Assembly (NCBI RefSeq): GCF_036322585.1
Contig: NZ_AP024600.1
Coordinates: forward strand, 1,302,001 to 1,366,000
Length of the DNA: 64,000 nt
DNA from: Luteolibacter sp. LG18
GTDB lineage: Bacteria; Verrucomicrobiota; Verrucomicrobiia; Verrucomicrobiales; Akkermansiaceae
Reading direction: 5' to 3'
In this document: positions 1 to 64,000 of the stretch, in pieces
Numbering within the stretch: position 1 is the first letter of the stretch
Layout of the letters: every line of letters starts with the position of its first letter
The notes under the pieces: generated by a model
Told to the model about the DNA's origin: nothing
The model's database searches: none
What the model saw: only the letters and a program-made list of their open reading frames with translations
Position numbers and translations under genes: made by a program

Positions 1-3000
1 CGTAGTTCCCCGAACTGCGCAGGACGAAGAGGTTCGCATTTACGCCGGTGTGCCCGACGTTCCCACTGATCGTGCTCGGATTGGCCGCGGTGCCGCCTGC
101 GGTGACAACTGCGAGGCCGCTGGAAACGGCGCCATCCACCGTGATATTGCCACTCCAGTTCGCGGTGCCGGTCAGACCGAGGACCGCGCGGCTGGAGCCT
201 GCTTTCAGTGTCAGGGTGTTTGGGATCGTGAGACCGGCGTTCACGCTCAGCGCGGGGCTGTAATAGCTGCCATTCCCGATGATGGTGACATTGTCAGTGC
301 CGAAGGCCGCGGAATTGGCGGCGGTAACGACAGTGACGTCGCTGGGCGGCGTGATGGTGGTGCCGCCACTGTAGGTGTTCGCCCCTTCAAGCGTGAGGTT
401 GCCGCCACCGGTCTTTGCAAGACCCTTGGTACCGGCCAGCACGACGTTGAGCGTCGCCGTGCGGTTGTTGACGGCGATGGTCGGCACTCCCGTAGTGACG
501 TCGAGCGTCAGCGGACCGCCGCTGCCGGTGTTGAGCGTCCAGTTGTTGCTGGCGGTGGCGGCATCCGCGAAGGTCAGGTTGCCGATGATGCGCGCGCCAT
601 CGAGCGTGACGGTGGTATCGGCCGTAAGATTCAGCGTGCTGAAGTCCGCGGCCTTGCCGATGCCATTGGCGAACACTCCTCCGCTCCACTTCCCAGTATC
701 CGGCCACGAACCTCCGTTGGTGCTGGTGAAGACGCCGTTGTTGTTCATCAGCGTGACGGTAATATCGAGCTCGGTGGTGGCACTTTCTCCCGCCGCGTCG
801 GTGACTTTCACGGTGAAGGTATTGAGCCCGCCATCGGAGGCTCGGGGAGTCCCGGACAAATTGCCATTGGTGGAGACCGCCAACCAGGTCGGACCACTGA
901 TTTTCGAGTAGGTCAGGATATCCCCCGTGTCGACGTCATTGCCATAGCTGGCGATGGAGCCGGAGTAGGCGCTGTCTTCCGTGGCACCGCTGCCGGTGAT
1001 GGGGTTGGCGGTGAAGGTCGGCGCGTCGTTGGTGTTCGCGACTGTGATATTGAGCGTGGTGGAGGCACTCAGGCCCGCGGCATCGGTCACCTTGACGGTG
1101 AAAGTGTTCAGGCCGACATCGTCATTAACCGGAGTGCCGGACATCAGACCGTTCGGTGCAACGGTGAGCCAGGATGGGCCACCGATCTTCGAGTAGGTGA
1201 GGGTGTCGCCCGCATCGACGTCACTGCCATAGCTGGCAATGGAACCGGAGTACACGCTGTCTTCGGTAGCTCCGGCACCGGTGATCGGATTTACCGAGAA
1301 GGTCGGAGCGTCGTTGGTGTTAGCCACGGTGATGTTGAGCGTGGTGGTCGAGCTCGCGCCTGCCGCATCGGCCACCTTCACCGTGAAGCTATTCACTCCG
1401 ACGTCACCGTTGACCGGGGTTCCCGAGAGCGTGCCATTCGCAGCAACGGTGAGCCAGGACGGACCATTGACCTTCGAGTAGGTGAGGGTGTCCCCCACAT
1501 CGATGTCCGAGCCGTAGCTGGCGATCGAACCGACGTAGACGCTGTCTTCAGTGGCACCGCTGCCAGTGATCGGATTCGTCGAGAAGATCGGAGCGTCGTT
1601 GGTGTTGGCGACGGTGATGTTGAGTGTGGCGGTCGAACTCGTGCCTGCCGCATCGGTCACCTTCACGGTGAAGCTGTTCACGCCGACGTCACTGTTGACC
1701 GGCGTGCCCGAGAGCGCGCCATTGGGGCCAACGGTGAGCCAGGACGGACCATTGACCTTCGAGTAGGTCAAGGTATCGCCCGCATCGACGTCCGCGCCAT
1801 AGCTGGCGATCGATCCGGAGTATGCACTGTCTTCCGTGGCCCCGCTGCCCGTGATTGGATTCGCGGTGTAGGTTGGCGTGTCATTGACTGGAGTGACCGT
1901 CACGAACACCGTGGCGGTGGAGTTGCCATCGATACCGTCAGCGATGGTGTAGGTGAAGGAGTCGCTTCCATTGTAATTCGCGGCCGGGGTGTAGGTGACG
2001 TTGCTGCCTACAATCGTCACAGTGCCGTGAGCACCCTGCGTGACGGAGGAGAGTGAAATAGCGTCGCCATCCGGATCGCTGTCGTTCACCATCACGGCGA
2101 AGGTCCCGGTCGTGTCTTCCGCGGTGATGGCGCTGTCATTCACGGCCATAGGTGGCGCGGCCACGTGGACCGTGCCGTCCACGGCAAGGCGCGAGGTGAT
2201 CCAGCGCAAGCCGCCCGAAAGCGGCGGCAGCAAGACCGACGAGAAGGAACCCGCATACGCCGGTGCGGAAAACAACTGGAAGCTGTCCCCGGCCACCAGA
2301 GCGGAACCCGTATTGGTGACGGTCAGGGTGCCACCACAGGTCAACGTGCCGGTGGTCTGCACCAACTTGCTGGCGGTCTGCACTGCTCCCTTGTTGAGGG
2401 AGATCTGCAGGGCTCCTCCGAGCGTGGCGGTGGTGGTGGTCAGAGTATTGGTGCCACCGAAGGACAAGGTGCTTCCGGAGGGAGACGTCAGCGAGGAGAG
2501 CGTCTGATTGAAGCCGTTCAAGGACAACGCGGCTCCGGATGAAATCGAAACGATGGCAGTGGATCCCAGGCAATTGTCGACGCCGCAGATCACGGTGCCG
2601 GCTTGGATCTGGATGCCGTAATTGGAAGCGGTGGCCGTTCCATTCAGGAGCAGCGAGCCGGCACCGCGCTTGTAGAGGCCCATGCTGCCGACGTTGAGTG
2701 TTCCATTCAGAACGAGATCGCCGGTGGCGGTCGCCGCGCCGGAGTCCACCTTGACCGCCATTCCGTAGCCCGAATTGACCAGTTGGATGTTCGCATCGAG
2801 GACCGATCCGGAAGCGTCGGCGGTGCACCAGAGGCCGGTGGAGTTGATGTCGAAAATCCCGATCTTGGCCAGGCCGGTGCCATACTGACGGATGGTCGTG
2901 GGGGCGGACTGGAGGATGATGCCGCCGCTGCAGTTGTAGGTCTTTCCGCCCGCAAGATAGAATCCGGTGGTGGCCGCGGTGCCATTGCCACTGATGGTCA

Positions 3001-6000
3001 GTCCGGTGTTCGCATTGCTACCGCCGGTGCTGTAGCCGATTTTGAGCGTGGCTCCCTGGGCAACCGTGTAGGGAGTGTCGCCGGATTTATTCTGAACCTC
3101 GAGCGTGCCAGCATTGACATTAGTCAGGCCGGTGAAGGTTCCGGTGCCACTCAGCGTCAGGTAGCCGGAACCGAATTTATCAAATCCCTGCGTCCCCGCC
3201 ACCACCGCGCTGATCGTGGTGGCCGTATTGACCGAGAGATCGGGCGTGCCGCTGGAGGTGGCGAGCGTGATCGGCCCGGCGCTACCAGAAGCAAGCATCC
3301 AGGTGTGCTTGGTCGCATTCAGGTCATCGAAGACCAGCGCTCCCACCGTGCGCGCGCCGTTGAGCGAAACCGTCTGGTTGGCGGAGAGGTTGAGCGTGCT
3401 AAAGTCCGCCACCGTGTCGGTGCCACTGGCAATGGTGCTGCCAATCCAGTTTGTGGTGGTGGTCCAGGAACCGCCCGCGGTGTTCGTCCAGGTGCCGGAG
3501 CCACCGGGATAGCTGATAGACAGAACCCCTGCCGAACTGGTGGTGACCCCATTCACCACTACGGTGTAGCTGCCGGCGTTGCCTGGGTTGACACTCGGAA
3601 TGGTGTAGGTGGCGCTAGTCGCGCCGGGAATGTTCACGCCATTGAGCTGCCATTGGTAGCTGGTCGGCACCGGACCGATGACGGATGACGTGAAGGTGGC
3701 GGGAAGGCCGCTGATCACCGTGTTCGCCGCAGGGCTGACCGCCACACTGGCGGGGCCGGTGACGTTGCCCAGGATGCTGATGCCGTCGAAGGTGGCCGTG
3801 TGGATGTTCGGATTCTGTGACTGAACGGCGTTGACGAAGGCACCGGCGTTGATCGTCGTGCCGAAGCCGGAGAGCGTCACGCTGTTGACCTGTGTCCAGT
3901 TCACTCCGTCCACCGAGACCGAACTGGTAAAGACATTCCCGACGCGCTGGATTTTAGACCAACGGTTGCCTCCGCCGACATTGGAGGACCAACGGTTGGC
4001 ATCGCCGTTGACGTCCCGCATGGTATCGTCCTGGAAATAGGTCCCGCCCCCGATGGTGCTGAACAGAGCGGCGAAACGGGTGCCGCTGCCGTCACCGAGC
4101 GGCTGTCCGACGCTCGCATTGCGGGTGCTGCGTAGGATGAAGCCCGCACGCCAGCTCGAGTTCGGCGCGACGCCATCCGGTCCCGCGGTGACAGCTGGGA
4201 GGCTTACCAAATGGCCGATCAGAGTGCAGTCACCGGTGACCTGGCGGCTCAGCATGTCCATGCCATCTCCGATGATCGTCATCTTGTCCCCCTGAATGCC
4301 GGCACCGGTGGAATAGTTGTGGACCTCAAGCGGATCCCAGTTCCACGAACCCAATGAGGGATTGGTGGTAGTGATGGTGATCGGAGCCGAATCAATCGTC
4401 TGGTTCCCGTTGTAAACGAGGCGCGCACGCACTTGGTTCGAGGGTGCCGTCCATACCATCGAGTTCAGAGTGTAGGGAGCAGTGGCATCCTGGCCGATGA
4501 AGTAACCCGCCGACTTGTCGGGCCGTGGATAGTAGGCCTTGTCGCCGGTCATGTAGAACTGGACGCTGTTGATGGTGGCTCCGTTCGCGGTGACTGCCGC
4601 GCTCAAGCCTGGGCTGGAGTTCACGACGGTCGCTCCATTGGCCGGCGCGCTCATGGTGATGACCGGCTCACTGGCTCCCGGAACCCGCGAGAAGGCGGAG
4701 GCGGGAACGTCGCCCACGACGATACCCGGGCCTTCGTAGGTCAGGCCGATGCCGTCATTATAGACGCTCGGGTTCGTCGCGTTGGGCGTGCCGCGGAAAT
4801 ACTTCAGTGTGAGCGAGTGCTTGCCGGTGGCCAGCGCGATGCCGCCGCTCTTGAACTGGCTGGGGTCATGCAGGCCGTCGAAGTCGATGACGTTCGTTCC
4901 ATCGATGACCAGCACGCTGCCGTCACCGGAGCGCAGGGTGAACGCATACAAGCCATCGGCAGTGGCATTGAAGTAACCACTGTAAACGAAGCCGTAATCG
5001 GTGCGGCGCAACCGTGGCGTGGCGTCGGGAATGCTGACGGCTCCCTGACGGGTCGCGGTCAAGGCCGTGAAATCCGGCAGGACCGTCCAAGTGCCGGAGG
5101 TCGCCTGATAGTACTGGTAGTTCAAACCGCTGACGGCTCCCGAAGCCGAAGTCGCGGCATTCAGGGTAGCGGTGGTCGGAGTGATGAGGACTGGTGTGCC
5201 GTTGTTGTAGAAGATGTCCGAAATCGTCAGCCGGACATAGGGGGTGGCAATGCCGGTGATGTTCAGGATCTTCTGCCGGATTTCAGGTTCGTTCTCGGTG
5301 AAGGTCAGCGCGGGCGATCCGGTGTAGCCGGAATTGTTGAAGACCTCGATTTTGTAGCTGAGTTGCGGTGAACTCGTCAGCGGCAGGTCCCACTTCACCA
5401 GCAACTGCGAGCCGTAGGTCGTGGCACTTGAACTGCCCACCACGATCGGATCGAAGGTCGGAGCGGCTGGCTGGCCGGAAAGAGTGAGAGTGGTGGGAAC
5501 ATTGTAGGAGCCGCTGTAGGTCGGCCCCACCTGGGAGCGGGTGGCGGTGTTGGAATCGATCAGGGAAACGAAACCGGACGAGGTGAAGCTGATCTGGTTG
5601 GCCCGGTTCCACACGCCGGACTTGTGATAGTAGCCATTACCGCGATCCGCGACATAATCCCCCGAATAATTGCCACCGATATTCTCTTGGAATCCCTTCA
5701 TCCCGTTCACGCCGGTAACGGCGAAGGGATACTGGAAGGTGCCGAGATGGTACCAGTTCCCGCTGATCGGTTCCTTCATCCACATCCCCTGATAGCCGAC
5801 ATGAGCCGTACCGTCCGCAGGTTGCCAAAAGCGTACCACCGAGCGGTACCACTGGCTGGAGGAGAACTGCGGCCAATAGCCTTTGATCGAGCAGCTGCTG
5901 CCCTCGCCGATCGCGACGTTGGTGGCCATGTTTGTGCCCGCGAAGACCGGGATCTGCTGGGCATACGACGGCGTGCCGCCGCTGGAGGGCCAACAGACAT

Positions 6001-6277
6001 ACTGCACCAGCGTTTTGGTGCCGCCCTGGCCCTGGTGAACATAACCACCGTAGAAATAACCCGAACCACCATCAGAGCTGCTGACGTTATTGGTGTGGAT
6101 CGCATCATAGACGCCGGGCGGAACATTCGGCGACCGGTAGTCCTGCATGATGCAGTCCGCATTGTTCGGAATATTGAAATCGTTGTACTGGGCGTTCGCG
6201 AAAGAAGCAAAGGCCAGCATGAGCGAGGATGGCAGAAGCAGAAGATGCCAGCCAGCGGTCTTGGGGTTTGAAGGCAT
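1..6277 (-). CDS. Giant secreted DUF3472/PA14/cadherin-like/beta-strand-repeat protein (3' end outside window)
   Basis: The minus frame beginning at the ATG at 6277 stays open to the window edge, giving 2092 codons without a stop, so the C-terminus is missing. Residues 1-29 form a signal peptide ending in an ANA cleavage site. A DUF3472-like domain follows (about 30-260), then a PA14-like region (about 390-525), a jelly-roll-like segment, an Ig-like domain with the YQW...GxYTVVV pattern (about 830-920), a first block of autotransporter-associated beta-strand repeats (about 925-1370), five cadherin-like domains, and a second beta-strand block. The architecture parallels the next upstream gene (6777-12485), with stretches of near-identical DNA. 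A surface or exported carbohydrate-binding role is inferred from the domains. No obvious Shine-Dalgarno sequence precedes the start. Confidence 0.85.
746..1876 (-). repeat. Four in-frame tandem 285-bp repeats encoding cadherin-like domains
   Basis: The short block GCGTCGTTGGTGTT recurs at 1023, 1308 and 1593 with exact 285-bp spacing, and a diverged copy sits at 1876. Each unit encodes a 95-residue cadherin-like/putative-Ig domain with the core DAPTF...NPITG...YSGSIASYG...TLTYSK...SWLTV...LSGTP...FTVKV. The units are very similar in DNA, so copy-number change by slippage or recombination is plausible. A further, divergent cadherin-like domain lies on the N-terminal side. Confidence 0.85.
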
Positions 6278-6512
6278 GGGTTTGGGTCTTTGAAATACAG
6301 TTGAAGAACAGATCTCAGAAGCAGGGCCTGACAGCATCACCGTCTCCTCGCTCAAATAACCCGCATCCGGCGTCTCGGCTGCGAAGCGTGGGAATGGGTG
6401 AAAGGTGACGGAATGGTTGCCGGTGTTTCATGGACATGAGGCACGGAAGGCACGCTTTTATAGACGTATTCTGGTGATCCATCACAAAAGGTTCGCCCTG
6501 TTCAATCCCCCA

Positions 6513-6542
6513 TTGTTTTGGAACTGGGCCGGAATATGGCCG
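6513..6542 (-). promoter_or_regulatory. Shared upstream motif, copy A
   Basis: Core GGAACTGGGCCGGAATATGG on the plus strand, about 240 bp upstream of the ATG at 6277. It aligns without gaps to copy B (12769-12800) and copy C (17542-17573), and with a one-base shift to copy D (17782-17810). Its place upstream of each giant gene and directly before the neighbouring regulator gene suggests an operator or promoter element of that regulator. This function is inferred. Confidence 0.5.
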
Positions 6543-6735
6543 GGATTTCTCCACCTGGAACTGAAGCGCATTTGCCACTAGCGCATGCCGCCTCGATGCC
6601 GTTGAAACGATCCCTGTTTTAACGGCACGGTTGTCCAAGCCGGCTCCGCCTCATCCGAGCACCCTTCCAATGAGGGCAAGATGGAGCTCTCCATCTGAAA
6701 TCCGGTGGCAATGCGTGGTTGGACCTAGCCCTCAG

Positions 6736-6759
6736 GGGAGCGACCATCTGACCGCTCCC
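6736..6759 (-). terminator. Hairpin downstream of the 6777-12485 gene
   Basis: GGGAGCG (6736-6742) and CGCTCCC (6753-6759) form a perfect 7-bp stem with a 10-nt loop, starting 18 bases beyond the stop of the minus-strand gene. There is no T-run, so it is either a weak intrinsic terminator or a 3' mRNA hairpin. Confidence 0.4.
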
Positions 6760-6776
6760 GAAGCGAAGTTGCGGGC

Positions 6777-9700
6777 TCACGGCCCCACGACAAGACGCAG
6801 GAAGCGTTTCGGATGGCTCTGGATGGCGACGATGTCTTCCACAGTCACATCTCCCTCGGTGTTGGTGACACCAGTGCTGGACCAGACCGTCTGCCATCCT
6901 CCCGCAAGATTGTCGGAGCCCTGCACCGTATAGATCAGAGACGCATCCGAGATGCGGTGGAAGGTCAGTGTGAGCTTCGTACCGTCGGGCGATTTTCCGA
7001 GAGTGGCGGCAGAGCCGGAATCGACCACATTCGGCTGGGTGCCGGTGGCATATTCGAGGCGGTTGCTGCGACCATCGCCATCATTGTCCTGAAGATCGGC
7101 GAGGGTGCCGGTGTTGCCCATGGCGGGTTGGCCACTGATCACCACCACGGAGAGGGTGCCGGAGCTGGTACTCAGGGACGCGCTGTAGCCGGCCGGGACT
7201 GAACCGATTGAGAATCGCGCGGCGGTAATGCCAGTGGCACCAGTGATCACCGGATAGGTGCCAGGAGCGAAGCCTGTCGCCGGGGCCACATTGACTACGA
7301 CGGTGCCGGATGCTGGCGCGGTGAAGGTCGTGCCGGTGAAGGCAATCTTATCCGAAGTGGTGCCGAGTTCCAGATTGAGGATTGCCCCGGCATTGAGGGT
7401 GAGGTTGCCTTTGGGTGAAAAGGTGCCAGGAGCGGCGTTACCGGGAGCGAGGATACCACCGCTCTGCACGGTGATCGCGCCATTCACGCTGCCGGAGCCG
7501 GCAAGCGTCCCGCCGCTTTGCACGGTGACCGCTCCGCTGCCGAGAGAGCCGGTAACGTTCAACGTACCGCCGCTCACCGTGGTCGTGCCGGTATTGGTGT
7601 TGAGACCGGACAAGGTTTGCGTCGCGGCACCGCTCTTCACCAGGCTGACCGCGCCGGAGATCACGCCCGACGATGCCTGGTCCGAAGACGTGTTGAGGGT
7701 GAGCGTGGCCGAGCCGGTGGCGACGCCGACTTTGACGCTGCCATTCAGACCGGCGATGCTCTGGCTAAAGCCGCCGGTGGCCGCCTGATTGCTCAGGCGC
7801 AACGTGCCACCGCTGGTGGAGGAAACGATCCCGCCCGGGGACAGCGTATTGGTCGCACCCACGTAAGCGACCGCCCCGGCATTGCTGATGTCGAGCGTCC
7901 CCCATGTGTTCGAAGTGCTGCTGAATTGCCAGTTGGTCGTATCCAGCAATTGCACGGTACCGGATCCATAAGAAATTGCCCCTGTCACATTTCCATAGGC
8001 TCCCGAGGCGCGGAGGACGAGGAGGTTCGCGTTCGTGCCGGTGTGCCCGATGTTCCCGCTGAGCGTGCTGGGATTGGCCGCGGTGCCGCCTGCGGTAATC
8101 ACCGCAAGACCACCAAAAGCGGATCCATCCACCGTGATATTGCCGCTCCAGTTCGCGGAACCGGTCAGACCAAGGACCGCACGGCCGCTACCGGTGTTGA
8201 TCGGCTTCAGGGTCAGGGAATTCGGAACAGTCAAACCCGTGTTCACGCTCAGTCCCGCCGAGAAGTTGTTGACCCCGCTCAGCAGCACGGCACCGCTGCC
8301 GAAAGCCGAACCGTTGGCCGCTATGACAGCCGTCGTATCGCCCGCAGGCGTAATGATGGTGCTCCCACTGAAGGTATTCGCCCCTGCGAGAGCCAGAGTG
8401 CCGGCACCGGTCTTTGCCAGCCCCTTGGTGCCGGCCAGCACGACGTTGAGCGTCGCCGTGCGGTTGTTGACCGAGATGTTCGGCACCCCCGTGGTGACGT
8501 CTAGCGTCAACGGACCACCGCTGCCGGCGTTGAGCGTCCAGTTGTTGCTGGCGGTCGTGGCGTCCGCGAAGGTCAGGTTGCCGATGGTGCGGGCTCCATC
8601 GAGCGTGACGGTGGCGTCCGCCGTGAGATTCAGCGTGCTGAAGTCCGCGGTCCTGTTTGTACCGAAGGGAACCGTCCCCGCACTCCAGTTGGCTGCCGTC
8701 GGCCAAGAGCCGCCGGCCGCATTGATCCAGACACCGTTCGGGCTCAGCAGGGCCACGGTGATATCGAGTTCGGTGGTAGCGCTCGCGCCCGCTGCGTCGG
8801 TGACCTTCACGGTGAAAACATTGAGACCACTATCGGAGGCACCGGGCTTACCCGACAAATCACCGTTGGGCGCGACCGTCAGCCAGCCCGGGCCGGCGAG
8901 CTTGGAATAAGTCCGAGTATCCCCCGTATCGACGTCCGCGCCGTAACTGGCGACCGACCCGGAGTAAGCCATGTTCTCCGTCGCATCAGCACCGGTGATC
9001 GGATTGGCTGTGAAGCTAGGCGCGTCGTTGGTGTTGGTCGCCGTGATCTTGAGCGTGGCGGTGGCGCTCGCCCCCAACGAATCGGCCACTTTCACGGTAA
9101 ACGTGTTCAAGCCGACATCCCCATCGAGGGGAGTGCCGGAGAGGGAGCCATTCGGAGAAACGACAAGCCAAGACGGGCCATCGAGCTTCGAGTAGGTCAG
9201 GGTATCCTCTCCATCGATATCGGTGCAGTAGCCGGCGATCGATCCGGAGTAGGGCACGTCTTCTCCAGCCCCGATGCCCGTGATCGGATTGGCCATGAAT
9301 GCGGGCACGCTGCTTCCAGCGGCCAGCGCCGTGATCTCCGGGGCGCTCAGTGTGCGCCGGTAGACGCGGAAGTCATCCAGTGAGCCCTTGAAGCGGTAGC
9401 CGCTGCTGAGCGTATCCCAGCCGAGGTAGAAATCACCATCGAAGGGAGAAGCGTTGAACGTTCCGCTACACACGGCGGAGGTTAGAGTTCCTCCTTGCGG
9501 TTTCATGTAGAGCGTGGCCTTGGTGGGCTCCACGGCCAACGCGCAGAAAGTCCACGTGCCGTCCGGAGGAACGAGCCCGCTGCTGAAGTTGGAGGATGCA
9601 TTCGATCCTGACTCCCAGGTGAAGCGAAGCTGGTTCGAAGGACCGAACATCATGCCACTTGCCATGGAACCCTCCGTGAAGGCGATGCCAGACCACTGCG

Positions 9701-12485
9701 CCTGTGATCCATTCCGCTTCACCCAGCCGGTGATCGTCACCGTATTCGTGTTCAGCGACAATGGGGGGAACAACACCGATTGGTTGGTGCCATTGAGGCT
9801 GATTCCGGTGCCTGCCACGCCAGCCACCCACGGGGCCGCGTTTTGGATCGCGCCATTGATTGGGTCCGGCGTACTGTCCGCCACGCCGGTTCCGGTGCCT
9901 TCGTTCATCGCCCAGCGGGCCACATAGTCGGACGGTGGCGGTGTATTCTGGGGATTGTCGCCAATCGCCACCGAATCGAACTGCCAGCGGTTCGTATTTG
10001 TATTCGTGCTGGGGCGGGCCAGCGAATAGACGCCGACGTACATGGCGTTGTTGAAGCCCTGAGTGGAGAGATCGCGCGATCCCGCCGCATCCCACGTCAC
10101 ACCGTCCACGGACAGGTAGGCATTAAAGACATTGCCCACCCGCTGGAGCTTCAGCCAGTTGTAGGTGTTCGACGCATTCTGGAGATTCGGAGCGGGCCAG
10201 AAGAGTCCGCCGCCGTTCCGGTTGGTATGGTCCTGCAGGTAAATTCCGTTCGTAGCGGAAGCCAGCAGGGTGATGAATTTTCCGCCGATCTCACTTCCCG
10301 GATTCGGGTTGAGATCCTGACGGAAGATGACGCCGCCCGACCAACTGCTGTCGTAGCTGGAGCCATCGAACTGCGATACCCAGGACGTGGTGGGACGACG
10401 CTTCAGGCGGGAGACAATGGTGGTATCTCCGCTGATGAGCTGCCAATTGAAGTTCAGATTGTCCCCTACCAGGCTGTGGACGTTGTTCACCACGCTGGAG
10501 GCGGACTGAAAAACATGGCCGCCAATCGCGGAGAACTGCCACGGGGAGACCGAAGGCTGGGCGACCATGATGTCCACCGGAGGTGAATCGAGGGTGTATT
10601 GGCCGCTGGAGCCATAGACGAGACGGGCCTTCAGATGGTTCGCGCCCACGCCAAGCAACTCGGAGGAGGTTAAGACCCGATTCGCCCCTGAAACCGTGGA
10701 GGTGTAACCCGCCCCCCAGCACGTGTCTTGGTTGTAAAAGCGCACTGATTGCAGTGGCTGGCCGTTGGGCGTGACGGTGGCGGTCAAAGCCGCCGCGTCG
10801 GCCATCACGGTGGCACCGTTGGTTGGGGCGGTCAGAGCCACCACCGGCTCGCCAGCCGCGGGCACGCGCGACCACGCGGTCTCCGGGATGACACTTTTTA
10901 CCACCCCAGGTCCCTCCCAGGTGAGCTGAAGGAAATTTTCCTCCTTGTGGCCTGGATCAGTCGAGTCGCACCGCAAGTACTGCAATTCCACCGCATGCTT
11001 GCCTGCCTTTAAAGCGGCGGTTCCTGGGACTTCGAAGCCAGCGCCGTGGACTCCATCGCTATCAATCACTATGGAGCCGTCGATGATGAGCCTGCTGCCG
11101 TCCGAGGACTTCAACGCGAACGACCACAAGCCGTCCGAAGGGATGCTGAGGTAGCCCTTGTACTGACAGGCGTATCTCAGGGTCCCGCGGTGGACGGTAA
11201 TATCCACGTTGTTCACGGCACCACTCTGCACCAGATTGGACGAATCCAACGCGGCATTGAAGGTGGGTATCGTGGTCCAGCTGCCTTCATAATACTTGTA
11301 TCCTAGACCGGCCACCGTCCCGGAGGGCGTGCTGGCATTCGTGAGGACGGCTGACGACGCGGTCACGGTCACGGGTGCCGAAAGCTGGTCGAAGACATCC
11401 GTAATCGTCACCTTCACCGTCGGTGTCGGCAGACCGGTGATGGGGATCAATACCTCGGTCGCGTCCGGGTCGATCTTCGTCACCGTCAACGCGGGTGTCC
11501 CGGAGGTGTTGGTGGTGGGGAAGACCTCGATCTTGTAGGAGAACTGCGGCGAACTCAGGGTGGTCATCGCCCACTTCACATCGAGCTGGCTGGAGGTGGC
11601 CGTGGCAGTGACGGAGTTGATCACCGCCGGATCGAATGTCGGCGTCGCGGGCATTGACAACGTGTAGAAATTGTCGCCCGGCACCATGTTTCCCACATAG
11701 CTGGTCTGGTTGCTGGTTTCGAAATAAATCGCGCTGCCGCCGTCCATCAGACCCACCGTTCCTCCTTCGGGGGCTCCATTGACTTCCGCTTTGAAGGTGA
11801 CTCCCGGAGTCCATGCGCCGCTCTTGCGGAAGTAGTAATTCCGGAAATCCACCCGCCGCGGACCGGGTGTTCCGGTAGCCTCGATAAAGCCCTGGTCCGA
11901 GGTAAAGCGCGTGGCCAGGAAGGGCATGCGGAAGGTCGCGAAATGGCGCCATCTCTCGGTCACACCATCTTTGATCCACTGGCCGCACTTCGAAATGTTC
12001 GTGGGATTGTCAGTAGGTTGCCAAATACGGATAGCCGTCGGATACCACGTGCCGGAGGCCATCGGCCACTTGCCGTCCACCTTTCCGGAAGCGCCCTCCC
12101 CCACGGAAGGCACGTCACGCATGTCCGGATTCCACCACTCCGGCACGGTCGCATCCCCGGGGTGCACGGGATTCGAAATCGCCCAGAAAGTCTGGAGATA
12201 GCTGTTGGTCGTGTTGACGCCGGCGTTCCAATTTCCACTCCACGCCGTGCCACTGTAGAAGTTGGTGCTGGTCGTGGCACCGGCGATGGTGGGGTACCAA
12301 CGGGCATTGTAGGTGCCCCCCGGCCAAACCGGGTAGCGGGTTTCCTGATAAATGATGTCGGAGCCGCTGAGACTCGATCCACCCGGACCATAAAAGTGAT
12401 AATACTCCGCACGGGCCAGCGGAGAGATCCCTGCCAAAAGTAACAACGCGCAGAGAGCGATTTCTGGAATTCGGTTCTTTTTCAT
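6777..12485 (-). CDS. Giant secreted DUF3472/PA14/LamG/beta-strand-repeat protein
   Basis: The protein is 1902 residues. A signal peptide (1-26, ending LARA) precedes a DUF3472-like domain (about 27-290), a PA14 domain (about 393-533), an Ig-like domain (about 545-640), a jelly-roll region (about 650-840), a LamG-like domain (about 850-1055), and two cadherin-like/He_PIG domains (about 1058-1245). Beta-strand repeats of the LxKTGxGTLxLxGxNTxSG type follow to about 1780. The C-terminus carries a D-x-D-x-DGRSN calcium-binding-like motif near 1798 and a terminal beta domain common in Verrucomicrobiota exported proteins. The substrate is unknown; polysaccharide binding at the cell surface is inferred from PA14 and LamG. 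It is a paralogue of the gene ending at the left window edge. Confidence 0.88.
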
Positions 12486-12768
12486 GCTCGGTTTTTCAAA
12501 TTCTCAAAGAAGCACCCTCCATCTGCGGCCGTAGCCTCATTCGACTACTGCACGCTGTCGGCGATCCGGTCCATCCAACGGGTCATGCTTTGACCGGGTG
12601 GCTTTCCCGCGCGGTTCCCTCCTCACAGAAGACTCCTGACGCACCGAAGAAGGCAGATCCAGGTGAGGTTCAGCGGTCACGCACGGTCCAGAAGTGAGAA
12701 TTGGGACGCACCAGTTACTAAACTAGATCCCTGAGACAGTATGGAACGGGGCGCCGCCTCAAGGTTCA

Positions 12769-12800
12769 TTTATTTTCCAACTAGACCGGAATATTGCCCA
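12769..12800 (-). promoter_or_regulatory. Shared upstream motif, copy B
   Basis: The plus strand reads TTTATTTT followed by CCAACTAGACCGGAATATTG and then CCCA, about 285 bp upstream of the ATG at 12485. It matches copy C in length and in both ends (TTTATTTT and TTGCCCA). Function as an operator or promoter is inferred from recurrence. Confidence 0.55.
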
Positions 12801-12845
12801 GCTCGGGGACCGTTGAACCTTCCATCCCGCCAGCCAGAGAGGAGG

Positions 12846-12879
12846 CAGGGCGATCGGACACCTCTGTCCGATCGCCCTG
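12846..12879 (-). terminator. Perfect 15-bp hairpin after the 13054-17400 gene
   Basis: CAGGGCGATCGGACA (12846-12860), loop CCTC and TGTCCGATCGCCCTG (12865-12879) form a perfect 15-bp stem with a 4-nt loop. It lies about 175 bases past the stop of the minus gene. No clear T-run follows on the minus strand, so it may act as a bidirectional or Rho-assisted terminator, or as an mRNA stabiliser. Confidence 0.6.
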
Positions 12880-13053
12880 GTTCATTGCATGTACCCCGGA
12901 AATTCCTTTTCACAAAACAACTCGCGGCCATCCCGCTGGATGACGGCATCCAGTCACCCACCTCTATTTCGCTGAGATCAAACCTGACCCAAGGGCCCGC
13001 CCCCAAAAGGAACGGGTCTGCATTGCGTGCCCCCTGGCAAATAACGGCCGGGC

Positions 13054-16000
13054 TTACTCCGTGATTTTCGCTCGGATGAAGACCTTCGCATTCAACGTCG
13101 GGTCCGAGCCCGGGACGTAGAAGGAACGGTAGCTCCAGCCGCCGGTAAGTGGAGGCAGATTGCTGTGCAGCGTGCCGATGTCCGGCCCGGTCACCTCGTC
13201 GACGTTGAGCGGAAAGGTGGCGAGGTCCACACCGCTCTGGATGTGATAGGTGATGCCTTCCGTCACCGAGGAGACCAGCTCACCGATATTGCCGGCTGCA
13301 GGGAAGATCGCGGTTGATCGCACTGGCAAGGTAAGGACCACCACCTGCTCGCCCCCCACCGTGGCGATGCGGACCAACGTCTTGCCACCGGAAGCTCCAG
13401 ACAGCGGATTGCCATCGAAGGCGAATTCGCGGAGGTTGTTCATGCCATCGCCATCGGGATCCTGGTCCTTTGCGTTGTTCGCCACGGTCAGACCGCGGGC
13501 CGTCGCCCACGCGTCGTAGGCGCTTGCAGCTCCGGTCGTCACGGTCAGAGTACCGGTGCCGGAGAAGTGGCTGTCATCGATGTGGGTGGCCGATGAAGCA
13601 CTGGAGCCCCAGGTACCCGTCGGTTGCGCGACGCCGCCGATGATGAGCTGATCCACCGTGTCGGAACCCACATAATTCAGGTCCAGCTTCGCACCGGAGC
13701 TGGCGAGATTCACCTTCGATGCGTCAGCCAAGTAAGGCGTGGACAAGGACAACGTGCCCGCGTTCACGGTGGTATCACCGGTATAGGTGTTGGCCCCGGA
13801 AAGGGTCAACTTGCCGGCACCGGATTTAACCAAGGCCAGCTTGTTCTCGTTGGTGCCCGCTCCACCGAGCACGCCGGCAAAGGCGCTGTCGATGGAGTTA
13901 TTGACGGTCAGCGTGGAGGGCGTGGCATTGCCACCCTTCACCGCGTTACTAGTGCCAGTGCCACTGACCAGCAGATTCGTAACGGTCTGACTCACGCTGC
14001 CGGTGCCATCACCCAGGATCAGCGTGCCGCTGGTGCTGCCAGTGCCCAATGTGATCTGAGTCGCCGCAGGCAACCGGTTGTCCCCCCCCGACAGGATTAG
14101 GACCCCATTCTGAACATTTACAGCGGTGCTGCCGGCCAAGTTGAATGTATTGGCTCCTGTGAGCTTCAACGAGCCGGTCCCGATTTTATAGAGCGTATTG
14201 TCCTGGAGAATACTGGTAAAGTTCCCCGTCAACGCCCCATTGATCGTCAAATCACCGGCAGCCGTATTGCCCCCGGCATCCGTCTGGATATATAGACCGC
14301 CATAAATATAATTATTAAATACAATGTTGACGCTGGGATCGATGACTGAGCCGGAAGCGGCGGCTTCAATGTGCCACGGAGTCCCGAAATTCCCCCCGGT
14401 GTACAATGCCGGCGACAAATTCCCAATGCCAGCGCCATAGGCACGGATTGTGGTTGGAGCGCCTACGATATTCAGAGTTCCGCCCGTATAACCCGTATAC
14501 AGGGTTTTCCCGGCCAAGATATAAAGTCCGGAGGGATCGCCAGCCCCATTGCCGTTAATGGTTATGGCAGGATTGCCATTGTAAGCGGCGACGGTGTCGT
14601 AGCCATACTTGAGCGTGGCTCCCTGGGCAACGGTGTAAGCCGTGTCATTGGCCGACTTCGCACCCACTTCCAAGGTACCCGCAGCGACCGTCGTCGCACC
14701 CGAGTAAGTGTTCGCACCGGTGAGCGTCAGCGTGCCGACGCCCGCCTTCGTCAAGGAGCCGCCACCAGAGATGATGCCGCTGGCCGTCACGGCATTGCCG
14801 TTCGTGTCAAAGGTGGTGCCGCTGTTGAGCTTGATGCCGCGGTTGGCGGTCAAGGTGACAGGGGCGGCAAATTGGAGCGTGCCTCCACCGAACGTCAGTT
14901 GATCGGAGACTGCGGATCCGGGCACCGTGCCGAAGTTATTGTCGGCGGAAATCTGCGTGATGCCGCCGTTGAGGAAGGTCTTGCCCGTGTAGCTGCTCGT
15001 GCCTGTGAGCGTGAGCGAGCCGGAACCCGTCTTGGTCAGCGAACCGGAGCCGGTGAGAGCACCTGAGTAGGCCATGCTGGCATTGTTATTGCCAATCGAG
15101 AGCGCGATGGCCGCCGGGGAGCCGGCGTTGTTTTGCAGCGCTATGCCTTGTGAGCCGATGAGACCGCCGAAAGTGAAAGCGTTCGAGGCAACCGAGCTGT
15201 CGAAGACGATCATTCCACCCGTATTGTTGAGCGTGCTGTTCAGGAGCGCGGCCGTATTGGAGAGGTTGAGCGGGCCGGCGGCGAGGTCGGTCTGGCCGCT
15301 GAAAGTATTGGCCGTGCCAAGCGTGACCATCCCTGCGCCGGACTTCGTCAGGCCAGTAGTCCCGGCGATGGCACCTGTGCCGGAAATGGAGTAGTTCCCG
15401 GTGGTGTTATTGAAGGTGACGCTGCCCGGGGTGGCTATCGAATTCAAGATGACCGAGCGGGCGGAGCCGCCGCCCACGCCCGTGTCATCGAAAGTCACCA
15501 CGTCTCCGAAACCGAACTTCTGATCCCCTTCCTGCCAGTTGGCGGTGACCATGGTATCCCATGAGCCGCTGGCGGAATTCCAAGTGCGCTGCGCGCTGGT
15601 GTAGTCGAGCGTGACTTTTTTATTCGCGCCCCCCGCGGGCACCCCTGTCGTCACCGTCGCGCCACTGTGGTAGCTGGCGGTGCTGAAATTTCCGACGAGA
15701 GGATCCGTGCCCGTATATTGGATGGCGTCGATGCTGTGCGTACCGATTGCGCTCGCGCCGTCCGACCCGATGATGGCAACCGTGGCGGCTGTCGTCAGAG
15801 TGGAGGATGTCCTGAAGGCATTGGTCGCTGCAATGCCGACCCCGGTGCCAGCTCCGCCGGAGATCGAGGATCCGCTATTGAGGGTCACCAATCCATTCGT
15901 GGAGCCGCTACCTCCAAGCGTGCCACCTGTATTCACTGTGACCGTGGAGGTCAGGCTGCCCGCGACGTTGAGCGTACCGGCGTTGATCGTGGTGGCACCC

Positions 16001-17400
16001 GTGTAAGTATCGGCGCCGGAGAGCGTCCAGGTGCCGGTTCCGGCCTTGGTCACGGAGGTTTTGTTCGTGCCGGAGTTATCCACGATGGCACCTGCGATCT
16101 CGCCGGAGCCGATCGTCGATCCCTGCAAGGTGAGCGTCTTGATGCCCGCGCCAGTGGCGGTGAAGGCGCTTGTGAACTTCAGCAAGCCCGTGCCGGACTG
16201 GTCGAGGATCCCGGCACCGGTGGTGCCGGAGAGATTGACGACCCGGTCGGTCGTATTGCCGGAGCCGATATACTTGAGCGTGCCGCTGGTGCCGCCCGAC
16301 CCGAGCCCGATGGTTCCGGCGGCAAGCGTGGTCGGCGCACCGAGGGCACTGGCCCCGCCGCCGACATTCTTGATCGAATTGACGATGACCGAGCCATTGC
16401 CGACCGTCGTCGCGCCGGTATAGGTGTTGGCGCCGGTCAGGGTAACCGTGGTCGTATTGGCCGTGGTGCCGGCGTTGACGGTCATGGTGCCGGCGATGGT
16501 GCCGGTGACGGTGATGGTACCCGTGCCCGAAGTCGTCGTATTGTATAGTGCCGAAGGATTTACTCCCTGGTCATTGCGGAAAAAGAGCCGCCCGCCTGCT
16601 GACATGGTAATATTTCCCGAGATCGTCGCGCCGGTGGCATTGGAGTTGACCGTGAGATCGTTGGCGGAGGAGTGGGTGAGGTTCCCCTTCCAGTCGGCTC
16701 CGTTGCCAAGCTGAAGATTACAGGTCCCGCCACTAGCAGTGAGGTTCGCCTGAGTGGAAACACCATTCGCCAGAAGAACGAAGCTGCCGGAGCCCGCGGT
16801 GATGGCGGTACCGGAAGCAAGAGCGGTGTTGCTGCCGATGGCCAGGACGTTGGTACCCACTGCCACGGAACCCGCGGTATTCGTGCCGGTCAGGATCAGG
16901 GCACTGGTATTACCGATGGTGAGGGCCCCGGTGATGGTGGAGCTGGAAAGACCGACGACGCCGGTGCCAGTAACGCTCAGCGTGGCACCCGTGATGCTGC
17001 TGCCGATGGTGGCATTGGGGACGGTGATGGAGCGGACATTGCCCGTCCCGGTCGTCGTGATGGTCGGCGTGGTGCCGATGAGTGTGATGGGGGCTCCGCT
17101 GATAGCGTAAGAGTTGACCGTGTTGGTGAAATTGAAGGCGTTTACGCTGACGCCCCCGGTGCCCACCGTGACAGCGCCACCGAGGCTGCCGGTGAAGGTC
17201 GCGACAGCCGTGGGCGAATTCCCCCAGGTGCTGTCAACGGTGCCGTTGGACCAATTGCCGGTGGCCGCGGCGTCCCAGGTTCCAGCACCTCCGACAGGTG
17301 CAGCAGGCACGTTGGAGGGGTCCCAGGTAAGGGCGTGCACGAAGGAAACGGACGAGGCGGTCGCGAGGAGGAGGAAGAGATGGGATTTCCCGAGTTTCAT
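13054..17400 (-). CDS. Large autotransporter-associated beta-strand repeat protein
   Basis: The start chosen is the ATG at 17400, giving 1448 residues, because it opens a signal peptide (MKLGKSHLFLLL..., cleaved after about FVHA). The frame reaches upstream to 17535, but that extension is hydrophilic and not signal-like. The body is almost wholly PATR-type beta-strand repeats (LTKSGxGxLTLTGxNTYTGxTTVNAGTL pattern). The C-terminal 150 residues carry the D-x-D-x-DGMNNLREFA motif (about 1315-1335) and a terminal beta domain typical of exported Verrucomicrobiota proteins. No classical outer-membrane translocator barrel is visible, so the name autotransporter refers only to repeat similarity. It shares an upstream motif with the two giant genes beside it. 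Confidence 0.85.
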   Translation of the reverse strand: MKLGKSHLFLLLATASSVSFVHALTWDPSNVPAAPVGGAGTWDAAATGNWSNGTVDSTWGNSPTAVATFTGSLGGAVTVGTGGVSVNAFNFTNTVNSYAISGAPITLIGTTPTITTTGTGNVRSITVPNATIGSSITGATLSVTGTGVVGLSSSTITGALTIGNTSALILTGTNTAGSVAVGTNVLAIGSNTALASGTAITAGSGSFVLLANGVSTQANLTASGGTCNLQLGNGADWKGNLTHSSANDLTVNSNATGATISGNITMSAGGRLFFRNDQGVNPSALYNTTTSGTGTITVTGTIAGTMTVNAGTTANTTTVTLTGANTYTGATTVGNGSVIVNSIKNVGGGASALGAPTTLAAGTIGLGSGGTSGTLKYIGSGNTTDRVVNLSGTTGAGILDQSGTGLLKFTSAFTATGAGIKTLTLQGSTIGSGEIAGAIVDNSGTNKTSVTKAGTGTWTLSGADTYTGATTINAGTLNVAGSLTSTVTVNTGGTLGGSGSTNGLVTLNSGSSISGGAGTGVGIAATNAFRTSSTLTTAATVAIIGSDGASAIGTHSIDAIQYTGTDPLVGNFSTASYHSGATVTTGVPAGGANKKVTLDYTSAQRTWNSASGSWDTMVTANWQEGDQKFGFGDVVTFDDTGVGGGSARSVILNSIATPGSVTFNNTTGNYSISGTGAIAGTTGLTKSGAGMVTLGTANTFSGQTDLAAGPLNLSNTAALLNSTLNNTGGMIVFDSSVASNAFTFGGLIGSQGIALQNNAGSPAAIALSIGNNNASMAYSGALTGSGSLTKTGSGSLTLTGTSSYTGKTFLNGGITQISADNNFGTVPGSAVSDQLTFGGGTLQFAAPVTLTANRGIKLNSGTTFDTNGNAVTASGIISGGGSLTKAGVGTLTLTGANTYSGATTVAAGTLEVGAKSANDTAYTVAQGATLKYGYDTVAAYNGNPAITINGNGAGDPSGLYILAGKTLYTGYTGGTLNIVGAPTTIRAYGAGIGNLSPALYTGGNFGTPWHIEAAASGSVIDPSVNIVFNNYIYGGLYIQTDAGGNTAAGDLTINGALTGNFTSILQDNTLYKIGTGSLKLTGANTFNLAGSTAVNVQNGVLILSGGDNRLPAATQITLGTGSTSGTLILGDGTGSVSQTVTNLLVSGTGTSNAVKGGNATPSTLTVNNSIDSAFAGVLGGAGTNENKLALVKSGAGKLTLSGANTYTGDTTVNAGTLSLSTPYLADASKVNLASSGAKLDLNYVGSDTVDQLIIGGVAQPTGTWGSSASSATHIDDSHFSGTGTLTVTTGAASAYDAWATARGLTVANNAKDQDPDGDGMNNLREFAFDGNPLSGASGGKTLVRIATVGGEQVVVLTLPVRSTAIFPAAGNIGELVSSVTEGITYHIQSGVDLATFPLNVDEVTGPDIGTLHSNLPPLTGGWSYRSFYVPGSDPTLNAKVFIRAKITE

Positions 17401-17541
17401 GGGGTAGATGGAGCAATGATCGAGCTGGAATGCGCGGTGATGGATGCAGGGGTGGTTTTTCCCCTTCAGGTTCAAATCTGAATCTCTGTTGCTGATTCGC
17501 TCGTCACTCAGGGGCGTGGATGCGCGCGATCTCAAGGCAGT

Positions 17542-17573
17542 TTTATTTTTTAACCAGGCCGGGAATTTGCCCA
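17542..17573 (-). promoter_or_regulatory. Shared upstream motif, copy C
   Basis: TTTATTTTTT then AACCAGGCCGGGAATTTGCC and CA on the plus strand, about 140 bp upstream of the giant gene start at 17400. It is the same length as copy B and most similar to it. Confidence 0.55.
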
Positions 17574-17781
17574 GATACAGTGGAGAATCCCTTACGGGTC
17601 CCTGCCAAAATCGAATCGTTCATGTTTTTTACTGCGCGGTTTTCCCACCCGGCTTCTGCCTCACCTAAAGAACACTTCGATCGAAAGACTCCGGCCCATA
17701 TGGAGAATGGCCGCACCTCAATTCACTCCAGACGCTTCGTGATCCCCTCCGAAGAAAACAGCGCATCCGTTTGAAGTATCC

Positions 17782-17810
17782 TTTATTTTTGACACTAGGC
17801 CGGATTTCGG
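17782..17810 (+). promoter_or_regulatory. Shared upstream motif, copy D (probable autoregulatory site)
   Basis: TTTATTTTTGACACTAGGCC followed by GGATTTCGG, ending 13 bases before the regulator ATG at 17824. It carries the TTTATTTT and CTAGGCCGGA elements of copies B and C. A site so near the start codon would suit autorepression by the regulator it precedes. This is an inference. Confidence 0.5.
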
Positions 17811-17823
17811 ACAACTCGTCGGA

Positions 17824-18909
17824 ATGTCTCGCCCACTCCTCCGCCTGCCATTGGTCGAACAAACCGCCGCGCATCTCCGCGAGGGCTTTCAGACGGGGCG
17901 TTGGGCAGGAGCCCTGCCGGGAGTGCTGCAACTTGCGGATGAACTGATGGTTTCCAAACAGATCGTTCGCTCGGCATTGCTATTGTTGGAGCAGGAGGGC
18001 TGGGTTGAAAATTGCGGAGTCGGACGAAGGAGACGGATCGTGGAAAGACGGAGCAAGGGAGCGAGTGGTCGTCCCCTCCGCATCGGAATCCTGCTTTATG
18101 AGCCTCTCGAGGGCGACGATGCAGACACGATCAAGGTCTTGTTGAGCATCCGGCATGCGATCGAAATGGCGGGACACTCCTGCATCGTAGGCAAACACAG
18201 CCTCGCTGAACTGAATGACAACCTGACAAGAATCTCCCGCCTGGTAAAAAGCGCCGATGCGGACGCGTGGATTGTCTTTGTTGCTTCCCGCATTGTGCTG
18301 GAGTGGTTCAGTGCCCAGCAGGTTCCGGTTTATGCTTACGGCGGACGCTTTCACGGTCTGCCAATCGCAGCCAGCGTGTCAATCGCAGCTCCCGCTCTCG
18401 AGTCCGCGGTGAAACAGCTCGTGGACGGAGGCCACAAACGGATCTCCATGCTGATTCCAACGATTCTCCGCAAGCCGGTGCCCCTCCCCTCCTTCCAGAA
18501 ATACCTGACACTTCTGACATCTTACGGAATCCCCGCCTCCGATTACCACTTGCCCCATTTCGACGAAACACCCGCAAGTCTGGAACATTGTCTGGATTCA
18601 TTATTCCACGTTACTCCTCCCACGGCCCTGCTGGTCGGCAATTCCATGTACACCACCGCCGTGCTTTCCTTCCTTGCACGTCGCGGTTTGCAGGTGCCAA
18701 GGGATGTATCGGTGATTTGTCTGACCACGGATCCAGTCTTCCGCTTACGCTTGCCTTCCCTTGCGTGCTGCGAAAATCCCACAAAAGAGCATATCGCCAA
18801 CATCACCCGCTGGATAGCCGGAGTGGTAAACGGCCGCCCCAACCAGCGCCAAGCCTCATTCGACATGGTCTACCTCCCTGGCGGAACCGTTGGGCCTGCG
18901 AAAAGATAA
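17824..18909 (+). CDS. GntR-type winged helix fused to LacI-type sensor domain, transcriptional regulator
   Basis: The protein is 361 residues. Residues about 8-75 form a GntR-like winged helix (LPLVEQTAAHLREG...LADELMVSKQIVRSAL...EGWVENCGVGR). Residues about 80-355 form a periplasmic-binding-like domain of the LacI/GalR kind (LRIGILLYEP...VKQLVDGGHKRISML...ALLVGNSMYTTAV...VSVICLTTDP). This fusion type is frequent in Verrucomicrobiota, usually as a sugar-responsive local regulator. It is divergent from the three giant minus-strand genes, and the motif found before all of them also lies just before its own start, so it is the best candidate for their regulator. The ligand is unknown. Confidence 0.85.
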   Translation: MSRPLLRLPLVEQTAAHLREGFQTGRWAGALPGVLQLADELMVSKQIVRSALLLLEQEGWVENCGVGRRRRIVERRSKGASGRPLRIGILLYEPLEGDDADTIKVLLSIRHAIEMAGHSCIVGKHSLAELNDNLTRISRLVKSADADAWIVFVASRIVLEWFSAQQVPVYAYGGRFHGLPIAASVSIAAPALESAVKQLVDGGHKRISMLIPTILRKPVPLPSFQKYLTLLTSYGIPASDYHLPHFDETPASLEHCLDSLFHVTPPTALLVGNSMYTTAVLSFLARRGLQVPRDVSVICLTTDPVFRLRLPSLACCENPTKEHIANITRWIAGVVNGRPNQRQASFDMVYLPGGTVGPAKR

Positions 18910-18998
18910 CGGTCGCGGCGCATCTCGCGCATGCTTCAGCCTCCTTCGGAAAGGCAGCGGAGCTTCAGCCGCAGAACTTCGGGCGTAGCTCGGTTAGA

Positions 18999-19026
18999 GC
19001 CGGGCAGTGCTTCAATTCACTCCGGC
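18999..19026. terminator. Hairpin between convergent regulator and LOG genes
   Basis: GCCGG (18999-19003), a 2-nt bulge, AGTG, an 8-nt loop, CACT and CCGGC (19022-19026) pair into a 9-bp stem. Its position between convergent genes suits a bidirectional terminator, but there is no strong T-run. Confidence 0.35.
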
Positions 19027-19103
19027 AAGCTCATGGCCGGTTTCGATTCAGGGACGCCAGGCCGTGATCGAGGTGAACGGTTTCTCATCGAGATTGCATA
19101 TTT

Positions 19104-19922
19104 TCAGCGTTTGAGGGATTCCTCATCCAGCAATGGACTCGGTTTCGGCAAGCGTCGGCGGCGCAGCCCGAACTGTCGGACGGCATGACGCTGAAGCTCC
19201 GCCACTGCTTCCTCAACGTCATCAGTGAAGAATACGATGTCCGGGTCCTGCGGGCTGACCGTTCCTTCCTCCGCCATCTTGTAGAGGAAGTCCACCAGCG
19301 GCTGCCAGTAGTCTTTTCCCATGAGTATGACGGGAAAGTTCCGCAGCTTGCCGGTCTGGATCAGCGTCATCGTCTCGAACATCTCATCGAGCGTGCCCGC
19401 TCCGCCGGGTAGAACGATGAAAGCGTAGGAGTATTTAATGAGGACGGTTTTGCGCGTGAAGAAATAGCGCATGGTGAAGGATTTCTGCACGTACGGATTG
19501 AGATGTTGCTCGAAGGGCAGCTCGATGTTCACTCCGATCGAACGCCCGCCCGCCTCGAAGGCTCCGCGGTTCGCGGCTTCCATGATGCCGGAGCCGCCCC
19601 CGGTCATCACCGTAAAGCCAAGCTTGGCGCAGGCCTCTCCCATCCTGCGCGCGAGTTCATAGTAAGTGGTGCCCGGCTTCGTGCGCGCCGAGCCGAAGAT
19701 GGTGACGCAAGGCCCGACGAAATGCAGCACGCGGAACGCCCGCAGGAAATCCAGACTGACCCGGAACAGCGTGCCAAAATCATGCAGACGCGAGCGTGGA
19801 CCAGAGAGGAACGAATGATCCGGCGAGACCAGTTCGAAAATCTCCTGCTCGAGGATGTCCTTTTCGCTGATACCGTGATCCGGCGTTGGCTGGGGGGCGT
19901 CTGGGCAGTCGGGAGTAGTCAC
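19104..19922 (-). CDS. LOG-family (TIGR00730) Rossmann-fold protein
   Basis: The protein is 272 residues with the LOG/lysine-decarboxylase-like signatures: VTIFGSARTKPG, MTGGGSGIMEAANRGAFEAGG and the PGGAGTLDEMFE nucleotide-binding loop. Family members cleave the N-glycosidic bond of nucleoside 5'-monophosphates (the cytokinin-activating reaction in plants); the bacterial substrate here is not known. The length and the N-terminal extension before the Rossmann core are normal for the long bacterial subfamily. A 72-codon stretch matching its C-terminus, GC-richer and diverged, lies in the opposite orientation at 46088-46306. Together they bracket the accessory DNA between them. Confidence 0.88.
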   Translation of the reverse strand: MTTPDCPDAPQPTPDHGISEKDILEQEIFELVSPDHSFLSGPRSRLHDFGTLFRVSLDFLRAFRVLHFVGPCVTIFGSARTKPGTTYYELARRMGEACAKLGFTVMTGGGSGIMEAANRGAFEAGGRSIGVNIELPFEQHLNPYVQKSFTMRYFFTRKTVLIKYSYAFIVLPGGAGTLDEMFETMTLIQTGKLRNFPVILMGKDYWQPLVDFLYKMAEEGTVSPQDPDIVFFTDDVEEAVAELQRHAVRQFGLRRRRLPKPSPLLDEESLKR

Positions 19923-20163
19923 TTCCCTTCCCTAACACGGAAAGAATCGGTTTTCAGGTCCAAGTTTTAGATCCAGGAGGTGCTTGGCGTCCAAGGACGG
20001 GGGGCTCAGTACCTTGGCCAAAGCAGTGACTAGGCGAGGGATCACCTCCTGAGGTACGACGTCTAATTCTCACCCCTCTCAAAGCCATGGATTTTTGACC
20101 GTCTTGGTTCCTCATCGGGATGATCAAATGACAGCCTCCGACGAAGCGACGGGCCCACGCGGA

Positions 20164-21981
20164 TCACTTTCCGCGCGATTTCCGATGACGCTGCCGACAG
20201 GCCTCGCGGGAGCACTCCTTGCAGCGTGAGCGCTTGGGATCGTAGAAACCGCTCTCCGGCTTGGCTTGGTTGCATCCACGACAGAAACGATGCCCGGCTG
20301 GCAACTCTGCTGCCGATGGATCTCCGGACGGCAGGCGGAAAGGAGGGTCAAGGGCAACGGGAAACGTCGCGGCGAACCCCCAGACCGGATCGTTCGAAGC
20401 CACCAGGGTGGGGGCAAGCCTGAAAGCGCTCACGGAATCCCCCCGCAGGTAGATCTCCGAGAAGAGGCGGGCGATGAAAGCCTTCCTTTCCCTGACCGAG
20501 GCGGAAGCCATCCACTTCCCGCGATCTTCAAGAAGCGACCACGGGCCGCTCTCCTGTTCTACCGCCCTACCGGGATGAGAGGAGCCTCCAATGGATTTCA
20601 GGAGAGTGGCCCGTTCCTCGGCAATGCGTTCGCGCCGTTGCTTTGCTTCACCGATGGCCAGGGCGCCAGCCTCCAGTGCGGCCAATATCCTCTCGTCCCG
20701 CTTGGCCAGTTCGTCGAGCTTGGCCTGAATCGGTTCTCCAACCGATATGGAGACGATCTTTTCACCCTGCTTTGCCCTGGCCTGCCGGAGGACGGACGAT
20801 GTGAATTCCGGATCCGCCAGGAATTTCTCCACGAACTCCGTGAAGAGCTCGTCGATTACCTCCTTGCGATTCCAGGACTGGGCGCAGCGGAAATTGCCGG
20901 GACGGTTGGTCATCGTCTCGTGATGACTGCGGCAGATATAGTAGCCTCTCGATCTGCTGCCATCCGCACGGGTCTTGAGGAGCGTCTTGGCATACATCCT
21001 CAGACCGCAGAACCCACAGTGGGCCACACCGGTTGCCAGATTGCCGACCACTCTCTCCGAAACGAAGACCTCGTGGTTCCGAAGCGTGGATTCCAATATG
21101 CGTTGCACACGTTCCCAGCGTTCGTCCGAAACCGGCTGATCTTCGGCTTCGAAAATCCGCACCCGGATGACCCGCTCTTTGGGCCTTGCGATTTTGGGGC
21201 GGTAACCCTGTCTGCCATGAGCTTTTTCAATCTTGCGGGTCGGATCCGCCATTTTGTCATAAACGCGGACGCCCTTGTAGACCGGGTTGGATAGCAGCGT
21301 GCGAACGCTCGCCGGGTGGATATTGGCGCGACGCCCCACTTCGGCCAGGCTGCGGATTCTGTCTTCGTCCATGAGGCGGAACGCCTCGATGATGCGGCCC
21401 AATTCAGGGGTGAAAATGTATTTGTCCTTCTTGCGATCATAGCCGATGCCCAGTGGCAGCGTAATCCAAGATCCGGGATGCTTCCCGTTCGCGCGGCGCT
21501 TCTCCTTGGATGCCATCATCTTGCGAAGCATCTGCATGCGCTCGTGCCCTCCGAGCAAAGCTTGGATGCCCCCAGCCAGATAGCCTTCAGGAGAGGCGAA
21601 GTCGTGGAGAGTTCCACCACAGTCGAGAATCACGCCGTTGCGTTTGCACGCTTCCAGAAAGCTGAACGTCGAAAGGTCATCCGGCCTGATGATGCGGCTC
21701 ATTTCCGAGGCCACGATCACGTCGATCTCGCGACGCGCGATTCGCTCAAGCAGAGCGATGGTTTCCGGAGCGTGAAGAACAGCGGTTCCTGATACATCCA
21801 CGAGTTCGACCGAATCCACCAATTGGTAGCCCTTTCCTGCGACCACCCGCTCGATGGCCTCGCGCTGCCGATCCAATCCAGCTCTCCCATTTTCCGCCTG
21901 CTCCTTGGTGGAGACCCTTATCCATGAACAAGCGCGAAGGCGGCCTGCCGCAGGGGCTTGAATCTTTGCTTCGTGTGCCAA
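20164..21981 (-). CDS. Large serine recombinase 1 with extra C-terminal Cys4 finger
   Basis: This is a site-specific integrase of the large serine recombinase type. The start chosen is the TTG at 21981, giving 605 residues. That matches the 604-residue paralogue at 27449-29263 and removes a frame extension that overlaps the opposite-strand gene at 22081. The nucleophile region reads IRVSTKEQ near residue 22. The catalytic domain (SEMSRIIRPDDL) is followed by the recombinase domain (VRTLLSNPVYKGVRVYDK), a zinc beta-ribbon (CGFCG...CRSHH...C), a coiled-coil region, and an unusual terminal finger (CRGC...CKEC). A promoter-like TTGACA-17-TGGAAT (22016 to 21988) would place the transcript start at the TTG itself. 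It probably mobilises this element. Confidence 0.85.
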   Translation of the reverse strand: MAHEAKIQAPAAGRLRACSWIRVSTKEQAENGRAGLDRQREAIERVVAGKGYQLVDSVELVDVSGTAVLHAPETIALLERIARREIDVIVASEMSRIIRPDDLSTFSFLEACKRNGVILDCGGTLHDFASPEGYLAGGIQALLGGHERMQMLRKMMASKEKRRANGKHPGSWITLPLGIGYDRKKDKYIFTPELGRIIEAFRLMDEDRIRSLAEVGRRANIHPASVRTLLSNPVYKGVRVYDKMADPTRKIEKAHGRQGYRPKIARPKERVIRVRIFEAEDQPVSDERWERVQRILESTLRNHEVFVSERVVGNLATGVAHCGFCGLRMYAKTLLKTRADGSRSRGYYICRSHHETMTNRPGNFRCAQSWNRKEVIDELFTEFVEKFLADPEFTSSVLRQARAKQGEKIVSISVGEPIQAKLDELAKRDERILAALEAGALAIGEAKQRRERIAEERATLLKSIGGSSHPGRAVEQESGPWSLLEDRGKWMASASVRERKAFIARLFSEIYLRGDSVSAFRLAPTLVASNDPVWGFAATFPVALDPPFRLPSGDPSAAELPAGHRFCRGCNQAKPESGFYDPKRSRCKECSREACRQRHRKSRGK

Positions 21982-21987
21982 ATAGCA

Positions 21988-22028
21988 ATTCCAACACAGG
22001 CGCGAATTTCTGTCAATTTTGCCACTAG
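21988..22028 (-). promoter_or_regulatory. Promoter/operator block 1, before recombinase 1
   Basis: The minus strand reads TTGACA (22016-22011), a 17-bp spacer and TGGAAT (21993-21988). The surrounding ATTTCTGTCAATTTTGCCAC (plus strand, from 22006) recurs with small changes at 32813 and 35690, always upstream of a minus-strand gene of this element. Promoter geometry is seen; control by the XRE protein at 35760 is inferred. Confidence 0.5.
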
Positions 22029-22080
22029 AGGTGCCGTAGGAATCGAATGGGATAATTGCACGCCATGTTTCAATAGGCGC

Positions 22081-22716
22081 ATGACGGAATTCTCTCCCAT
22101 TGACGGTAATGCCACTCCTCGTAATACCCGCGATGCCATCGTTTCGGGGCTCAGCAAGGCGTCCGCCCTTCTGGTGTTGCTGCTGGCGCTCGGGGCATTC
22201 TTCCTGAGCTACGAATCGCTCCGCGATCTTGCGGCCAACAGTGGTGCGGCCGCTCCTAAACAAGCATGGATGTTCCCGTTGGTGATCGATGGCAGCATCA
22301 TGGTATTCTCGTTGTCGGCGCTACGGGCATCGCTTTCGGGAGAACGCTCCCATTGGCATATGGCGCTCGTGATTGTGGTGACGTTGATGTCCGTGGGTCT
22401 GAACGCAGCTCACGCCAATGGCGGATGGCTTGCGCGGACGATGGCCGCGATGCCACCGCTGCTCCTCTTCTTTGCCTTCGAGAGCCTGATGAAGCAGGTG
22501 GCGGCCAATCTCGGAACTGCGACAACCCCGATGCCTCCGATGGCTGTTACCAAGGCGAAGCAAGTTGAGCCCGCCGCGGGGAGTCGACGCGAGAAGGTGA
22601 TCGAGATGCGCGCGAAGGGACTGTCCCGCAATGCCATCGCCCGCCAATTGGGAGTCTCGGCCGCCACGATCCGCCGGGACCTTTCGTTGTCGGGAGAGAT
22701 TGTCCGAGCCGCCTGA
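22081..22716 (+). CDS. DUF2637-like membrane protein with C-terminal helix-turn-helix
   Basis: The protein is 211 residues. The ATG at 22081 is used because the frame upstream overlaps the start region of recombinase 1. Four hydrophobic segments (about 24-42, 58-78, 87-107 and 113-130) contain the pattern WMFPLVIDGSIM, as in DUF2637 proteins, which are best known from actinobacterial conjugative plasmids (SpdB/TraSA-like). Residues about 168-205 form a helix-turn-helix (VIEMRAKGLSRNAIARQLGV...TIRRDL) like that of resolvase C-termini. A membrane-anchored DNA-binding role in transfer or replication of the element is plausible but unproven. It is divergent from recombinase 1 and convergent with the polymerase gene. 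Confidence 0.7.
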   Translation: MTEFSPIDGNATPRNTRDAIVSGLSKASALLVLLLALGAFFLSYESLRDLAANSGAAAPKQAWMFPLVIDGSIMVFSLSALRASLSGERSHWHMALVIVVTLMSVGLNAAHANGGWLARTMAAMPPLLLFFAFESLMKQVAANLGTATTPMPPMAVTKAKQVEPAAGSRREKVIEMRAKGLSRNAIARQLGVSAATIRRDLSLSGEIVRAA

Positions 22717-22737
22717 TCCGCGGGTGGATCAGGCGGC
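22708..22737. terminator. Perfect 12-bp hairpin between convergent genes
   Basis: GCCGCCTGATCC (22708-22719), a 6-nt loop and GGATCAGGCGGC (22726-22737) form a perfect 12-bp stem that includes the stop codon of the DUF2637 gene. It lies between two convergent genes and probably terminates both, though only TATAATT follows. A recombination site is a less likely alternative. Confidence 0.65.
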
Positions 22738-22770
22738 TATAATTGGGCTATACAGAACTTAGACTGATTC

Positions 22771-25308
22771 TCAGCCGTGGTCCGGGTTAGAGTTTTCAAG
22801 CAGCGATGCATGTAACGTGGAGGAATAGCTCCAAGGCGCTTCGGCAACGATCAACGCATCGATTTCAAAGGTCGGAAACGTCTCCTTGATGCGTTCAAGC
22901 CAACGGAGGACATACGGCGTGCGATAGAGGCAGGCAACGGGCTCCTTGGTTCGCTCCCGACCGGCGTTCTCCACATCGTGGGCGGACGTCTCGATACCAA
23001 TCTCTGAAAGAGCTGCTGCCAGCGGGCGGTTGGACATAGTTCCATCGAGCCCCCACATTCGCCGACGGTAAGCCCGCAAGAACAGACGCTTGATGACGGT
23101 CCGGACCGGATCGGGGTCGGCTGGCACCGGATTGTTCCGAGACGGCACAATGCTGAGGTAGGATAGAAAGTCTTCGAGATCGCGCTCGGTTTTGAGGGTG
23201 CGTTCTCCCTGTTTTCTAAAGCGATCCCAGCCCTCCCGAAGAACACGGAAATGCTGCTCCGACACGAGAGGAAGGGTATCGAACCAGAGATGCTCCCCCT
23301 CCAGGATTGGGCGGGTCCCGGACGTCGATGGAGTCCGCTTCCAATCGAAGTCCATCCGATAGCGGATCCACACTTCCTTCAAGCCGAGGTCCAGATCTCC
23401 ACGTGATTCGTAAATCTCCCTCACTCCCCGGAACTGTGTGATTTCGGTTTTGTCGCCGAAATTCCGTTCCAGGAACCGGCGGATGAGATGTTCGTTTTGT
23501 TCCATCACATTCGGAAGCGGGCAGCGAATGCCGCCTTTGGCCAAGATCACGTTTGCCGAGGGCTTATCTGGATTGTCTCCGTATTCGAGGGTTGCCTGGC
23601 CACGGGTGGCCCAGACCAAGGCCTCCTTTACCTGGTGCTTCAGCGTGAGGATGGGAGGCGGTTCGGTGCCGGGGTCGGCATCCGCAGCATGCCGCAGGAC
23701 GTTTCCAAGCCAACCGTTCGCGGCATCGAAGAGTTCCTCGTCACTGGCGTTGGTCAGAAAGCCGTCCGTCGTGGCACTCAAGACGGACCGGTGGGGCGGA
23801 ATCCGGTTCAGGATCTCAATCAAGGTCGCGCGGATCATACCGGTGATCGCTCCTGCCAAGTGAGCGTTCGATAAATCAGAAGGCGGGATGGGTCGCATTT
23901 CGGCATAGCGGGTGTTGAACACCCGCTTCTTCTGGAGCCCTTGGGATAGCTTCCCGTAGATGGAATTGCCGATCAGTTTGAAGATGAGATCTTCAAGGGT
24001 GTCTTTCTTCCTCTCTGATTCCAGGGCCGCGCGTTTGTTCTTGATGACGGTGGCCAGATCCCGGAACGGCCGCTTCTCGAACGTCATCGGAATGACGTAG
24101 GAGAGGTCATCCACGATCCGCATCCGGGCACCCAGACGCAGTGCCAGGTGGATTTCAGGTGCTGTTGCATACCCGCGGCCTTGGAGGGGGAAGATCAGGT
24201 TGTCGAGGGCTCGCACCGGGATGCACGGAAACCGCGTGCTTTCCGGGAACGAGAACTCCACCAGTGCCGCACCGAGCACGTCCGGAGTGAAATCCTCAAC
24301 GGAAGAGGCCCGTCGCAGATCGTTCCATTGGGGAACTCCCAGCGCCGACATCGCAGAGAGGTAGGCGGAACTCAAATCCCAGTCCTTCCACTCGCCGAAG
24401 CCGCTTGGTCCAAAGTGGGAAGCCACAGCAAATCCTCCATGGAAGGACTCCGTTGCAATGGATTCGGAATGGAAGCGCTTGGGGTGGGAAACCCACTGGG
24501 AATTCTTCCCGGATTTGTCCTCCACCACCCCCAGCAACGAGAGGACGTCGGTTCCGCTTCCCACCCAGTGGCTGAGCGCGAAGGTTTCCGCAACGGACGA
24601 CAGGGTTTTGGGTACCGTTACGATGTCGACGATTGCTCCGAGTACTTCCCTCAGCTTCACAACGTATTCCACGGCGATCTTGGCGTCACGGAGCGCATAC
24701 TCGCGGAAACGCTCTGGATGCTGCTCGCTGAACAGGCGGGTGTTCTCAAGCTCTTCGGTCGAGATCTCAAACTTCGGGATGCCAAGAAGCTCGCCGATGG
24801 CCGAAAGGGCCCGCTTGCCTTCGGGAGCCAGAAGCAGGGTGTCGTAGAGATTGATCGCGATTTCGCGCTTGTTGCGACCTGAGTCGTAGTATTCCAGCTT
24901 GCAGGCATCCTCGAAGGTGACGAACCCCTTTCGGTGGGAGTCGAACTGGTGTTGGAAGTCCTTGAGGTCGTCCAGGGCCGTCAGGTCGGCCAACGACCAG
25001 TGAATGGCGAGATTCATCGCGGTGGGCCATTTCTTGAACGCCCCCTGCTTCTTTCCTTCAGTCAGGATCGCTGCGATGATTTCCCGAAATTTCATTCGCT
25101 CGCCCTTGGGCATCATGGCGATGAACTCCCAGCGGGCGGTTCCGTAAATGGCGTATGCTGTGTAACATACGATATCATTTTTGGCCTGCTTGAAATCGTC
25201 ACGACGGGAGGAATGTTCCGTGACGGGGGCCTGGACGTATTCGGAGTCGAGACCGACGTATAGGATGGGTGTCTTCATCAGCGGAAAGAATCCACCGCCC
25301 CATTTCAC
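22771..25308 (-). CDS. Family-B DNA polymerase of the protein-primed/plasmid/pipolin-like branch
   Basis: The protein is 845 residues. A proofreading exonuclease is indicated by ExoI (GLDSEY, D21/E23), an ExoII-like region (HWSLADL, D108) and ExoIII (YALRD, Y204/D208). SFHGGF (about 288-293) resembles the YxGG linker motif of protein-primed polymerases. The polymerase motifs are A (DLSSAYLSAM, D311), B (KLIGNSIYG, about 444-452) and C (ATTDGF, D515). The size agrees with bacterial mobile-element PolBs such as those of pipolins. Such an enzyme replicates the element that encodes it; whether it needs a protein primer or can prime itself cannot be told from the motifs. An ATG at 25278 is an alternative start. 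It lies 12 bases after the AT-hook protein gene, apparently in one operon. Confidence 0.85.
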   Translation of the reverse strand: MKWGGGFFPLMKTPILYVGLDSEYVQAPVTEHSSRRDDFKQAKNDIVCYTAYAIYGTARWEFIAMMPKGERMKFREIIAAILTEGKKQGAFKKWPTAMNLAIHWSLADLTALDDLKDFQHQFDSHRKGFVTFEDACKLEYYDSGRNKREIAINLYDTLLLAPEGKRALSAIGELLGIPKFEISTEELENTRLFSEQHPERFREYALRDAKIAVEYVVKLREVLGAIVDIVTVPKTLSSVAETFALSHWVGSGTDVLSLLGVVEDKSGKNSQWVSHPKRFHSESIATESFHGGFAVASHFGPSGFGEWKDWDLSSAYLSAMSALGVPQWNDLRRASSVEDFTPDVLGAALVEFSFPESTRFPCIPVRALDNLIFPLQGRGYATAPEIHLALRLGARMRIVDDLSYVIPMTFEKRPFRDLATVIKNKRAALESERKKDTLEDLIFKLIGNSIYGKLSQGLQKKRVFNTRYAEMRPIPPSDLSNAHLAGAITGMIRATLIEILNRIPPHRSVLSATTDGFLTNASDEELFDAANGWLGNVLRHAADADPGTEPPPILTLKHQVKEALVWATRGQATLEYGDNPDKPSANVILAKGGIRCPLPNVMEQNEHLIRRFLERNFGDKTEITQFRGVREIYESRGDLDLGLKEVWIRYRMDFDWKRTPSTSGTRPILEGEHLWFDTLPLVSEQHFRVLREGWDRFRKQGERTLKTERDLEDFLSYLSIVPSRNNPVPADPDPVRTVIKRLFLRAYRRRMWGLDGTMSNRPLAAALSEIGIETSAHDVENAGRERTKEPVACLYRTPYVLRWLERIKETFPTFEIDALIVAEAPWSYSSTLHASLLENSNPDHG

Positions 25309-25320
25309 TCAGCGACTGAA

Positions 25321-26559
25321 CTAAGTAGCACGCTCATCGAACCAGACGAAAGGGCCATCCTTCGTCTCGTTTTCAAAGAGTCGGCCGACGGGACCGCCTT
25401 GCGCGAAGATGCAGGAAACGATTTGTTCGAAGACTCGTGCGTTTGAGGTCGTTTGAATCTGGAGCGCTTTCTTTGTGCGCTTCAGATATTTGGTCGCAGA
25501 GGGATTCAACAACCGTTCGAAGTTCTTCACGCTTGAGGGAGGGCAGAGAACGATCCCGTAAGGATCTGGACCATTGTGAAAAGAGGCCCGTGACCACAAT
25601 TCCTCCACAAGTTTCTCAGGGCTTTTCGGCCAGGTCCGGAAGGTGATTTTCTTTTGCTGGGCCAAATCAGGAGCGGGAACCACCAGGAAGTGGTTCGAGA
25701 TGAGAGGTGCTTCGATCTGCCAGAACCCTTCGGTCCACCCGAGCGTGCGTGCAAGCAGCAGGGCTTTTAGCCCATCCCCCCAGCTCACGCCGGACACCCT
25801 CCAAACGAGTCTCGCGGTTTCGGGCAGGAATGGCTTCGTCCATGGGAGGACGGAAGCGCTACCCACCTCTTCTTTCGGCGAGACATCGCGATTATGATAA
25901 ACGACACATGGTAGTGCGCCTTCCAAGAAGGATCTAAGCTTGGGACGATGATCCCGGTCTCCAGGGCGGATGAGGTATTTGCGATTCTGAAGAAACTCAA
26001 GGAGGCCCGACTCGCCGAGTTCCCTTCGAGCGTCAGGACCGAGGCCAAAGTCCGATTTCGTGACGAGCGAGGGCCCAGATTCTGAGCGAAGAAACTTGGA
26101 ATGGATTTGGACGCCGGTTTCCTGATTCGCTGGTAGTCCTGTCTTCCGTGGGCGGCCGGGCTTTCTGCGTTCCATCCAGTTGCCATCGCAGATTTGCGCC
26201 CAGGCCCGCTGAACGCTCGATTTCGAGGTGGCATACCCCATGGCTTCCAACTGCGAGACCATTTCGCGGAGGTGGGGGTAAGACGCGGATGCTTTCGCCT
26301 GGGAACGGAATGTCTTGTTCAAGATGGCTCTCAGCTCGCTCGGCGTGACCTGCTTGAACTCTGCATTAGCTGGCGGGCGTCCAGGTCTTCGCCATTGCTC
26401 CTTCGGGAACATCTTCCGGATGTAGCGGATGGCGGATGAGTCGGAAACGACCACCCCATTCGCGGCGAGCGAGGCGAGGAATTCGGGGATGGAAGGAACG
26501 CTCCCGTCGGGCGGAAGGAAGCGCCCAAACCGTTCGCGCAGTTGCTCGGAGGTGATCAT
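25321..26559 (-). CDS. DNA-binding protein with tandem helix-turn-helix and AT-hook-like motifs, unknown function
   Basis: The ATG at 26559 (MITSEQLRERFG) gives 412 residues; an upstream start at 26631 is possible but less protein-like. The N-terminal 150 residues hold two similar units, each a putative helix-turn-helix followed by an AT-hook-like Gly-Arg-Pro core (RRPGRPP near residue 60, RKPGRPRK near 135). The rest has no family I recognise. It is directly upstream of the DNA polymerase gene on the same strand, so a role as replication initiator, origin-binding protein or terminal protein is worth testing. None of these is shown by the sequence. Confidence 0.6.
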   Translation of the reverse strand: MITSEQLRERFGRFLPPDGSVPSIPEFLASLAANGVVVSDSSAIRYIRKMFPKEQWRRPGRPPANAEFKQVTPSELRAILNKTFRSQAKASASYPHLREMVSQLEAMGYATSKSSVQRAWAQICDGNWMERRKPGRPRKTGLPANQETGVQIHSKFLRSESGPSLVTKSDFGLGPDARRELGESGLLEFLQNRKYLIRPGDRDHRPKLRSFLEGALPCVVYHNRDVSPKEEVGSASVLPWTKPFLPETARLVWRVSGVSWGDGLKALLLARTLGWTEGFWQIEAPLISNHFLVVPAPDLAQQKKITFRTWPKSPEKLVEELWSRASFHNGPDPYGIVLCPPSSVKNFERLLNPSATKYLKRTKKALQIQTTSNARVFEQIVSCIFAQGGPVGRLFENETKDGPFVWFDERAT

Positions 26560-26667
26560 TGGGAGCGGTCCATGGTGACTGCATGGCCGATGAAGGCAAT
26601 CCCGGGCTGACAGTTTGGGACAATATTCCAACTACGTGAAATGGGAATTCCGACGAATCGGTCATAA

Positions 26668-26685
26668 CCATCTAAAATAAGATGG
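26668..26685. promoter_or_regulatory. Inverted repeat in the divergent promoter region
   Basis: CCATCT-AAAATA-AGATGG is a perfect 6-bp dyad with an AT-rich centre. It lies between the divergent start codons at 26559 (minus) and 26744 (plus). It could be an operator for either gene. Confidence 0.35.
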
Positions 26686-26712
26686 ATTAGGCGGTTTTTT
26701 AGACCCGCTGAA

Positions 26713-26734
26713 GGAGCCCCTCGGTGGGGGCTCC
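26713..26734 (+). terminator. GC-rich hairpin just before the 26744 gene
   Basis: GGAGCCCC (26713-26720), TCGGTG and GGGGCTCC (26727-26734) form a perfect 8-bp stem followed by AAAAGTCTTTT. It lies immediately before the start of the plus-strand gene, so it may be a leader terminator or attenuator rather than a 3' terminator. Confidence 0.45.
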
Positions 26735-26743
26735 AAAAGTCTT

Positions 26744-27442
26744 TTGACGAGGGTGATCAAAGAATCATCCACCCGCCGGGCTCCATCCTTCGAGCAACTT
26801 GTACAGGACCTCAACTCACCCTGCCTCCAAACGAGGGAGGGTCCTAAGGGCTCCGAACTCTACATCAAATTCAACCTCCCCACGAATGCAGGGCTGAAAA
26901 GAGGACCCATTGGAGGCCTCGCATTGTGTCTTCGCGTCGTATTGGAATGGATTGCCGAAGCCGCAATTCTGAATGGGCATTGCCCGAACGGAGCGGTTGG
27001 TCAGTTGGCCAGCCTGTCGGTGGAGTCTATTTCCGATCTCCGTAACCGCTATCCGGATGGCCATCCGCTCGGGGCATTATTGTTGAACTACCAGTCGCGC
27101 CTCGATCTGGCCCGTTTGGCCGACAAGAAGTTCCTTCCTTTGCTGCATGAGATCCTCGCCACCTTCTTTCCGCGCCATTATGCGGACGAGGCGTTCAAAC
27201 AAAGAGCCAAGGTGGCGGTCCGCCGTGCCGTGAAGTTTGCGATTAGCGTTCACAACGCCCGTGAGCAGGGGGAATCGGTGATTTGGAATTCCTGGCAGCG
27301 GGTGAGCACGAAGGGCGAGTTCGATCACTTGCTGGCGAAGGGCACACTTCCCTCCCTCAAGCTTGCCGCCAAGGAGGTGAAAGCGACAAAGAAGGCCCCT
27401 GCGTTCCGCAAGGCGGCCGATTCGTTCACCCGCAACCTCTAA
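26744..27442 (+). CDS. Hypothetical protein of the integrative element
   Basis: The protein is 232 residues from a TTG at 26744; an in-frame GTG at 26753 directly after GAGG is an equally good start. It is mixed alpha/beta and basic towards the C-terminus (KLAAKEVKATKKAPAFRKAAD). No recognised domain is seen. The next gene, recombinase 2, begins 6 bases after its stop, so the two are almost certainly co-transcribed. A role as directionality or accessory factor for that recombinase is possible but rests on position only. Confidence 0.6.
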   Translation: MTRVIKESSTRRAPSFEQLVQDLNSPCLQTREGPKGSELYIKFNLPTNAGLKRGPIGGLALCLRVVLEWIAEAAILNGHCPNGAVGQLASLSVESISDLRNRYPDGHPLGALLLNYQSRLDLARLADKKFLPLLHEILATFFPRHYADEAFKQRAKVAVRRAVKFAISVHNAREQGESVIWNSWQRVSTKGEFDHLLAKGTLPSLKLAAKEVKATKKAPAFRKAADSFTRNL

Positions 27443-27448
27443 GCCGCC

Positions 27449-29263
27449 GTGTTCTCCATTCTCACAGAATTGGGCGGACAGGCTCATCCTCGCCTCCGTG
27501 CCTTGCGTTTGCACCGGGTCTCGACCGCCGATCAGGCGGCTGATGACCGCGGTGGTCTTGAACGCCAGCGCATCGAGACCTCACGCATTGTGCGGGACAA
27601 GGATTACCTTGTCGTCGAGACCCAGGAGATTTCAGACGTATCCGGAACGGCGTTCTTCGAGTCTCCGGAGGGAGAGCACCTTCTTCAATTGGCACGCGCC
27701 AAATCCATTGATGTTGTGGTTGTTAGCGAGCTATCTCGCTTGGTTCGGATCGAGTCACTGAGTGCCTTCGTCTACCTAGGCGTCCTTCAGGAGAACAACG
27801 TAATCGTGGATGCAGGCGGGGTTCATTACGACTTCGCGAGCGACAGCGGATTCCTCGGAGCGGGCGTACTTGCCCTCGTTTCGGGCTGGGAGAGGCGAGC
27901 GGCCCTCGCCCGGATCTCCCAAGCGAAAAACGCCTTGCGAGCGAAAGGCCTCTGCCCGTCTTCACCGATTACGTTGCCGCTCGGTGTGGTCTACGATCGT
28001 CCGGCCGGTCGTTTCCGCTACGAGGAACCAAGTATCTTGAAGGTGAAAGAGGCCTTCCGTCTGATGGACGAGGAGGGATTGCGCAATTACAGCGAGATCG
28101 GGCGTCAGGTAGGCATCGCCGCGCCAACCCTCCGTAACCTGCTGCGGAATAGAATCTACGCAGGTATCCGCGACTACCTGAAGATGCGTGATCCTAAACG
28201 GAAGCGGACGCGAGCGGGTGCCCGCCAGGGAGACAGGCCCAAGATCGACCGTCCGAAAGACCAAGTGATCTCGGTGCGGGTGTTCCCGATGGACGAGCAG
28301 GCCGTGTCCGACGACCGGTTCGAGCGGGTTCAGGCAATCATACGGGAAATTTCCGAGCACCAACGCCACGTCAATCCGAACGGGAAGGTCACCAACCTCG
28401 GCAGTGGTCTCTTGTATTGCTCGTGCGGAGAGCGGATTTACACCGTAACCTCCAGCCGCCGGACAAAGGACGGCGTGAAGGCAAGGGGCTACTATCTGTG
28501 CCGTTCGAAGTACTACCTGTTCCGCAAGAAGCTCCAATCATCATGCACGCAGGCGATGATTCCGAAGGAACGGATGGACGAAGTAATCGAACTATTTGCC
28601 GCATCCTTTCTCGAAAATCCGGAGTTTGCGAAGGCGGTTCTCTCTCAAGCCGAGAGCAAGAGCTCCGGTACCGCGGGTCCACGCTCTTCTGTCGCCGGTT
28701 TGGAGAAGCGTCTCGCCGATCTTGAACGACGAGAGCAGCGCCTCCTGGATGCGGTCGAAGCTGGAGTGATTGACCTGGCTCAAGCGAAGGTCCGGAAGGC
28801 CCGGATTGCCGCCGAGAGGGAGGCGTTGACCGCGAATAGCAGCGCCGGTCTATCAGAGATCCCCGTTCCCGTGGACAACCTCCACGTCGTTCTCTCTGGT
28901 GGTTCCACTGCGTGGAAGGCGTTGGCGACCACAGCAGATCGAAAGGCGATTCTCTCCCGGATGTTCACCTCGATCCAGATCATGAAAGGGCGGATCATCT
29001 CCTACCGGTTGGCCAGCGGCCTGATTGCTTCCGATCATCCGGTATGGGGACCATTGACGGACGACATCATAACGCTTGAGGAGCCGTTTCCTCCAAAGGA
29101 GCCATCTGCCGAGGTGCCCGAACATCACCGTCGCTGCACCGCCTGCCGACAGGTTCTGCACGAGTCCGCCTTCTATCGCGGCCGGGCTCGTTGCATCGGG
29201 TGTTTCAAGATCGAAAACCAGAGGCGCTACCAGGAGACGAAGGTGGCCAAGAAGGGAAGTTAG
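27449..29263 (+). CDS. Large serine recombinase 2 with extra C-terminal Cys4 finger
   Basis: The GTG at 27449 gives 604 residues. The nucleophile region is LHRVSTADQ near residue 24, then SELSRLVRIESL in the catalytic domain, the recombinase domain (LRNLLRNRIYAGIRDYLK), a zinc ribbon (YCSCG...CRSK...C), a coiled coil (LEKRLADLERREQRLLDA) and a terminal CTAC...CIGC finger. It is a clear paralogue of recombinase 1 at 20164-21981, lying on the opposite strand with the polymerase module between them. Both keep their catalytic motifs, so they may work as a pair, recognise different att sites, or reflect stacked elements. Confidence 0.88.
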   Translation: MFSILTELGGQAHPRLRALRLHRVSTADQAADDRGGLERQRIETSRIVRDKDYLVVETQEISDVSGTAFFESPEGEHLLQLARAKSIDVVVVSELSRLVRIESLSAFVYLGVLQENNVIVDAGGVHYDFASDSGFLGAGVLALVSGWERRAALARISQAKNALRAKGLCPSSPITLPLGVVYDRPAGRFRYEEPSILKVKEAFRLMDEEGLRNYSEIGRQVGIAAPTLRNLLRNRIYAGIRDYLKMRDPKRKRTRAGARQGDRPKIDRPKDQVISVRVFPMDEQAVSDDRFERVQAIIREISEHQRHVNPNGKVTNLGSGLLYCSCGERIYTVTSSRRTKDGVKARGYYLCRSKYYLFRKKLQSSCTQAMIPKERMDEVIELFAASFLENPEFAKAVLSQAESKSSGTAGPRSSVAGLEKRLADLERREQRLLDAVEAGVIDLAQAKVRKARIAAEREALTANSSAGLSEIPVPVDNLHVVLSGGSTAWKALATTADRKAILSRMFTSIQIMKGRIISYRLASGLIASDHPVWGPLTDDIITLEEPFPPKEPSAEVPEHHRRCTACRQVLHESAFYRGRARCIGCFKIENQRRYQETKVAKKGS

Positions 29264-29346
29264 TTCATTTGAGAGGTTCCGGCGCGGGGTGCATTCATGC
29301 GCGATCCCCGCGGATCGTTGACGGGGCCATTCCATCCAACAAGACC

Positions 29347-29799
29347 ATGAGTCCAAGTAGTCCATTTGAATCCTTCGAGCGTCGTCTGGGTATTGAGTTT
29401 CGAGACCAGCTCCACCCGGAGGTCACCATCGCCCAGTGCCAGCGCGTGATTTCCTGGCTGGAAAGAACCATGCGCGAGGGAGAGCCCGTTTCTCTCGACT
29501 TCGTGTTGAGCAGCCAGCCTTTCCTGAACCGGATCGGCAGCAGGAGGAAAATCCGGAAGTTCCTCCGCAAGCTCATCTTCGGGCATTACGGTGAGCGGGA
29601 GCCGCTGTACTTCATCCTCTGGACATCCACAGAGGCGGTTTCCCAGTTCATGATCAAGCAGTCGGCTTACCGCAACCTTCCCGAGGCCCGAAAGAACACC
29701 ATCGCGAAACGATGGCAGGCCGTTCTGGAGGACATGATGCAGGCGGCCTCGGACCGCGCTCACCCAGTTGGGAGCGCCTGGGGGCCGATGAGTAATTGA
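29347..29799 (+). CDS. Hypothetical protein downstream of recombinase 2
   Basis: The ATG at 29347 (MSPSSPFESFERRLG) gives 150 residues; the longer frame back to 29191 overlaps recombinase 2 and is not protein-like. It is rich in basic residues (SRRKIRKFLRKLIFG) and appears alpha-helical. No family is recognised. Its place within the plus-strand run after recombinase 2 suggests an accessory function of the element. Confidence 0.55.
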   Translation: MSPSSPFESFERRLGIEFRDQLHPEVTIAQCQRVISWLERTMREGEPVSLDFVLSSQPFLNRIGSRRKIRKFLRKLIFGHYGEREPLYFILWTSTEAVSQFMIKQSAYRNLPEARKNTIAKRWQAVLEDMMQAASDRAHPVGSAWGPMSN

Positions 29800-29828
29800 T
29801 GCTTTGGGTCACTTCGGGACAACGCGAT

Positions 29829-29866
29829 CCCGCATTCTTGACAAGCCAACTTGACGGGAATGCGGG
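29829..29866. repeat. Inverted repeat upstream of the small serine recombinase
   Basis: CCCGCATTC (29829-29837) and GAATGCGGG (29858-29866) are perfect 9-bp arms around a 20-nt loop, itself containing two TTGAC units. It lies between the stop at 29799 and the small serine recombinase start at 29970. It may be a terminator or part of a resolution (res-like) site. Confidence 0.45.
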
Positions 29867-29969
29867 GTCGGTTGTGCCGCCAGGGCCTCAAATCCCGTTA
29901 ATGAATGAACGCCCATCTGTATGAAAATCAGGGAATTGTGTGGATTCAGGCGGCGTGATTTCCTGAAGC

Positions 29970-30638
29970 ATGGATGATCAGCAGAAATGGGTCGCTTATT
30001 TTCGGGTAAGTACTCAGCGTCAGGGGGTTAGCGGTCTTGGCTTATCGGCGCAACATCATGCGGTTACCGCCTTCTTAGCGGGACGCGGAGAAGTGATCGC
30101 CGAGTTCGTGGAGACGGAATCAGGGCGAAAGGTAAAGCGGCCGAAGCTGGACGAGGCGCTGGACCTCTGCCGCCGGAAGAGGGCGGTCCTCGTGATCGCG
30201 AAGCTGGATCGCTTGGCCCGAAATGTTCACTTCATCAGTGGCCTATTGGAGAGCGGGGTGAATTTCTTGGCGGTTGACCAGCCGACGAAGGACCGCTTCA
30301 TGCTCCACATCCAGGCTGCCTTCGCAGAGGAGGAATGCCGCCGGATCTCCGAGAGGACCAAGGCGGCGCTCCAGGCAGCGAAGCGGCGGGGTGTCGACAT
30401 CGGGGCGGCAGGCAGGTTGTTGGCGAAGAAGAACCGCGAGGCAGCCGTCTCCACTGCTCAGAGGTATCGAGAGCTGGTGGAGGAGATCCGAGCCCATGGT
30501 GTGACGACCGTGAAGGGTATCCGCGATGAATTGAATCTCCGCGAGGTGCTCTCTCCTGGTGGCGGACGCTGGCACCTTCCTAATGTCCACAAACTGCTGA
30601 AGCGCCTCGCATTGGCCGGGTCCAAAGCACTTGCGTGA
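29970..30638 (+). CDS. Small serine recombinase (resolvase/invertase family)
   Basis: The protein is 222 residues. The N-terminal catalytic domain shows AYFRVSTQRQ with the nucleophilic serine, VETESGRKVKRPKLDEAL, VLVIAKLDRLARN and the EEECRRISERTKAAL helix. The C-terminus is a short DNA-binding region (VEEIRAHGVTTVKGIRDELN). The length is typical of resolvases and of the recombinases found on plasmids. It may resolve multimers or invert a segment. Two sizeable inverted repeats flank it (29829-29866 and 30678-30715), which are candidate target sites. Confidence 0.88.
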   Translation: MDDQQKWVAYFRVSTQRQGVSGLGLSAQHHAVTAFLAGRGEVIAEFVETESGRKVKRPKLDEALDLCRRKRAVLVIAKLDRLARNVHFISGLLESGVNFLAVDQPTKDRFMLHIQAAFAEEECRRISERTKAALQAAKRRGVDIGAAGRLLAKKNREAAVSTAQRYRELVEEIRAHGVTTVKGIRDELNLREVLSPGGGRWHLPNVHKLLKRLALAGSKALA

Positions 30639-30677
30639 GATTCGGGCAACAGTAGATTGGTAAGGTCATGAGCACGG

Positions 30678-30715
30678 ACCTGCCCGGCTTGGAGGTGACT
30701 TCGAGCTGGGCAGGT
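30678..30715. repeat. 12-bp inverted repeat downstream of the small serine recombinase
   Basis: ACCTGCCCGGCT (30678-30689) and AGCTGGGCAGGT (30704-30715) pair over 12 positions with a single G-T wobble and a 14-nt loop. It starts 40 bases after the recombinase stop. It could be a terminator or a recombinase binding site. Confidence 0.45.
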
Positions 30716-30880
30716 GTCGTCATTCCGCGGAGCCCAAATCGGAGCATTCCAGCAAGGTTGCTCCGTGTAACATCGCTCAGTTGTGGGCTTGGAGTTTGTG
30801 GAAACACTCGGGGTTCCGCGGACGCTCCCGCCCATCCTGGAGCGGTTTCAGAAGGCGACAGAGTGGACCGGGACAACGAC

Positions 30881-31387
30881 ATGAAGGACATCATTAACCC
30901 CTACGCCAGCGATGAGGTGGCTATCGGAATCGAGCGAAGCATCAAGCAAGGGAGATCGCTCGTGATCTCGGAAATCTTCCTGCACCAGCACCGGCTCATT
31001 CACCACACGGGCAAGATCTACCTGACCTCCAAGGACGTTCTGGATGCCCTACACGAACTGGGCATCCAGTATTGGGGCCGGGGGCGCAAGCTGACCAAGC
31101 CGAACGCGATCGGTGACGTTCTCGGAAAGCACGGGATGAATCTTCCGCACTTGATGATCGAGGGGAAGAAGCACTACTTCCTCGGAGCCGTGGGGATGTC
31201 GGAGAGCCAGCGTGAGGCATTCGACAAGGCTCCCGATGAGGAAAAGGCGAAGATGGTCGACCAAGCCATCGAATACGCAAACTCGCTCATCCGTGCCTTC
31301 GAACAGGCAGCCCTCGACGACGAGGAGGATGAGGTCGACTCGGAGAAGGTCGACTCGGTCGAAGTGCAGCCTGAAACGGCGGCTTGA
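30881..31387 (+). CDS. Hypothetical acidic-tailed protein
   Basis: The ATG at 30881 (MKDIINPYASDEVAIG) gives 168 residues; the frame is open upstream to 30668 but that part is Ser/Pro/Gly-rich and unlikely to be translated. The C-terminus is strongly acidic (DDEEDEVDSEKVDSVE). No domain is recognised. A good intrinsic terminator follows at 31404-31440, which supports it being a real, terminal gene of its transcript. Confidence 0.6.
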   Translation: MKDIINPYASDEVAIGIERSIKQGRSLVISEIFLHQHRLIHHTGKIYLTSKDVLDALHELGIQYWGRGRKLTKPNAIGDVLGKHGMNLPHLMIEGKKHYFLGAVGMSESQREAFDKAPDEEKAKMVDQAIEYANSLIRAFEQAALDDEEDEVDSEKVDSVEVQPETAA

Positions 31388-31403
31388 TCATTCCGGTTGA
31401 GGC

Positions 31404-31440
31404 ATCGGCACCGTGACGCACCCGGTGCCGATCTTTATTT
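31404..31440 (+). terminator. Intrinsic terminator after the 30881-31387 gene
   Basis: ATCGGCACCG (31404-31413) and CGGTGCCGAT (31423-31432) form a perfect 10-bp stem with a 9-nt loop, followed directly by CTTTATTT. Confidence 0.85.
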
Positions 31441-31918
31441 AAGGAGGATACGCAGTCCGCCTACTGAGGCCCCGCGGCGGCGGTTCCCGGCTGCTGCTCC
31501 GGTGGACCTACGCCTCCGCAGCCGACCACCGCTCCAGGGGCTTGGAGTGGAGACGGACGGACGAGCGCCGGGGAGGTATCTCCGAGGTCATGAAAGGTTT
31601 TGGAAGGGCTCAGACCGCGGAGAAGCGGTGGAAGCGTCTCGAAGGCCATTTCCCGATTCAGGAGAATGGGCGAGAGGAAGCTTTTAGAAAGGGCTCTTCC
31701 CTTTCCGACCTCAGGGAAGAAAGGAGAGGACAGATCTTGTTGCACCGAACGCCGTAGGCTTCGGGTATTGGTATACCATAGGCAGGTCTTCGACGGCGGG
31801 CGCTCCGGAGACCGGCTCCTAGGCGTTCCACGGTTCTCAGGTGGCCGTGGAACATACGAAAGTACCTCAGTCTTCGTAGAATGGGGCGCTCTGGGGGAGA
31901 TCCAGCAGTCCGCCGGAT
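31441..31918. other. Gene-poor stretch with an inverted-repeat element
   Basis: Nearly 480 bases with no convincing coding sequence. The only clear structure is the palindrome and inverted repeat at 31767-31853, which has a related copy at 32165-32240 on the other side of the small gene at 31919. Confidence 0.45.
31767..31853. repeat. Palindrome plus inverted-repeat element, copy 1
   Basis: TATTGGTATACCA (31767-31779) contains the core GGTATACC. At 31820 TAGGCGTTCCACGG begins, and GTTCCACGG (31825-31833) pairs with CCGTGGAAC (31845-31853). The same two components recur in reverse order at 32165-32240. A binding or crossover site for one of the serine recombinases, or an origin element, is possible. 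Confidence 0.45.
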
Positions 31919-32110
31919 ATGGAGTGGAAACCCGCGCCCAACATGTTCAGCGAGTGGGGCAAGGTCCCGAAGGACCGCACCGACTACGTGCTTACCGTGA
32001 GACCGATCATGATCCATGGAGCGAACGACTCAGTGATCGCGGAGACGGAGTTTCCGGAATCCACGGCTGCCCGCTTGGTTCAGCTCAGGGCGACATTGGA
32101 CAAAGAATGA
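31919..32110 (+). CDS. Small hypothetical protein between two inverted-repeat elements
   Basis: The 63-residue frame (MEWKPAPNMFSEWGKV...) has protein-like composition with alternating charge (TDYVLTVRPIMIHGANDSVIAETEFPESTAARLVQL). A purine-rich GGGGGAGA lies about 20 bases upstream. No homology is recognised. Copies of the same palindrome/inverted-repeat element lie on both sides. Moderate to low confidence that it is expressed. Confidence 0.4.
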   Translation: MEWKPAPNMFSEWGKVPKDRTDYVLTVRPIMIHGANDSVIAETEFPESTAARLVQLRATLDKE

Positions 32111-32424
32111 ACGGTGATCGTCGCTCCTACGAAAGAGACCGGGCTTTCGTAGGTCGAGGGAGCCGTGGAAGACCGTGGAACTCCTGAACTTTAGGCGTTC
32201 CACGCTTCTCCGTCTGGACCCTGCTATTGGTATACCAAAGGGACCCTCCCGACGGAGGTTTCTGAAAGAGCAGCCACGTTCTCAGCGCCCTTCGGGTCCC
32301 CTGCATTTCCTTCAATCGTAACGATTTCCTTCTCGCCTCGCTCCCCTTCGCCGCTGTCCTCACCCTCCCCGGGGCACCCAGGTGCAAGGAAGATACCTTT
32401 CCGGGGCTCTACGATACCTGTCGT
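32111..32424. other. Gene-poor stretch carrying inverted-repeat copy 2
   Basis: About 310 bases without a supported gene between the small gene ending at 32110 and the end of the DUF2958 gene at 32425. The element at 32165-32240 is the only evident feature. Confidence 0.4.
32165..32240. repeat. Palindrome plus inverted-repeat element, copy 2
   Basis: CCGTGGAAC (32173-32181) pairs with GTTCCACG (32197-32204) inside TAGGCGTTCCACG (from 32192), and the palindrome TTGGTATACCAA lies at 32227-32238 within TATTGGTATACCAAAG. The parts match 31767-31853 but in opposite overall order, making the two elements an imperfect inverted pair about 330 bp apart. Confidence 0.45.
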
Positions 32425-32781
32425 TCACGCCACCACCCGTCCCAGGTCGGCAGCCTCCTCCGCATACTCCCGGAGAGTCTTGGAGGCAACGAAGTGAAGG
32501 TCGCGCTCCACCGGCAGCCCGAGCCCGTCCCTCACCGCGGCCAGCTCCTCCAACGACACCCATCCCACTTCCGGGAAACCCAGTCCGAGATCGCACAAGC
32601 CGAAGGCGAGGCAGGATTCTTCGTCCATCTCGGTGAGAAGCCAGGTTGCGTTTCCGCCTGGGGTGAACAGCTTCAGGATAGGACGGAAGTCGGCTTCGTC
32701 CTTCCCGCTGTCAGACAATTCCCGGTTCTCATTGAAGTTTGAAATCAGTTGCTCGCGCAGTTCGTCGGTCAGGAAGTTCAT
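32425..32781 (-). CDS. DUF2958-family protein
   Basis: The ATG at 32781 (MNFLTDELREQL) has a good GGAAGG Shine-Dalgarno 5 bases upstream and gives 118 residues, the usual length for DUF2958. Matching family features are LTDELREQLI, ILKLFTPGGNATWLLTEMDEE, LAFGLCDLG..PEVGWVSLEEL and the LGLPVERDLHF segment. DUF2958 proteins are small, of unknown function, and common on conjugative plasmids and integrative elements. A promoter-like block shared with two other genes of the element precedes it (32794-32833). Confidence 0.8.
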   Translation of the reverse strand: MNFLTDELREQLISNFNENRELSDSGKDEADFRPILKLFTPGGNATWLLTEMDEESCLAFGLCDLGLGFPEVGWVSLEELAAVRDGLGLPVERDLHFVASKTLREYAEEAADLGRVVA

Positions 32782-32793
32782 CGGAACCTTCCA

Positions 32794-32833
32794 CCAGAAA
32801 TCGGAGGGGGTATTTCTGTCAATTTCGACACTG
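32794..32833 (-). promoter_or_regulatory. Promoter/operator block 2, before the DUF2958 gene
   Basis: The minus strand has TTGACA (32822-32817), a 17-bp spacer and a weak TTCTGG (32799-32794). The plus-strand block ATTTCTGTCAATTTCGACAC (from 32812) matches block 1 at 17 of 20 or more positions. Confidence 0.45.
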
Positions 32834-32962
32834 TAGGAGCCCCTCAGCATTGGTCGATCATGGTCGCGTTGAACCTAACTTCCACGATAGCCGGGACCCG
32901 ATCTCTGGAGTGACGGCGATATTTCGACTTGTCCGCCATTTGTCGATCCGGCTTGAAGAGGC

Positions 32963-33364
32963 ATGTCTAATGACAATTGGGTTCCAGACCGTCCCCGTCC
33001 CCGGGGCCCTAGCCGTGGCCAATTCCAAGAAACCATTTCTCTGATCGGGCTCAATCATCGGGTTGATCGCGAAAGGAAGGCTTCGAGAACCGGGAACAAT
33101 GCCACTTGGATATGCTTTTGCGAATCGCCACGGCCTTTGGTGGGGGCGTCGGGTCGTTGGGTGGGGCCTACTAGATACAACTTGGTTCGCTGCCTCGCCT
33201 GTGAGGCAGTCTATTTCGTGGTTCCTTTGGAGAAGAATCGTGGTCGGGCATCTGAAGTAAGAGAGATGCGTGAGCCTATTTTCCGGGTGGTGTGGGACGG
33301 CCCGCGACGCTACATGCCTCCCGTTAAGGATCCTTGTCCAGACGGAGCGAAAGATGAGAATTGA
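32963..33364 (+). CDS. Hypothetical protein with a possible zinc-binding Cys cluster
   Basis: The 133-residue frame starts with ATG at 32963, preceded by GAAGAGGC. A central segment has CFCESPRPLVG...LVRCLACEAVYFVVP, giving a C-x-C and C-x2-C pair compatible with a small zinc ribbon. No family is recognised. The opposite-strand frame over the same stretch is longer but Ser/Arg-rich and unlikely. It belongs by position to the integrative element. Confidence 0.5.
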   Translation: MSNDNWVPDRPRPRGPSRGQFQETISLIGLNHRVDRERKASRTGNNATWICFCESPRPLVGASGRWVGPTRYNLVRCLACEAVYFVVPLEKNRGRASEVREMREPIFRVVWDGPRRYMPPVKDPCPDGAKDEN

Positions 33365-33596
33365 GGGGCAAGGTTGTTGTCTGCTTCGGGGGTGTGGGCT
33401 GGTGCGTAGATATGGACACTTCCGTCGCATTTCCGCCCTCCCTCCGGCGCTGTTGGGCCTGCCCCGCTCCGCGATGGTCGACACCGGCCGCGTAGCCCCG
33501 GCGAAGCAGGTGTCGGGTACCGTCGCCGCGGGGCTCTGGCTGACCCCGTTCGGCACCACGCCGGGAGAGGATGCGAAGGCCGTTGGCGGTGCCCCG

Positions 33597-34172
33597 TCAG
33601 ACGGAAAGAGACAGCATGAAGGACACGATCCACGCCACGAAGTATCCCTTCCCTTGGCGAAGTAGCTCCGAGCGCTTCCACAGGTAGACCGGGATGAAGA
33701 ACGAGGTCGCACCCATCCCCTTCGTCTCATAGCCTGCTTTCCGCAACTCCACCTCGTCCCGGTAACAGAGGCCGACGTTGGCCGCGAAGACGACGAGCCA
33801 AAGGCCGCCGGGGCGTGCAAGCGCCAGTTCGAGGAGCACCGCGGCCAACGGGATGAAGGCGATTACCCACGCCAAGGCATCTGCCCCCTGCTTCGTCGGC
33901 ATGGGTGGCGGGCCGAGTCGGTCAAGTGGAGGCGGTGTCGGAGAAGAGGCCGACAATGGTGGAGGGCCAGTTGGAAGCTCCAACCGTAGCGCGAGATCCT
34001 TGGGCGGAGGAACGACGCCAGGCAGGTCGCCGAGCGGTATCCAATCTGCCAGTTCCTCGTGCCACACCAACGCCTCGTAGAAGGGCACCATCCCGGAGGC
34101 GACCAGGCGGTTCAGCTCATCGAGCGGGAAGGCCCCGAAATCTGTGCCGTCCTTGTGAACGCGAATCTGCAT
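33597..34172 (-). CDS. GYF-like domain membrane protein
   Basis: The protein is 191 residues. Residues 1-52 (IRVHKDGTDFGAFPLDEL..LVASGMV..EALVWHEELADWIPL) match the GYF_2/DUF4339 pattern, a small domain that in bacteria usually precedes membrane segments. A Pro-rich linker follows (about 55-95), then hydrophobic segments (about 98-116, 120-135 and 175-190). GGAG lies just before the ATG. It begins 9 bases after the stop of the zinc-ribbon membrane gene on the same strand, so the two form an operon. Function unknown. Confidence 0.7.
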   Translation of the reverse strand: MQIRVHKDGTDFGAFPLDELNRLVASGMVPFYEALVWHEELADWIPLGDLPGVVPPPKDLALRLELPTGPPPLSASSPTPPPLDRLGPPPMPTKQGADALAWVIAFIPLAAVLLELALARPGGLWLVVFAANVGLCYRDEVELRKAGYETKGMGATSFFIPVYLWKRSELLRQGKGYFVAWIVSFMLSLSV

Positions 34173-34181
34173 GGCTCTCCG

Positions 34182-35663
34182 CTACTGGGCGGATTCCAGC
34201 AATTTCACCAAGGTCTCCAACCGGGCCTTTTCCGCTTTCATCTCCGGGGCCTTGCCTTCGACTTCCTGAACAATCTTCGAAGCCTCCAGACAGCGGTAGT
34301 AGGCAGCGCTTCCCTGAGTCACGGCCTTCGTCTTGTTGGCAGTCTCTCTGTTGATGAGGGCCAGGGCGTCGCTGTAGCGCTTGCGCTCGGATTCCATGCG
34401 GGTTTCCAAGGCTGCCAGTTCGGACTTGGCTGTAGCCAGCCGGACGCGGGCATCACCACCCGGTGTGTTGGAGCCTCCCGGAGCAGCGGGCGTTCGGTCC
34501 ATCGTTCCATCCTTCCCGCCCAGACGGGCTCCCTCGGCGTCCAGCTTCTCGCGGATCTGCTTGGCCTCCTCCTCCCTGGCTTTCAGGTAGGTCGCGGCGT
34601 TCTCTTCTCCCGTTCGAGACTCTTCCTTCGCCGTGGAGGCGCTTCCCTTGTCCGAATGAGTAGCGGACGTATTCTTCGGCTTCTCGTCCTCCACTTCCTT
34701 TTCGGAGCCGGGCCACTTGATCTGGCGCTTCTGGACCACGATCGTGGTTTCCAGGTCCATGTTGGGACGCTCCACCGCTTCGGGGGAGGCGACCTCCTCA
34801 AGCGCCGACAGGGTGTCGTAGATGAACTTCTCGCCCTCCAGCTTGAACACGGTGATGAAATGGCTGCGCACCATCGCTCCGAACCCATTCTGTGAATCGA
34901 CGGAGGTGAAGGTCAGGAAGAAATCTCCACTGTTCTCCACGATCTTGAATCCCGAGAACCGTGCCGTGGAGGGGGACTTCAGGCTTTTCAGCACGATCTG
35001 TTCCGTCGCGTTCTTGGCCAGGGCGAGACGGTTGGAGACGGACTTGCTATCGGTAGTCGTCTCGTTGTTCACCTCCGCCTTCGGACCACCACCTCCTGTT
35101 GCGACAAGGGTGGGACGGATCGCGTTGGTGACCAGGATAAGAGCGACCGTCCCCGCGATGCCAAGGAAGGCGGCGGGAATGAATGACTTCTTCCGGTAGG
35201 CTCCGACCAGATCCTGCTGCATGAGCTTGGACTGCTTCCTGGCCAGAGTCCAATACCAGACGGCGAAGAGAACGATGTAGAGGGGCCACGCCGCCAAGGC
35301 ATCGGCGCTCAAGACAACCGCGATTTGCCACCCAACCATCAGCGCCCCGAAGATCCATGCCCAGGCCTGGGACTTCCGGGCCTCGTCGAGGTAGCCCAGT
35401 GCGAGCCAGTTCTTGCGGTGAGCGATAGGGCCGAGAACCGGGCAGACAAGGAACGCCACCAAGGCCGAGGTTTCAGGGTTCCAAAGGTGCAGGGTAGGCG
35501 GAAGCGATTGGGCTGTCGGGGAGGGGGCTGTGACAAGCGATGGGACGAGCAGTTGATTCTGGCAGGCAGGACACTGCATCGAGAGGCCGCTAAGCTCGGA
35601 AGTCGCGGACAATTGCTGCCCACAGCTCGGACAACCGAAGGAGAAAGAGGGGACGGGCGTCAT
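34182..35663 (-). CDS. Zinc-ribbon, membrane and coiled-coil protein, function unknown
   Basis: The start at 35663 (MTPVPSFSFGCPSCG) gives 493 residues; the upstream ATG at 35684 overlaps the predicted -10 box and is less likely. Residues about 10-40 form a zinc ribbon (CPSCG...CPAC). Four hydrophobic segments lie between about 65 and 180. A soluble domain follows (about 200-320, with LKSPSTARFSGFKIVENSG), then a long charged coiled coil to the C-terminus (KAREEEAKQIREKLDAEGA). The promoter-like TTGACG-17-TTTTAA would start transcription within a few bases of the chosen ATG, implying a leaderless message. The function and partners are unknown beyond the GYF gene downstream. Confidence 0.65.
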   Translation of the reverse strand: MTPVPSFSFGCPSCGQQLSATSELSGLSMQCPACQNQLLVPSLVTAPSPTAQSLPPTLHLWNPETSALVAFLVCPVLGPIAHRKNWLALGYLDEARKSQAWAWIFGALMVGWQIAVVLSADALAAWPLYIVLFAVWYWTLARKQSKLMQQDLVGAYRKKSFIPAAFLGIAGTVALILVTNAIRPTLVATGGGGPKAEVNNETTTDSKSVSNRLALAKNATEQIVLKSLKSPSTARFSGFKIVENSGDFFLTFTSVDSQNGFGAMVRSHFITVFKLEGEKFIYDTLSALEEVASPEAVERPNMDLETTIVVQKRQIKWPGSEKEVEDEKPKNTSATHSDKGSASTAKEESRTGEENAATYLKAREEEAKQIREKLDAEGARLGGKDGTMDRTPAAPGGSNTPGGDARVRLATAKSELAALETRMESERKRYSDALALINRETANKTKAVTQGSAAYYRCLEASKIVQEVEGKAPEMKAEKARLETLVKLLESAQ

Positions 35664-35671
35664 AGGCCCGG

Positions 35672-35710
35672 TTAAAACACGCATCGGGTATTTCCGTCAA
35701 TTGCGCACTA
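35672..35710 (-). promoter_or_regulatory. Promoter/operator block 3, divergent from the XRE gene
   Basis: The minus strand has TTGACG (35700-35695), a 17-bp spacer and TTTTAA (35677-35672). The plus-strand block ATTTCCGTCAATTGCGCACT (from 35690) resembles blocks 1 and 2. It lies between the minus gene starting at 35663 and the XRE regulator starting at 35760, as expected for an operator of that regulator. Confidence 0.55.
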
Positions 35711-35759
35711 CCGTTGGTTAGGTGTTCTGATTCCCGCGGCTGGATAGCCTGTCCGTTTG

Positions 35760-36014
35760 ATGGAAGGGGAAACGGTCAAGAAACTCTTGGATAGACTCAA
35801 GGCGTTGCGATTGGCTCGCGGGTTGACTCAGGAGCAATTTGCCGAATCCTCGGGGATCTCATACAAATATTATCAAGCAGTTGAAGCTGGTCGGAAGCGT
35901 GACCTTCGTCTCTCTACCCTTGAGCGCTTTGCCGAGGCTCATGGGATCGAAATCTGGCAGCTATTTCATCCGACTGTACCCAAGGTGATTCGGCCCTCCG
36001 GGCCACGTCAGTAG
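35760..36014 (+). CDS. XRE-family helix-turn-helix regulator
   Basis: The ATG at 35760 gives 84 residues. It is a single Cro/C1-type helix-turn-helix: LKALRLARGLTQEQFAESSGISYKYYQAVEAGRK..LRLSTLERFAEAHGIE. The length is normal for small mobile-element repressors. It is divergent from the zinc-ribbon/coiled-coil gene, and the shared promoter block between them recurs before recombinase 1 and the DUF2958 gene, making it the likely master repressor of the element. Binding is inferred. Confidence 0.85.
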   Translation: MEGETVKKLLDRLKALRLARGLTQEQFAESSGISYKYYQAVEAGRKRDLRLSTLERFAEAHGIEIWQLFHPTVPKVIRPSGPRQ

Positions 36015-36069
36015 ATGGCTTTGTCCACGCGGGGCGTGCGGCTCCCGTCCGAGACTCTTGATCGCGGGA

Positions 36070-36762
36070 TTAGTAGACCACCAGCTTTGGAAGGCGAGCG
36101 GCCTCCACGAACTGGGTGATGGTCATGGTGACGGGCGGTGTCGCTCCCCTGGGAGTTGCGGTTGCGCTGGCCCAGGCGGTGTCGATGGTCGAAGCCTTGG
36201 TGCTCGCGGGATAGAGTCTTGCGAACTCGGTGCGGCTGACCGTGCTATCCTGATTTGCGTCGAGTTGGGCGGCCACTGCCATGCGCTGGGCTCGTAGAGT
36301 CCGGGCCTGGTCGAAAGTCGAGAAACTCGGCAAGCTCTTTGCCCACAACCAATCCCAGAAGTCCATCCCCGCTCCACCCTGCGCCCGGGACCAAAAGGAA
36401 TCGATGGTGGAGGCAGTGGTACCGGGCTTCCACATCAGGGCGATCTCCGTCCGGCTCACGACGTTGTCGAGGCTGGTATCCACATTCAGGAAGGCCTGTG
36501 TGCGTTCTATCGGGCCGGAGAGCATCTTGGACGCCGTGCGGTTGGTGGTCCCGGCCTTGAATTCCACGAAGCTCAGGAAGGAATCGCGATCGGTGTCGAG
36601 AACGGGGAAGATCGCCTCTTTCTTCGGGATTTTCGCGTAGATGCCCTGCCACTCCGCCTGCGTGAGTCGGTCGTCGCGGCTGCTGTCCAGCGCGCAGAAT
36701 AGGAACTCCAAAGGACCTGCATTGGGATTGATGCCGGTGCCATCCCAATAGGACAGTTCCAC
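36070..36762 (-). pseudogene. EF-hand repeat protein, 5'-truncated
   Basis: The frame from a GTG at 36762 encodes 230 residues with at least four EF-hand-like loops (DSSRDDRLTQAE, DTDRDSFLSFVE, DTSLDNVVSRTE and DANQDSTVSRTE). It lacks the signal peptide expected for such exported proteins, and an in-frame stop lies only a few codons upstream. It abuts, within about 15 bases, the truncated 5' edge of a ClC channel remnant on the other strand. The simplest reading is that a rearrangement at about 36765 removed the 5' ends of both genes. It may still be translated from the GTG. Confidence 0.6.
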
Positions 36763-36775
36763 ATCATTCCGTAGA

Positions 36776-36919
36776 AGTTACTATACTATCGTGCTCATGA
36801 TCAAGATGGCCGGCAAATACGACTTCATGCTGCCTCTCTTGACCTGCTGTCTGGCGGCCGACGGGATCGCCGAATGTATGGGATGCCCGCCGATCTATGA
36901 CCAGCTCCGTCTTCGCTAG
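36776..36919 (+). pseudogene. 3' remnant of a ClC-type chloride channel gene
   Basis: The plus frame ending at the TAG at 36917-36919 encodes YTIVLMIKMAGKYDFMLP followed by LLTCCLAADGIAECMG and CPPIYDQLRLR. This matches the end of the ClC membrane domain (the E-M-T-G-x-Y-x-x-x-LPL helix and the IY-x-x-L ending). Only about 45 codons remain. It meets a truncated EF-hand gene at its 5' side, marking a breakpoint. Confidence 0.7.
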
Positions 36920-36938
36920 GCGGCGATGACGGAACCGT

Positions 36939-37694
36939 TCACCGAATCCTCCAGCCCCTGAGCTCAGCCAGCAGGGTGAGATCAAGAGGGCTCGGCCTAT
37001 AAGACAGGCGCCTCTTTTCATCGTCCTTCTTCTCCGCGCTGGAGAGGAACGGCGTCAGCTTTTCCTTCGGTGCCGCGGTGGCGAGAGTGTAGATCACTTT
37101 GCCCTTCGTCCACGAGGCGAAGCTCCAGCCATCGATTTCCCGCACTTCAGGGGTCGTGGATTTCGGCTGATCATAGAAGTCATCGGTCCGGGCCACGAGA
37201 AGGTGGATCAACTGGTGCTCGTTGCGCTGTTGGCCAGGCTCCCGCCAATAGCACGACATCCAGGCGTTCCGGCCTTTCACATTCACCACCTGGCACGCGG
37301 CGCTCTCCAGTGGCATGAGGCCGGGAGGGATTCGGAATTCCTCCGGTGCGCCCTTGTCCACGAGCAATTGCCACAGTTTCTGTTTATCTTGTTCCGGTGG
37401 CAGCAGTTCGGACTTTGTGTCAAAGAACTCGATCACTCTGGGTGCAAGTGCCGTATAAGAAACCACCCCTGCATCCCGCTTCATCCACCACCCGCCTGCG
37501 AGCGCGAGGATCAACACCGCCGCAATCGCCGCGATGAACCGACGCCATGAGTGCGCCTTGGAGAATCCCACCGACGCATCTCCAGGTTCATTTCCCGTTA
37601 CTGCACGCCCTTCCGCGAGCACCGCTTCGACCTTCTCAGGCGACAGCGATTGCGCGTCGTAATAGTCGCGGACTTGTTTGCGGAAATCGGACAT
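36939..37694 (-). CDS. Probable anti-sigma factor, single-pass membrane protein
   Basis: The protein is 251 residues. A cytoplasmic N-terminus (about 1-50, MSDFRKQVRDYYDAQSLSPEK) is followed by one membrane helix (about 52-70, FIAAIAAVLILALAGGWWM) and a periplasmic domain of about 180 residues containing Cys in CQVVN and SCYW. It begins 21 bases after the stop of the ECF sigma gene on the same strand, the usual sigma/anti-sigma order. No zinc-containing H-x3-C-x2-C motif is present, so it is not a ZAS-type anti-sigma. Its link to the adjacent bufferin cluster suggests a metal- or redox-stress response. Confidence 0.65.
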   Translation of the reverse strand: MSDFRKQVRDYYDAQSLSPEKVEAVLAEGRAVTGNEPGDASVGFSKAHSWRRFIAAIAAVLILALAGGWWMKRDAGVVSYTALAPRVIEFFDTKSELLPPEQDKQKLWQLLVDKGAPEEFRIPPGLMPLESAACQVVNVKGRNAWMSCYWREPGQQRNEHQLIHLLVARTDDFYDQPKSTTPEVREIDGWSFASWTKGKVIYTLATAAPKEKLTPFLSSAEKKDDEKRRLSYRPSPLDLTLLAELRGWRIR

Positions 37695-37715
37695 CTCGAT
37701 GAAAGCCGTGCGAAT

Positions 37716-38270
37716 TCAGGAGCGATGGGATTGTGACAGTGTGATGAGCAGAACGAAAAAGAGCAGGACTTGATTGCGGGGAAGCAAATCCGCTTCCGAA
37801 CCGGCGATTTTTCTCAACTTCGCCATGGAACGATGAAGCAGGCTGAGAGTGGTGCCGCGGCTTTGCTCATGGAGTTGAGAAATCTCCTCCGCTGTGTATC
37901 CCTTGTAATAGTGGAGGAAAATCACTTCGCGCTCCACCGGCTTCAGTCGACCCAATAAAATAGCGAGCTCCCCCTTCACGCACGGCTCGTCACACCAGGT
38001 GCCGGCCTGTTCCCTGATTGAGGGTTCTTCGAGTGAATCGAAATGCACCAGTTTCCGACGACGGCATTGGTCGATGAACAGATGGCGGATCGACGTGAAG
38101 AGGATTGCCTGGTTTTCCACCCGGCCATAGCGGCGGCACAGGTTGAGCCACGTCTCCTGCACCAGATCCTCGGCCTCTTCACGATGATGGGTCAGCGCCA
38201 GCGCATACCGGAAACCCGCTTGGAGAAGTTCGGTTTCCGTGAGGTCGGGAGCTGGTGAAAAGGTGTCCAA
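37716..38270 (-). CDS. ECF-type RNA polymerase sigma factor
   Basis: The protein is 184 residues. The region-2 signature is REEAEDLVQETWLNLCRRYG, with a CRRRKLVHFDSLEE linker, and region 4 reads LKPVEREVIFLHYYKGYTAEEISQLHEQSRGTTLSLLHRSMAKLR. Unusually, the protein ends in a hydrophobic tail (VLLFFVLLITLSQSHRS). It lies upstream of its probable anti-sigma and is divergent from the DoxX/bufferin operon, as in other bufferin loci that are under ECF control. The target promoters were not identified. Confidence 0.85.
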   Translation of the reverse strand: MDTFSPAPDLTETELLQAGFRYALALTHHREEAEDLVQETWLNLCRRYGRVENQAILFTSIRHLFIDQCRRRKLVHFDSLEEPSIREQAGTWCDEPCVKGELAILLGRLKPVEREVIFLHYYKGYTAEEISQLHEQSRGTTLSLLHRSMAKLRKIAGSEADLLPRNQVLLFFVLLITLSQSHRS

Positions 38271-38338
38271 ATGGAACGAGGATTCAAGTCACGATGAACC
38301 ATCGGTTGCTAACACCCTCGGCGATCTCAATCAAACGG

Positions 38339-38354
38339 CAATTTCTCGAAATTG
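38339..38354. promoter_or_regulatory. Inverted repeat in the sigma/DoxX divergent promoter region
   Basis: CAATTTCTCGAAATTG is a perfect 6-bp dyad around CTCG. It lies 72 bases upstream of the DoxX start and 69 bases upstream of the sigma factor start. A regulator-binding role is possible but unproven. Confidence 0.35.
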
Positions 38355-38425
38355 GGAAAAAAGGCGGCAGCATCAATAGATAAAATTTGTGCAATCAAAC
38401 TTCCGCGCCGTTCGTCTCACCTCAC

Positions 38426-38914
38426 ATGAACGCCGCGTCCATCGTCCCAATTGCCTCACGCGGTTATGGTAGGCTTGCTCACATCGCGGATCACCTCCGG
38501 TCGCCGCTGTTGCTCGCGGTGCGTCTTTATTGGGGCTGGCAGTTCTTCATCACTGGGCAGGGCAAGCTGACGAATCTCCCGAAGGTCGCGGGATTCTTCA
38601 AGGATCTGGGCATTCCATTGCCAATGTTCAATGCGGTGCTCGCAGCCACCACGGAGTGCGTCGGAGGACTGCTGCTGATGGTCGGCCTTTGCTCACGCAT
38701 CACCTCCATTCCGCTGATCATCACGATGGTGGTGGCCTATCTGACGGCGGATTCGGAAGCCGTGAAGGCGATCTGGTCGGACTCGAACGGGTTCGTTACC
38801 GCCGCACCGTTTCTCTTCCTTTTCATTTCCCTGCTGGTGCTCGTCTTCGGCCCCGGCGCCTTTTCCATTGATCATCTTCTCGCCCGAAAATTCGGGAAGG
38901 GCAAGCTGCCCTGA
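38426..38914 (+). CDS. DoxX-family membrane protein
   Basis: The ATG at 38426 gives 162 residues; the open frame extends a little upstream but lacks a good alternative. Four hydrophobic segments are seen with the DoxX pattern LLLAVRLYWGWQFFITGQGKL...FFKDLGIPLP...ECVGGLLLMVGLCSRI. DoxX proteins are small membrane components associated with redox processes and are frequent in bufferin-type gene clusters. It is the first gene of the plus-strand operon, 102 bases before the precursor peptide gene. Confidence 0.85.
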   Translation: MNAASIVPIASRGYGRLAHIADHLRSPLLLAVRLYWGWQFFITGQGKLTNLPKVAGFFKDLGIPLPMFNAVLAATTECVGGLLLMVGLCSRITSIPLIITMVVAYLTADSEAVKAIWSDSNGFVTAAPFLFLFISLLVLVFGPGAFSIDHLLARKFGKGKLP

Positions 38915-39016
38915 AATGAAAAAAACTTCATCCGCCGGAGATGCCGAGTGGTTTCTTCATGCGGGCGAACCACCCCGGTCACGACCGGAAAAAACCAAAA
39001 GCAAAACGAACGAACC

Positions 39017-39322
39017 ATGAAAACCAACAACGCAATCATCGCCGGTGCCGCCCTTACGGGTATCCTCACCGGTGGCTTCGCCACCACCGCCAAGGCTGCC
39101 TCCAGCTCGGACAAGAGCGGTGCGGCATTCTCCGCAGGCGTACAGGCCGCGGACTCCGGTGACACCCACGACTGCAAGGGCAAGAACTCCTGTAAGAACA
39201 AGGGTGGCTGCAAGAGCGGCGACAACGGCTGCGCCGGCAAGAACTCCTGCAAGGGCAAGGGCGGCTGTGCCATGAAGGACGGCAAGCCCGTCCACAAGGA
39301 AAAGGGCGCTGACAAGGCCTGA
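39017..39322 (+). CDS. bufA: Bufferin-like Cys-rich RiPP precursor (BufA1/DUF2282-type)
   Basis: The ATG at 39017 gives 101 residues. Residues 1-27 form a signal peptide (IIAGAALTGILTGGF...AKA). The C-terminal half contains six cysteines at 53, 59, 65, 72, 78 and 84, arranged as two copies of C-x-GKNSCK-x-KGGC. Precursors with this CKGKNSCKGKGGC signature are modified on cysteine by a DUF692 (MNIO) enzyme with a DUF2063 partner and are exported as copper-binding bufferins in Caulobacter and others. Both enzyme genes follow directly. The duplication of the Cys unit is notable. Copper buffering is inferred from the family; the metal is not shown here. Confidence 0.8.
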   Translation: MKTNNAIIAGAALTGILTGGFATTAKAASSSDKSGAAFSAGVQAADSGDTHDCKGKNSCKNKGGCKSGDNGCAGKNSCKGKGGCAMKDGKPVHKEKGADKA

Positions 39323-39337
39323 TCTCCCGGCTGCGCA

Positions 39338-39376
39338 GGCCCCGGTCATCCTTGACCGGGGCCTTCGTTTTCTCTT
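39338..39376 (+). terminator. Strong intrinsic terminator between precursor and modification genes
   Basis: GGCCCCGGTCA (39338-39348), loop TCCT and TGACCGGGGCC (39353-39363) form a perfect 11-bp stem followed by TTCGTTTTCTCTT. It starts 16 bases after the precursor stop and would lower expression of the enzyme genes relative to the peptide. Confidence 0.9.
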
Positions 39377-39389
39377 CAAATCAAAGGTC

Positions 39390-40256
39390 ATGGCCGCCTC
39401 CCGTTTCAACAACCACTCGGACTACGGCATTGGGATCGGACTCCGCATTCCCCACTACCAGCATATTCTCCAGGAGAAGCCGGTGGTGGATTGGTTTGAG
39501 ATCATTTCCGAGAACTACATGGCAGAGGGCGGGCGGCCACTCGCCGTGCTCGACCAGATCCTCGAGCAGTACAGAGTGGTGCAGCACGGCGTTTCCATGT
39601 ACTTTGGAAACAGCGCACGCCCGAACCGGGACCATCTCAAGAAGCTGAAGAGGCTCACCAAACGCACCAAGACCCCATGGGTCAGCGATCATCTCTGCTG
39701 GGGCAGCGTGGACGGTCGATTCACCCACGATCTACTGCCCATGCCTTACACTTGGGAAGCGGTGAAGACCACCGCCCGCAACATCCGCGAGGTGCAGGAC
39801 TATCTCGAACTACCCGTGGCGGTGGAGAACGTCAGCAGCTACGCCGAGTTCCACCTTTCAGAAATGACGGAATGGGAATTCCTCAACGAAGTGGTGGAGG
39901 AGGCCGACTGCGGCATCCTGCTGGACGTGAATAATATTTATGTCTCTTCCCGCAACCACGGTTTCGACCCGATGGATTATGTGAACTCGGTGCCAGCCGG
40001 GCGGGTCGCACAGACCCACATCGCGGGGCACACCGAGTTCAAGAAGTACATCCTCGATACCCACGACCACCCGGTGATCGATCCGGTATGGGCGCTCTAC
40101 GAGCGCGCCATCGAGCGCTGCGGCCGGGTCGCCACGCTGCTGGAGTGGGACGACAACATCCCCACCTTCGACGAAGTCCACGCCGAGGCACTCAAAGCCA
40201 ACCGATATCTCCCCGATGCCATCGTCCAAGAAGCAACTGCCACCCACGAAGCCTGA
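39390..40256 (+). CDS. bufB: DUF692 multinuclear non-heme iron enzyme (BufB/MNIO)
   Basis: The protein is 288 residues, with AAAGG before the ATG. Family features are GIGIGLRIPHY, FEIISENYM, HGVSMYFG, SDHLCW, VENVSSY, LLDVNNIYVSSRNHG, THIAGH and LEWDDNIP; the conserved His, Asp, Glu and Asn residues form the di- or tri-iron site. DUF692 enzymes such as MbnB and BufB oxidatively rearrange cysteines of a precursor peptide into oxazolone- or thiooxazole-type rings. The gene follows the Cys-rich precursor after a terminator and overlaps the DUF2063 partner gene. Assignment to bufferin maturation rests on this context. Confidence 0.9.
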   Translation: MAASRFNNHSDYGIGIGLRIPHYQHILQEKPVVDWFEIISENYMAEGGRPLAVLDQILEQYRVVQHGVSMYFGNSARPNRDHLKKLKRLTKRTKTPWVSDHLCWGSVDGRFTHDLLPMPYTWEAVKTTARNIREVQDYLELPVAVENVSSYAEFHLSEMTEWEFLNEVVEEADCGILLDVNNIYVSSRNHGFDPMDYVNSVPAGRVAQTHIAGHTEFKKYILDTHDHPVIDPVWALYERAIERCGRVATLLEWDDNIPTFDEVHAEALKANRYLPDAIVQEATATHEA

Positions 40257-41124
40257 GACTACGCTCGCGGATTTTCAGGCCGCGATGGCCCATGCCGTCA
40301 TGCGTCCGCTGGGGCCGGGGGATAGGATGCGCCGCGAAAACCGAGCCGTGGCGAATGATCTGATCAAGCCTAACGACCGCCTCACCTCACCGGACCGGTT
40401 GCAGATCTACAACCAGCAGTACTGGTGGCGGCTGCTCAGTGGATTCTCGGACGATTTCCGCGGACTGCGCGCCGTGCTCGGGCAGCGCAAGTTCGACAAG
40501 CTGGCCATCGCCTACCTTCACGAGTGCGGTTCCCATTCGTGGAATCTCCGTGACCTGGGCAGCCGCCTCGGCCAGTTCCTCACAGGGCATCCGGAAACCA
40601 TCACGCCCCACGGGATGCTGGCCACTGAAATGGCCGCCGTGGAATGGGCACGCGTGATCGCCTTTGATGGTGAGCAACGTCCCAAGTTGGACGCGGAGGA
40701 ATTCGTGACACGGCAGCCGGAGAGCATGGTTCTAGATGTTCAACCCTATATTTCACTGCTGGAACTGCGTTACCCCATCGACTCCCTGTTGAAACGCCTG
40801 AAGCACGCGGAAAACGCACCGGCAAGCAATGCGGTTTCCCGGAACACCACTCCGAGGCCCCTGCGGTTGGCTGCGAAACCATTGCAATCGCCGTTACATC
40901 TGGCTGTTCATCGTTCGAATCTCTCAGTGTTCTACAAGCGAATCGAACCTGAGGCCTTCCATCTGCTGAAGGAGCTTCGCGACGGGGTGTCCTTGGAGGA
41001 GGCATGCGGCATCGCCTTCGCGGCGTCATTCGATCCCGCAGAGGTAATCGCTGAAAAGGTCCGTAATTGGTTCGCCGCATGGATGTCTTTCGGGTGGCTC
41101 TGCGAAAGAACGCCGGAAGCTTGA
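40216..41124 (+). CDS. bufC: DUF2063-family partner of the DUF692 enzyme (BufC-like)
   Basis: The protein is 302 residues; its start at 40216 overlaps the end of the DUF692 gene by 41 bases, implying translational coupling. The N-terminal DUF2063 domain (about 18-120) is recognised by LADFQAAMAHAVMRPL, RLQIYNQQYWWRLLSGFSDDF and the GS..WNLRDLGSRLGQFL segment. The C-terminal half (about 200-300) ends in a winged-helix-like region seen in BufC/MbnC-type proteins. Such partners recognise the leader of the precursor and deliver it to the DUF692 enzyme. Confidence 0.88.
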   Translation: MPSSKKQLPPTKPETTLADFQAAMAHAVMRPLGPGDRMRRENRAVANDLIKPNDRLTSPDRLQIYNQQYWWRLLSGFSDDFRGLRAVLGQRKFDKLAIAYLHECGSHSWNLRDLGSRLGQFLTGHPETITPHGMLATEMAAVEWARVIAFDGEQRPKLDAEEFVTRQPESMVLDVQPYISLLELRYPIDSLLKRLKHAENAPASNAVSRNTTPRPLRLAAKPLQSPLHLAVHRSNLSVFYKRIEPEAFHLLKELRDGVSLEEACGIAFAASFDPAEVIAEKVRNWFAAWMSFGWLCERTPEA

Positions 41125-41141
41125 CCGACTCAAACCGCTGC

Positions 41142-41311
41142 TCAGAGAGTTGACGCATCAGGAATGTCCTGTATGACCTCACTGTTCTCGGGGATGTCGT
41201 TGTTTCGCACCCGCTCGATCCATTCCTGATGCAGATCCCTCGTCCACTTCGCCATCACCACGATGGCGACTCCATTGTCTTTCAGACAGCCTCCAAGTGA
41301 AAGTATTGAGA
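41142..41311 (-). pseudogene. Possible 3' gene remnant of unknown family
   Basis: The minus frame reads LFSILSLGGCLKDNGVA, then IVVMAKWTRDLHQEWIERVR and NNDIPENSEVIQDIPDASTL before a TGA at 41142-41144. Composition is protein-like, but an in-frame TAG at about 41311 closes it upstream and there is no good start except an internal ATG at 41255. It sits between the bufC stop and the end of the HupE gene. It may be a gene fragment or a tiny gene; I do not recognise the family. Confidence 0.35.
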
Positions 41312-41338
41312 ATAGGAGCTATTTTTCTCCATTGCTCA

Positions 41339-42424
41339 TTAGCCTTCCATCACCCGCTGGAAGAACCAGAACGCTCCCGCCGCTGTGACGCAGACCGAAG
41401 CCGTCGCAATGAGGTGCTGCGAAACGACGGGCCTCCGCACGCGGACATAGGCAAGGAGGGGTGCGACGGTGAGGACGATGCAGGCCTGGCCGATTTCGAC
41501 ACCACTGTTGAACGCGAAGAGAGACCAACCGAGCGCCTCACGCGGCAGCATCATTTCCTGAAGGGCGTTGGCGAAGCCGAAACCGTGGATGAGGCCGAAG
41601 CAGAACGCGAAGATCATCCGCGGATCGTGTTTTTTGTTTTTTCCCAGCAGCGCGTGAATACCCACGAAAACGATGCTCAGGGCGATCACCGGCTCGATGA
41701 CGGATGCTGGCGGGCTGAGAATGTGGAAGGTGGCAAGCCCCAGGGTGATGCTGTGGGCGACGGTGAAGCAGGTAACGATCTTCATCAGGTGACCGAGACT
41801 GCCGCCCAGTAGCAGCAACCCGACCACGAAGAGGATGTGGTCGGGCCCGATGAAGATATGGTGCACGCCTTCATAAACAAACTGCTTCACCACCGATCCG
41901 ATGCTCTGGTGTGAGCTGGCATCGAAGTCGAACGACGTGCGCTCCCCTTCGAAAATCTCCTGCCGCAGGAGAGTGTCCCCCAGGTAGATGTTCAGAAACG
42001 TCTTGTGGCGCGTGTCGTAGGGAAACAGCTGGCATTGGACGTGAACTCCCGCAGGGGAGGTGGCCCATGGATAGTGGAAGGTCAGGCGCAGGTCGCGCTT
42101 CTCGGGTACGGGCGAGATATCGGTCAGGGTGCCAGCAAGAATGAGTCCATCGGCCGCCAACTCGATCCGCGAAGTGACGAGATCGGAGAGGGCCTTGCGT
42201 TGTTCCTCGATCGTTTTCGGTTGGAGCAGCATGCCAGGCTCCACGGACGGCAGGTAGTGGGCGAGATCGGTGTTGGAGGCGGTTACGCTGGCTTCAATGC
42301 CGGTGGCGCTCAGTTTCAAGTCGATGAAACTGGTCGGCTCGTCATGGGCAGCCACCCGTCCGAGCAGCAGCAAGGCGGCGAGAGCAATCCGTTTGGCGAA
42401 GCTGGGACGGGAGGGCGTGTTCAT
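41339..42424 (-). CDS. HupE/UreJ-family membrane protein
   Basis: The protein is 361 residues. A signal peptide (about 1-26) precedes a periplasmic domain (about 27-185), then six or seven helices carrying the HupE/UreJ-2 histidine motifs HHIFIGPDHILFVVGLL, FTVAHSITLGLA and GLIHGFGFA. HupE/UreJ proteins are nickel or cobalt transport-like; this long subfamily with an extracytoplasmic domain occurs next to DUF4331 proteins, and its substrate is unsettled. The start overlaps the stop of the upstream TPR gene by 4 bases, so the two are translationally coupled. Confidence 0.85.
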   Translation of the reverse strand: MNTPSRPSFAKRIALAALLLLGRVAAHDEPTSFIDLKLSATGIEASVTASNTDLAHYLPSVEPGMLLQPKTIEEQRKALSDLVTSRIELAADGLILAGTLTDISPVPEKRDLRLTFHYPWATSPAGVHVQCQLFPYDTRHKTFLNIYLGDTLLRQEIFEGERTSFDFDASSHQSIGSVVKQFVYEGVHHIFIGPDHILFVVGLLLLGGSLGHLMKIVTCFTVAHSITLGLATFHILSPPASVIEPVIALSIVFVGIHALLGKNKKHDPRMIFAFCFGLIHGFGFANALQEMMLPREALGWSLFAFNSGVEIGQACIVLTVAPLLAYVRVRRPVVSQHLIATASVCVTAAGAFWFFQRVMEG

Positions 42425-43860
42425 CGATCTTCCTTGCTGGCGGTGGGCGGCAGTTTGTTGACCGCAGAGGCCTTGTTGGTCGTGTATTGGGCCAACGCCT
42501 TCGCGGCGATCGGGGCCTGGAGCGCGTCGAATTGAGGATTGAGACTCAGTGCCAGTTCCAGGTGCTTGCGGGCGGAGGAGCGGTCACCGGCGGCTGCCGC
42601 GATCATGCCAGCGTGGTAGTGCATTTCCGGGGAGGGCGTGTGGCGGGCGAGCGCGCGCTTCATCGTTTCGATGGCGTAGGGCAGATCGCCGCTCTTGAAA
42701 TACACCCAGGCAAGCACGTCGGCTTCAAGCACGTTGGTGGTGAGCTTGTGCTGTTCGGCCAGGCGGAGGGCCTCGACCGGATTGCGATCATGGTCGGCGA
42801 AGAACTTGGCCATCTGGGTGTGGTCATGCACACCGGTGGCCACATGGTTGGCGTGAATCGATTCCACCTGGGTGTAGCATTTTTCAGCTTCTTCCTTTTC
42901 GCCCTGAATGGCGTGGAGATCGCCGATGGCGGCGAGAGCCTCCTGGTTGGGACCGGCTTCGAGCAGCGTGTTGTAGAATTTGATCGCGGCTGGATAATCG
43001 TGCTGCGCGGCAGCGATCTTGCCTGCCGCAAGGAGTACGTGGGCATTGCGGGAATCCGTCTTGATCGCGGGTTCGAGCGTTTGTGCGGCGGCACCCAGCG
43101 CACCGTCGTTGAAATACATCATTGCAAGCTTCGCACGGCACCAGGCGGTGTTTTCCGCGAATGGTGCCCCGGAGCGGATGGCGGTTTCCATCAGTGCCAC
43201 GGCTTTGGTGCGGTCGCCGCAGATCCACAGGAGATAGGAGCCGCGGCTCCATGAAGAGAGATCGGGGCGGAGGTCCATCATCTTCTGATACTCCTGGTAA
43301 GCCTGGTCGTAGTTGCCGAGCTCCAGGGCTGCATCCCCGATGATGCCGTGGGCGGCGATGCCATTCGGATCGACGGCGAGGGCCTTGTTCGCCCATTCAA
43401 TGCTCTGGTCGAAGGTGTGGCGTCCTCCGGTCACCCACGCCATGCCGGTCATCGCATCCACGCTTTTGGGATCGATCCCGAGCGCGTGCTGGTAGGTGAT
43501 CTCGGCGAGATCATAGAAACTTTGATCCGCGGTATCGCGCAGCTTCTGGGCGAGGGTGTCGCCCAGGTTCACCCACATGGCGGCGGTCCCGGGTTTCTTG
43601 CGGGCTTTTTCGAGAGCAGCGGCCAGCGCCTTGTCGGTGAGAGACTCAGAGGCAGGTGCGGGGATTTTCGCGAAGATCTGTTCTGCGGTAAGAATAGGGG
43701 TGACAGGGGCAGCGGGGGCCGCAGTGGCTTCCTGGTGCCCGGCAGGAGCTCGCAAAAGTAGCGCGCAAACAAGGGCGGCGGCGATCGCAAGGACAGCCGC
43801 CACGATGCGCGGGGTCCGGCGGATCGGTGCCGAACCGGATTCTGTTTCGGTGGAGTTCAT
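42421..43860 (-). CDS. TPR-repeat protein, membrane-anchored
   Basis: The ATG at 43860 (MNSTETESGSAPIRR) gives 479 residues; the frame is open upstream to 44136 inside the DUF4331 gene but is not protein-like there. An N-terminal membrane helix (about 18-38, IVAAVLAIAAALVCALLL) is followed by tetratricopeptide repeats from about 100 to the end (ALGIDPKSVDAMTGMAW, ALAVDPNGIAAHGIIGDAALELG and others). It probably acts as a periplasmic scaffold. It sits between the DUF4331 and HupE genes on one strand, a recurring trio. Confidence 0.85.
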   Translation of the reverse strand: MNSTETESGSAPIRRTPRIVAAVLAIAAALVCALLLRAPAGHQEATAAPAAPVTPILTAEQIFAKIPAPASESLTDKALAAALEKARKKPGTAAMWVNLGDTLAQKLRDTADQSFYDLAEITYQHALGIDPKSVDAMTGMAWVTGGRHTFDQSIEWANKALAVDPNGIAAHGIIGDAALELGNYDQAYQEYQKMMDLRPDLSSWSRGSYLLWICGDRTKAVALMETAIRSGAPFAENTAWCRAKLAMMYFNDGALGAAAQTLEPAIKTDSRNAHVLLAAGKIAAAQHDYPAAIKFYNTLLEAGPNQEALAAIGDLHAIQGEKEEAEKCYTQVESIHANHVATGVHDHTQMAKFFADHDRNPVEALRLAEQHKLTTNVLEADVLAWVYFKSGDLPYAIETMKRALARHTPSPEMHYHAGMIAAAAGDRSSARKHLELALSLNPQFDALQAPIAAKALAQYTTNKASAVNKLPPTASKEDR

Positions 43861-43957
43861 GGCGGCGGGAAAGAGGAACAGAGGAAAGGCGTGAAGGCGC
43901 CGGCCGCTCCTGTTTGAAGCGACCGGTGCCAGGGGGGGGCATGCAAGAAGAGAGCGA

Positions 43958-45520
43958 TCAGAATCCGACGTTGGGGCCGGAGTCCTTGCTATTGGCCGGA
44001 CCCGCGTGCGGGGTGGCGGCATAGGGGAACGTCTGGTTATAAACCTGGTCGTTGGATGAGACGTTGTCGCCCACCACCGTGATCGTGCTGAACGTCGGGC
44101 CACTGGCGACGGCGGTGAGTGCGATGTCGACCACATCGTCCCCGAAACGACGGCCGTTGGGCCAACCGGAAGGGATCATGGCACCGGACGAAGTGGCGAC
44201 GGTATCGCTGCCAATGAAGCTGAGGCGGTTGAATCCTGGCTCGCCGGAAACATGAACAGGGCCGGTCGTGGTGTTCACGCGGATCACGTCCGGAATGAAA
44301 ACGCCGACGAGGTCCGCACGGTTTGTGGTCTGGAATTGGGTGCCATACACCGCGTTGATGAGCACCGCGATCTCCGGATTGCTCGCGTACTTGGCGAACA
44401 ACTTAGCATCCGTTTTAGGTGAAGTGCGGTTGTAGTTGTCCTTGTCCGCGATGGCCACCAGCACTTCGTTGAAAAGCGGGTTAGCCAGACGGTTGACCTG
44501 CACCCATGCACCCGACGCGACGTCATCGCCATTCGCGCTCCGCAGCGTCAATCGTGGGCGGCTGACCGATGCGTAAACACCCACACCGGTGCTCGCGGGC
44601 TGCAGCGCACCCGTGTAAGGGAAACTCGGGAGATCGGCGAGAGGAATGACGATGGAGTAGGTGAGGACATTGTAGCCCTTGAAGCCATCGACGCCGTTGC
44701 CATCCTGGCCGAGGCCGTCGGCAAGTGAACCGTTGTTGTCCAGAATACGTGATTCCAGCAGGTCGAAGATGCCCGGGGTATCGGCATAAAAGCCATCTTC
44801 CCGCGGGCCGGCGAAGACCGTCGTCCCTCCGGCGAGATCATAGACGGTTTGAAAGGTGTAGGGGTCCAGTTCGGCACGGGTGGTGGCACCGGAAACCGCA
44901 GCACCGGCGTCGTCATTGTAAAGAGGGGTGGTGTTGATGCCGACGTTCGGTGGTGGGACCAACAGGGGAGTGGACTTGCTGTTGAGCGTGGTCTTCTTGT
45001 TGCCGACCGTTTTCACGACGGTGTAGGATTGCACGAAGTTCTGCCGCGCATCGCCCACCGTCTGGATGGGACCAATCTCCGCGCCGCGACCGTAGCGGAG
45101 GATCGTGTCCGTGTTCTTATAGTTTCCGGCGTCGGCCGAAACGGCAGAGAATCGGAAATCGTAGCGCTGGGCTTCGATACCGGTGGTCGGGTTGGTGATG
45201 TGGATGCTGTAGAGTGCGTCCGGAGAGAACGCGTCGTACATCGAACCATCGCCGGGTTCCGAAAATGGGCGGACGGCGACGGAAACGACCAGGACTTTCT
45301 CACCGGTCGGCCGCGTGCGAACGAAGGCGTAGACATCCGTCAGGTTGGCCTGGGGATCCAGCTTGATGAGGGGGGCATCGCTGTGGCTGGAAGCCGAGGC
45401 AAGCGGAGCGAGACTGAGGAATCCACCGGCCGCGAGAGCGGCACCGGCGATCGCCGTGAAGGCCTTCGGGGCCTTGGAGATGCGGACATTGCGGCCGCTC
45501 GGGTGATAATATTTCTTCAT
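43958..45520 (-). CDS. DUF4331-family exported protein
   Basis: The ATG at 45520 (MKKYYHPSGRNVRIS) gives 520 residues; a start at 45538 adds six residues. A signal-peptide-like segment (about 22-44) leads into the family's invariant ASSHSDAPLI, then DVYAFVR, VRPFSEPGDGS and YTYSIVIPLADLP-like segments. DUF4331 proteins are secreted, of unknown biochemical function, and often lie with TPR and HupE genes, as here. An inverted repeat (45572-45593) lies about 50 bases upstream of the start and may be an operator. Confidence 0.85.
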   Translation of the reverse strand: MKKYYHPSGRNVRISKAPKAFTAIAGAALAAGGFLSLAPLASASSHSDAPLIKLDPQANLTDVYAFVRTRPTGEKVLVVSVAVRPFSEPGDGSMYDAFSPDALYSIHITNPTTGIEAQRYDFRFSAVSADAGNYKNTDTILRYGRGAEIGPIQTVGDARQNFVQSYTVVKTVGNKKTTLNSKSTPLLVPPPNVGINTTPLYNDDAGAAVSGATTRAELDPYTFQTVYDLAGGTTVFAGPREDGFYADTPGIFDLLESRILDNNGSLADGLGQDGNGVDGFKGYNVLTYSIVIPLADLPSFPYTGALQPASTGVGVYASVSRPRLTLRSANGDDVASGAWVQVNRLANPLFNEVLVAIADKDNYNRTSPKTDAKLFAKYASNPEIAVLINAVYGTQFQTTNRADLVGVFIPDVIRVNTTTGPVHVSGEPGFNRLSFIGSDTVATSSGAMIPSGWPNGRRFGDDVVDIALTAVASGPTFSTITVVGDNVSSNDQVYNQTFPYAATPHAGPANSKDSGPNVGF

Positions 45521-45571
45521 AGTGGTCTTCTGTTGCAAGCCGGTTCGGATTGGCGTCCGTTCGGGCTTTTT

Positions 45572-45593
45572 TCCAATCGACCAATAGATTGGA
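45572..45593 (-). promoter_or_regulatory. Inverted repeat upstream of the DUF4331 operon
   Basis: TCCAATC (45572-45578), an 8-nt spacer and GATTGGA (45587-45593) form a perfect 7-bp dyad 52 bases upstream of the minus-strand start at 45520. On the coding strand it is followed by A-rich, not T-rich, sequence, so an operator fits better than a terminator. Confidence 0.4.
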
Positions 45594-45627
45594 CTGATCT
45601 ACCGGTCTCGCCCATCCACCGGTGGCA

Positions 45628-46068
45628 TCAATGACGCATGGGGCTATATCGGATTCTAGAAGGCAGGCTCGCGTGATCCGTGAGGCGGGGAGACGTACCG
45701 CGATTTTTTAGCCCCAGAGGACGTCTCCAAATGGATCGAAATCTAGTCGATCGATAGGAACCTGCGAGGTGTGAGTCGCGAGGCGGCGGCCTTGCTGGCG
45801 TTTCTGGTCGCAGGGGGTGAAGACCGGGGACATTGAAGGTATGCCACTTCATCTCCCAACCTGAACCCGTGAATTCGGCGTAGACGGTGAGGGCCTTGTC
45901 TGGAAGGAGATCGATGAACGCGGAACTCTGCCCGCGCTTGTTGGTTTTGAGGCTCACATTCAGGACTGGAAACTCCCAGTTTTTGGAAAAGGCCTCCGGT
46001 TCCGTGAAAATGAGGTCATTCAGCCTAATCGAAGGACGAGCATTCGTCATTTCCTTCATGCTGCCCAT
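45628..46068 (-). CDS. Hypothetical protein, possibly eroded
   Basis: The frame encodes 146 residues. The first ~85 (ARPSIRLNDLIFTEPEAF..., AFIDLLPDKALTVYAEF, GWEMKWHTFNVPG) look like a real protein, while the rest is Arg/Pro-rich and resembles out-of-frame translation, suggesting decay or a frameshift. No family recognised. It lies directly beside the LOG fragment at 46088, that is, at the accessory/core junction. Confidence 0.3.
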   Translation of the reverse strand: MGSMKEMTNARPSIRLNDLIFTEPEAFSKNWEFPVLNVSLKTNKRGQSSAFIDLLPDKALTVYAEFTGSGWEMKWHTFNVPGLHPLRPETPARPPPRDSHLAGSYRSTRFRSIWRRPLGLKNRGTSPRLTDHASLPSRIRYSPMRH

Positions 46069-46087
46069 CTCCCAAAGCTGAAACCGT

Positions 46088-46306
46088 ATGGGGAAGGACT
46101 ACTGGCAGCCGCTCGTCGACTTCCTCTACAAGATGGCGGAGGAAGGCACCATCAGCCCGGAGGACCCGGACATCGTGTTCTTCACCGACGACGTCGACGA
46201 AGCGGTGGCCCACCTCCAGCGCCACGCCGTCCGCCAGTTCGGCCTGCGGAAACGGCGGCTGCCGAAACCGATGCCGCTGCTCGACGAACAGGCGCTGGCG
46301 AAGTGA
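46088..46306 (+). pseudogene. C-terminal fragment of a LOG-family gene
   Basis: These 72 codons (MGKDYWQPLVDFLYKMAEEG...) align throughout with the last 74 residues of the LOG protein at 19104-19922, with scattered differences such as TISPE for TVSPQ and DEAVAHLQ for EEAVAELQ. The Rossmann core with the PGGxGTxxE loop is missing. The DNA is GC-richer than the full copy, like the genes to its right, so this is probably the remnant of the native chromosomal copy. Its broken 5' edge at about 46085 marks the boundary of the accessory region. Confidence 0.85.
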
Positions 46307-46313
46307 CCGCCGC

Positions 46314-47930
46314 CTACAGGAGATCGCGCCCCCGCCCTTCCACCCGCCACAGCGAGAATCCGAAGCCCGCGAACCCCACCGCGATCGCCATCGCGGCCGT
46401 CACCACCACCCATGGCCAGCTGCCCGTCGCCGCCACCACAACGGCAAGCAGCCCGGTCAGCACCGTGACACAAAACAGCAGCGTGGCCAACAGAGCCGGG
46501 AATCCACGCCGCTGCTTGTCGAGCGATCGGATCATCAGGTTCTGCAGCTCCACCATCAGCAGCATCGCGCACAATGCCAGCGTGGCGAAAAACAATCGCC
46601 CAACCGGAATTTGCGAGATCTCTCCCAGCCATGCATAGACCCCGAGCAGTGCCCCGGCGAACCATACCAGTCCCGCGGGCACGCTGCGCACCAACCACTG
46701 CTTGACCGTCGCCCGCAGCAGCTCCCGCACGGTGACCGGAAACAGTGCGTAAGCCGGAGCCGTCCGCGCCACATCCATGCTCCACCGGCTGAACCAGGTG
46801 CGAAACACCGAATTCCGGCCCGGCCAGCAGAGGCCGATCGTCAGGGCAATGGCGCAGAAACCCGCCACCACCGCTCCCGCGAACGTTTCCCCGGCCTGCC
46901 GGAAATCCGTGTGCTCCAGCACCCGATAGCCACCGAAGGCCACCACCGGTACCAGCCCCGCGAACCGGGCGAGCCGCCACCACTGGCTGGCGAAGCCACC
47001 GCCGGGACAGGCCAGCAGGCGCTCACGCGGCGTGAGCCATCGCCACAGCCACTGGTCCGGCCATTGTGCCGGCTGGCCGACATAGCCTTGCAGCCCAATC
47101 CACCCGTGCGCCACCGACATCCGCAGGTCACGCATGTCATTGGCAACCACCGCCGTTTCCTCCACAGGCGTCCCGTCAGGTGTGTGCCCGCTTTCTTCTG
47201 AAGCCTTCCCGCTCTCCACCGGTGAGGGACGCCAGACCCGGCACCATTCATAAGAACCCAGCGCCACCATCACCCCGGCCAACGGCAGGAACCATCCGCC
47301 TCCGCGTGCTTGGAATACCCAACCGGGAGGCCAGGCCCATTCCAGCTTCGGCAACAGCCGCGTGGCAAACCCGCTCCTGTTCCCGCTGATAAACCCCTGC
47401 ACCCACGACGCCAAAACCGCTCCCGATGCGGTCAGCAGCATGACCCGCGCACTCCATTTGCCTCCGCCAAACAGCGCGCCGAGGCAAACGGCGGCGAGAA
47501 ACAGCAGGCTGGCCGGGACTGGATCAAGCCAGCCTCCGTGCATCACCGTACACGTCGACACCACGGTGGCAAGGACCACCCAAGCCGCCACCAGCCACCC
47601 CTGCCCTCGCTCCAGCCGGATCCGCCGCAACGCCCGGACATCTCCCGGCGTCCATTCGAATTGCCACGCGGGAATCTGCAGTAGGTTCATGGTGAAAACA
47701 CCCAGCACGAATCCAACCGCGCCGCCGGTGAAGGACAGGGCCGTCATCACTCCGCGCGTGCCACCGAATTTCGCCCCGGCCGAAAGCAATTCCCAGCCAC
47801 CGGGCCAGCCCGTTAGAAAAACCAGGAACGCCAGATAATACGCGCAGGTCTTCACCTGCCGGATGCGCCTCCTCCAGCTTACCCGTTGCCGCAGCTTCCG
47901 GCGCAATTTCCGCTCCCACCCCGCGCTCAT
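46314..47930 (-). CDS. ABC transporter membrane subunit-like protein
   Basis: The protein is 538 residues with about 10-12 hydrophobic segments spread over two halves (about 28-75, 110-190, 210-235 and 330-520) and a soluble stretch near 235-300. It shares a 4-base ATGA overlap with the preceding ATP-binding subunit gene, so it is very likely its membrane partner. No specific substrate family is recognised; large ABC-2-like export permeases have similar layout. The stop lies 7 bases from the LOG fragment on the opposite strand. Confidence 0.7.
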   Translation of the reverse strand: MSAGWERKLRRKLRQRVSWRRRIRQVKTCAYYLAFLVFLTGWPGGWELLSAGAKFGGTRGVMTALSFTGGAVGFVLGVFTMNLLQIPAWQFEWTPGDVRALRRIRLERGQGWLVAAWVVLATVVSTCTVMHGGWLDPVPASLLFLAAVCLGALFGGGKWSARVMLLTASGAVLASWVQGFISGNRSGFATRLLPKLEWAWPPGWVFQARGGGWFLPLAGVMVALGSYEWCRVWRPSPVESGKASEESGHTPDGTPVEETAVVANDMRDLRMSVAHGWIGLQGYVGQPAQWPDQWLWRWLTPRERLLACPGGGFASQWWRLARFAGLVPVVAFGGYRVLEHTDFRQAGETFAGAVVAGFCAIALTIGLCWPGRNSVFRTWFSRWSMDVARTAPAYALFPVTVRELLRATVKQWLVRSVPAGLVWFAGALLGVYAWLGEISQIPVGRLFFATLALCAMLLMVELQNLMIRSLDKQRRGFPALLATLLFCVTVLTGLLAVVVAATGSWPWVVVTAAMAIAVGFAGFGFSLWRVEGRGRDLL

Positions 47931-48655
47931 GCTCCCGCGCCCTCCAATTCCAGCGCGCGGCTGAGCCGCCGTTCCACCTCGGCCGCTTCCAGCCCCACAG
48001 TCGTATCATTGAGCACCACCCGGCCGCGGCCGATCACCACCACCCGGTCGGCGAAACGTGCAGCCAGCTCCGGAAACTGGGTGGTGTACACCACGCAGCG
48101 GCCCCGCCCCGAGGCGGCGCGTGCCATCGCCCGGAAGGCCTCCATCCCCCGCGCGTCCATGCCCGCGGCAAAGGGTTCATCCAGCAGCCACAATTCCGGA
48201 TCCGCCGCATGCAAGCCGAGCAACGAAGACTTGTAGGCCTGGCCGCGGGACATGCCATCAATGGGATCGAAGGCCACCTCCATCAGCCCGAGGCGATCCA
48301 GCCACTCCTCGAGATCGAGCGGTGGCCCGGCATCGGCACCGCGCCAGAGCTGGGAAAAGGACGCGGCATTCCGGATCGGGTCCGTCCAGGGAAACCACAG
48401 CCCGCGATCCGGCATCAGGGCATATTGCTTGCGCTGCTCCAGGTCCTTCCGGTCCAGCCGCCGCCCCGCCAGCCGCACCTCGCCCGCCGACCACCCGAGG
48501 ATGCCGGAGAGGCAGCCCAGCAAGGTCGTCTTGCCCGCGCCATTCACGCCGAGCACGGCCACGATCTCACCCGCCTCGAACTTCAGGTTCACCTCCTGGA
48601 ACACCCGCTTCGAACCAAACCGTTTCGCGAGCCCCGCGGTTTCCAACAATGCCAT
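47927..48655 (-). CDS. ABC transporter ATP-binding protein with degenerate motifs
   Basis: The ATG at 48655 (MALLETAGLAKRFG) gives 242 residues; the open frame further upstream is a shadow of the acetyltransferase gene. Walker A is GVNGAGKTT, Walker B is LWLLDEPF, and the signature is MSRGQAY in place of LSGGQ. The switch position reads VVYTTQFPEL, where the usual histidine is absent, which may lower or alter ATP hydrolysis. The gene overlaps the membrane subunit gene by 4 bases. Substrate unknown. Confidence 0.85.
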   Translation of the reverse strand: MALLETAGLAKRFGSKRVFQEVNLKFEAGEIVAVLGVNGAGKTTLLGCLSGILGWSAGEVRLAGRRLDRKDLEQRKQYALMPDRGLWFPWTDPIRNAASFSQLWRGADAGPPLDLEEWLDRLGLMEVAFDPIDGMSRGQAYKSSLLGLHAADPELWLLDEPFAAGMDARGMEAFRAMARAASGRGRCVVYTTQFPELAARFADRVVVIGRGRVVLNDTTVGLEAAEVERRLSRALELEGAGA

Positions 48656-48696
48656 GCCGGGTTTTTCGAACGTCCACGGCGACAGGTCAAATCCGC

Positions 48697-49293
48697 TTAT
48701 TCCAACAACCGCGGCGCCAGCAGCGCCAGCCACTCCGCCAGCTCGGTGGCGGCGCGCGTCTGCGGCAGGCGCTCGAGATCGTCGAGCTGCCAGCGGAACG
48801 TGTTCATGTGGCCGTCCCACACGCCGGAGGCCCCGGTGTGTCGCATCCACGCGCAGGCCCCGGTGTTCTCCGGCATCACGTTCCCCACCAGCGTGGTGAT
48901 CCCGGAGCGGAAGGCCGTGAGCCAGAGGATCGCCAGCAGCAGCGTGGCAATGCCGCGGTTCTGCTCGGAATCCAGCACCGTCACGGAAAACTCCGCCTCC
49001 AGCGGATTCCGCGCATCCCGCCACCAGCTCGCGGCCCCCAGCGGCGAAAAATTCCGGGAGGGATCGTAGACCGACCAGATCTCGTGATTGCCCGGGTCCT
49101 GGTTCAACAACCGGTCCAGCATCCGGTCCCCGATCTCGCCGGTGACCGTCCAAAAACGGTGGTAGCGCGCCTCCGGGGACAAGCGTCGGTAACCCTCGGC
49201 AAGGTACTCGCGGTCACCGGGATTGAGCTCCCTCGCCCGCACCGCCGCGCCGTCCCGCAGGACCAGTTCCAGAGGTGCCGCCGCTTCCGCCAT
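48697..49293 (-). CDS. GNAT-family N-acetyltransferase
   Basis: The ATG at 49293 (MAEAAAPLELVLRDG) gives 198 residues. The GNAT fold is indicated by RARELNPGDREYLAEGYRRLSPEARYHRFW at the N-terminus, AEFSVTVLDSEQNRGIATLLLAIL carrying the Q-x-x-G-x-A acetyl-CoA loop, and NTGACAWMRHTG in the later strand-helix region. The substrate cannot be named. It lies 41 bases before the ABC ATP-binding gene on the same strand, so co-transcription is possible. Confidence 0.8.
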   Translation of the reverse strand: MAEAAAPLELVLRDGAAVRARELNPGDREYLAEGYRRLSPEARYHRFWTVTGEIGDRMLDRLLNQDPGNHEIWSVYDPSRNFSPLGAASWWRDARNPLEAEFSVTVLDSEQNRGIATLLLAILWLTAFRSGITTLVGNVMPENTGACAWMRHTGASGVWDGHMNTFRWQLDDLERLPQTRAATELAEWLALLAPRLLE

Positions 49294-49508
49294 GCCGCGA
49301 TCATGGCGCTGGAACAGCGGTTTGTCGCCGGGATTCGGTGCGGGGCACGTTGCAAATTGGAGGCACCCAAACCGCAGATTGCAGTTCCGCCGGGTGACGA
49401 CAAGCCCCAGACCGACACACAACACGCTCACCATCAAGCAAATGAAACCATGACCGCTCCCGGCGCGGTAGTTGCTGAACCACGGGTGTCAACAACCCGT
49501 AAACCACC

Positions 49509-49679
49509 ATGCTCAGTTGGTCCCTACTCTTCCTGATCCTCGCCGTGGTGGCGGGGCTGCTCGGATTCACCGCCTTGGCCGGTACCGCGGCGGCGATCGC
49601 GAAACTGCTGTTCCTCGTGTTCCTGGTGCTGCTGATCGTATCCGCCATCAGCCGCGCGGTGCAGGGCAAGACGCCATGA
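49509..49679 (+). CDS. DUF1328-family small membrane protein
   Basis: The ATG at 49509 to the TGA at 49677-49679 encodes 56 residues: [39 protein letters not shown] and [17 protein letters not shown]. This matches the DUF1328/YtjA family in length and pattern (two hydrophobic helices, a central GxAGxAAxIAK, a short polar tail). The function is unknown, though members are often stress-induced. Convergent with mazG. Confidence 0.85.
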
Positions 49680-49685
49680 GGCCGG

Positions 49686-50513
49686 TCAAGCTTTCGCCCG
49701 CTTCGCCTCCATCCGTTTGGCCTCGGTCCACGCGTCTTCCATCTGGTCCGCGGTGGCGGCCGTCAAGGTCAGGCCCTGCCCGGCCAAAAGGCGTTCCATC
49801 TCGTGGAACCGGCTTTCGAACTTGGCGTTCGCGCGCGCCATCAGCACCTCCGGATCCGCACCGCGGAAACGCGCCAAATTGACCGCGCTGAACAGCAGGT
49901 CCCCGAGCTCCTCGGAAACCACCTCCATGTCCTGGGCATCCACCGCGGCCTCCAGTTCCTGGAGTTCTTCCCGGATCTTCGCGATGACGCCGCTTTCCTG
50001 CGGCCAATCGAAGCCGACCTTCGCCGCCTTCTTCTGAAGTTTGGCCGCACGCGGCAGGGCCGGCAGACCCTTGCCCACGCCGTGGAGGAACGGCTTGTCG
50101 TCGCCCTCGCCTTTTTCCGCGCGCTTGATCGCGTCCCACTGCTTCAGCACCGCGTCCGGATCGTCCGCCACGCCGCTGCCGAAGACATGGGGGTGGCGGC
50201 GCACCAGCTTGTCGCTGATGCCGCGGGCGATGTCGTCGAGGTTGAAACGGCCCCCCTCCTCCGCCAGTTCAGCGTGGAACACGACCTGCAGCAAGACGTC
50301 GCCGAGTTCCTCCTGGAGATGGGCATGGTCGCCGCTGCGGATCGCGTCCACCGCCTCGTAGGTTTCCTCGATGAGGTTCGGCACCAGGCTCTCGTGCGTC
50401 TGCTCCGCGTCCCACGGGCAGCCGCCCGGGGCACGCAAGCGGTGCATGATGGCGCGCAGGCGCGCGAGTTGCCGCCCGTTGTCCGGGCAATCGATCATGT
50501 CGGCGTCGGTCAT
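49686..50513 (-). CDS. mazG: Nucleoside triphosphate pyrophosphohydrolase MazG
   Basis: The protein is 275 residues, the normal length. The first MazG domain has LRAPGGCPWDAEQTHESL, LIEETYEAVDAI and EELGDVLLQVVFHAELA with the EExxE...ExxD magnesium-binding pattern. A second domain near residues 185-230 contains REELQELEAAV and SEELGDLLFSAVN. The enzyme hydrolyses nucleoside triphosphates to monophosphates and pyrophosphate, cleaning the nucleotide pool. The ATG at 50513 overlaps the rhomboid gene's stop (ATGA). Confidence 0.93.
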   Translation of the reverse strand: MTDADMIDCPDNGRQLARLRAIMHRLRAPGGCPWDAEQTHESLVPNLIEETYEAVDAIRSGDHAHLQEELGDVLLQVVFHAELAEEGGRFNLDDIARGISDKLVRRHPHVFGSGVADDPDAVLKQWDAIKRAEKGEGDDKPFLHGVGKGLPALPRAAKLQKKAAKVGFDWPQESGVIAKIREELQELEAAVDAQDMEVVSEELGDLLFSAVNLARFRGADPEVLMARANAKFESRFHEMERLLAGQGLTLTAATADQMEDAWTEAKRMEAKRAKA

Positions 50514-51385
50514 GATTTGTTGGAGGCGTTGCGGAGCGTGTCGCGCTCCTCGTCGGTCAGGCTCTGGAGGCCGTCGCGGTTGATCTTGTCGAGGATGCGG
50601 TCGATCTCGTTGCTGGTGTGGAGGTCCACCGAGGTCCGGGGCCGCAGCTTGGCCTCGCCTTTCGACCTCGCCGTGCGAACGGGCCGCAAGGCTGCCCCTT
50701 CCTTCTTTCCTAACAGGAACGGATAACGCGTGAGCACGAAGCCGAGGATCGCCCCGCCAAGGTGGCCGGCCTCCCCGCCCTCGTTCCCGCCGATCCGGAG
50801 CAGGATGATCACCGTCGCCAGCGCCAGCACCAGCAGCGCGAGTTGGCGGATCGAAAGCTCCACTGGCGGAAAGATCAGCTGCGCCCGCAAATTGGGGGCC
50901 ACCACCGCGAGCCCGGCAAGGATGCCGTAGATCCCGGCCGATGCGCCGACCAGTCCACCTTCCGCTCCGTGCGGCAGCACGTGCGCCGCTCCGAGGACCG
51001 TGAAAAACAGCGCCCCCGCCATCCCGCACAGCAGGTAGAATCCCAGGAACCGCGCCTTGCCCCACCATCGCTCCAGCCACGGGCCGAACACGAACAGGCC
51101 GATGCTGTTGAAAACGATGTGGCCGAGGGAGTCATGCAGGAACTGGAACGTGACCAACTCCCAAAACCGCCCTTCCCGGAACGTGCTCTCGACGTTGAAG
51201 GCCCCCCACGCCTCCAGCGGCGGCAGATAACCGCGCACCTTGGTGTCCAACCGCAGCACCTCGGGCAAGATCACGAAATCCAATACGGAGATCAGGATAT
51301 TGATGCCCAGCAACCACTTCGTCACCGGAGTGAGGCGAGAAGGCGAGCCCGGAGGCGTGGAATAATCGCGGGGATAGCTGCCCAT
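50510..51385 (-). CDS. Rhomboid-family intramembrane serine protease
   Basis: The ATG at 51385 (MGSYPRDYSTPPGSPS) gives 291 residues. Six membrane helices are expected; the catalytic serine lies in GASAGIYGILAG and the histidine in EAGHLGGAILGFVL. FQFLHDSLGHIVFNSIGLFVFG matches the conserved region of helix 2. The cytoplasmic C-terminal tail (RTSVDLHTSNEIDRILDKINRDG) is as in many bacterial rhomboids. The substrate is unknown. Translationally coupled to mazG. Confidence 0.88.
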   Translation of the reverse strand: MGSYPRDYSTPPGSPSRLTPVTKWLLGINILISVLDFVILPEVLRLDTKVRGYLPPLEAWGAFNVESTFREGRFWELVTFQFLHDSLGHIVFNSIGLFVFGPWLERWWGKARFLGFYLLCGMAGALFFTVLGAAHVLPHGAEGGLVGASAGIYGILAGLAVVAPNLRAQLIFPPVELSIRQLALLVLALATVIILLRIGGNEGGEAGHLGGAILGFVLTRYPFLLGKKEGAALRPVRTARSKGEAKLRPRTSVDLHTSNEIDRILDKINRDGLQSLTDEERDTLRNASNKS

Positions 51386-51565
51386 CTGCCCGCACGGGGT
51401 AGCACGGCACCCGTGCGCCCGCAAGGCCGCCGGGCGACCACTATGAATGAAACCCGCGGTTTTTAGGAAAACCGAAACATCGCATTTGTGGATTTCCGGA
51501 CCCACCGCCGGGAAATCCGGCACGCCGGTTGCTAAATCCCCCCTGTGTTGCTCCATCCATGTACC

Positions 51566-51958
51566 ATGAACACGAACGAAACTAACGAACGACCTAGTCA
51601 CTTGCCGGACGAACGGCACATCGCTCCCGAGCTCAGTTTCGATGAATACTGGGACGCCGACGCGGTGGCCGGGCTCATCCGGTCGAAGTGCGATCACGAG
51701 GAGACACCCGCTTTCCTTTTTGTTGGAAAAAAGGAAGCCGGGTTTCTCCGCGAACACCTCGGCGATGTGTTTGGCGCCGAATCCGTGGTGACCCTCAAGG
51801 ACACCTACTACATGGGCCTCGAAGTCATTGAACTGGACTGCGAGACCTTCCTCAGCACCGCCGGCCGCAAATCGGTCCGCACCCTGCAAGATCCCATCTC
51901 CCGCCGCCCCGCCTGGCGCGACCGTGATACCGGCGCCGGATGGCAGTTCCGTGCCTGA
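51566..51958 (+). CDS. Hypothetical protein
   Basis: The ATG at 51566 (MNTNETNERPSHLPD) gives 130 residues. It is soluble and acidic at the N-terminus, with a compact alpha/beta pattern (DAVAGLIRSKC, AFLFVGKKEAGFLREHLGDVFG, LEVIELDCETFLS). No recognised family or catalytic motif. Divergent from the rhomboid gene. Confidence 0.6.
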   Translation: MNTNETNERPSHLPDERHIAPELSFDEYWDADAVAGLIRSKCDHEETPAFLFVGKKEAGFLREHLGDVFGAESVVTLKDTYYMGLEVIELDCETFLSTAGRKSVRTLQDPISRRPAWRDRDTGAGWQFRA

Positions 51959-52227
51959 TCACAGAACCTCCCAAGGAAATCCAGCGTGGCCCTGATAGAG
52001 GGTGCCACGCCGCACGTAAGATCCCGTGCGCCCGGCACGGGAGACTCTTCCCGGGCGGCCACCGCTCGACGTCGATCCGGCGCCGGGCGACGGCGGCCCA
52101 GGCCTGTCATCGCCGGGTTTGGCTTTGACCGTTTCTTGGTCGAATCCCGCGGCTTTCAGTCCAATTTCGGGCAATCCCGCCCCGTGGCATTGCGTTGTGC
52201 CCCGCATCCCGCTCCTATGGACCTGTC

Positions 52228-54069
52228 ATGTCCGCAGTGATTCACACATCTCACGCCGCGCTCGCCACATGGGTCGAGGAAATGGCGGCTCTCTGCACCC
52301 CGGATGCCATCGAATGGTGCGATGGATCCCAAGCCGAGTGGGACCGCCTGACCGCGATGATGGTCGCGTCCGGCACCCTCATCCAGCTCGACCCGGCCAA
52401 GCGCCCGAACAGCTTCCTCGCCCGCTCCACGCCCTCCGACGTCGCCCGCGTGGAGGACCGCACCTTCATCTGCACCCGCCGCCCCGAGCAGGTCGGGCCG
52501 ACGAACAACTGGATGCACCCGGACAAGATGAAGGGCATTCTGACGGAGAAATTCCGCGGCTCGATGAAGGGCCGCACGATGTACGTCATTCCGTTCTGCA
52601 TGGGCCCGCTCGATTCGCCGCTCGCCAAGATCGGCGTGGAGATCAGCGACAGCCCCTACGTCGTGATCAACATGCGGATCATGACGAACATGGGCAAACA
52701 CGTGCTGGAGCGCCTTGAGAAGGAAGCCTCCGGCGAGCTGCCCAGCAGCCGCGACGGCCACGGCCGTTTCGTCCCCTGCCTCCACTCCGTGGGCGCGCCA
52801 CTGGAACCCGGCCAGGCCGATGTCCCCTGGCCGTGCAACGAGGAAAAATACATCGCCCACTTCCCCTACACCCGCGAGATCTGGTCCTACGGCTCCGGTT
52901 ACGGCGGCAATGCCCTGCTCGGCAAGAAGTGCCTCGCGCTGCGCATCGCCTCGAACATCGCCCGTGAGCACAACTGGATGGCCGAGCACATGCTCATCCT
53001 CGGCTTGGAGTCCCCGGAGGGCGTGAAGACCTACGTCACGGCCGCCTTCCCCTCCGCCTGCGGCAAGACCAACCTCGCCATGATCGTGCCGCCGAAGTCC
53101 TACAGCGACGCCGGTTGGAAAACGACCATCGTGGGCGATGACATCGCTTGGCTGTGGCCGCACGCCGACGGCCGCCTGCACGCGATCAACCCGGAAACCG
53201 GCTACTTCGGCGTGGCTCCGGGCACCTCCTACGACACCAACCCCATCGCGATGGAGTCGATGAAGGCGAACACCATCTTCACCAACGTGGGCCTCACCGA
53301 CGATGGCGACGTGTGGTGGGAAGGCCTCACCCAGGACGCCCCCGCACACCTCATCGACTGGCAGGGCCAGGACTGGACACCGGACTGCGGCCGCAAGGCG
53401 GCCCACCCGAACGCCCGCTTCACCGCCCCCGCCAGCCAGTGCCCGACGATCGACCCGGAGTGGCAAAACCCGGACGGCGTGCCGATCTCCGCGATCATCT
53501 TCGGCGGCCGCCGCCCGGACACCATGCCGCTCGTTTACCAGGCCTTCAACTGGTCCCACGGCGTCTACATCGGCGCGACCATGGGTTCCGAGGTCACCGC
53601 CGCCGCGATCGGCCTGAAGCCGGGCGTGCGCCGCGATCCGATGGCGATGCTGCCCTTCACCGGCTACAACATGTCGGACTACTTCCACCACTGGCTGGAC
53701 ATGCGCCGCCACGTGACCCACCTGCCGCGGTTCTTCCACGTCAATTGGTTCCGCAAGGACGAGAACGGCAAGTTCCTGTGGCCCGGCTACGGCGAGAACA
53801 TGCGCGTGCTGGAGTGGGTGGTGCAGCGCTGCCACGGCAAGATCCCGGGCCACGAAACCCAGATCGGCTGGACCCCGGAATACCAGGACTTCAACATCGA
53901 GGGCCTTGAATCCTTCACCCGCGAGCATTTCGAGAAGTGCATGGCCTTCAAGCCGGACGAGTGGAAGGCGGAGATCCTGTCCCAAGGCGAGTTGTTCCTG
54001 AAACTCTACGATTACCTGCCGAAGGAAATCGTCTTCCAGCGCGAGCTCCTCGCCGCCCGTCTGGCGTGA
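52228..54069 (+). CDS. pckG: Phosphoenolpyruvate carboxykinase (GTP)
   Basis: The ATG at 52228 ([15 protein letters not shown]) gives 613 residues, the expected length. Signatures of the GTP-dependent enzyme are [31 protein letters not shown] (P-loop, about residue 275), [21 protein letters not shown] and the guanine-binding [19 protein letters not shown]. The enzyme converts oxaloacetate and GTP to phosphoenolpyruvate, CO2 and GDP, linking the citric acid cycle to gluconeogenesis. It stands alone and is followed by a short hairpin repeat. Confidence 0.97.
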
Positions 54070-54074
54070 AGTAG

Positions 54075-54108
54075 CGCAAGTTTCCAACTTGCGAGCGGGA
54101 AGACCCGC
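54075..54108 (+). repeat. Double hairpin element after pckG
   Basis: CGCAAGTT-TCC-AACTTGCG (54075-54093) is a perfect 8-bp hairpin, followed by GCGGG-AAGA-CCCGC (54095-54108... approximate right edge). Short 'GCAAGTTTCCAACTTGC'-type hairpins occur as dispersed repeats in Verrucomicrobiota and Planctomycetota genomes. It could also terminate pckG. Confidence 0.5.
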
Positions 54109-54259
54109 GAAGTCGCGTGCAGAATCAGTCCGCGTGTGAGTGGCCACCAACCACTGGCCCCTCAACCGCAGACCGCACCTGCACGCGGCAGCCCCCTCCC
54201 CCTAACTCCTCATTTTTCGGGCGACATCTCCCCTTCCCCGGGTTTAACTGGAAGGGATC

Positions 54260-55612
54260 ATGAAGACGCTCGCCTGTCTGTTCTTGGCCACCCTCCTGAC
54301 CGCCCGGGGCCAGGAGAAGGTGAAGTTTCCGCCCCTCGACCAGACGCTCACCGATGCCAAGCTGTTCGCGAAGCCGCTGGAGGACGTCCTCACCACCTAC
54401 CGCCGCGACCTGACGCCCCAGCAGCAGCAGATGCGCGACCGCATCCGCGAGCGGATGAAGGAAAAGGGCATCGATCTGCCCGAGCCCTATCCCGGTGCCT
54501 TCCAGTGGCTCAGCAGCACCAAGGACGGCCTGCGCGCCGATCCCAAGCTGATCGACCTCTTCGGCGAGAACGTCGGCGAGGTGATCATCCGCGCCGGCAC
54601 CCCCGGCAAGGTCGGCCCGGTCACCATCTCGCTCTACAACCGCGGCGACGACGGCGAGATCTCACCGAAGGACCTCGCCACCCGGATGGATACCTGGAAG
54701 GGCAAGCTCACCACCGCCCTCGGCAGCCAGCCGGAAGCCCGTGACCAGCGCGGCACCGTGAATCTCACCGGCTGGATGTGGAAAAAGGACCGCACCGCCT
54801 GGCTGCTGGAATCCTCCGTTTCCAAATCCCCGGAAGGCCCGCGCGCCGAGTTCGCGCGCATCCGCATCGCCTCGCTCGACGCCGCCACCGGCGGCAACCA
54901 GGTGGCCCGCCGCTCCGCCCTCACCGACCACGTCGTCCACAAGGACAATGGCGATGTCTATCTCGACGGCATGCCGATGGTCGACCAGGGGCAGAAGGGC
55001 TACTGCGCCGTCGCCACCACCGAGCGGGTCGTCCGTTACTACGGCCTCGATGTCGACCAGCACGAGATGGCCGAGATCGCCAACACCGGCAGCATGGGCA
55101 CCAGCATGGGCGAAATGGAGGAGGCGCTCAAAAACGCCACCGGCAAGCTGCACGTGAAGACCACCAAGCACTTCGACCTCGACCTCCGCCAGTTCGAGCA
55201 GGACGTCCGCACCTACAACCAGCTCGCGAAGAAGCAGGGCGAGAAGGAATTTCTCTACGAACGGAAGGTCTCGATCGTGAACCCGATGCAGTTCTGGTCC
55301 GAGGTGAAGCCCGACCTCTTCCTCCAGGTGAAGACCGCCCAATCCGGCTTCAGCCGCTACACCAACAAGATCGAGGAATACATCAACCAGGGCATCCCGT
55401 TGTGCTGGGCGCTCCAGCTCGGCATGTTCAAGGAGACCGGCATCCCGCAGACCCACGGCGGCCACATGCGCCTCATCATCGGCTACAACCCGAAAACCCA
55501 CGAGGTCATCTACACCGACTCCTGGGGCAAGGGCCACGAGTTCAAGCGCATGCCCGCCGGCCAGGCCTGGTGCATGACCATGGCCCTCTACACCATGGCC
55601 CCGACGAAGTAA
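54260..55612 (+). CDS. C39-like papain-fold exported protein
   Basis: The protein is 450 residues. A signal peptide (1-17, MKTLACLFLATLLTARG) precedes an N-terminal helical region and a beta domain, then a papain-like/C39-like peptidase domain from about 235. The probable catalytic residues are C249 in GQKGYCAVA, H402 in HGGHMRLIIGYN and D420 in YTDSWG. Bacterial proteins of this type cleave peptides or act as cysteine hydrolases in the envelope; the target is unknown. No propeptide or ABC exporter gene is adjacent, so it is not a bacteriocin-type C39 transporter. Confidence 0.75.
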   Translation: MKTLACLFLATLLTARGQEKVKFPPLDQTLTDAKLFAKPLEDVLTTYRRDLTPQQQQMRDRIRERMKEKGIDLPEPYPGAFQWLSSTKDGLRADPKLIDLFGENVGEVIIRAGTPGKVGPVTISLYNRGDDGEISPKDLATRMDTWKGKLTTALGSQPEARDQRGTVNLTGWMWKKDRTAWLLESSVSKSPEGPRAEFARIRIASLDAATGGNQVARRSALTDHVVHKDNGDVYLDGMPMVDQGQKGYCAVATTERVVRYYGLDVDQHEMAEIANTGSMGTSMGEMEEALKNATGKLHVKTTKHFDLDLRQFEQDVRTYNQLAKKQGEKEFLYERKVSIVNPMQFWSEVKPDLFLQVKTAQSGFSRYTNKIEEYINQGIPLCWALQLGMFKETGIPQTHGGHMRLIIGYNPKTHEVIYTDSWGKGHEFKRMPAGQAWCMTMALYTMAPTK

Positions 55613-55675
55613 GGGGCCGGAGAGTGGTGTAACACCGGGTTGTGATCGGGGCACATGAACTGGTAGCCTTCAAGT

Positions 55676-57679
55676 GTGTCTCCCGCCGAACGCTTTCTAG
55701 CCGTCTTCACGAAGGGCTTTTCCGATGATCGGGAAAGCGTGCTGACTTTGGAGCACCACCTGAAAGGACCGCTCGACGGCATGGACCCGCAGGAGCTGGA
55801 GGACATGACCGGAAGGCTGGAAAAGGCGGGCCGGAAGCCCCGCTGGTGGAGGCCGTTGCTATGGACCTCCTTTGCCGCGGCCGTGGCCGCGGTAGCCTGG
55901 GAAGGCATGTTCCTTCAGAACGGGCCGGTTCGCGCCATGGTATGGAGCGGATCGTTCGATGAATCCTATCCATTCTTCGCCCCGGTTCTCACCCTGCCTT
56001 CAACGGTCTCCATCGAGGACTACGACAGGCTGCGGCAAGAGCAATTCACGAATCCGCCGAAGCCAGCCGACAGAGGGAGCTCCACTCCGGAAGGCCACAC
56101 CAACCGCCCCGCAGCCTATCTGAACGGTCTTCGCGATCGAATGGGAAGATCGGAGACCATCCATCGCCCGGACTGGCCATCGGATTTTCTGGCAACCGGC
56201 GAAACACTGGATCCAACCAATGCCTGGTTTCCGCTGGTGGAGGCCAAGGTCAAGCTGAGTCAATCCCTGTCGCGTGCCTCTTGTACTGATCCCAAGATCC
56301 TTGATCCAGTCAAGTTTGACGAAGGAATGGCTCTGCTCCACCTCGCCGCTCAAAAATCGGCGTGCCGCACATACTCCAACAGCCTGTTGAAATCATGGAG
56401 CTCTCGGATCAAACCACCCCGAACCGCCTGGGATCGAATGTTGGGGTTTCCCCGTTCGAACAAAATGCAAGAGGAGACGGAATTGGGCTACTTTATTGCC
56501 CTCGCGATGCGCGCGAAATCGTATGAGCTGGCGCAGACACGAGATCGATCTGGGCTCGTCTCCCTCATCGCCGATTGGAAGGCGATCTGCCGACATCTCA
56601 CCAATACACCCGATTACTTTTGGGAGGGAGATGACTGCATCGAAGCCGTCATTGATGGCGGCGAAAGGCTGGCGCAGAGGAGGCTTTTCCCGCTTGAGCG
56701 TGAACTCACGGACGAGGTCCAGCGAACCCTCGATTCTCCGGCCCTCCAGGCGCTAAAAAGATCGGCTCCGAGATCCCAATGGGCCGACGTCGACACCGGA
56801 GTGTTCTCGCAAAGGCTGGCGGAGTCGCGCGTGATGCATGCCGTGCCGGAAGAGGCCTTTGTTCCGAGCCAGAGACTGGACCACGCAATTTTCGATCGAG
56901 CACAGGCATGGAATGGCATGTGGATCACGCTCGTTGTCATCGGCCTGCTCGGCATCATGATTCGATCCCGGTCCACAATGGCGCGCCGTGGATCATTGCC
57001 GCTATCCGCCTTGTTGCGGCTGAACGATCATGCCTGGATCGCGATGATCGGCATTGTTTTCCCGCTCCTCCTATACATAGGGATCTCGCGCTTCACGCCA
57101 TTGGGATGCCGGGATCACGGCACGCGCTGGCTGCAGGGCTTTCCCTTCGGAGTGCAGGCCTTTGGCTCGGTGCTCCTCGCGATCGCCCTGACGCTCGAAT
57201 CGAGCGCGTGGCGATTGGAAAGGCGCTTGCCATTCCTGGCCACGGCTCGGCCGGGAATTCATCCATGGCAGGCGATCGTTCCTTTCCTCTGCATGGTAAT
57301 CGTGATCGGCGTGGGCAGCGTGCGGTATGTGAATGCTCGTGACGTGGACAAGCTCTTCGAACACGGATTGGCCTATGCCGTGGCGCTCGGAATTCCCGCG
57401 CTGGCATTGCTGGGAAGATTCGCGGACCTCGCCTACCTTTCGCCGGGAGCGGCGGGTTTGCTTAGACTGGGAACCCTACGCGTAACCTTCACTGCGCTCT
57501 TCGGGCTGCTCCTGGCTTTGTTCGCAACGATCCCGCTCTCATCCCGCGCGGAACGCTACTGGATCACCCACGATCCGCTGTTTGACCGCGACCCGAATCA
57601 TCTCGGGCTGGGGAAAGCCCATCATGACGCGATGATCGATTTGAAGGCTCGCCTCATCGAAGCATTGGACACGAAGTGA
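55676..57679 (+). CDS. Large multi-pass hypothetical membrane protein
   Basis: The GTG at 55676 gives 667 residues. One helix lies near residues 60-80 (LLWTSFAAAVAAVAWEG), a long soluble domain with helical character follows (about 85-410), and six or so helices fill the C-terminal third (LVVIGLLGIMIRS, WIAMIGIVFPLLLYIGI, AFGSVLLAIALTLE, VPFLCMVIVIGVGSV, and others). No family is recognised. Base composition is lower in GC than the neighbours, which may mean recent acquisition. Confidence 0.65.
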   Translation: MSPAERFLAVFTKGFSDDRESVLTLEHHLKGPLDGMDPQELEDMTGRLEKAGRKPRWWRPLLWTSFAAAVAAVAWEGMFLQNGPVRAMVWSGSFDESYPFFAPVLTLPSTVSIEDYDRLRQEQFTNPPKPADRGSSTPEGHTNRPAAYLNGLRDRMGRSETIHRPDWPSDFLATGETLDPTNAWFPLVEAKVKLSQSLSRASCTDPKILDPVKFDEGMALLHLAAQKSACRTYSNSLLKSWSSRIKPPRTAWDRMLGFPRSNKMQEETELGYFIALAMRAKSYELAQTRDRSGLVSLIADWKAICRHLTNTPDYFWEGDDCIEAVIDGGERLAQRRLFPLERELTDEVQRTLDSPALQALKRSAPRSQWADVDTGVFSQRLAESRVMHAVPEEAFVPSQRLDHAIFDRAQAWNGMWITLVVIGLLGIMIRSRSTMARRGSLPLSALLRLNDHAWIAMIGIVFPLLLYIGISRFTPLGCRDHGTRWLQGFPFGVQAFGSVLLAIALTLESSAWRLERRLPFLATARPGIHPWQAIVPFLCMVIVIGVGSVRYVNARDVDKLFEHGLAYAVALGIPALALLGRFADLAYLSPGAAGLLRLGTLRVTFTALFGLLLALFATIPLSSRAERYWITHDPLFDRDPNHLGLGKAHHDAMIDLKARLIEALDTK

Positions 57680-57691
57680 CGTAGATTCAGT

Positions 57692-57964
57692 TCACTCTCC
57701 GGAGCATCTTCGTTTCATGATACCCTTCACCAGATCCCACAGGCCCGCGTAGCGGAACGAGGGATCGCCGTAGTGGTGCAGCACGTAGAAGCAGAAGTAG
57801 TAGGCGCGGCAGAAGGCCCAGACCGAGATGACGAACATCCCGAGCGCCTGCCAGGAGAACACCGGTGCCAGCAGCACGGCGGCGGACAGCAGGCCGAGGA
57901 AGGCGAAGAGCGCGCCTTTCAGTTTCAGCAGGAAAGGGGAGGTGATGTCCATGACGGCGGACAT
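57692..57964 (-). CDS. Small hypothetical membrane protein
   Basis: The frame gives 90 residues from 57964, or 86 from an ATG at 57952 that has GGAGG at a better distance. Two hydrophobic helices (about 13-33, LKGALFAFLGLLSAAVLLAP, and 38-58, ALGMFVISVWAFCRAYYFC) are followed by a short cytoplasmic tail ending in KGIMKRR. No family name recognised. Confidence 0.6.
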   Translation of the reverse strand: MSAVMDITSPFLLKLKGALFAFLGLLSAAVLLAPVFSWQALGMFVISVWAFCRAYYFCFYVLHHYGDPSFRYAGLWDLVKGIMKRRCSGE

Positions 57965-58151
57965 CCTCCGCGGGAAAGAGAAGGGCGCAAAGGGAAGAGT
58001 GGATTGGGTTTAATGCTCTGAAAGCGCGCGCGGTGAACGCTCCCTTCCCTTTGCGCGGATCGTGTCCGGCGCGGCGGTCGCCGCGACGGGCCGGAGGCAC
58101 CATGAAGAACCAGCCGACCCGCCGCGGACCATCCGCTAACCACGGGAAGTA

Positions 58152-58952
58152 TCAGGCCGCCCCCGCGAGCGCGGTGACGGAATGGAAAAGCTTTTCAGGC
58201 ATGTGGTCCACGGACTCGATGATCCAGTCCGGGCGGTAGGCGTAGCGGTGGAGGTGCTCCACCTTGGTGTGGCCGCTGAGCACGAGCACCGTCTGGTAGC
58301 CCATGCCGACCCCGCCGAGGATGTCCGTCTCCATGGTGTCTCCCACCATCACGGTGCCGGCGGCGCGGACGCCGAGTTCGTTCTGCGCCATGCGCATCAT
58401 CACGCCGCTGGGCTTGCCCACCGAGAAGGCCTCGCGGCCGGTAGCCTTTTCCAGCATGGCGACGATCGCGCCGCAACCGGGGCGGGTGCCCGCGTCGGTG
58501 GGGCAGGTGGCGTCGGGATTCGTGGCGATCAGGCGCGCGCCCTTTTCCACCAGGCGCACGGCGCGCTCGATCATTTCGAAGGTCATGGTGCGGCCCTCGC
58601 CGACCACCACGTAGTCCGCATCATCGTCCACGACGGTCAGGCCGTTGTGATGGAGGGCGGCGGCGAGGCCGTTTTCCCCGATCACGAACGCCGTCCCACC
58701 CGGCTTCTGGTGAGCCAGAAACCGGGCGGTCGCCATGGCACAAGTAAAGACGTCGTCCGCATCGGCCTCCAGGCCGAGGCGGCAAAGCTTGAGCGCGACA
58801 TCGCGGCGCGTGCGCTGCGAATTGTTCGTCAAAAAACGAAAGGGGATGCCTTCCCGCCGCAGCCGGGCGACGAAGCGATCGGCACCGGGGACCAACTGGT
58901 TCCCGCGATAGATCACGCCATCCATATCCAACAAAAATCCGATTGAGTTCAC
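58152..58952 (-). CDS. HAD superfamily IIA hydrolase (NagD-like)
   Basis: The GTG at 58952, preceded by GAGGGT overlapping region, gives 266 residues; the frame extends further up but lacks homology-like sequence. HAD motifs are FLLDMDGVIYRG (I), FLTNNSQRTR (II), a lysine in SVGKPSGVMM (III) and MVGDTMETDILGG (IV). The IIA cap lies between motifs II and III. NagD-like enzymes dephosphorylate small metabolites such as nucleotides or sugar phosphates; the natural substrate is not predictable. Confidence 0.88.
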   Translation of the reverse strand: MNSIGFLLDMDGVIYRGNQLVPGADRFVARLRREGIPFRFLTNNSQRTRRDVALKLCRLGLEADADDVFTCAMATARFLAHQKPGGTAFVIGENGLAAALHHNGLTVVDDDADYVVVGEGRTMTFEMIERAVRLVEKGARLIATNPDATCPTDAGTRPGCGAIVAMLEKATGREAFSVGKPSGVMMRMAQNELGVRAAGTVMVGDTMETDILGGVGMGYQTVLVLSGHTKVEHLHRYAYRPDWIIESVDHMPEKLFHSVTALAGAA

Positions 58953-59176
58953 ACCCTCGGACGAGCGGATGTCGTGCCAGAATCGGCCTTGCGGCGCTCT
59001 AACGGACCTGCGGCGGCCCTCCGTGAGGGTCAGCCGCCACACTTCCAACACGTTGAGACTCAAAAAAAATTTCCGTCACCATGGAAAACGCAACCCACGG
59101 TGAATCAATCCATTAGCCAGATTCATGCAAACCCATCCCGGCCATGCGGGCCATTCGCCAATCCGGATCACCATTC

Positions 59177-59572
59177 TCAAAACGCGTTCTTCGGAGCGGG
59201 CTTGGGGGCCGGGTAGCTGCGAACCGGAACCGGCGCGGGAGGAGTTTCGGAGGAGTTTCCAGAACGGAACCAGAATGCGCCGCCAATCAAGGTGGCGACC
59301 GCGAGGCTGAGTCCGGCAATCGCCAAGCCGCGGCCCCGGATGCGACCTCCGCCTTTTTTCACCGTGAGCAGTCCGGTGATGCCGCAGATGATCCCGATCA
59401 CCGCCAGCAGGAAACCGATGCCGTAAACGACCAGCAGACCGCCGGTGATGCCGAGGATCAGGCTGGCCACCGCGCCGCGGGAGTGGCGTGGATGCAGCAC
59501 CGCGCCAGCCGGAACTTCGGAGGCCGTGGGCAGGGTGAAGGTGAAGTAGGCGTTGGGATCGCGCGTGCTCAT
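59177..59572 (-). CDS. DUF4190-like membrane protein
   Basis: The protein is 131 residues. After a short soluble N-terminus comes the pattern HSRGAVASLILGITGGLLVVYGIGFLLAVIGIICGITGL, then GRGLAIAGLSLAVATLIGG, typical of DUF4190 domains (two membrane helix pairs with small-residue motifs). The C-terminus is Pro/Ala-rich. Function unknown. It lies 7 bases after the zinc-ribbon gene on the same strand. Confidence 0.75.
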   Translation of the reverse strand: MSTRDPNAYFTFTLPTASEVPAGAVLHPRHSRGAVASLILGITGGLLVVYGIGFLLAVIGIICGITGLLTVKKGGGRIRGRGLAIAGLSLAVATLIGGAFWFRSGNSSETPPAPVPVRSYPAPKPAPKNAF

Positions 59573-59579
59573 CGGGAAA

Positions 59580-60233
59580 TCAGGCAGGAAGGGCGGGGGA
59601 TTCCGCGGGGAGGGGAAGACGGCCGGCGGTTTCGAGCGTCTTCATCAGGCCGTGGTAGTGGGACGGGGTCATGCCGAGCGCCCCGGCGAGGTCGCCGAGG
59701 TGGGCGCTCTCCAGGTGATTGAAGGACGCGGCGGCGGCGTAACCGGCTTCCACCAGCGTCTCACGCCCGTGGTCGCTCACCGCACCGCCCAGTTCCTTCA
59801 GCGAGGTGAAAAGGCTGCCGCCGGACGAGGCGAAATCCGCCGCGTCCCGTTCCCAGCGGCCGATGTCCACGCCGGGATGTCCGAGGGACTCGTGGAGTTC
59901 CATCAACCGCACCAGCGCCGGGCGGTCCAGCCGCAGGGTGGCGGGGATCGAGGCCAGCATCACCTGCCGCAGCGTCTTGTGGAACTCTCCCTCGAGCTTC
60001 AGCGCCTCGGAGGCCGGATTGTATTCCAGCACCCGCAGGTCGTAGGTGCGCTTGCACTGGTTGCACTCGATGAACTCGCCGACCAGGTCGAGGGGGATCA
60101 CGGGGATGAAATAGAGCGTGAAGAACCGGCGCACCCGCCGCCAGCGGAAGCCGCTGCCGGGCCCGCAGGACGGGCAATGGAAGACACCCTTCTCATGAGT
60201 TGTGGTGACCCCGCGGGTGCCGAAGATAATCAT
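59580..60233 (-). CDS. Zinc-ribbon protein with TerB-like C-terminal region
   Basis: The ATG at 60233 (MIIFGTRGVTTTHEKG) gives 217 residues. The N-terminus is a zinc ribbon, FHCPSCG...ECNQCKRTYDL, around a hydrophobic stretch (RRFFTLYFIPVIPLDLVGE), a layout common in bacterial zinc_ribbon_15-type proteins. The C-terminal ~120 residues are helical (VMLASIPATLRLDRPALVRLMELHE). Function unknown. Probably co-transcribed with the DUF4190 gene. Confidence 0.7.
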   Translation of the reverse strand: MIIFGTRGVTTTHEKGVFHCPSCGPGSGFRWRRVRRFFTLYFIPVIPLDLVGEFIECNQCKRTYDLRVLEYNPASEALKLEGEFHKTLRQVMLASIPATLRLDRPALVRLMELHESLGHPGVDIGRWERDAADFASSGGSLFTSLKELGGAVSDHGRETLVEAGYAAAASFNHLESAHLGDLAGALGMTPSHYHGLMKTLETAGRLPLPAESPALPA

Positions 60234-60333
60234 ATGCCGAGGTTGTCCCGTATCATCCCGCACCGGTCAATGTCGTTCCCGCCTCCAAAACGAACGTGAC
60301 GGAACCACCCCGGATAGGGATGCTCCCGGCGAG

Positions 60334-60678
60334 ATGCCCGCTTTCATCGCCAATGCCGACTACGAGGAAAAGGACTCCGATCCGCTGCACCTGCAGCCCG
60401 GGGATGAAGTGAATGTCGGCCCCGCCGACCGCGCCTGGCCGGGCTGGGTGTGGGCGGAGGACAAGGACGGCCGCGATGGCTACGTGCCGGAGGAAATCCT
60501 CGAGCCGCTCGGCGAGGGCCGGTTCGCGGCCATGGAGAGCTTCGATCCCACGGTGCTGAAGATCCAGCGAGGCGACCGGCTGGAATCCCTGCGCCAGATC
60601 CACGGCTGGCACTGGTGTCGCAATGCCACCGGCGCGGAAGGCTGGGTGGCCGGCTACCTCCTGAAGCCGGAAGCCTGA
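60334..60678 (+). CDS. Small protein with two SH3-like domains
   Basis: The ATG at 60334 (MPAFIANADYEEKDSD) gives 114 residues. Two SH3-like folds are visible: LHLQPGDEVNVGPADRAWPGWVWAEDKDG...YVPEEIL (about 17-62) and LKIQRGDRLESLRQIHGWHWCRNATGAEGWVAGYLL (about 74-111). Both keep the WxW and GYVP/GWVA ends. Such proteins bind peptide or cell-wall ligands, but without a signal peptide this one is likely cytoplasmic. Confidence 0.75.
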   Translation: MPAFIANADYEEKDSDPLHLQPGDEVNVGPADRAWPGWVWAEDKDGRDGYVPEEILEPLGEGRFAAMESFDPTVLKIQRGDRLESLRQIHGWHWCRNATGAEGWVAGYLLKPEA

Positions 60679-60812
60679 GCCGCCCCGCGCGGCAGGTTTC
60701 GTCCAGACAAATCCGGGGGATTCCGGGGCAAACCGGCCCCGGATGAACGGACGAGGGCGTTTCCAGTGCTTGCCATCTCAGGATCAATCCCTTTCACTCC
60801 GCGCCCCGCGCC

Positions 60813-62042
60813 ATGGCCCTCATTGTCCAGAAATACGGCGGCACGTCCGTCGGCACCCTCGACCGCATCCGCAACGTCGCTTCGCGCCTCAAACGCACCC
60901 GCGACGAGGGCAACCAGGTGGTCGCCGTGGTTTCCGCCATGTCCGGCGTGACCGACGGCCTGCTGAAAATGGCCCGCGACCTCTCCGAGAACCCGTCCGA
61001 GCGCGAGCTGGACGTGCTGGTCTCCACCGGCGAGCAGCAATCGATCGCCCTCGTCACCATGGCCCTCCAGGACCAGGGAGTGGAGGCCGCCTCGATCACC
61101 GGCCGCCAGGCCGGCATCTTCACCACCGGCTCCCACACCCGCGGCCGCATCCTCAACATCGAGCCGCAGATGATGCAGGGCTACCTCGACGAGGGGAAGA
61201 CGCTCGTGGTGGCCGGCTTCCAGGGCGTGACCCCGGACGGCCAAATCCACACCCTCGGCCGTGGCGGCTCCGACCTCACCGCCATCGCCATCTCCGCCGC
61301 CCTGAAGGCGGATGTCTGCCAGATCCTCACCGACGTGGACGGCGTCTACACCTGCGATCCCCGCATCGTGAAGAACGCCCGCAAGCTGCCTGAAATCTCC
61401 TACGACGAAATGCTGGAAATGGCCTCGTCCGGATCGAAGGTGATGCAGTCCCGCTCGGTCGAGTTCGCCAAGAAATTCGGAGTCGTTTTCGAAGTCCGAT
61501 CCTCACTCAATGACAACCCGGGCACGCTGGTGCTCGAAGAACATCCCGACATGGAAAACGTCGTCATCCGCGGAGTCTCCATCGAACGCTCCCAAGCCCG
61601 CGTCACCATCACCGGCATCCCGGACGAACCCGGCATGTCCGGCACGATCCTCGGCGCCCTCGGCGATGCCGAGATCAACCTCGACATGATCGTCTCGAAC
61701 ATCGCGCACGACGGCTACGCCCGCCACTCGTTCACGATGCACTCGAACGACCTGGCCAAGGCCCAGGCCGCCCTGAAGCCGGTGCTCGCCGCGCTTTCCG
61801 CGGATGCGAAGATCGAGACCGACGTGGGTATCGCCAAGCTTTCCGCCGTGGGCATCGGCATGCGCTCCCACTCCGGCGTGGCCTCCACCATGTTCAAGGC
61901 CCTCGGCGACGCCGGCATCAACATCGGCATGATCTCCACCTCCGAGATCAAGATCGCCGTGACCGTCGATGAGACCCGCATCGAGGACGCCGCCCGCGCC
62001 GTCCACGACGCGTTCGAACTCGACAAGGAACCGGTCCGCTGA
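60813..62042 (+). CDS. lysC: Aspartate kinase
   Basis: The protein is 409 residues. The kinase domain begins VQKYGGTSVGTLDRI and contains STGEQQSIAL, GFQGVTPDG, LGRGGSDLTAIAI and TDVDGVYTCDPR. Two ACT domains occupy about 265-405 (VTITGIPDEPGMSGTILGAL and KLSAVGIGMRSHSGVAS), as expected for the feedback-regulated lysC type. It phosphorylates aspartate, the first step to lysine, threonine and methionine. The ACT region probably binds lysine or threonine; which one cannot be read from the sequence. Confidence 0.96.
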   Translation: MALIVQKYGGTSVGTLDRIRNVASRLKRTRDEGNQVVAVVSAMSGVTDGLLKMARDLSENPSERELDVLVSTGEQQSIALVTMALQDQGVEAASITGRQAGIFTTGSHTRGRILNIEPQMMQGYLDEGKTLVVAGFQGVTPDGQIHTLGRGGSDLTAIAISAALKADVCQILTDVDGVYTCDPRIVKNARKLPEISYDEMLEMASSGSKVMQSRSVEFAKKFGVVFEVRSSLNDNPGTLVLEEHPDMENVVIRGVSIERSQARVTITGIPDEPGMSGTILGALGDAEINLDMIVSNIAHDGYARHSFTMHSNDLAKAQAALKPVLAALSADAKIETDVGIAKLSAVGIGMRSHSGVASTMFKALGDAGINIGMISTSEIKIAVTVDETRIEDAARAVHDAFELDKEPVR

Positions 62043-62124
62043 GGCGGGCCGGGACTGGTCGGTTCAAACGATTAGACAATTCTGCTTCCGGAGGGCGCTG
62101 GATTCGCGTAAGTCCGCTGCCCTC

Positions 62125-62649
62125 ATGAAGAAAGCCCTCGTTTGCCTCAGCCTGCTGTTCGCCGTCTCCGGTTCCGGATTGGCGAAGGAGAAGAAGGACG
62201 CCGCGCCGGTGCCGAACGCCTCCGTGGACCAGGTCCAGTGGGGCACCCAGGCCAACGACGTGGCCTTCGACAAGGCCCAGCTCAAGGGCAAGGTCGTGGT
62301 GGTCGAGGAATGGGGCGTCAACTGCGCGCCCTGCATCGCCAGCCTGCCGGAACTCGCCAAGATGGCGAAGAGCTACGAGAAGGCCGGCCTGGTGGTCGTG
62401 GGCCTGGAGCGCCAGGGCAGCACCAAGGAAGCCATCAACAAGGTGCTCGACGCGGCCAAGGTGAAGTATCCCGTCCTCTCCGGCGGCTCCTCACCCGCCC
62501 CCAGCTCCGGCATCCCGCACGCCTCGGTCTTCAATGCCGAAGGCAAGCTGACCTGGCACGGCAACCCGCACGACGAGGATTTCGAAAAAGAGGTCAAGAA
62601 GGCCCTCCGCGACGCCAAGGCCGGTGCCAAGGCCGACTCCAAACTTTAA
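62125..62649 (+). CDS. TlpA-like thioredoxin-fold exported protein
   Basis: The protein is 174 residues. A signal peptide (1-20, KKALVCLSLLFAVSGSGLA) precedes a TlpA/AhpC-type domain with the active site WGVNCAPCIASLPEL (a C-x2-C motif), then LVVVGLERQGSTKEAINKVL and IPHASVFNAEGKLTWHG with the cis-proline before HASVF. It probably acts as a periplasmic thiol-disulfide oxidoreductase. An intrinsic terminator follows. Confidence 0.85.
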   Translation: MKKALVCLSLLFAVSGSGLAKEKKDAAPVPNASVDQVQWGTQANDVAFDKAQLKGKVVVVEEWGVNCAPCIASLPELAKMAKSYEKAGLVVVGLERQGSTKEAINKVLDAAKVKYPVLSGGSSPAPSSGIPHASVFNAEGKLTWHGNPHDEDFEKEVKKALRDAKAGAKADSKL

Positions 62650-62683
62650 TTGCCCCGGAACGCGCATCTTCCGGTTTCTCAAA

Positions 62684-62714
62684 CGCCGTCCCGGTCCGCC
62701 GGGGCGGCGTTTTT
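62684..62714 (+). terminator. Intrinsic terminator after the TlpA-like gene
   Basis: CGCCGTCCCGG (62684-62694), loop TCCG and CCGGGGCGGCG (62699-62709) form an 11-bp stem with one G-T pair, followed by TTTTT (62710-62714). Confidence 0.9.
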
Positions 62715-62787
62715 CGTTTCCCCGAGGGGTTTCCAAATTGACCGCAACAAGACGAGAGGAAGAATGGGGTGTTCCATTTGCCTGCCC

Positions 62788-64000
62788 ATGTCTTTCCGGA
62801 TCACCTCCGCCCTGTGGTTGGCCACGGCCAGCCTACTCGCCGCCGCGCCGAAGCCGAACGTGCTGTTCATCGCCGTGGATGACCTGCGGCCCTGGCTGGG
62901 CTGCTATGATCCGGGGCTGAAGATCTCTCCGAACATCGACAAGCTGGCCGCCACCGGCCGCATCTTCACCCGGCACTACGTGCAAGTGCCGACCTGCGGG
63001 GCCTCCCGCTGCGCGCTGATGTTTGGCCGTCGGGCGGGCCACCTGGCAGGCGACGGGGGCAACGAGGCGGCGCTCAAGACCGCCGCGAAGCAGCCGGTCC
63101 CGGCCCTGCCCGCGCTTTTCAAGGCGAACGGTTACCAAACGATCTCGGTGGGCAAGGTCACCCACTATCCCGGCAACCACACGGGCAAGGACTGGGTGGC
63201 TGGGGCGGAGGAATTGCCCGGAGCTTGGGACGTGGCCTCCATGCCCTGCGGCCCATGGCAGACCCCGGAGGCCGCCATGCACGGCTACGCCGGGGGCATC
63301 GCCCGCTCCGCCATGGCCGGGAAACCCGTCACCCAGCAGGCGGAGGGCGATGACAAGACCTACCCCGATGGCTGGATCGCGGAGGAAGCCATCGCCCGGC
63401 TGAAGGCGGCCGCCGCCGCGGACAAGCCGTTCTTCCTCGCCGCGGGATTCATCAAACCGCACCTGCCTTTCGCCGCGCCCAAGTCGTATTATGAGGAACT
63501 GGCGCACATCGATCCACCGTCGCCCAAGGTCACCACCAAGCCCGGCTTCCCCACCACCTGGCACAATAGCAACGAGTTCCGCGGTTATACCGCCAATGCC
63601 GGGGACCCCTTCCAATCGCCCGCCGCTGCGGTGGAATACCGCCGGGCCTACCTCGCCTGCATCCGCTACACCGATGCCCAGGTGGGCAAGCTGCTGGCCG
63701 CGCTGGATGCGTCGCCCGCCGCGGGCAACACCCTCGTCGTCCTGTGGGGCGACCACGGCTGGCTGCTCGGCGAGCACGGCGTGTGGGGCAAGCACTGCCT
63801 GTTCGAGGAAGGCCTGCGGTCCCCGCTCATCATCCGCGCGCCGGGGCAGACGCAACCCGGGGCGAAAACCGAGGCCGTGGTCGAAACGGTGGATCTCTAT
63901 CCGACTCTCGCCAGCTATGCGGGCCTGCCATTACCGGACCAACTGGAGGGCCGCTCGCTCAAGCCACAACTCGACGAGCCGAAAACGCCATCGGGACGAC
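62788..64000 (+). CDS. Sulfatase, iduronate-2-sulfatase-like (3' end outside window)
   Basis: The ATG at 62788 (MSFRITSALWLATAS) opens a signal peptide of about 19 residues, then PNVLFIAVDDLRPWLGCYD with the metal-binding Asp pair. The sulfatase signature is C70-G-A-S-R74, where the cysteine would be oxidised to formylglycine. Later motifs are TISVGKVTHYPGNH, PFFLAAGFIKPHLPF, LVVLWGDHGWLLGEHG and KHCLFEEGLRSPLIIR. Such enzymes remove sulfate from glycans and are abundant in marine or host-associated Verrucomicrobiota. About 404 codons are present before the window ends; the C-terminal subdomain is missing. Confidence 0.93.
   Translation, partial: MSFRITSALWLATASLLAAAPKPNVLFIAVDDLRPWLGCYDPGLKISPNIDKLAATGRIFTRHYVQVPTCGASRCALMFGRRAGHLAGDGGNEAALKTAAKQPVPALPALFKANGYQTISVGKVTHYPGNHTGKDWVAGAEELPGAWDVASMPCGPWQTPEAAMHGYAGGIARSAMAGKPVTQQAEGDDKTYPDGWIAEEAIARLKAAAAADKPFFLAAGFIKPHLPFAAPKSYYEELAHIDPPSPKVTTKPGFPTTWHNSNEFRGYTANAGDPFQSPAAAVEYRRAYLACIRYTDAQVGKLLAALDASPAAGNTLVVLWGDHGWLLGEHGVWGKHCLFEEGLRSPLIIRAPGQTQPGAKTEAVVETVDLYPTLASYAGLPLPDQLEGRSLKPQLDEPKTPSGR

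Follow-up and report, generated by a model that had tools for sequence, protein, structure and literature searches.

An integrated element of 62,144 bp extends from approximately 16 kb to the left of the window (the whole stretch of 64,000 nucleotides analyzed) through window position 46,089. Judged from its sequence, it is a real mobile element, and one that very probably was inserted into a host TIGR00730/LOG gene by a large serine recombinase (LSR), through attP x attB recombination at a 2-bp core, and that belongs to a Verrucomicrobiota family which usually targets the DNA-uptake gene comM and builds tandem arrays. The family backbone would comprise an LSR and a small serine recombinase, mostly with a pipolin-type family B DNA polymerase (PolB) and genes for DUF2637 and DUF2958 proteins, the remainder being cargo. 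Comparison of sequences establishes where the element ends, which target genes are split, that the inverted arms are conserved, how units join in tandem, that PolB and LSR are linked, and where PolB is placed. An earlier note had taken positions 20,164 to 36,014 as the element, but this is only its middle, and the left end lies outside the window; few metabolic genes are indeed present in that interval, but a Pfam scan finds much metabolic cargo elsewhere in the 62.1 kb.

Features of the element and its insertion site, in window coordinates
Feature	Position	Strand	Basis
In-window part of the 62,144-bp element	1..46089	.	Empty-site comparison of split LOG gene, matrix scan, GC
Second LOG/TIGR00730 gene, intact, inside element	19104..19922	-	NCBIfam TIGR00730, 7.4e-44
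LSR 1	20164..21876	-	PF00239, PF07508, Zn ribbon; PHROG integrase, 1e-50
DUF2637 membrane and HTH protein	22081..22716	+	DUF2637, 1.7e-17; relatives in G178 and G254 elements
Pipolin-type family B DNA polymerase, 835 aa	22771..25278	-	Motifs, structure model, tree
AT-hook-like protein, upstream of PolB	25321..26559	-	Motifs seen in sequence
Protein before LSR 2	26753..27442	+	No family match
LSR 2	27590..29263	+	ORF from 27449; family and PHROG searches
Small serine recombinase, resolvase/invertase type	29970..30638	+	PF00239, 4.4e-29; homologues in other elements
Protein with relatives in G178 and G013 elements	30863..31387	+	Sequence comparison
DUF2958 protein	32425..32850	-	DUF2958, 4.5e-35; relatives in both G178 elements
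Protein with relatives in G178 and G254 elements	34182..35459	-	Sequence comparison
XRE-type regulator	35757..36014	+	HTH_3, 8e-13
Right terminal attP arm, 34 nt	46056..46089	-	Sequence comparison and matrix scan
Host LOG/TIGR00730 gene, displaced 3' part	46088..46306	+	5' part ends at G000:C1:1285947
Putative GG crossover dinucleotide	46090..46091	.	Inside ATGGGG common to both junctions

The left end of the element is at G000:C1:1285946 (G000 is the genome that hosts the window element and C1 its contig), and the GC content steps at both ends, with 59.8% in the element and 65.3% and 64.9% in the flanks. Comparison with the empty site shows that the LOG gene is split cleanly, with residues 2 to 203 encoded at 1285345-1285950 and residues 201 to 271 at 1348088-1348300. 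The left attP arm (G000:C1:1285946-1285979) is inverted relative to the right arm and identical to it at 27 of 34 positions, which none of 200,000 random pairs matched. Both junctions carry ATGGGG, the left copy of the GG being at G000:C1:1285944-1285945, and inverted 34-nt arms with a common GG are the layout of an LSR attP/attB junction; each of attL and attR pairs one half of the target gene with an inverted attP arm, the two meeting at a 2-bp core. When 104 kb was scanned with an att matrix built from other genomes, our own being left out, the element ends ranked first and second (scores 38.0 and 26.6) and the next site scored 10.3. No additional att-like site above 10.3 was found within the 62 kb, although a diverged site could escape such a scan, and this speaks against the genes being unrelated insertions, an alternative that the earlier note had named. 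LSR-type att structure is clearest in G000, G178, G463, and G464 and weaker in G254 and G013.

Two other repeats were rejected as element boundaries. The intact LOG gene inside the element has 92% and 87% amino acid identity to the two host LOG parts, and an 83% inverted repeat (19123-19322/46088-46287) is simply this copy aligned with the displaced host 3' part. A direct repeat (22006-22035/32812-32841, TGTCAATTTCGACA) is close to gene starts and differs from the element ends; it is possibly an operator.

The window element targets LOG, not comM, which is split in seven of the eight LSR genomes that could be judged and cut at NPCP.. in G254, G013, G528, G178, G463, G464, and G186 (the halves are on different contigs in G013, G463, and G528, and G186 was read from the 5' half only). 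In G463 and G178 the two comM junctions have CC in common, and in G464 they have TCC. G178 has three units in tandem with two full attP-like junctions (cores at 551297-8 and 609511-2), and its first unit, of 106.7 kb, lacks both PolB and LSR. The G464 element codes for an LSR and a small recombinase and lacks PolB, and in G186 no PolB accompanies the LSR over 40 kb, while a tyrosine recombinase is located at a distance of 13 kb from it. In G128, which has a PolB and no LSR, comM is intact, and in G000 an intact comM is followed by a displaced 3' fragment; these two genomes are all that bears on how often comM is split without the LSR, which gives no rate. Arm-like sites are also present in genomes without a detected LSR, such as G307 and G473, and none was found in G254 and G528 at the stringency used. 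With the own-genome-free matrix the right end of G254 ties for third and the left end falls outside the top six, and the inner junction at 4035125 in that genome rests on likeness to its own arms (24 and 25 of 34 positions on one side, 19 of 34 on the other) and not on the matrix. An arm-like site at 828111 in G013 (score 17.4) was left out as an element end because no CC precedes it, and a 111-aa gene that marks the onset of flank similarity in four genus g3 loci was rejected as a target, as it has the look of a mobile-type HTH gene and not of a split target.

As the earlier note had it, there are two LSRs and a small serine recombinase, and these are the sole three PF00239 matches in the 5.8-Mb genome. 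LSR 1 probably starts near 21,876-21,950, because the long TTG open reading frame overlaps the conserved DUF2637 gene, and it has no match among plasmids and phages at an E value of ≤1e-20. Like the exceptions described above (units lacking PolB or LSR, arm-like sites in genomes without an LSR, G254 ends that the matrix does not single out, comM halves on different contigs, and LOG as the window element's target), two features of the LSRs count against the main reading: both LSR genes are at least 24 kb away from the element ends, whereas phage LSR genes usually adjoin attP; and the genome holds two LSRs, each a candidate integrase. The PolB/LSR module could instead be a smaller element that an unrelated island with otherwise-made ends carries as nested cargo, as it sits mid-element among genes resembling ordinary host metabolism, and the second module in G178 is enclosed by a 30-nt inverted pair with a spacing of 10.4 kb. 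However, no split gene is seen at the G178 pair, which was accordingly rejected as element ends, the scan finds no inner att-like site scoring above 10.3, the same type of end recurs in other LSR genomes with junctions read, and the genome has no other PF00239 genes, such that nesting is unlikely.

We regard it as still less probable that the element is a DDE-type transposon, with the arms as terminal inverted repeats and ATGGGG as a 6-bp target-site duplication. The arms and 6-bp repeat at the LOG site look exactly so, and 0.2 kb in from the left end there is a gene for a DDE transposase (PF01609), but this gene is part of a short IS whose own ends differ (AGAGGGTGTAC...) and which stops short of the junction; the IS was rejected as the junction maker. 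Moreover, the comM junctions of G463, G178, and G464 share two or three bases and not six, one gene is struck at identical codons in seven genomes, and the tandem junctions share one core.

The exonuclease and polymerase motifs previously noted in PolB are both present. PolB has no match in Pfam at an E value of ≤0.01 and none in NCBIfam, and a single-sequence search of viral contigs, phages, and PDB sequences gave nothing useful, but it matches a PHROG 'DNA polymerase' (E = 1.3e-8), and its AlphaFold model (mean pLDDT 67.6) best matches the phi29 polymerase (Foldseek E = 9e-13, TM 0.43/0.60). It is homologous to the piPolBs over nearly its whole length. A set of 53 PolB rows, from which 16 partial pieces and three duplicates had been dropped, was cut to 37 by removing near copies and short pieces, and a tree comparing PolBs from known pipolin hosts with those of phi29 and PRD1, made by a quick method that leaves the deep order unsettled, groups the window polymerase with the piPolBs of pipolins and apart from phi29/PRD1. 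It falls in its own Verrucomicrobiota clade of seven members (SH-aLRT 99). Motif C is TTDGF in 50 of the 51 nonphage rows and DTDSI in both phage rows, and 43 of the 51 have an xTRG stretch; at the K of KTRG, where most relatives have K or R, the window PolB has A and its six clade fellows have R. By sequence, then, the polymerase is a branch of the piPolB group and not a separate kind of PolB, contrary to the distinct type proposed in the earlier note, and the mobile relatives that the note had allowed might be lacking are present.

The suggestion that a Verrucomicrobiota PolB element is tied to serine recombinases is borne out by co-occurrence, by agreeing trees, and by the LSR-type att ends. 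Among 260 genomes of the family, PolB is present in four and an LSR in seven, and all four PolB genomes have both (Fisher P = 1.9e-7, kinship ignored); in a phylum sample of 387 genomes there are five with PolB, five with LSR, and four with both. All seven PolBs of the clade are within 2.5 kb of an LSR of this family, and the PolB and LSR trees agree in the resolved groups. Tyrosine recombinases are at none of nine Verrucomicrobiota PolB loci versus 35 of 51 other loci, and none was found in 104 kb around the element using a profile made for this analysis. That this is a classic pipolin which lost its tyrosine recombinase, with the LSRs as later unrelated insertions, would suit its pipolin-type PolB and the few PolB loci outside Verrucomicrobiota with LSR-like genes (L034 alone, L044 and L064 beside a tyrosine recombinase, and a partial match at L069), but is scarcely credible given that the LSR family and PolB are found together across genera and in one other family, that the ends are of LSR type, and that ARAGORN finds no tRNA genes in the window.

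Family matches agree with the DUF2637, DUF2958, and XRE assignments of the earlier note, whereas for its AT-hook protein the motifs can be seen but there is no family match, nor a BLAST relative in the compared loci. The protein before LSR 2 is dissimilar to the gene at the corresponding place in relatives, and what relatives encode between PolB and LSR (A2) has no similarity to either of the window's two proteins there. Pfam revealed no relaxase or type IV secretion genes among 10+10+10 open reading frames of our own element (one gene twice) or among 10 scanned in the G254 element, and PADLOC gave nothing for six window proteins at an E value of ≤0.001.

We propose that this LSR family catalyzes integration, that the element may excise as a circle, that PolB would initiate and carry out DNA copying for the element in its excised or incoming form, and that multimers may be resolved by the small recombinase. 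As integration by an LSR comes with ends known to the base, excision, replication of the circle, and the need for PolB are directly testable, and the PolB-less G464 element is a natural control. More tentatively, and with clearly less than even confidence, these may be undescribed SCC-like islands of Verrucomicrobiota in which a primer-independent PolB, and not a helicase-primase, starts replication of the LSR-excised circle or of incoming single strands, and in which insertion and stacking in comM disable a transformation helicase that could otherwise help to delete islands.

The AbaR islands of Acinetobacter are inserted in comM and are transposon based; they share comM as an insertion hotspot with the present family, which differs in having LSR-type att sites, and comM is indicated as a tandem-array hotspot in Verrucomicrobiota. 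Pipolins are described as piPolB elements with tyrosine recombinases (PMC7385651, PMC9710591), in E. coli typically, not universally, with att repeats at a tRNA gene; the piPolB is reported to start DNA synthesis without a primer (PMC7385651, PMC9710591), and its role for pipolins is called unclear (PMC9710591). The window element resembles pipolins as described there in being integrated and in its homologous PolB with the TTDGF motif C and xTRG stretch, but it has LSRs in place of tyrosine recombinases (PMC7385651, PMC9710591), a protein gene and not a tRNA gene as its target, tandem arrays among its relatives, and a PolB clade of its own with the K of KTRG replaced. Pipolin-type PolBs are present in Verrucomicrobiota, and here polymerases of this group accompany another mode of integration, one whose ends can be given to the nucleotide.

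SCC elements, which carry Ccr recombinases and Pol-SSB primases (PMC10061031), are similar in having one or two LSRs, a conserved housekeeping-gene target, degenerate terminal inverted repeats, tandem composites, their own DNA polymerase, and varied cargo. They differ in coding for an A-family Pol-SSB pair with a helicase, compared with the B-family PolB here (only the polymerases being compared), and in targeting rlmH rather than LOG (window) or comM (relatives) (PMC10061031). The LSRs of the window element are also far below the Ccr cutoffs of 900 bits, scoring 32.2 and 28.4 bits with CcrB and 26.4 and 20.6 bits with CcrC. The element links two known element designs, those of pipolins and SCC.

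The family B DNA polymerase (PolB) of the window lies within a 62,144-bp integrated island that starts 16 kb left of the window and ends at window position 46,089. An intact LOG-family (TIGR00730) gene inside this element led us to its ends: a genome search finds a second LOG copy in two pieces, which together make up one host gene interrupted by 62 kb. The left junction reads LOG-ATGGGG-ACGGGTTCAGCTTTGGGAGAT... and the right junction ...ATCTCCCAAAGCTGAAACCGT-ATGGGG-LOG, and the 34-nt ends (arms) are inverted copies with 27 of 34 positions identical, a match reached by none of 200,000 random pairs. Arm pairs in relatives have 24 (G463), 22 (G464 and G254), 20 (G528), and 19 (G013) identities, with 0.05% of random pairs being as good as the last. 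The GC content is 59.8% within the element and 65.3% and 64.9% in the flanks. The internal LOG copy may serve as a rescue for the split host gene.

The relatives have similar arms at junctions in comM. DNA bearing a large serine recombinase (LSR) begins inside comM at NPCP in G254, G013, and G528, and in these genomes as well as G178, G463, and G464 the comM 3′ domain is a separate fragment, apart from its 5′ part; G013, G463, and G528 have the two halves on different contigs. The more distant genome G186 has comM cut at the same codons, with an LSR gene beginning there and an arm resembling that of G528. Among nine LSR genomes from the family and phylum samples, comM is split in seven; G468, at 61% completeness, allows no call, and the ninth is the source genome (G000), in which comM is whole, with an arm and a displaced comM 3′ piece after it. 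These seem to be traces of a past insertion in comM, with about 1.2 kb apparently remaining. The bases common to both comM junctions are only CC in G463 and G178 and TCC in G464, and the GG core pair at LOG is the comM CC core on the opposite strand. A third site in the source genome has a lone right-end arm with a GG core.

Arm matrices, each built without the genome being scanned, rank the window element ends as the best two sites in 104 kb, and those of G464, a single 64.9-kb unit with an LSR and without PolB, as the best two in 69 kb. The G178 ends (444636, 551296/551299, 609510/609513, and 653238) are the six best sites in 226 kb and bound three tandem units, which measure 106.7, 58.2, and 43.7 kb; the second and the third each encode both PolB and an LSR. 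In G254, the matrix built without that genome does not single out the ends; this genome probably has two units, one of 34.6 kb with PolB and LSR, followed by one of 45.1 kb. A 22-base arm pattern (≤1 mismatch) matches 32 sites, spread over 18 of the 254 family genomes searched; 17 of these sites lie outside G000, G178, G463, and G464, and the reversed control gives three sites.

The earlier note had proposed a PolB element with serine recombinases at window 20164-36014, and the genes it named are present, including those for DUF2637, DUF2958, and the XRE regulator. In the 5.80-Mb, single-contig genome, of which the window is G000:C1:1302001-1366000, PF00239 matches just three genes, those of the two large serine recombinases and the small one. 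The LSR C termini contain a CxxC...FY...CxxC segment resembling the zinc parts of endonuclease VII, with PHROG 1035 matches at E=0.001 (LSR 1) and 0.46 (LSR 2), and the relatives' LSRs have similar tails. A 30-nt direct repeat (83%), with TGTCAATTTCGACA contained in one copy, lies close to where the LSR1/DUF2637 genes and the DUF2958 gene start and is perhaps an operator of the XRE regulator.

PolB and LSR occur together. Of the 260 family genomes, seven have LSR (E≤1e-20) and four have PolB, all four PolB carriers having LSR (Fisher p=1.9e-7, treating genomes as independent despite kinship), and in a phylum sample of 387 genomes five have PolB, five LSR, and four both. The resolved parts of the LSR and PolB trees contain the same pairs, G013 with locus L023 and the second G178 element with G463. 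Scanning 60 PolB loci with profiles made for this analysis identified tyrosine recombinases in 35 and in none of the nine Verrucomicrobiota loci, seven of which (two from one genome) have the window LSR family; the other two, G128 and L041, have neither. LSR-like genes in L034, L044, and L064, the latter two also with a tyrosine recombinase, and a partial one in L069 count against a clean split of recombinase types. No tyrosine recombinase was found in longer stretches of all elements, save one in G186, 13 kb from its LSR. For G528, the LSR match is weaker and partial (34%). The small serine recombinase is present in all seven LSR-bearing units or loci compared, apart from the short stretch L023; one of the G178 units has it in two reading frames.

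Pfam and NCBIfam searches yield no family name for the window PolB, which matches "DNA polymerase" in PHROGs (1.3e-8). The nearest PDB structure to its AlphaFold model (mean pLDDT 67.6; <50 at residues 551-678) is phi29 DNA polymerase (Foldseek E=9e-13). A profile built from six relatives, searched via short peptide patterns such that counts are not exhaustive, matches at least 49 loci among 84,980 species genomes, including Escherichia coli, Citrobacter, Aeromonas, Vibrio, Methylobacterium, and three Verrucomicrobiota records; 37 of 72,556 plasmid records match (Pseudosulfitobacter, 30; Fusobacterium, 5; Staphylococcus, 2). A tree of 37 PolBs, made by a quick method with phi29 and PRD1 as the root and not settling the deep branching order, places the window PolB in a clade of seven Verrucomicrobiota PolBs (SH-aLRT 99) inside the pipolin-type group, with those of G128 and L041 outside the clade. 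TTDGF is present in 50 of 51 non-phage rows, and both phages have DTDSI at that place. The KTRG stretch, important for primer-free initiation, is ATRG in the window PolB and RTRG in the remaining six clade members. A 34-kb viral-collection contig, IMGVR_UViG_3300006674_000090 (L072 and L073), has three pipolin-type PolB reading frames.

The element cargo includes a fucosidase, an alpha-N-acetylglucosaminidase, ion-transport genes, giant repeat proteins, and a DoxX/MNIO/DUF2063 operon, and differs among elements, that of G254 having a cyclase and NucC defence pair. The operon is likely of the modified-peptide (bufferin-like) type. The three giant repeat-rich proteins (about 1450-2740 aa) are mutually related and are probably surface proteins.

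Locations of features of the element and of related sites
Feature	Location	Strand	Details
Second LOG copy, residues 2-203	G000:C1:1285345-1285950	+	Genome search
Second LOG copy, residues 201-271	G000:C1:1348088-1348300	+	Genome search
Split host LOG, 3′ part	window 46088-46306		
Intact LOG	window 19104-19922		Inside element
Giant repeat-rich proteins	window 1-17400		
LSR 1	window 20164-21876		
LSR 2	window 27590-29263		
PolB	window 22771-25278	-	Exo I LDSEY, Exo II, Exo III YALRDA; motifs A DWDLSSAY, B KLIGNSIYG, C TTDGF
30-nt direct repeat	window 22006-22035, 32812-32841		
Operon	window 36939-41124		Sigma-70-like gene, DoxX (PF07681), Cys/Gly/Lys-repeat protein, MNIO (PF05114, 2.3e-108), DUF2063
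Small Cys/Gly/Lys-repeat protein	window 38948-39322		
Whole comM with probable insertion footprint	G000:C1:2865705-2869425		Arm at 2866961, score 19.2; 3′ fragment itself interrupted
Lone right-end arm	G000:C1:2793398-2793431		
SMODS cyclase and NucC defence genes	L011:2192-3823		Inside G254 element

LSRs act on such sites by joining attP to attB at a 2-bp core, excision needs a directionality factor, and repeated integration gives tandem arrays. The ends, split targets, tandem junctions, and PolB-LSR link are evident in these genomes, and we propose that LSR 1 or LSR 2 would carry out integration, PolB would copy excised or incoming element DNA, and the small serine recombinase would resolve multimers.

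In the literature on pipolins, piPolB in Verrucomicrobiota, and family B polymerases with serine recombinases, we did not find this combination, and an earlier description is possible. According to PMC9710591, pipolins share no gene other than piPolB; by that measure the element would count as a pipolin, broadly defined, provided that its polymerase has the activity its sequence points to. Integrated pipolins as described carry tyrosine recombinases (PMC7385651), and here the element differs in having serine recombinases instead. It resembles SCC (PMC10061031) in having LSRs, degenerate inverted repeats at its ends, composites in tandem, and a mobile-element polymerase, but its recombinases are not Ccr and its polymerase is from a different family.
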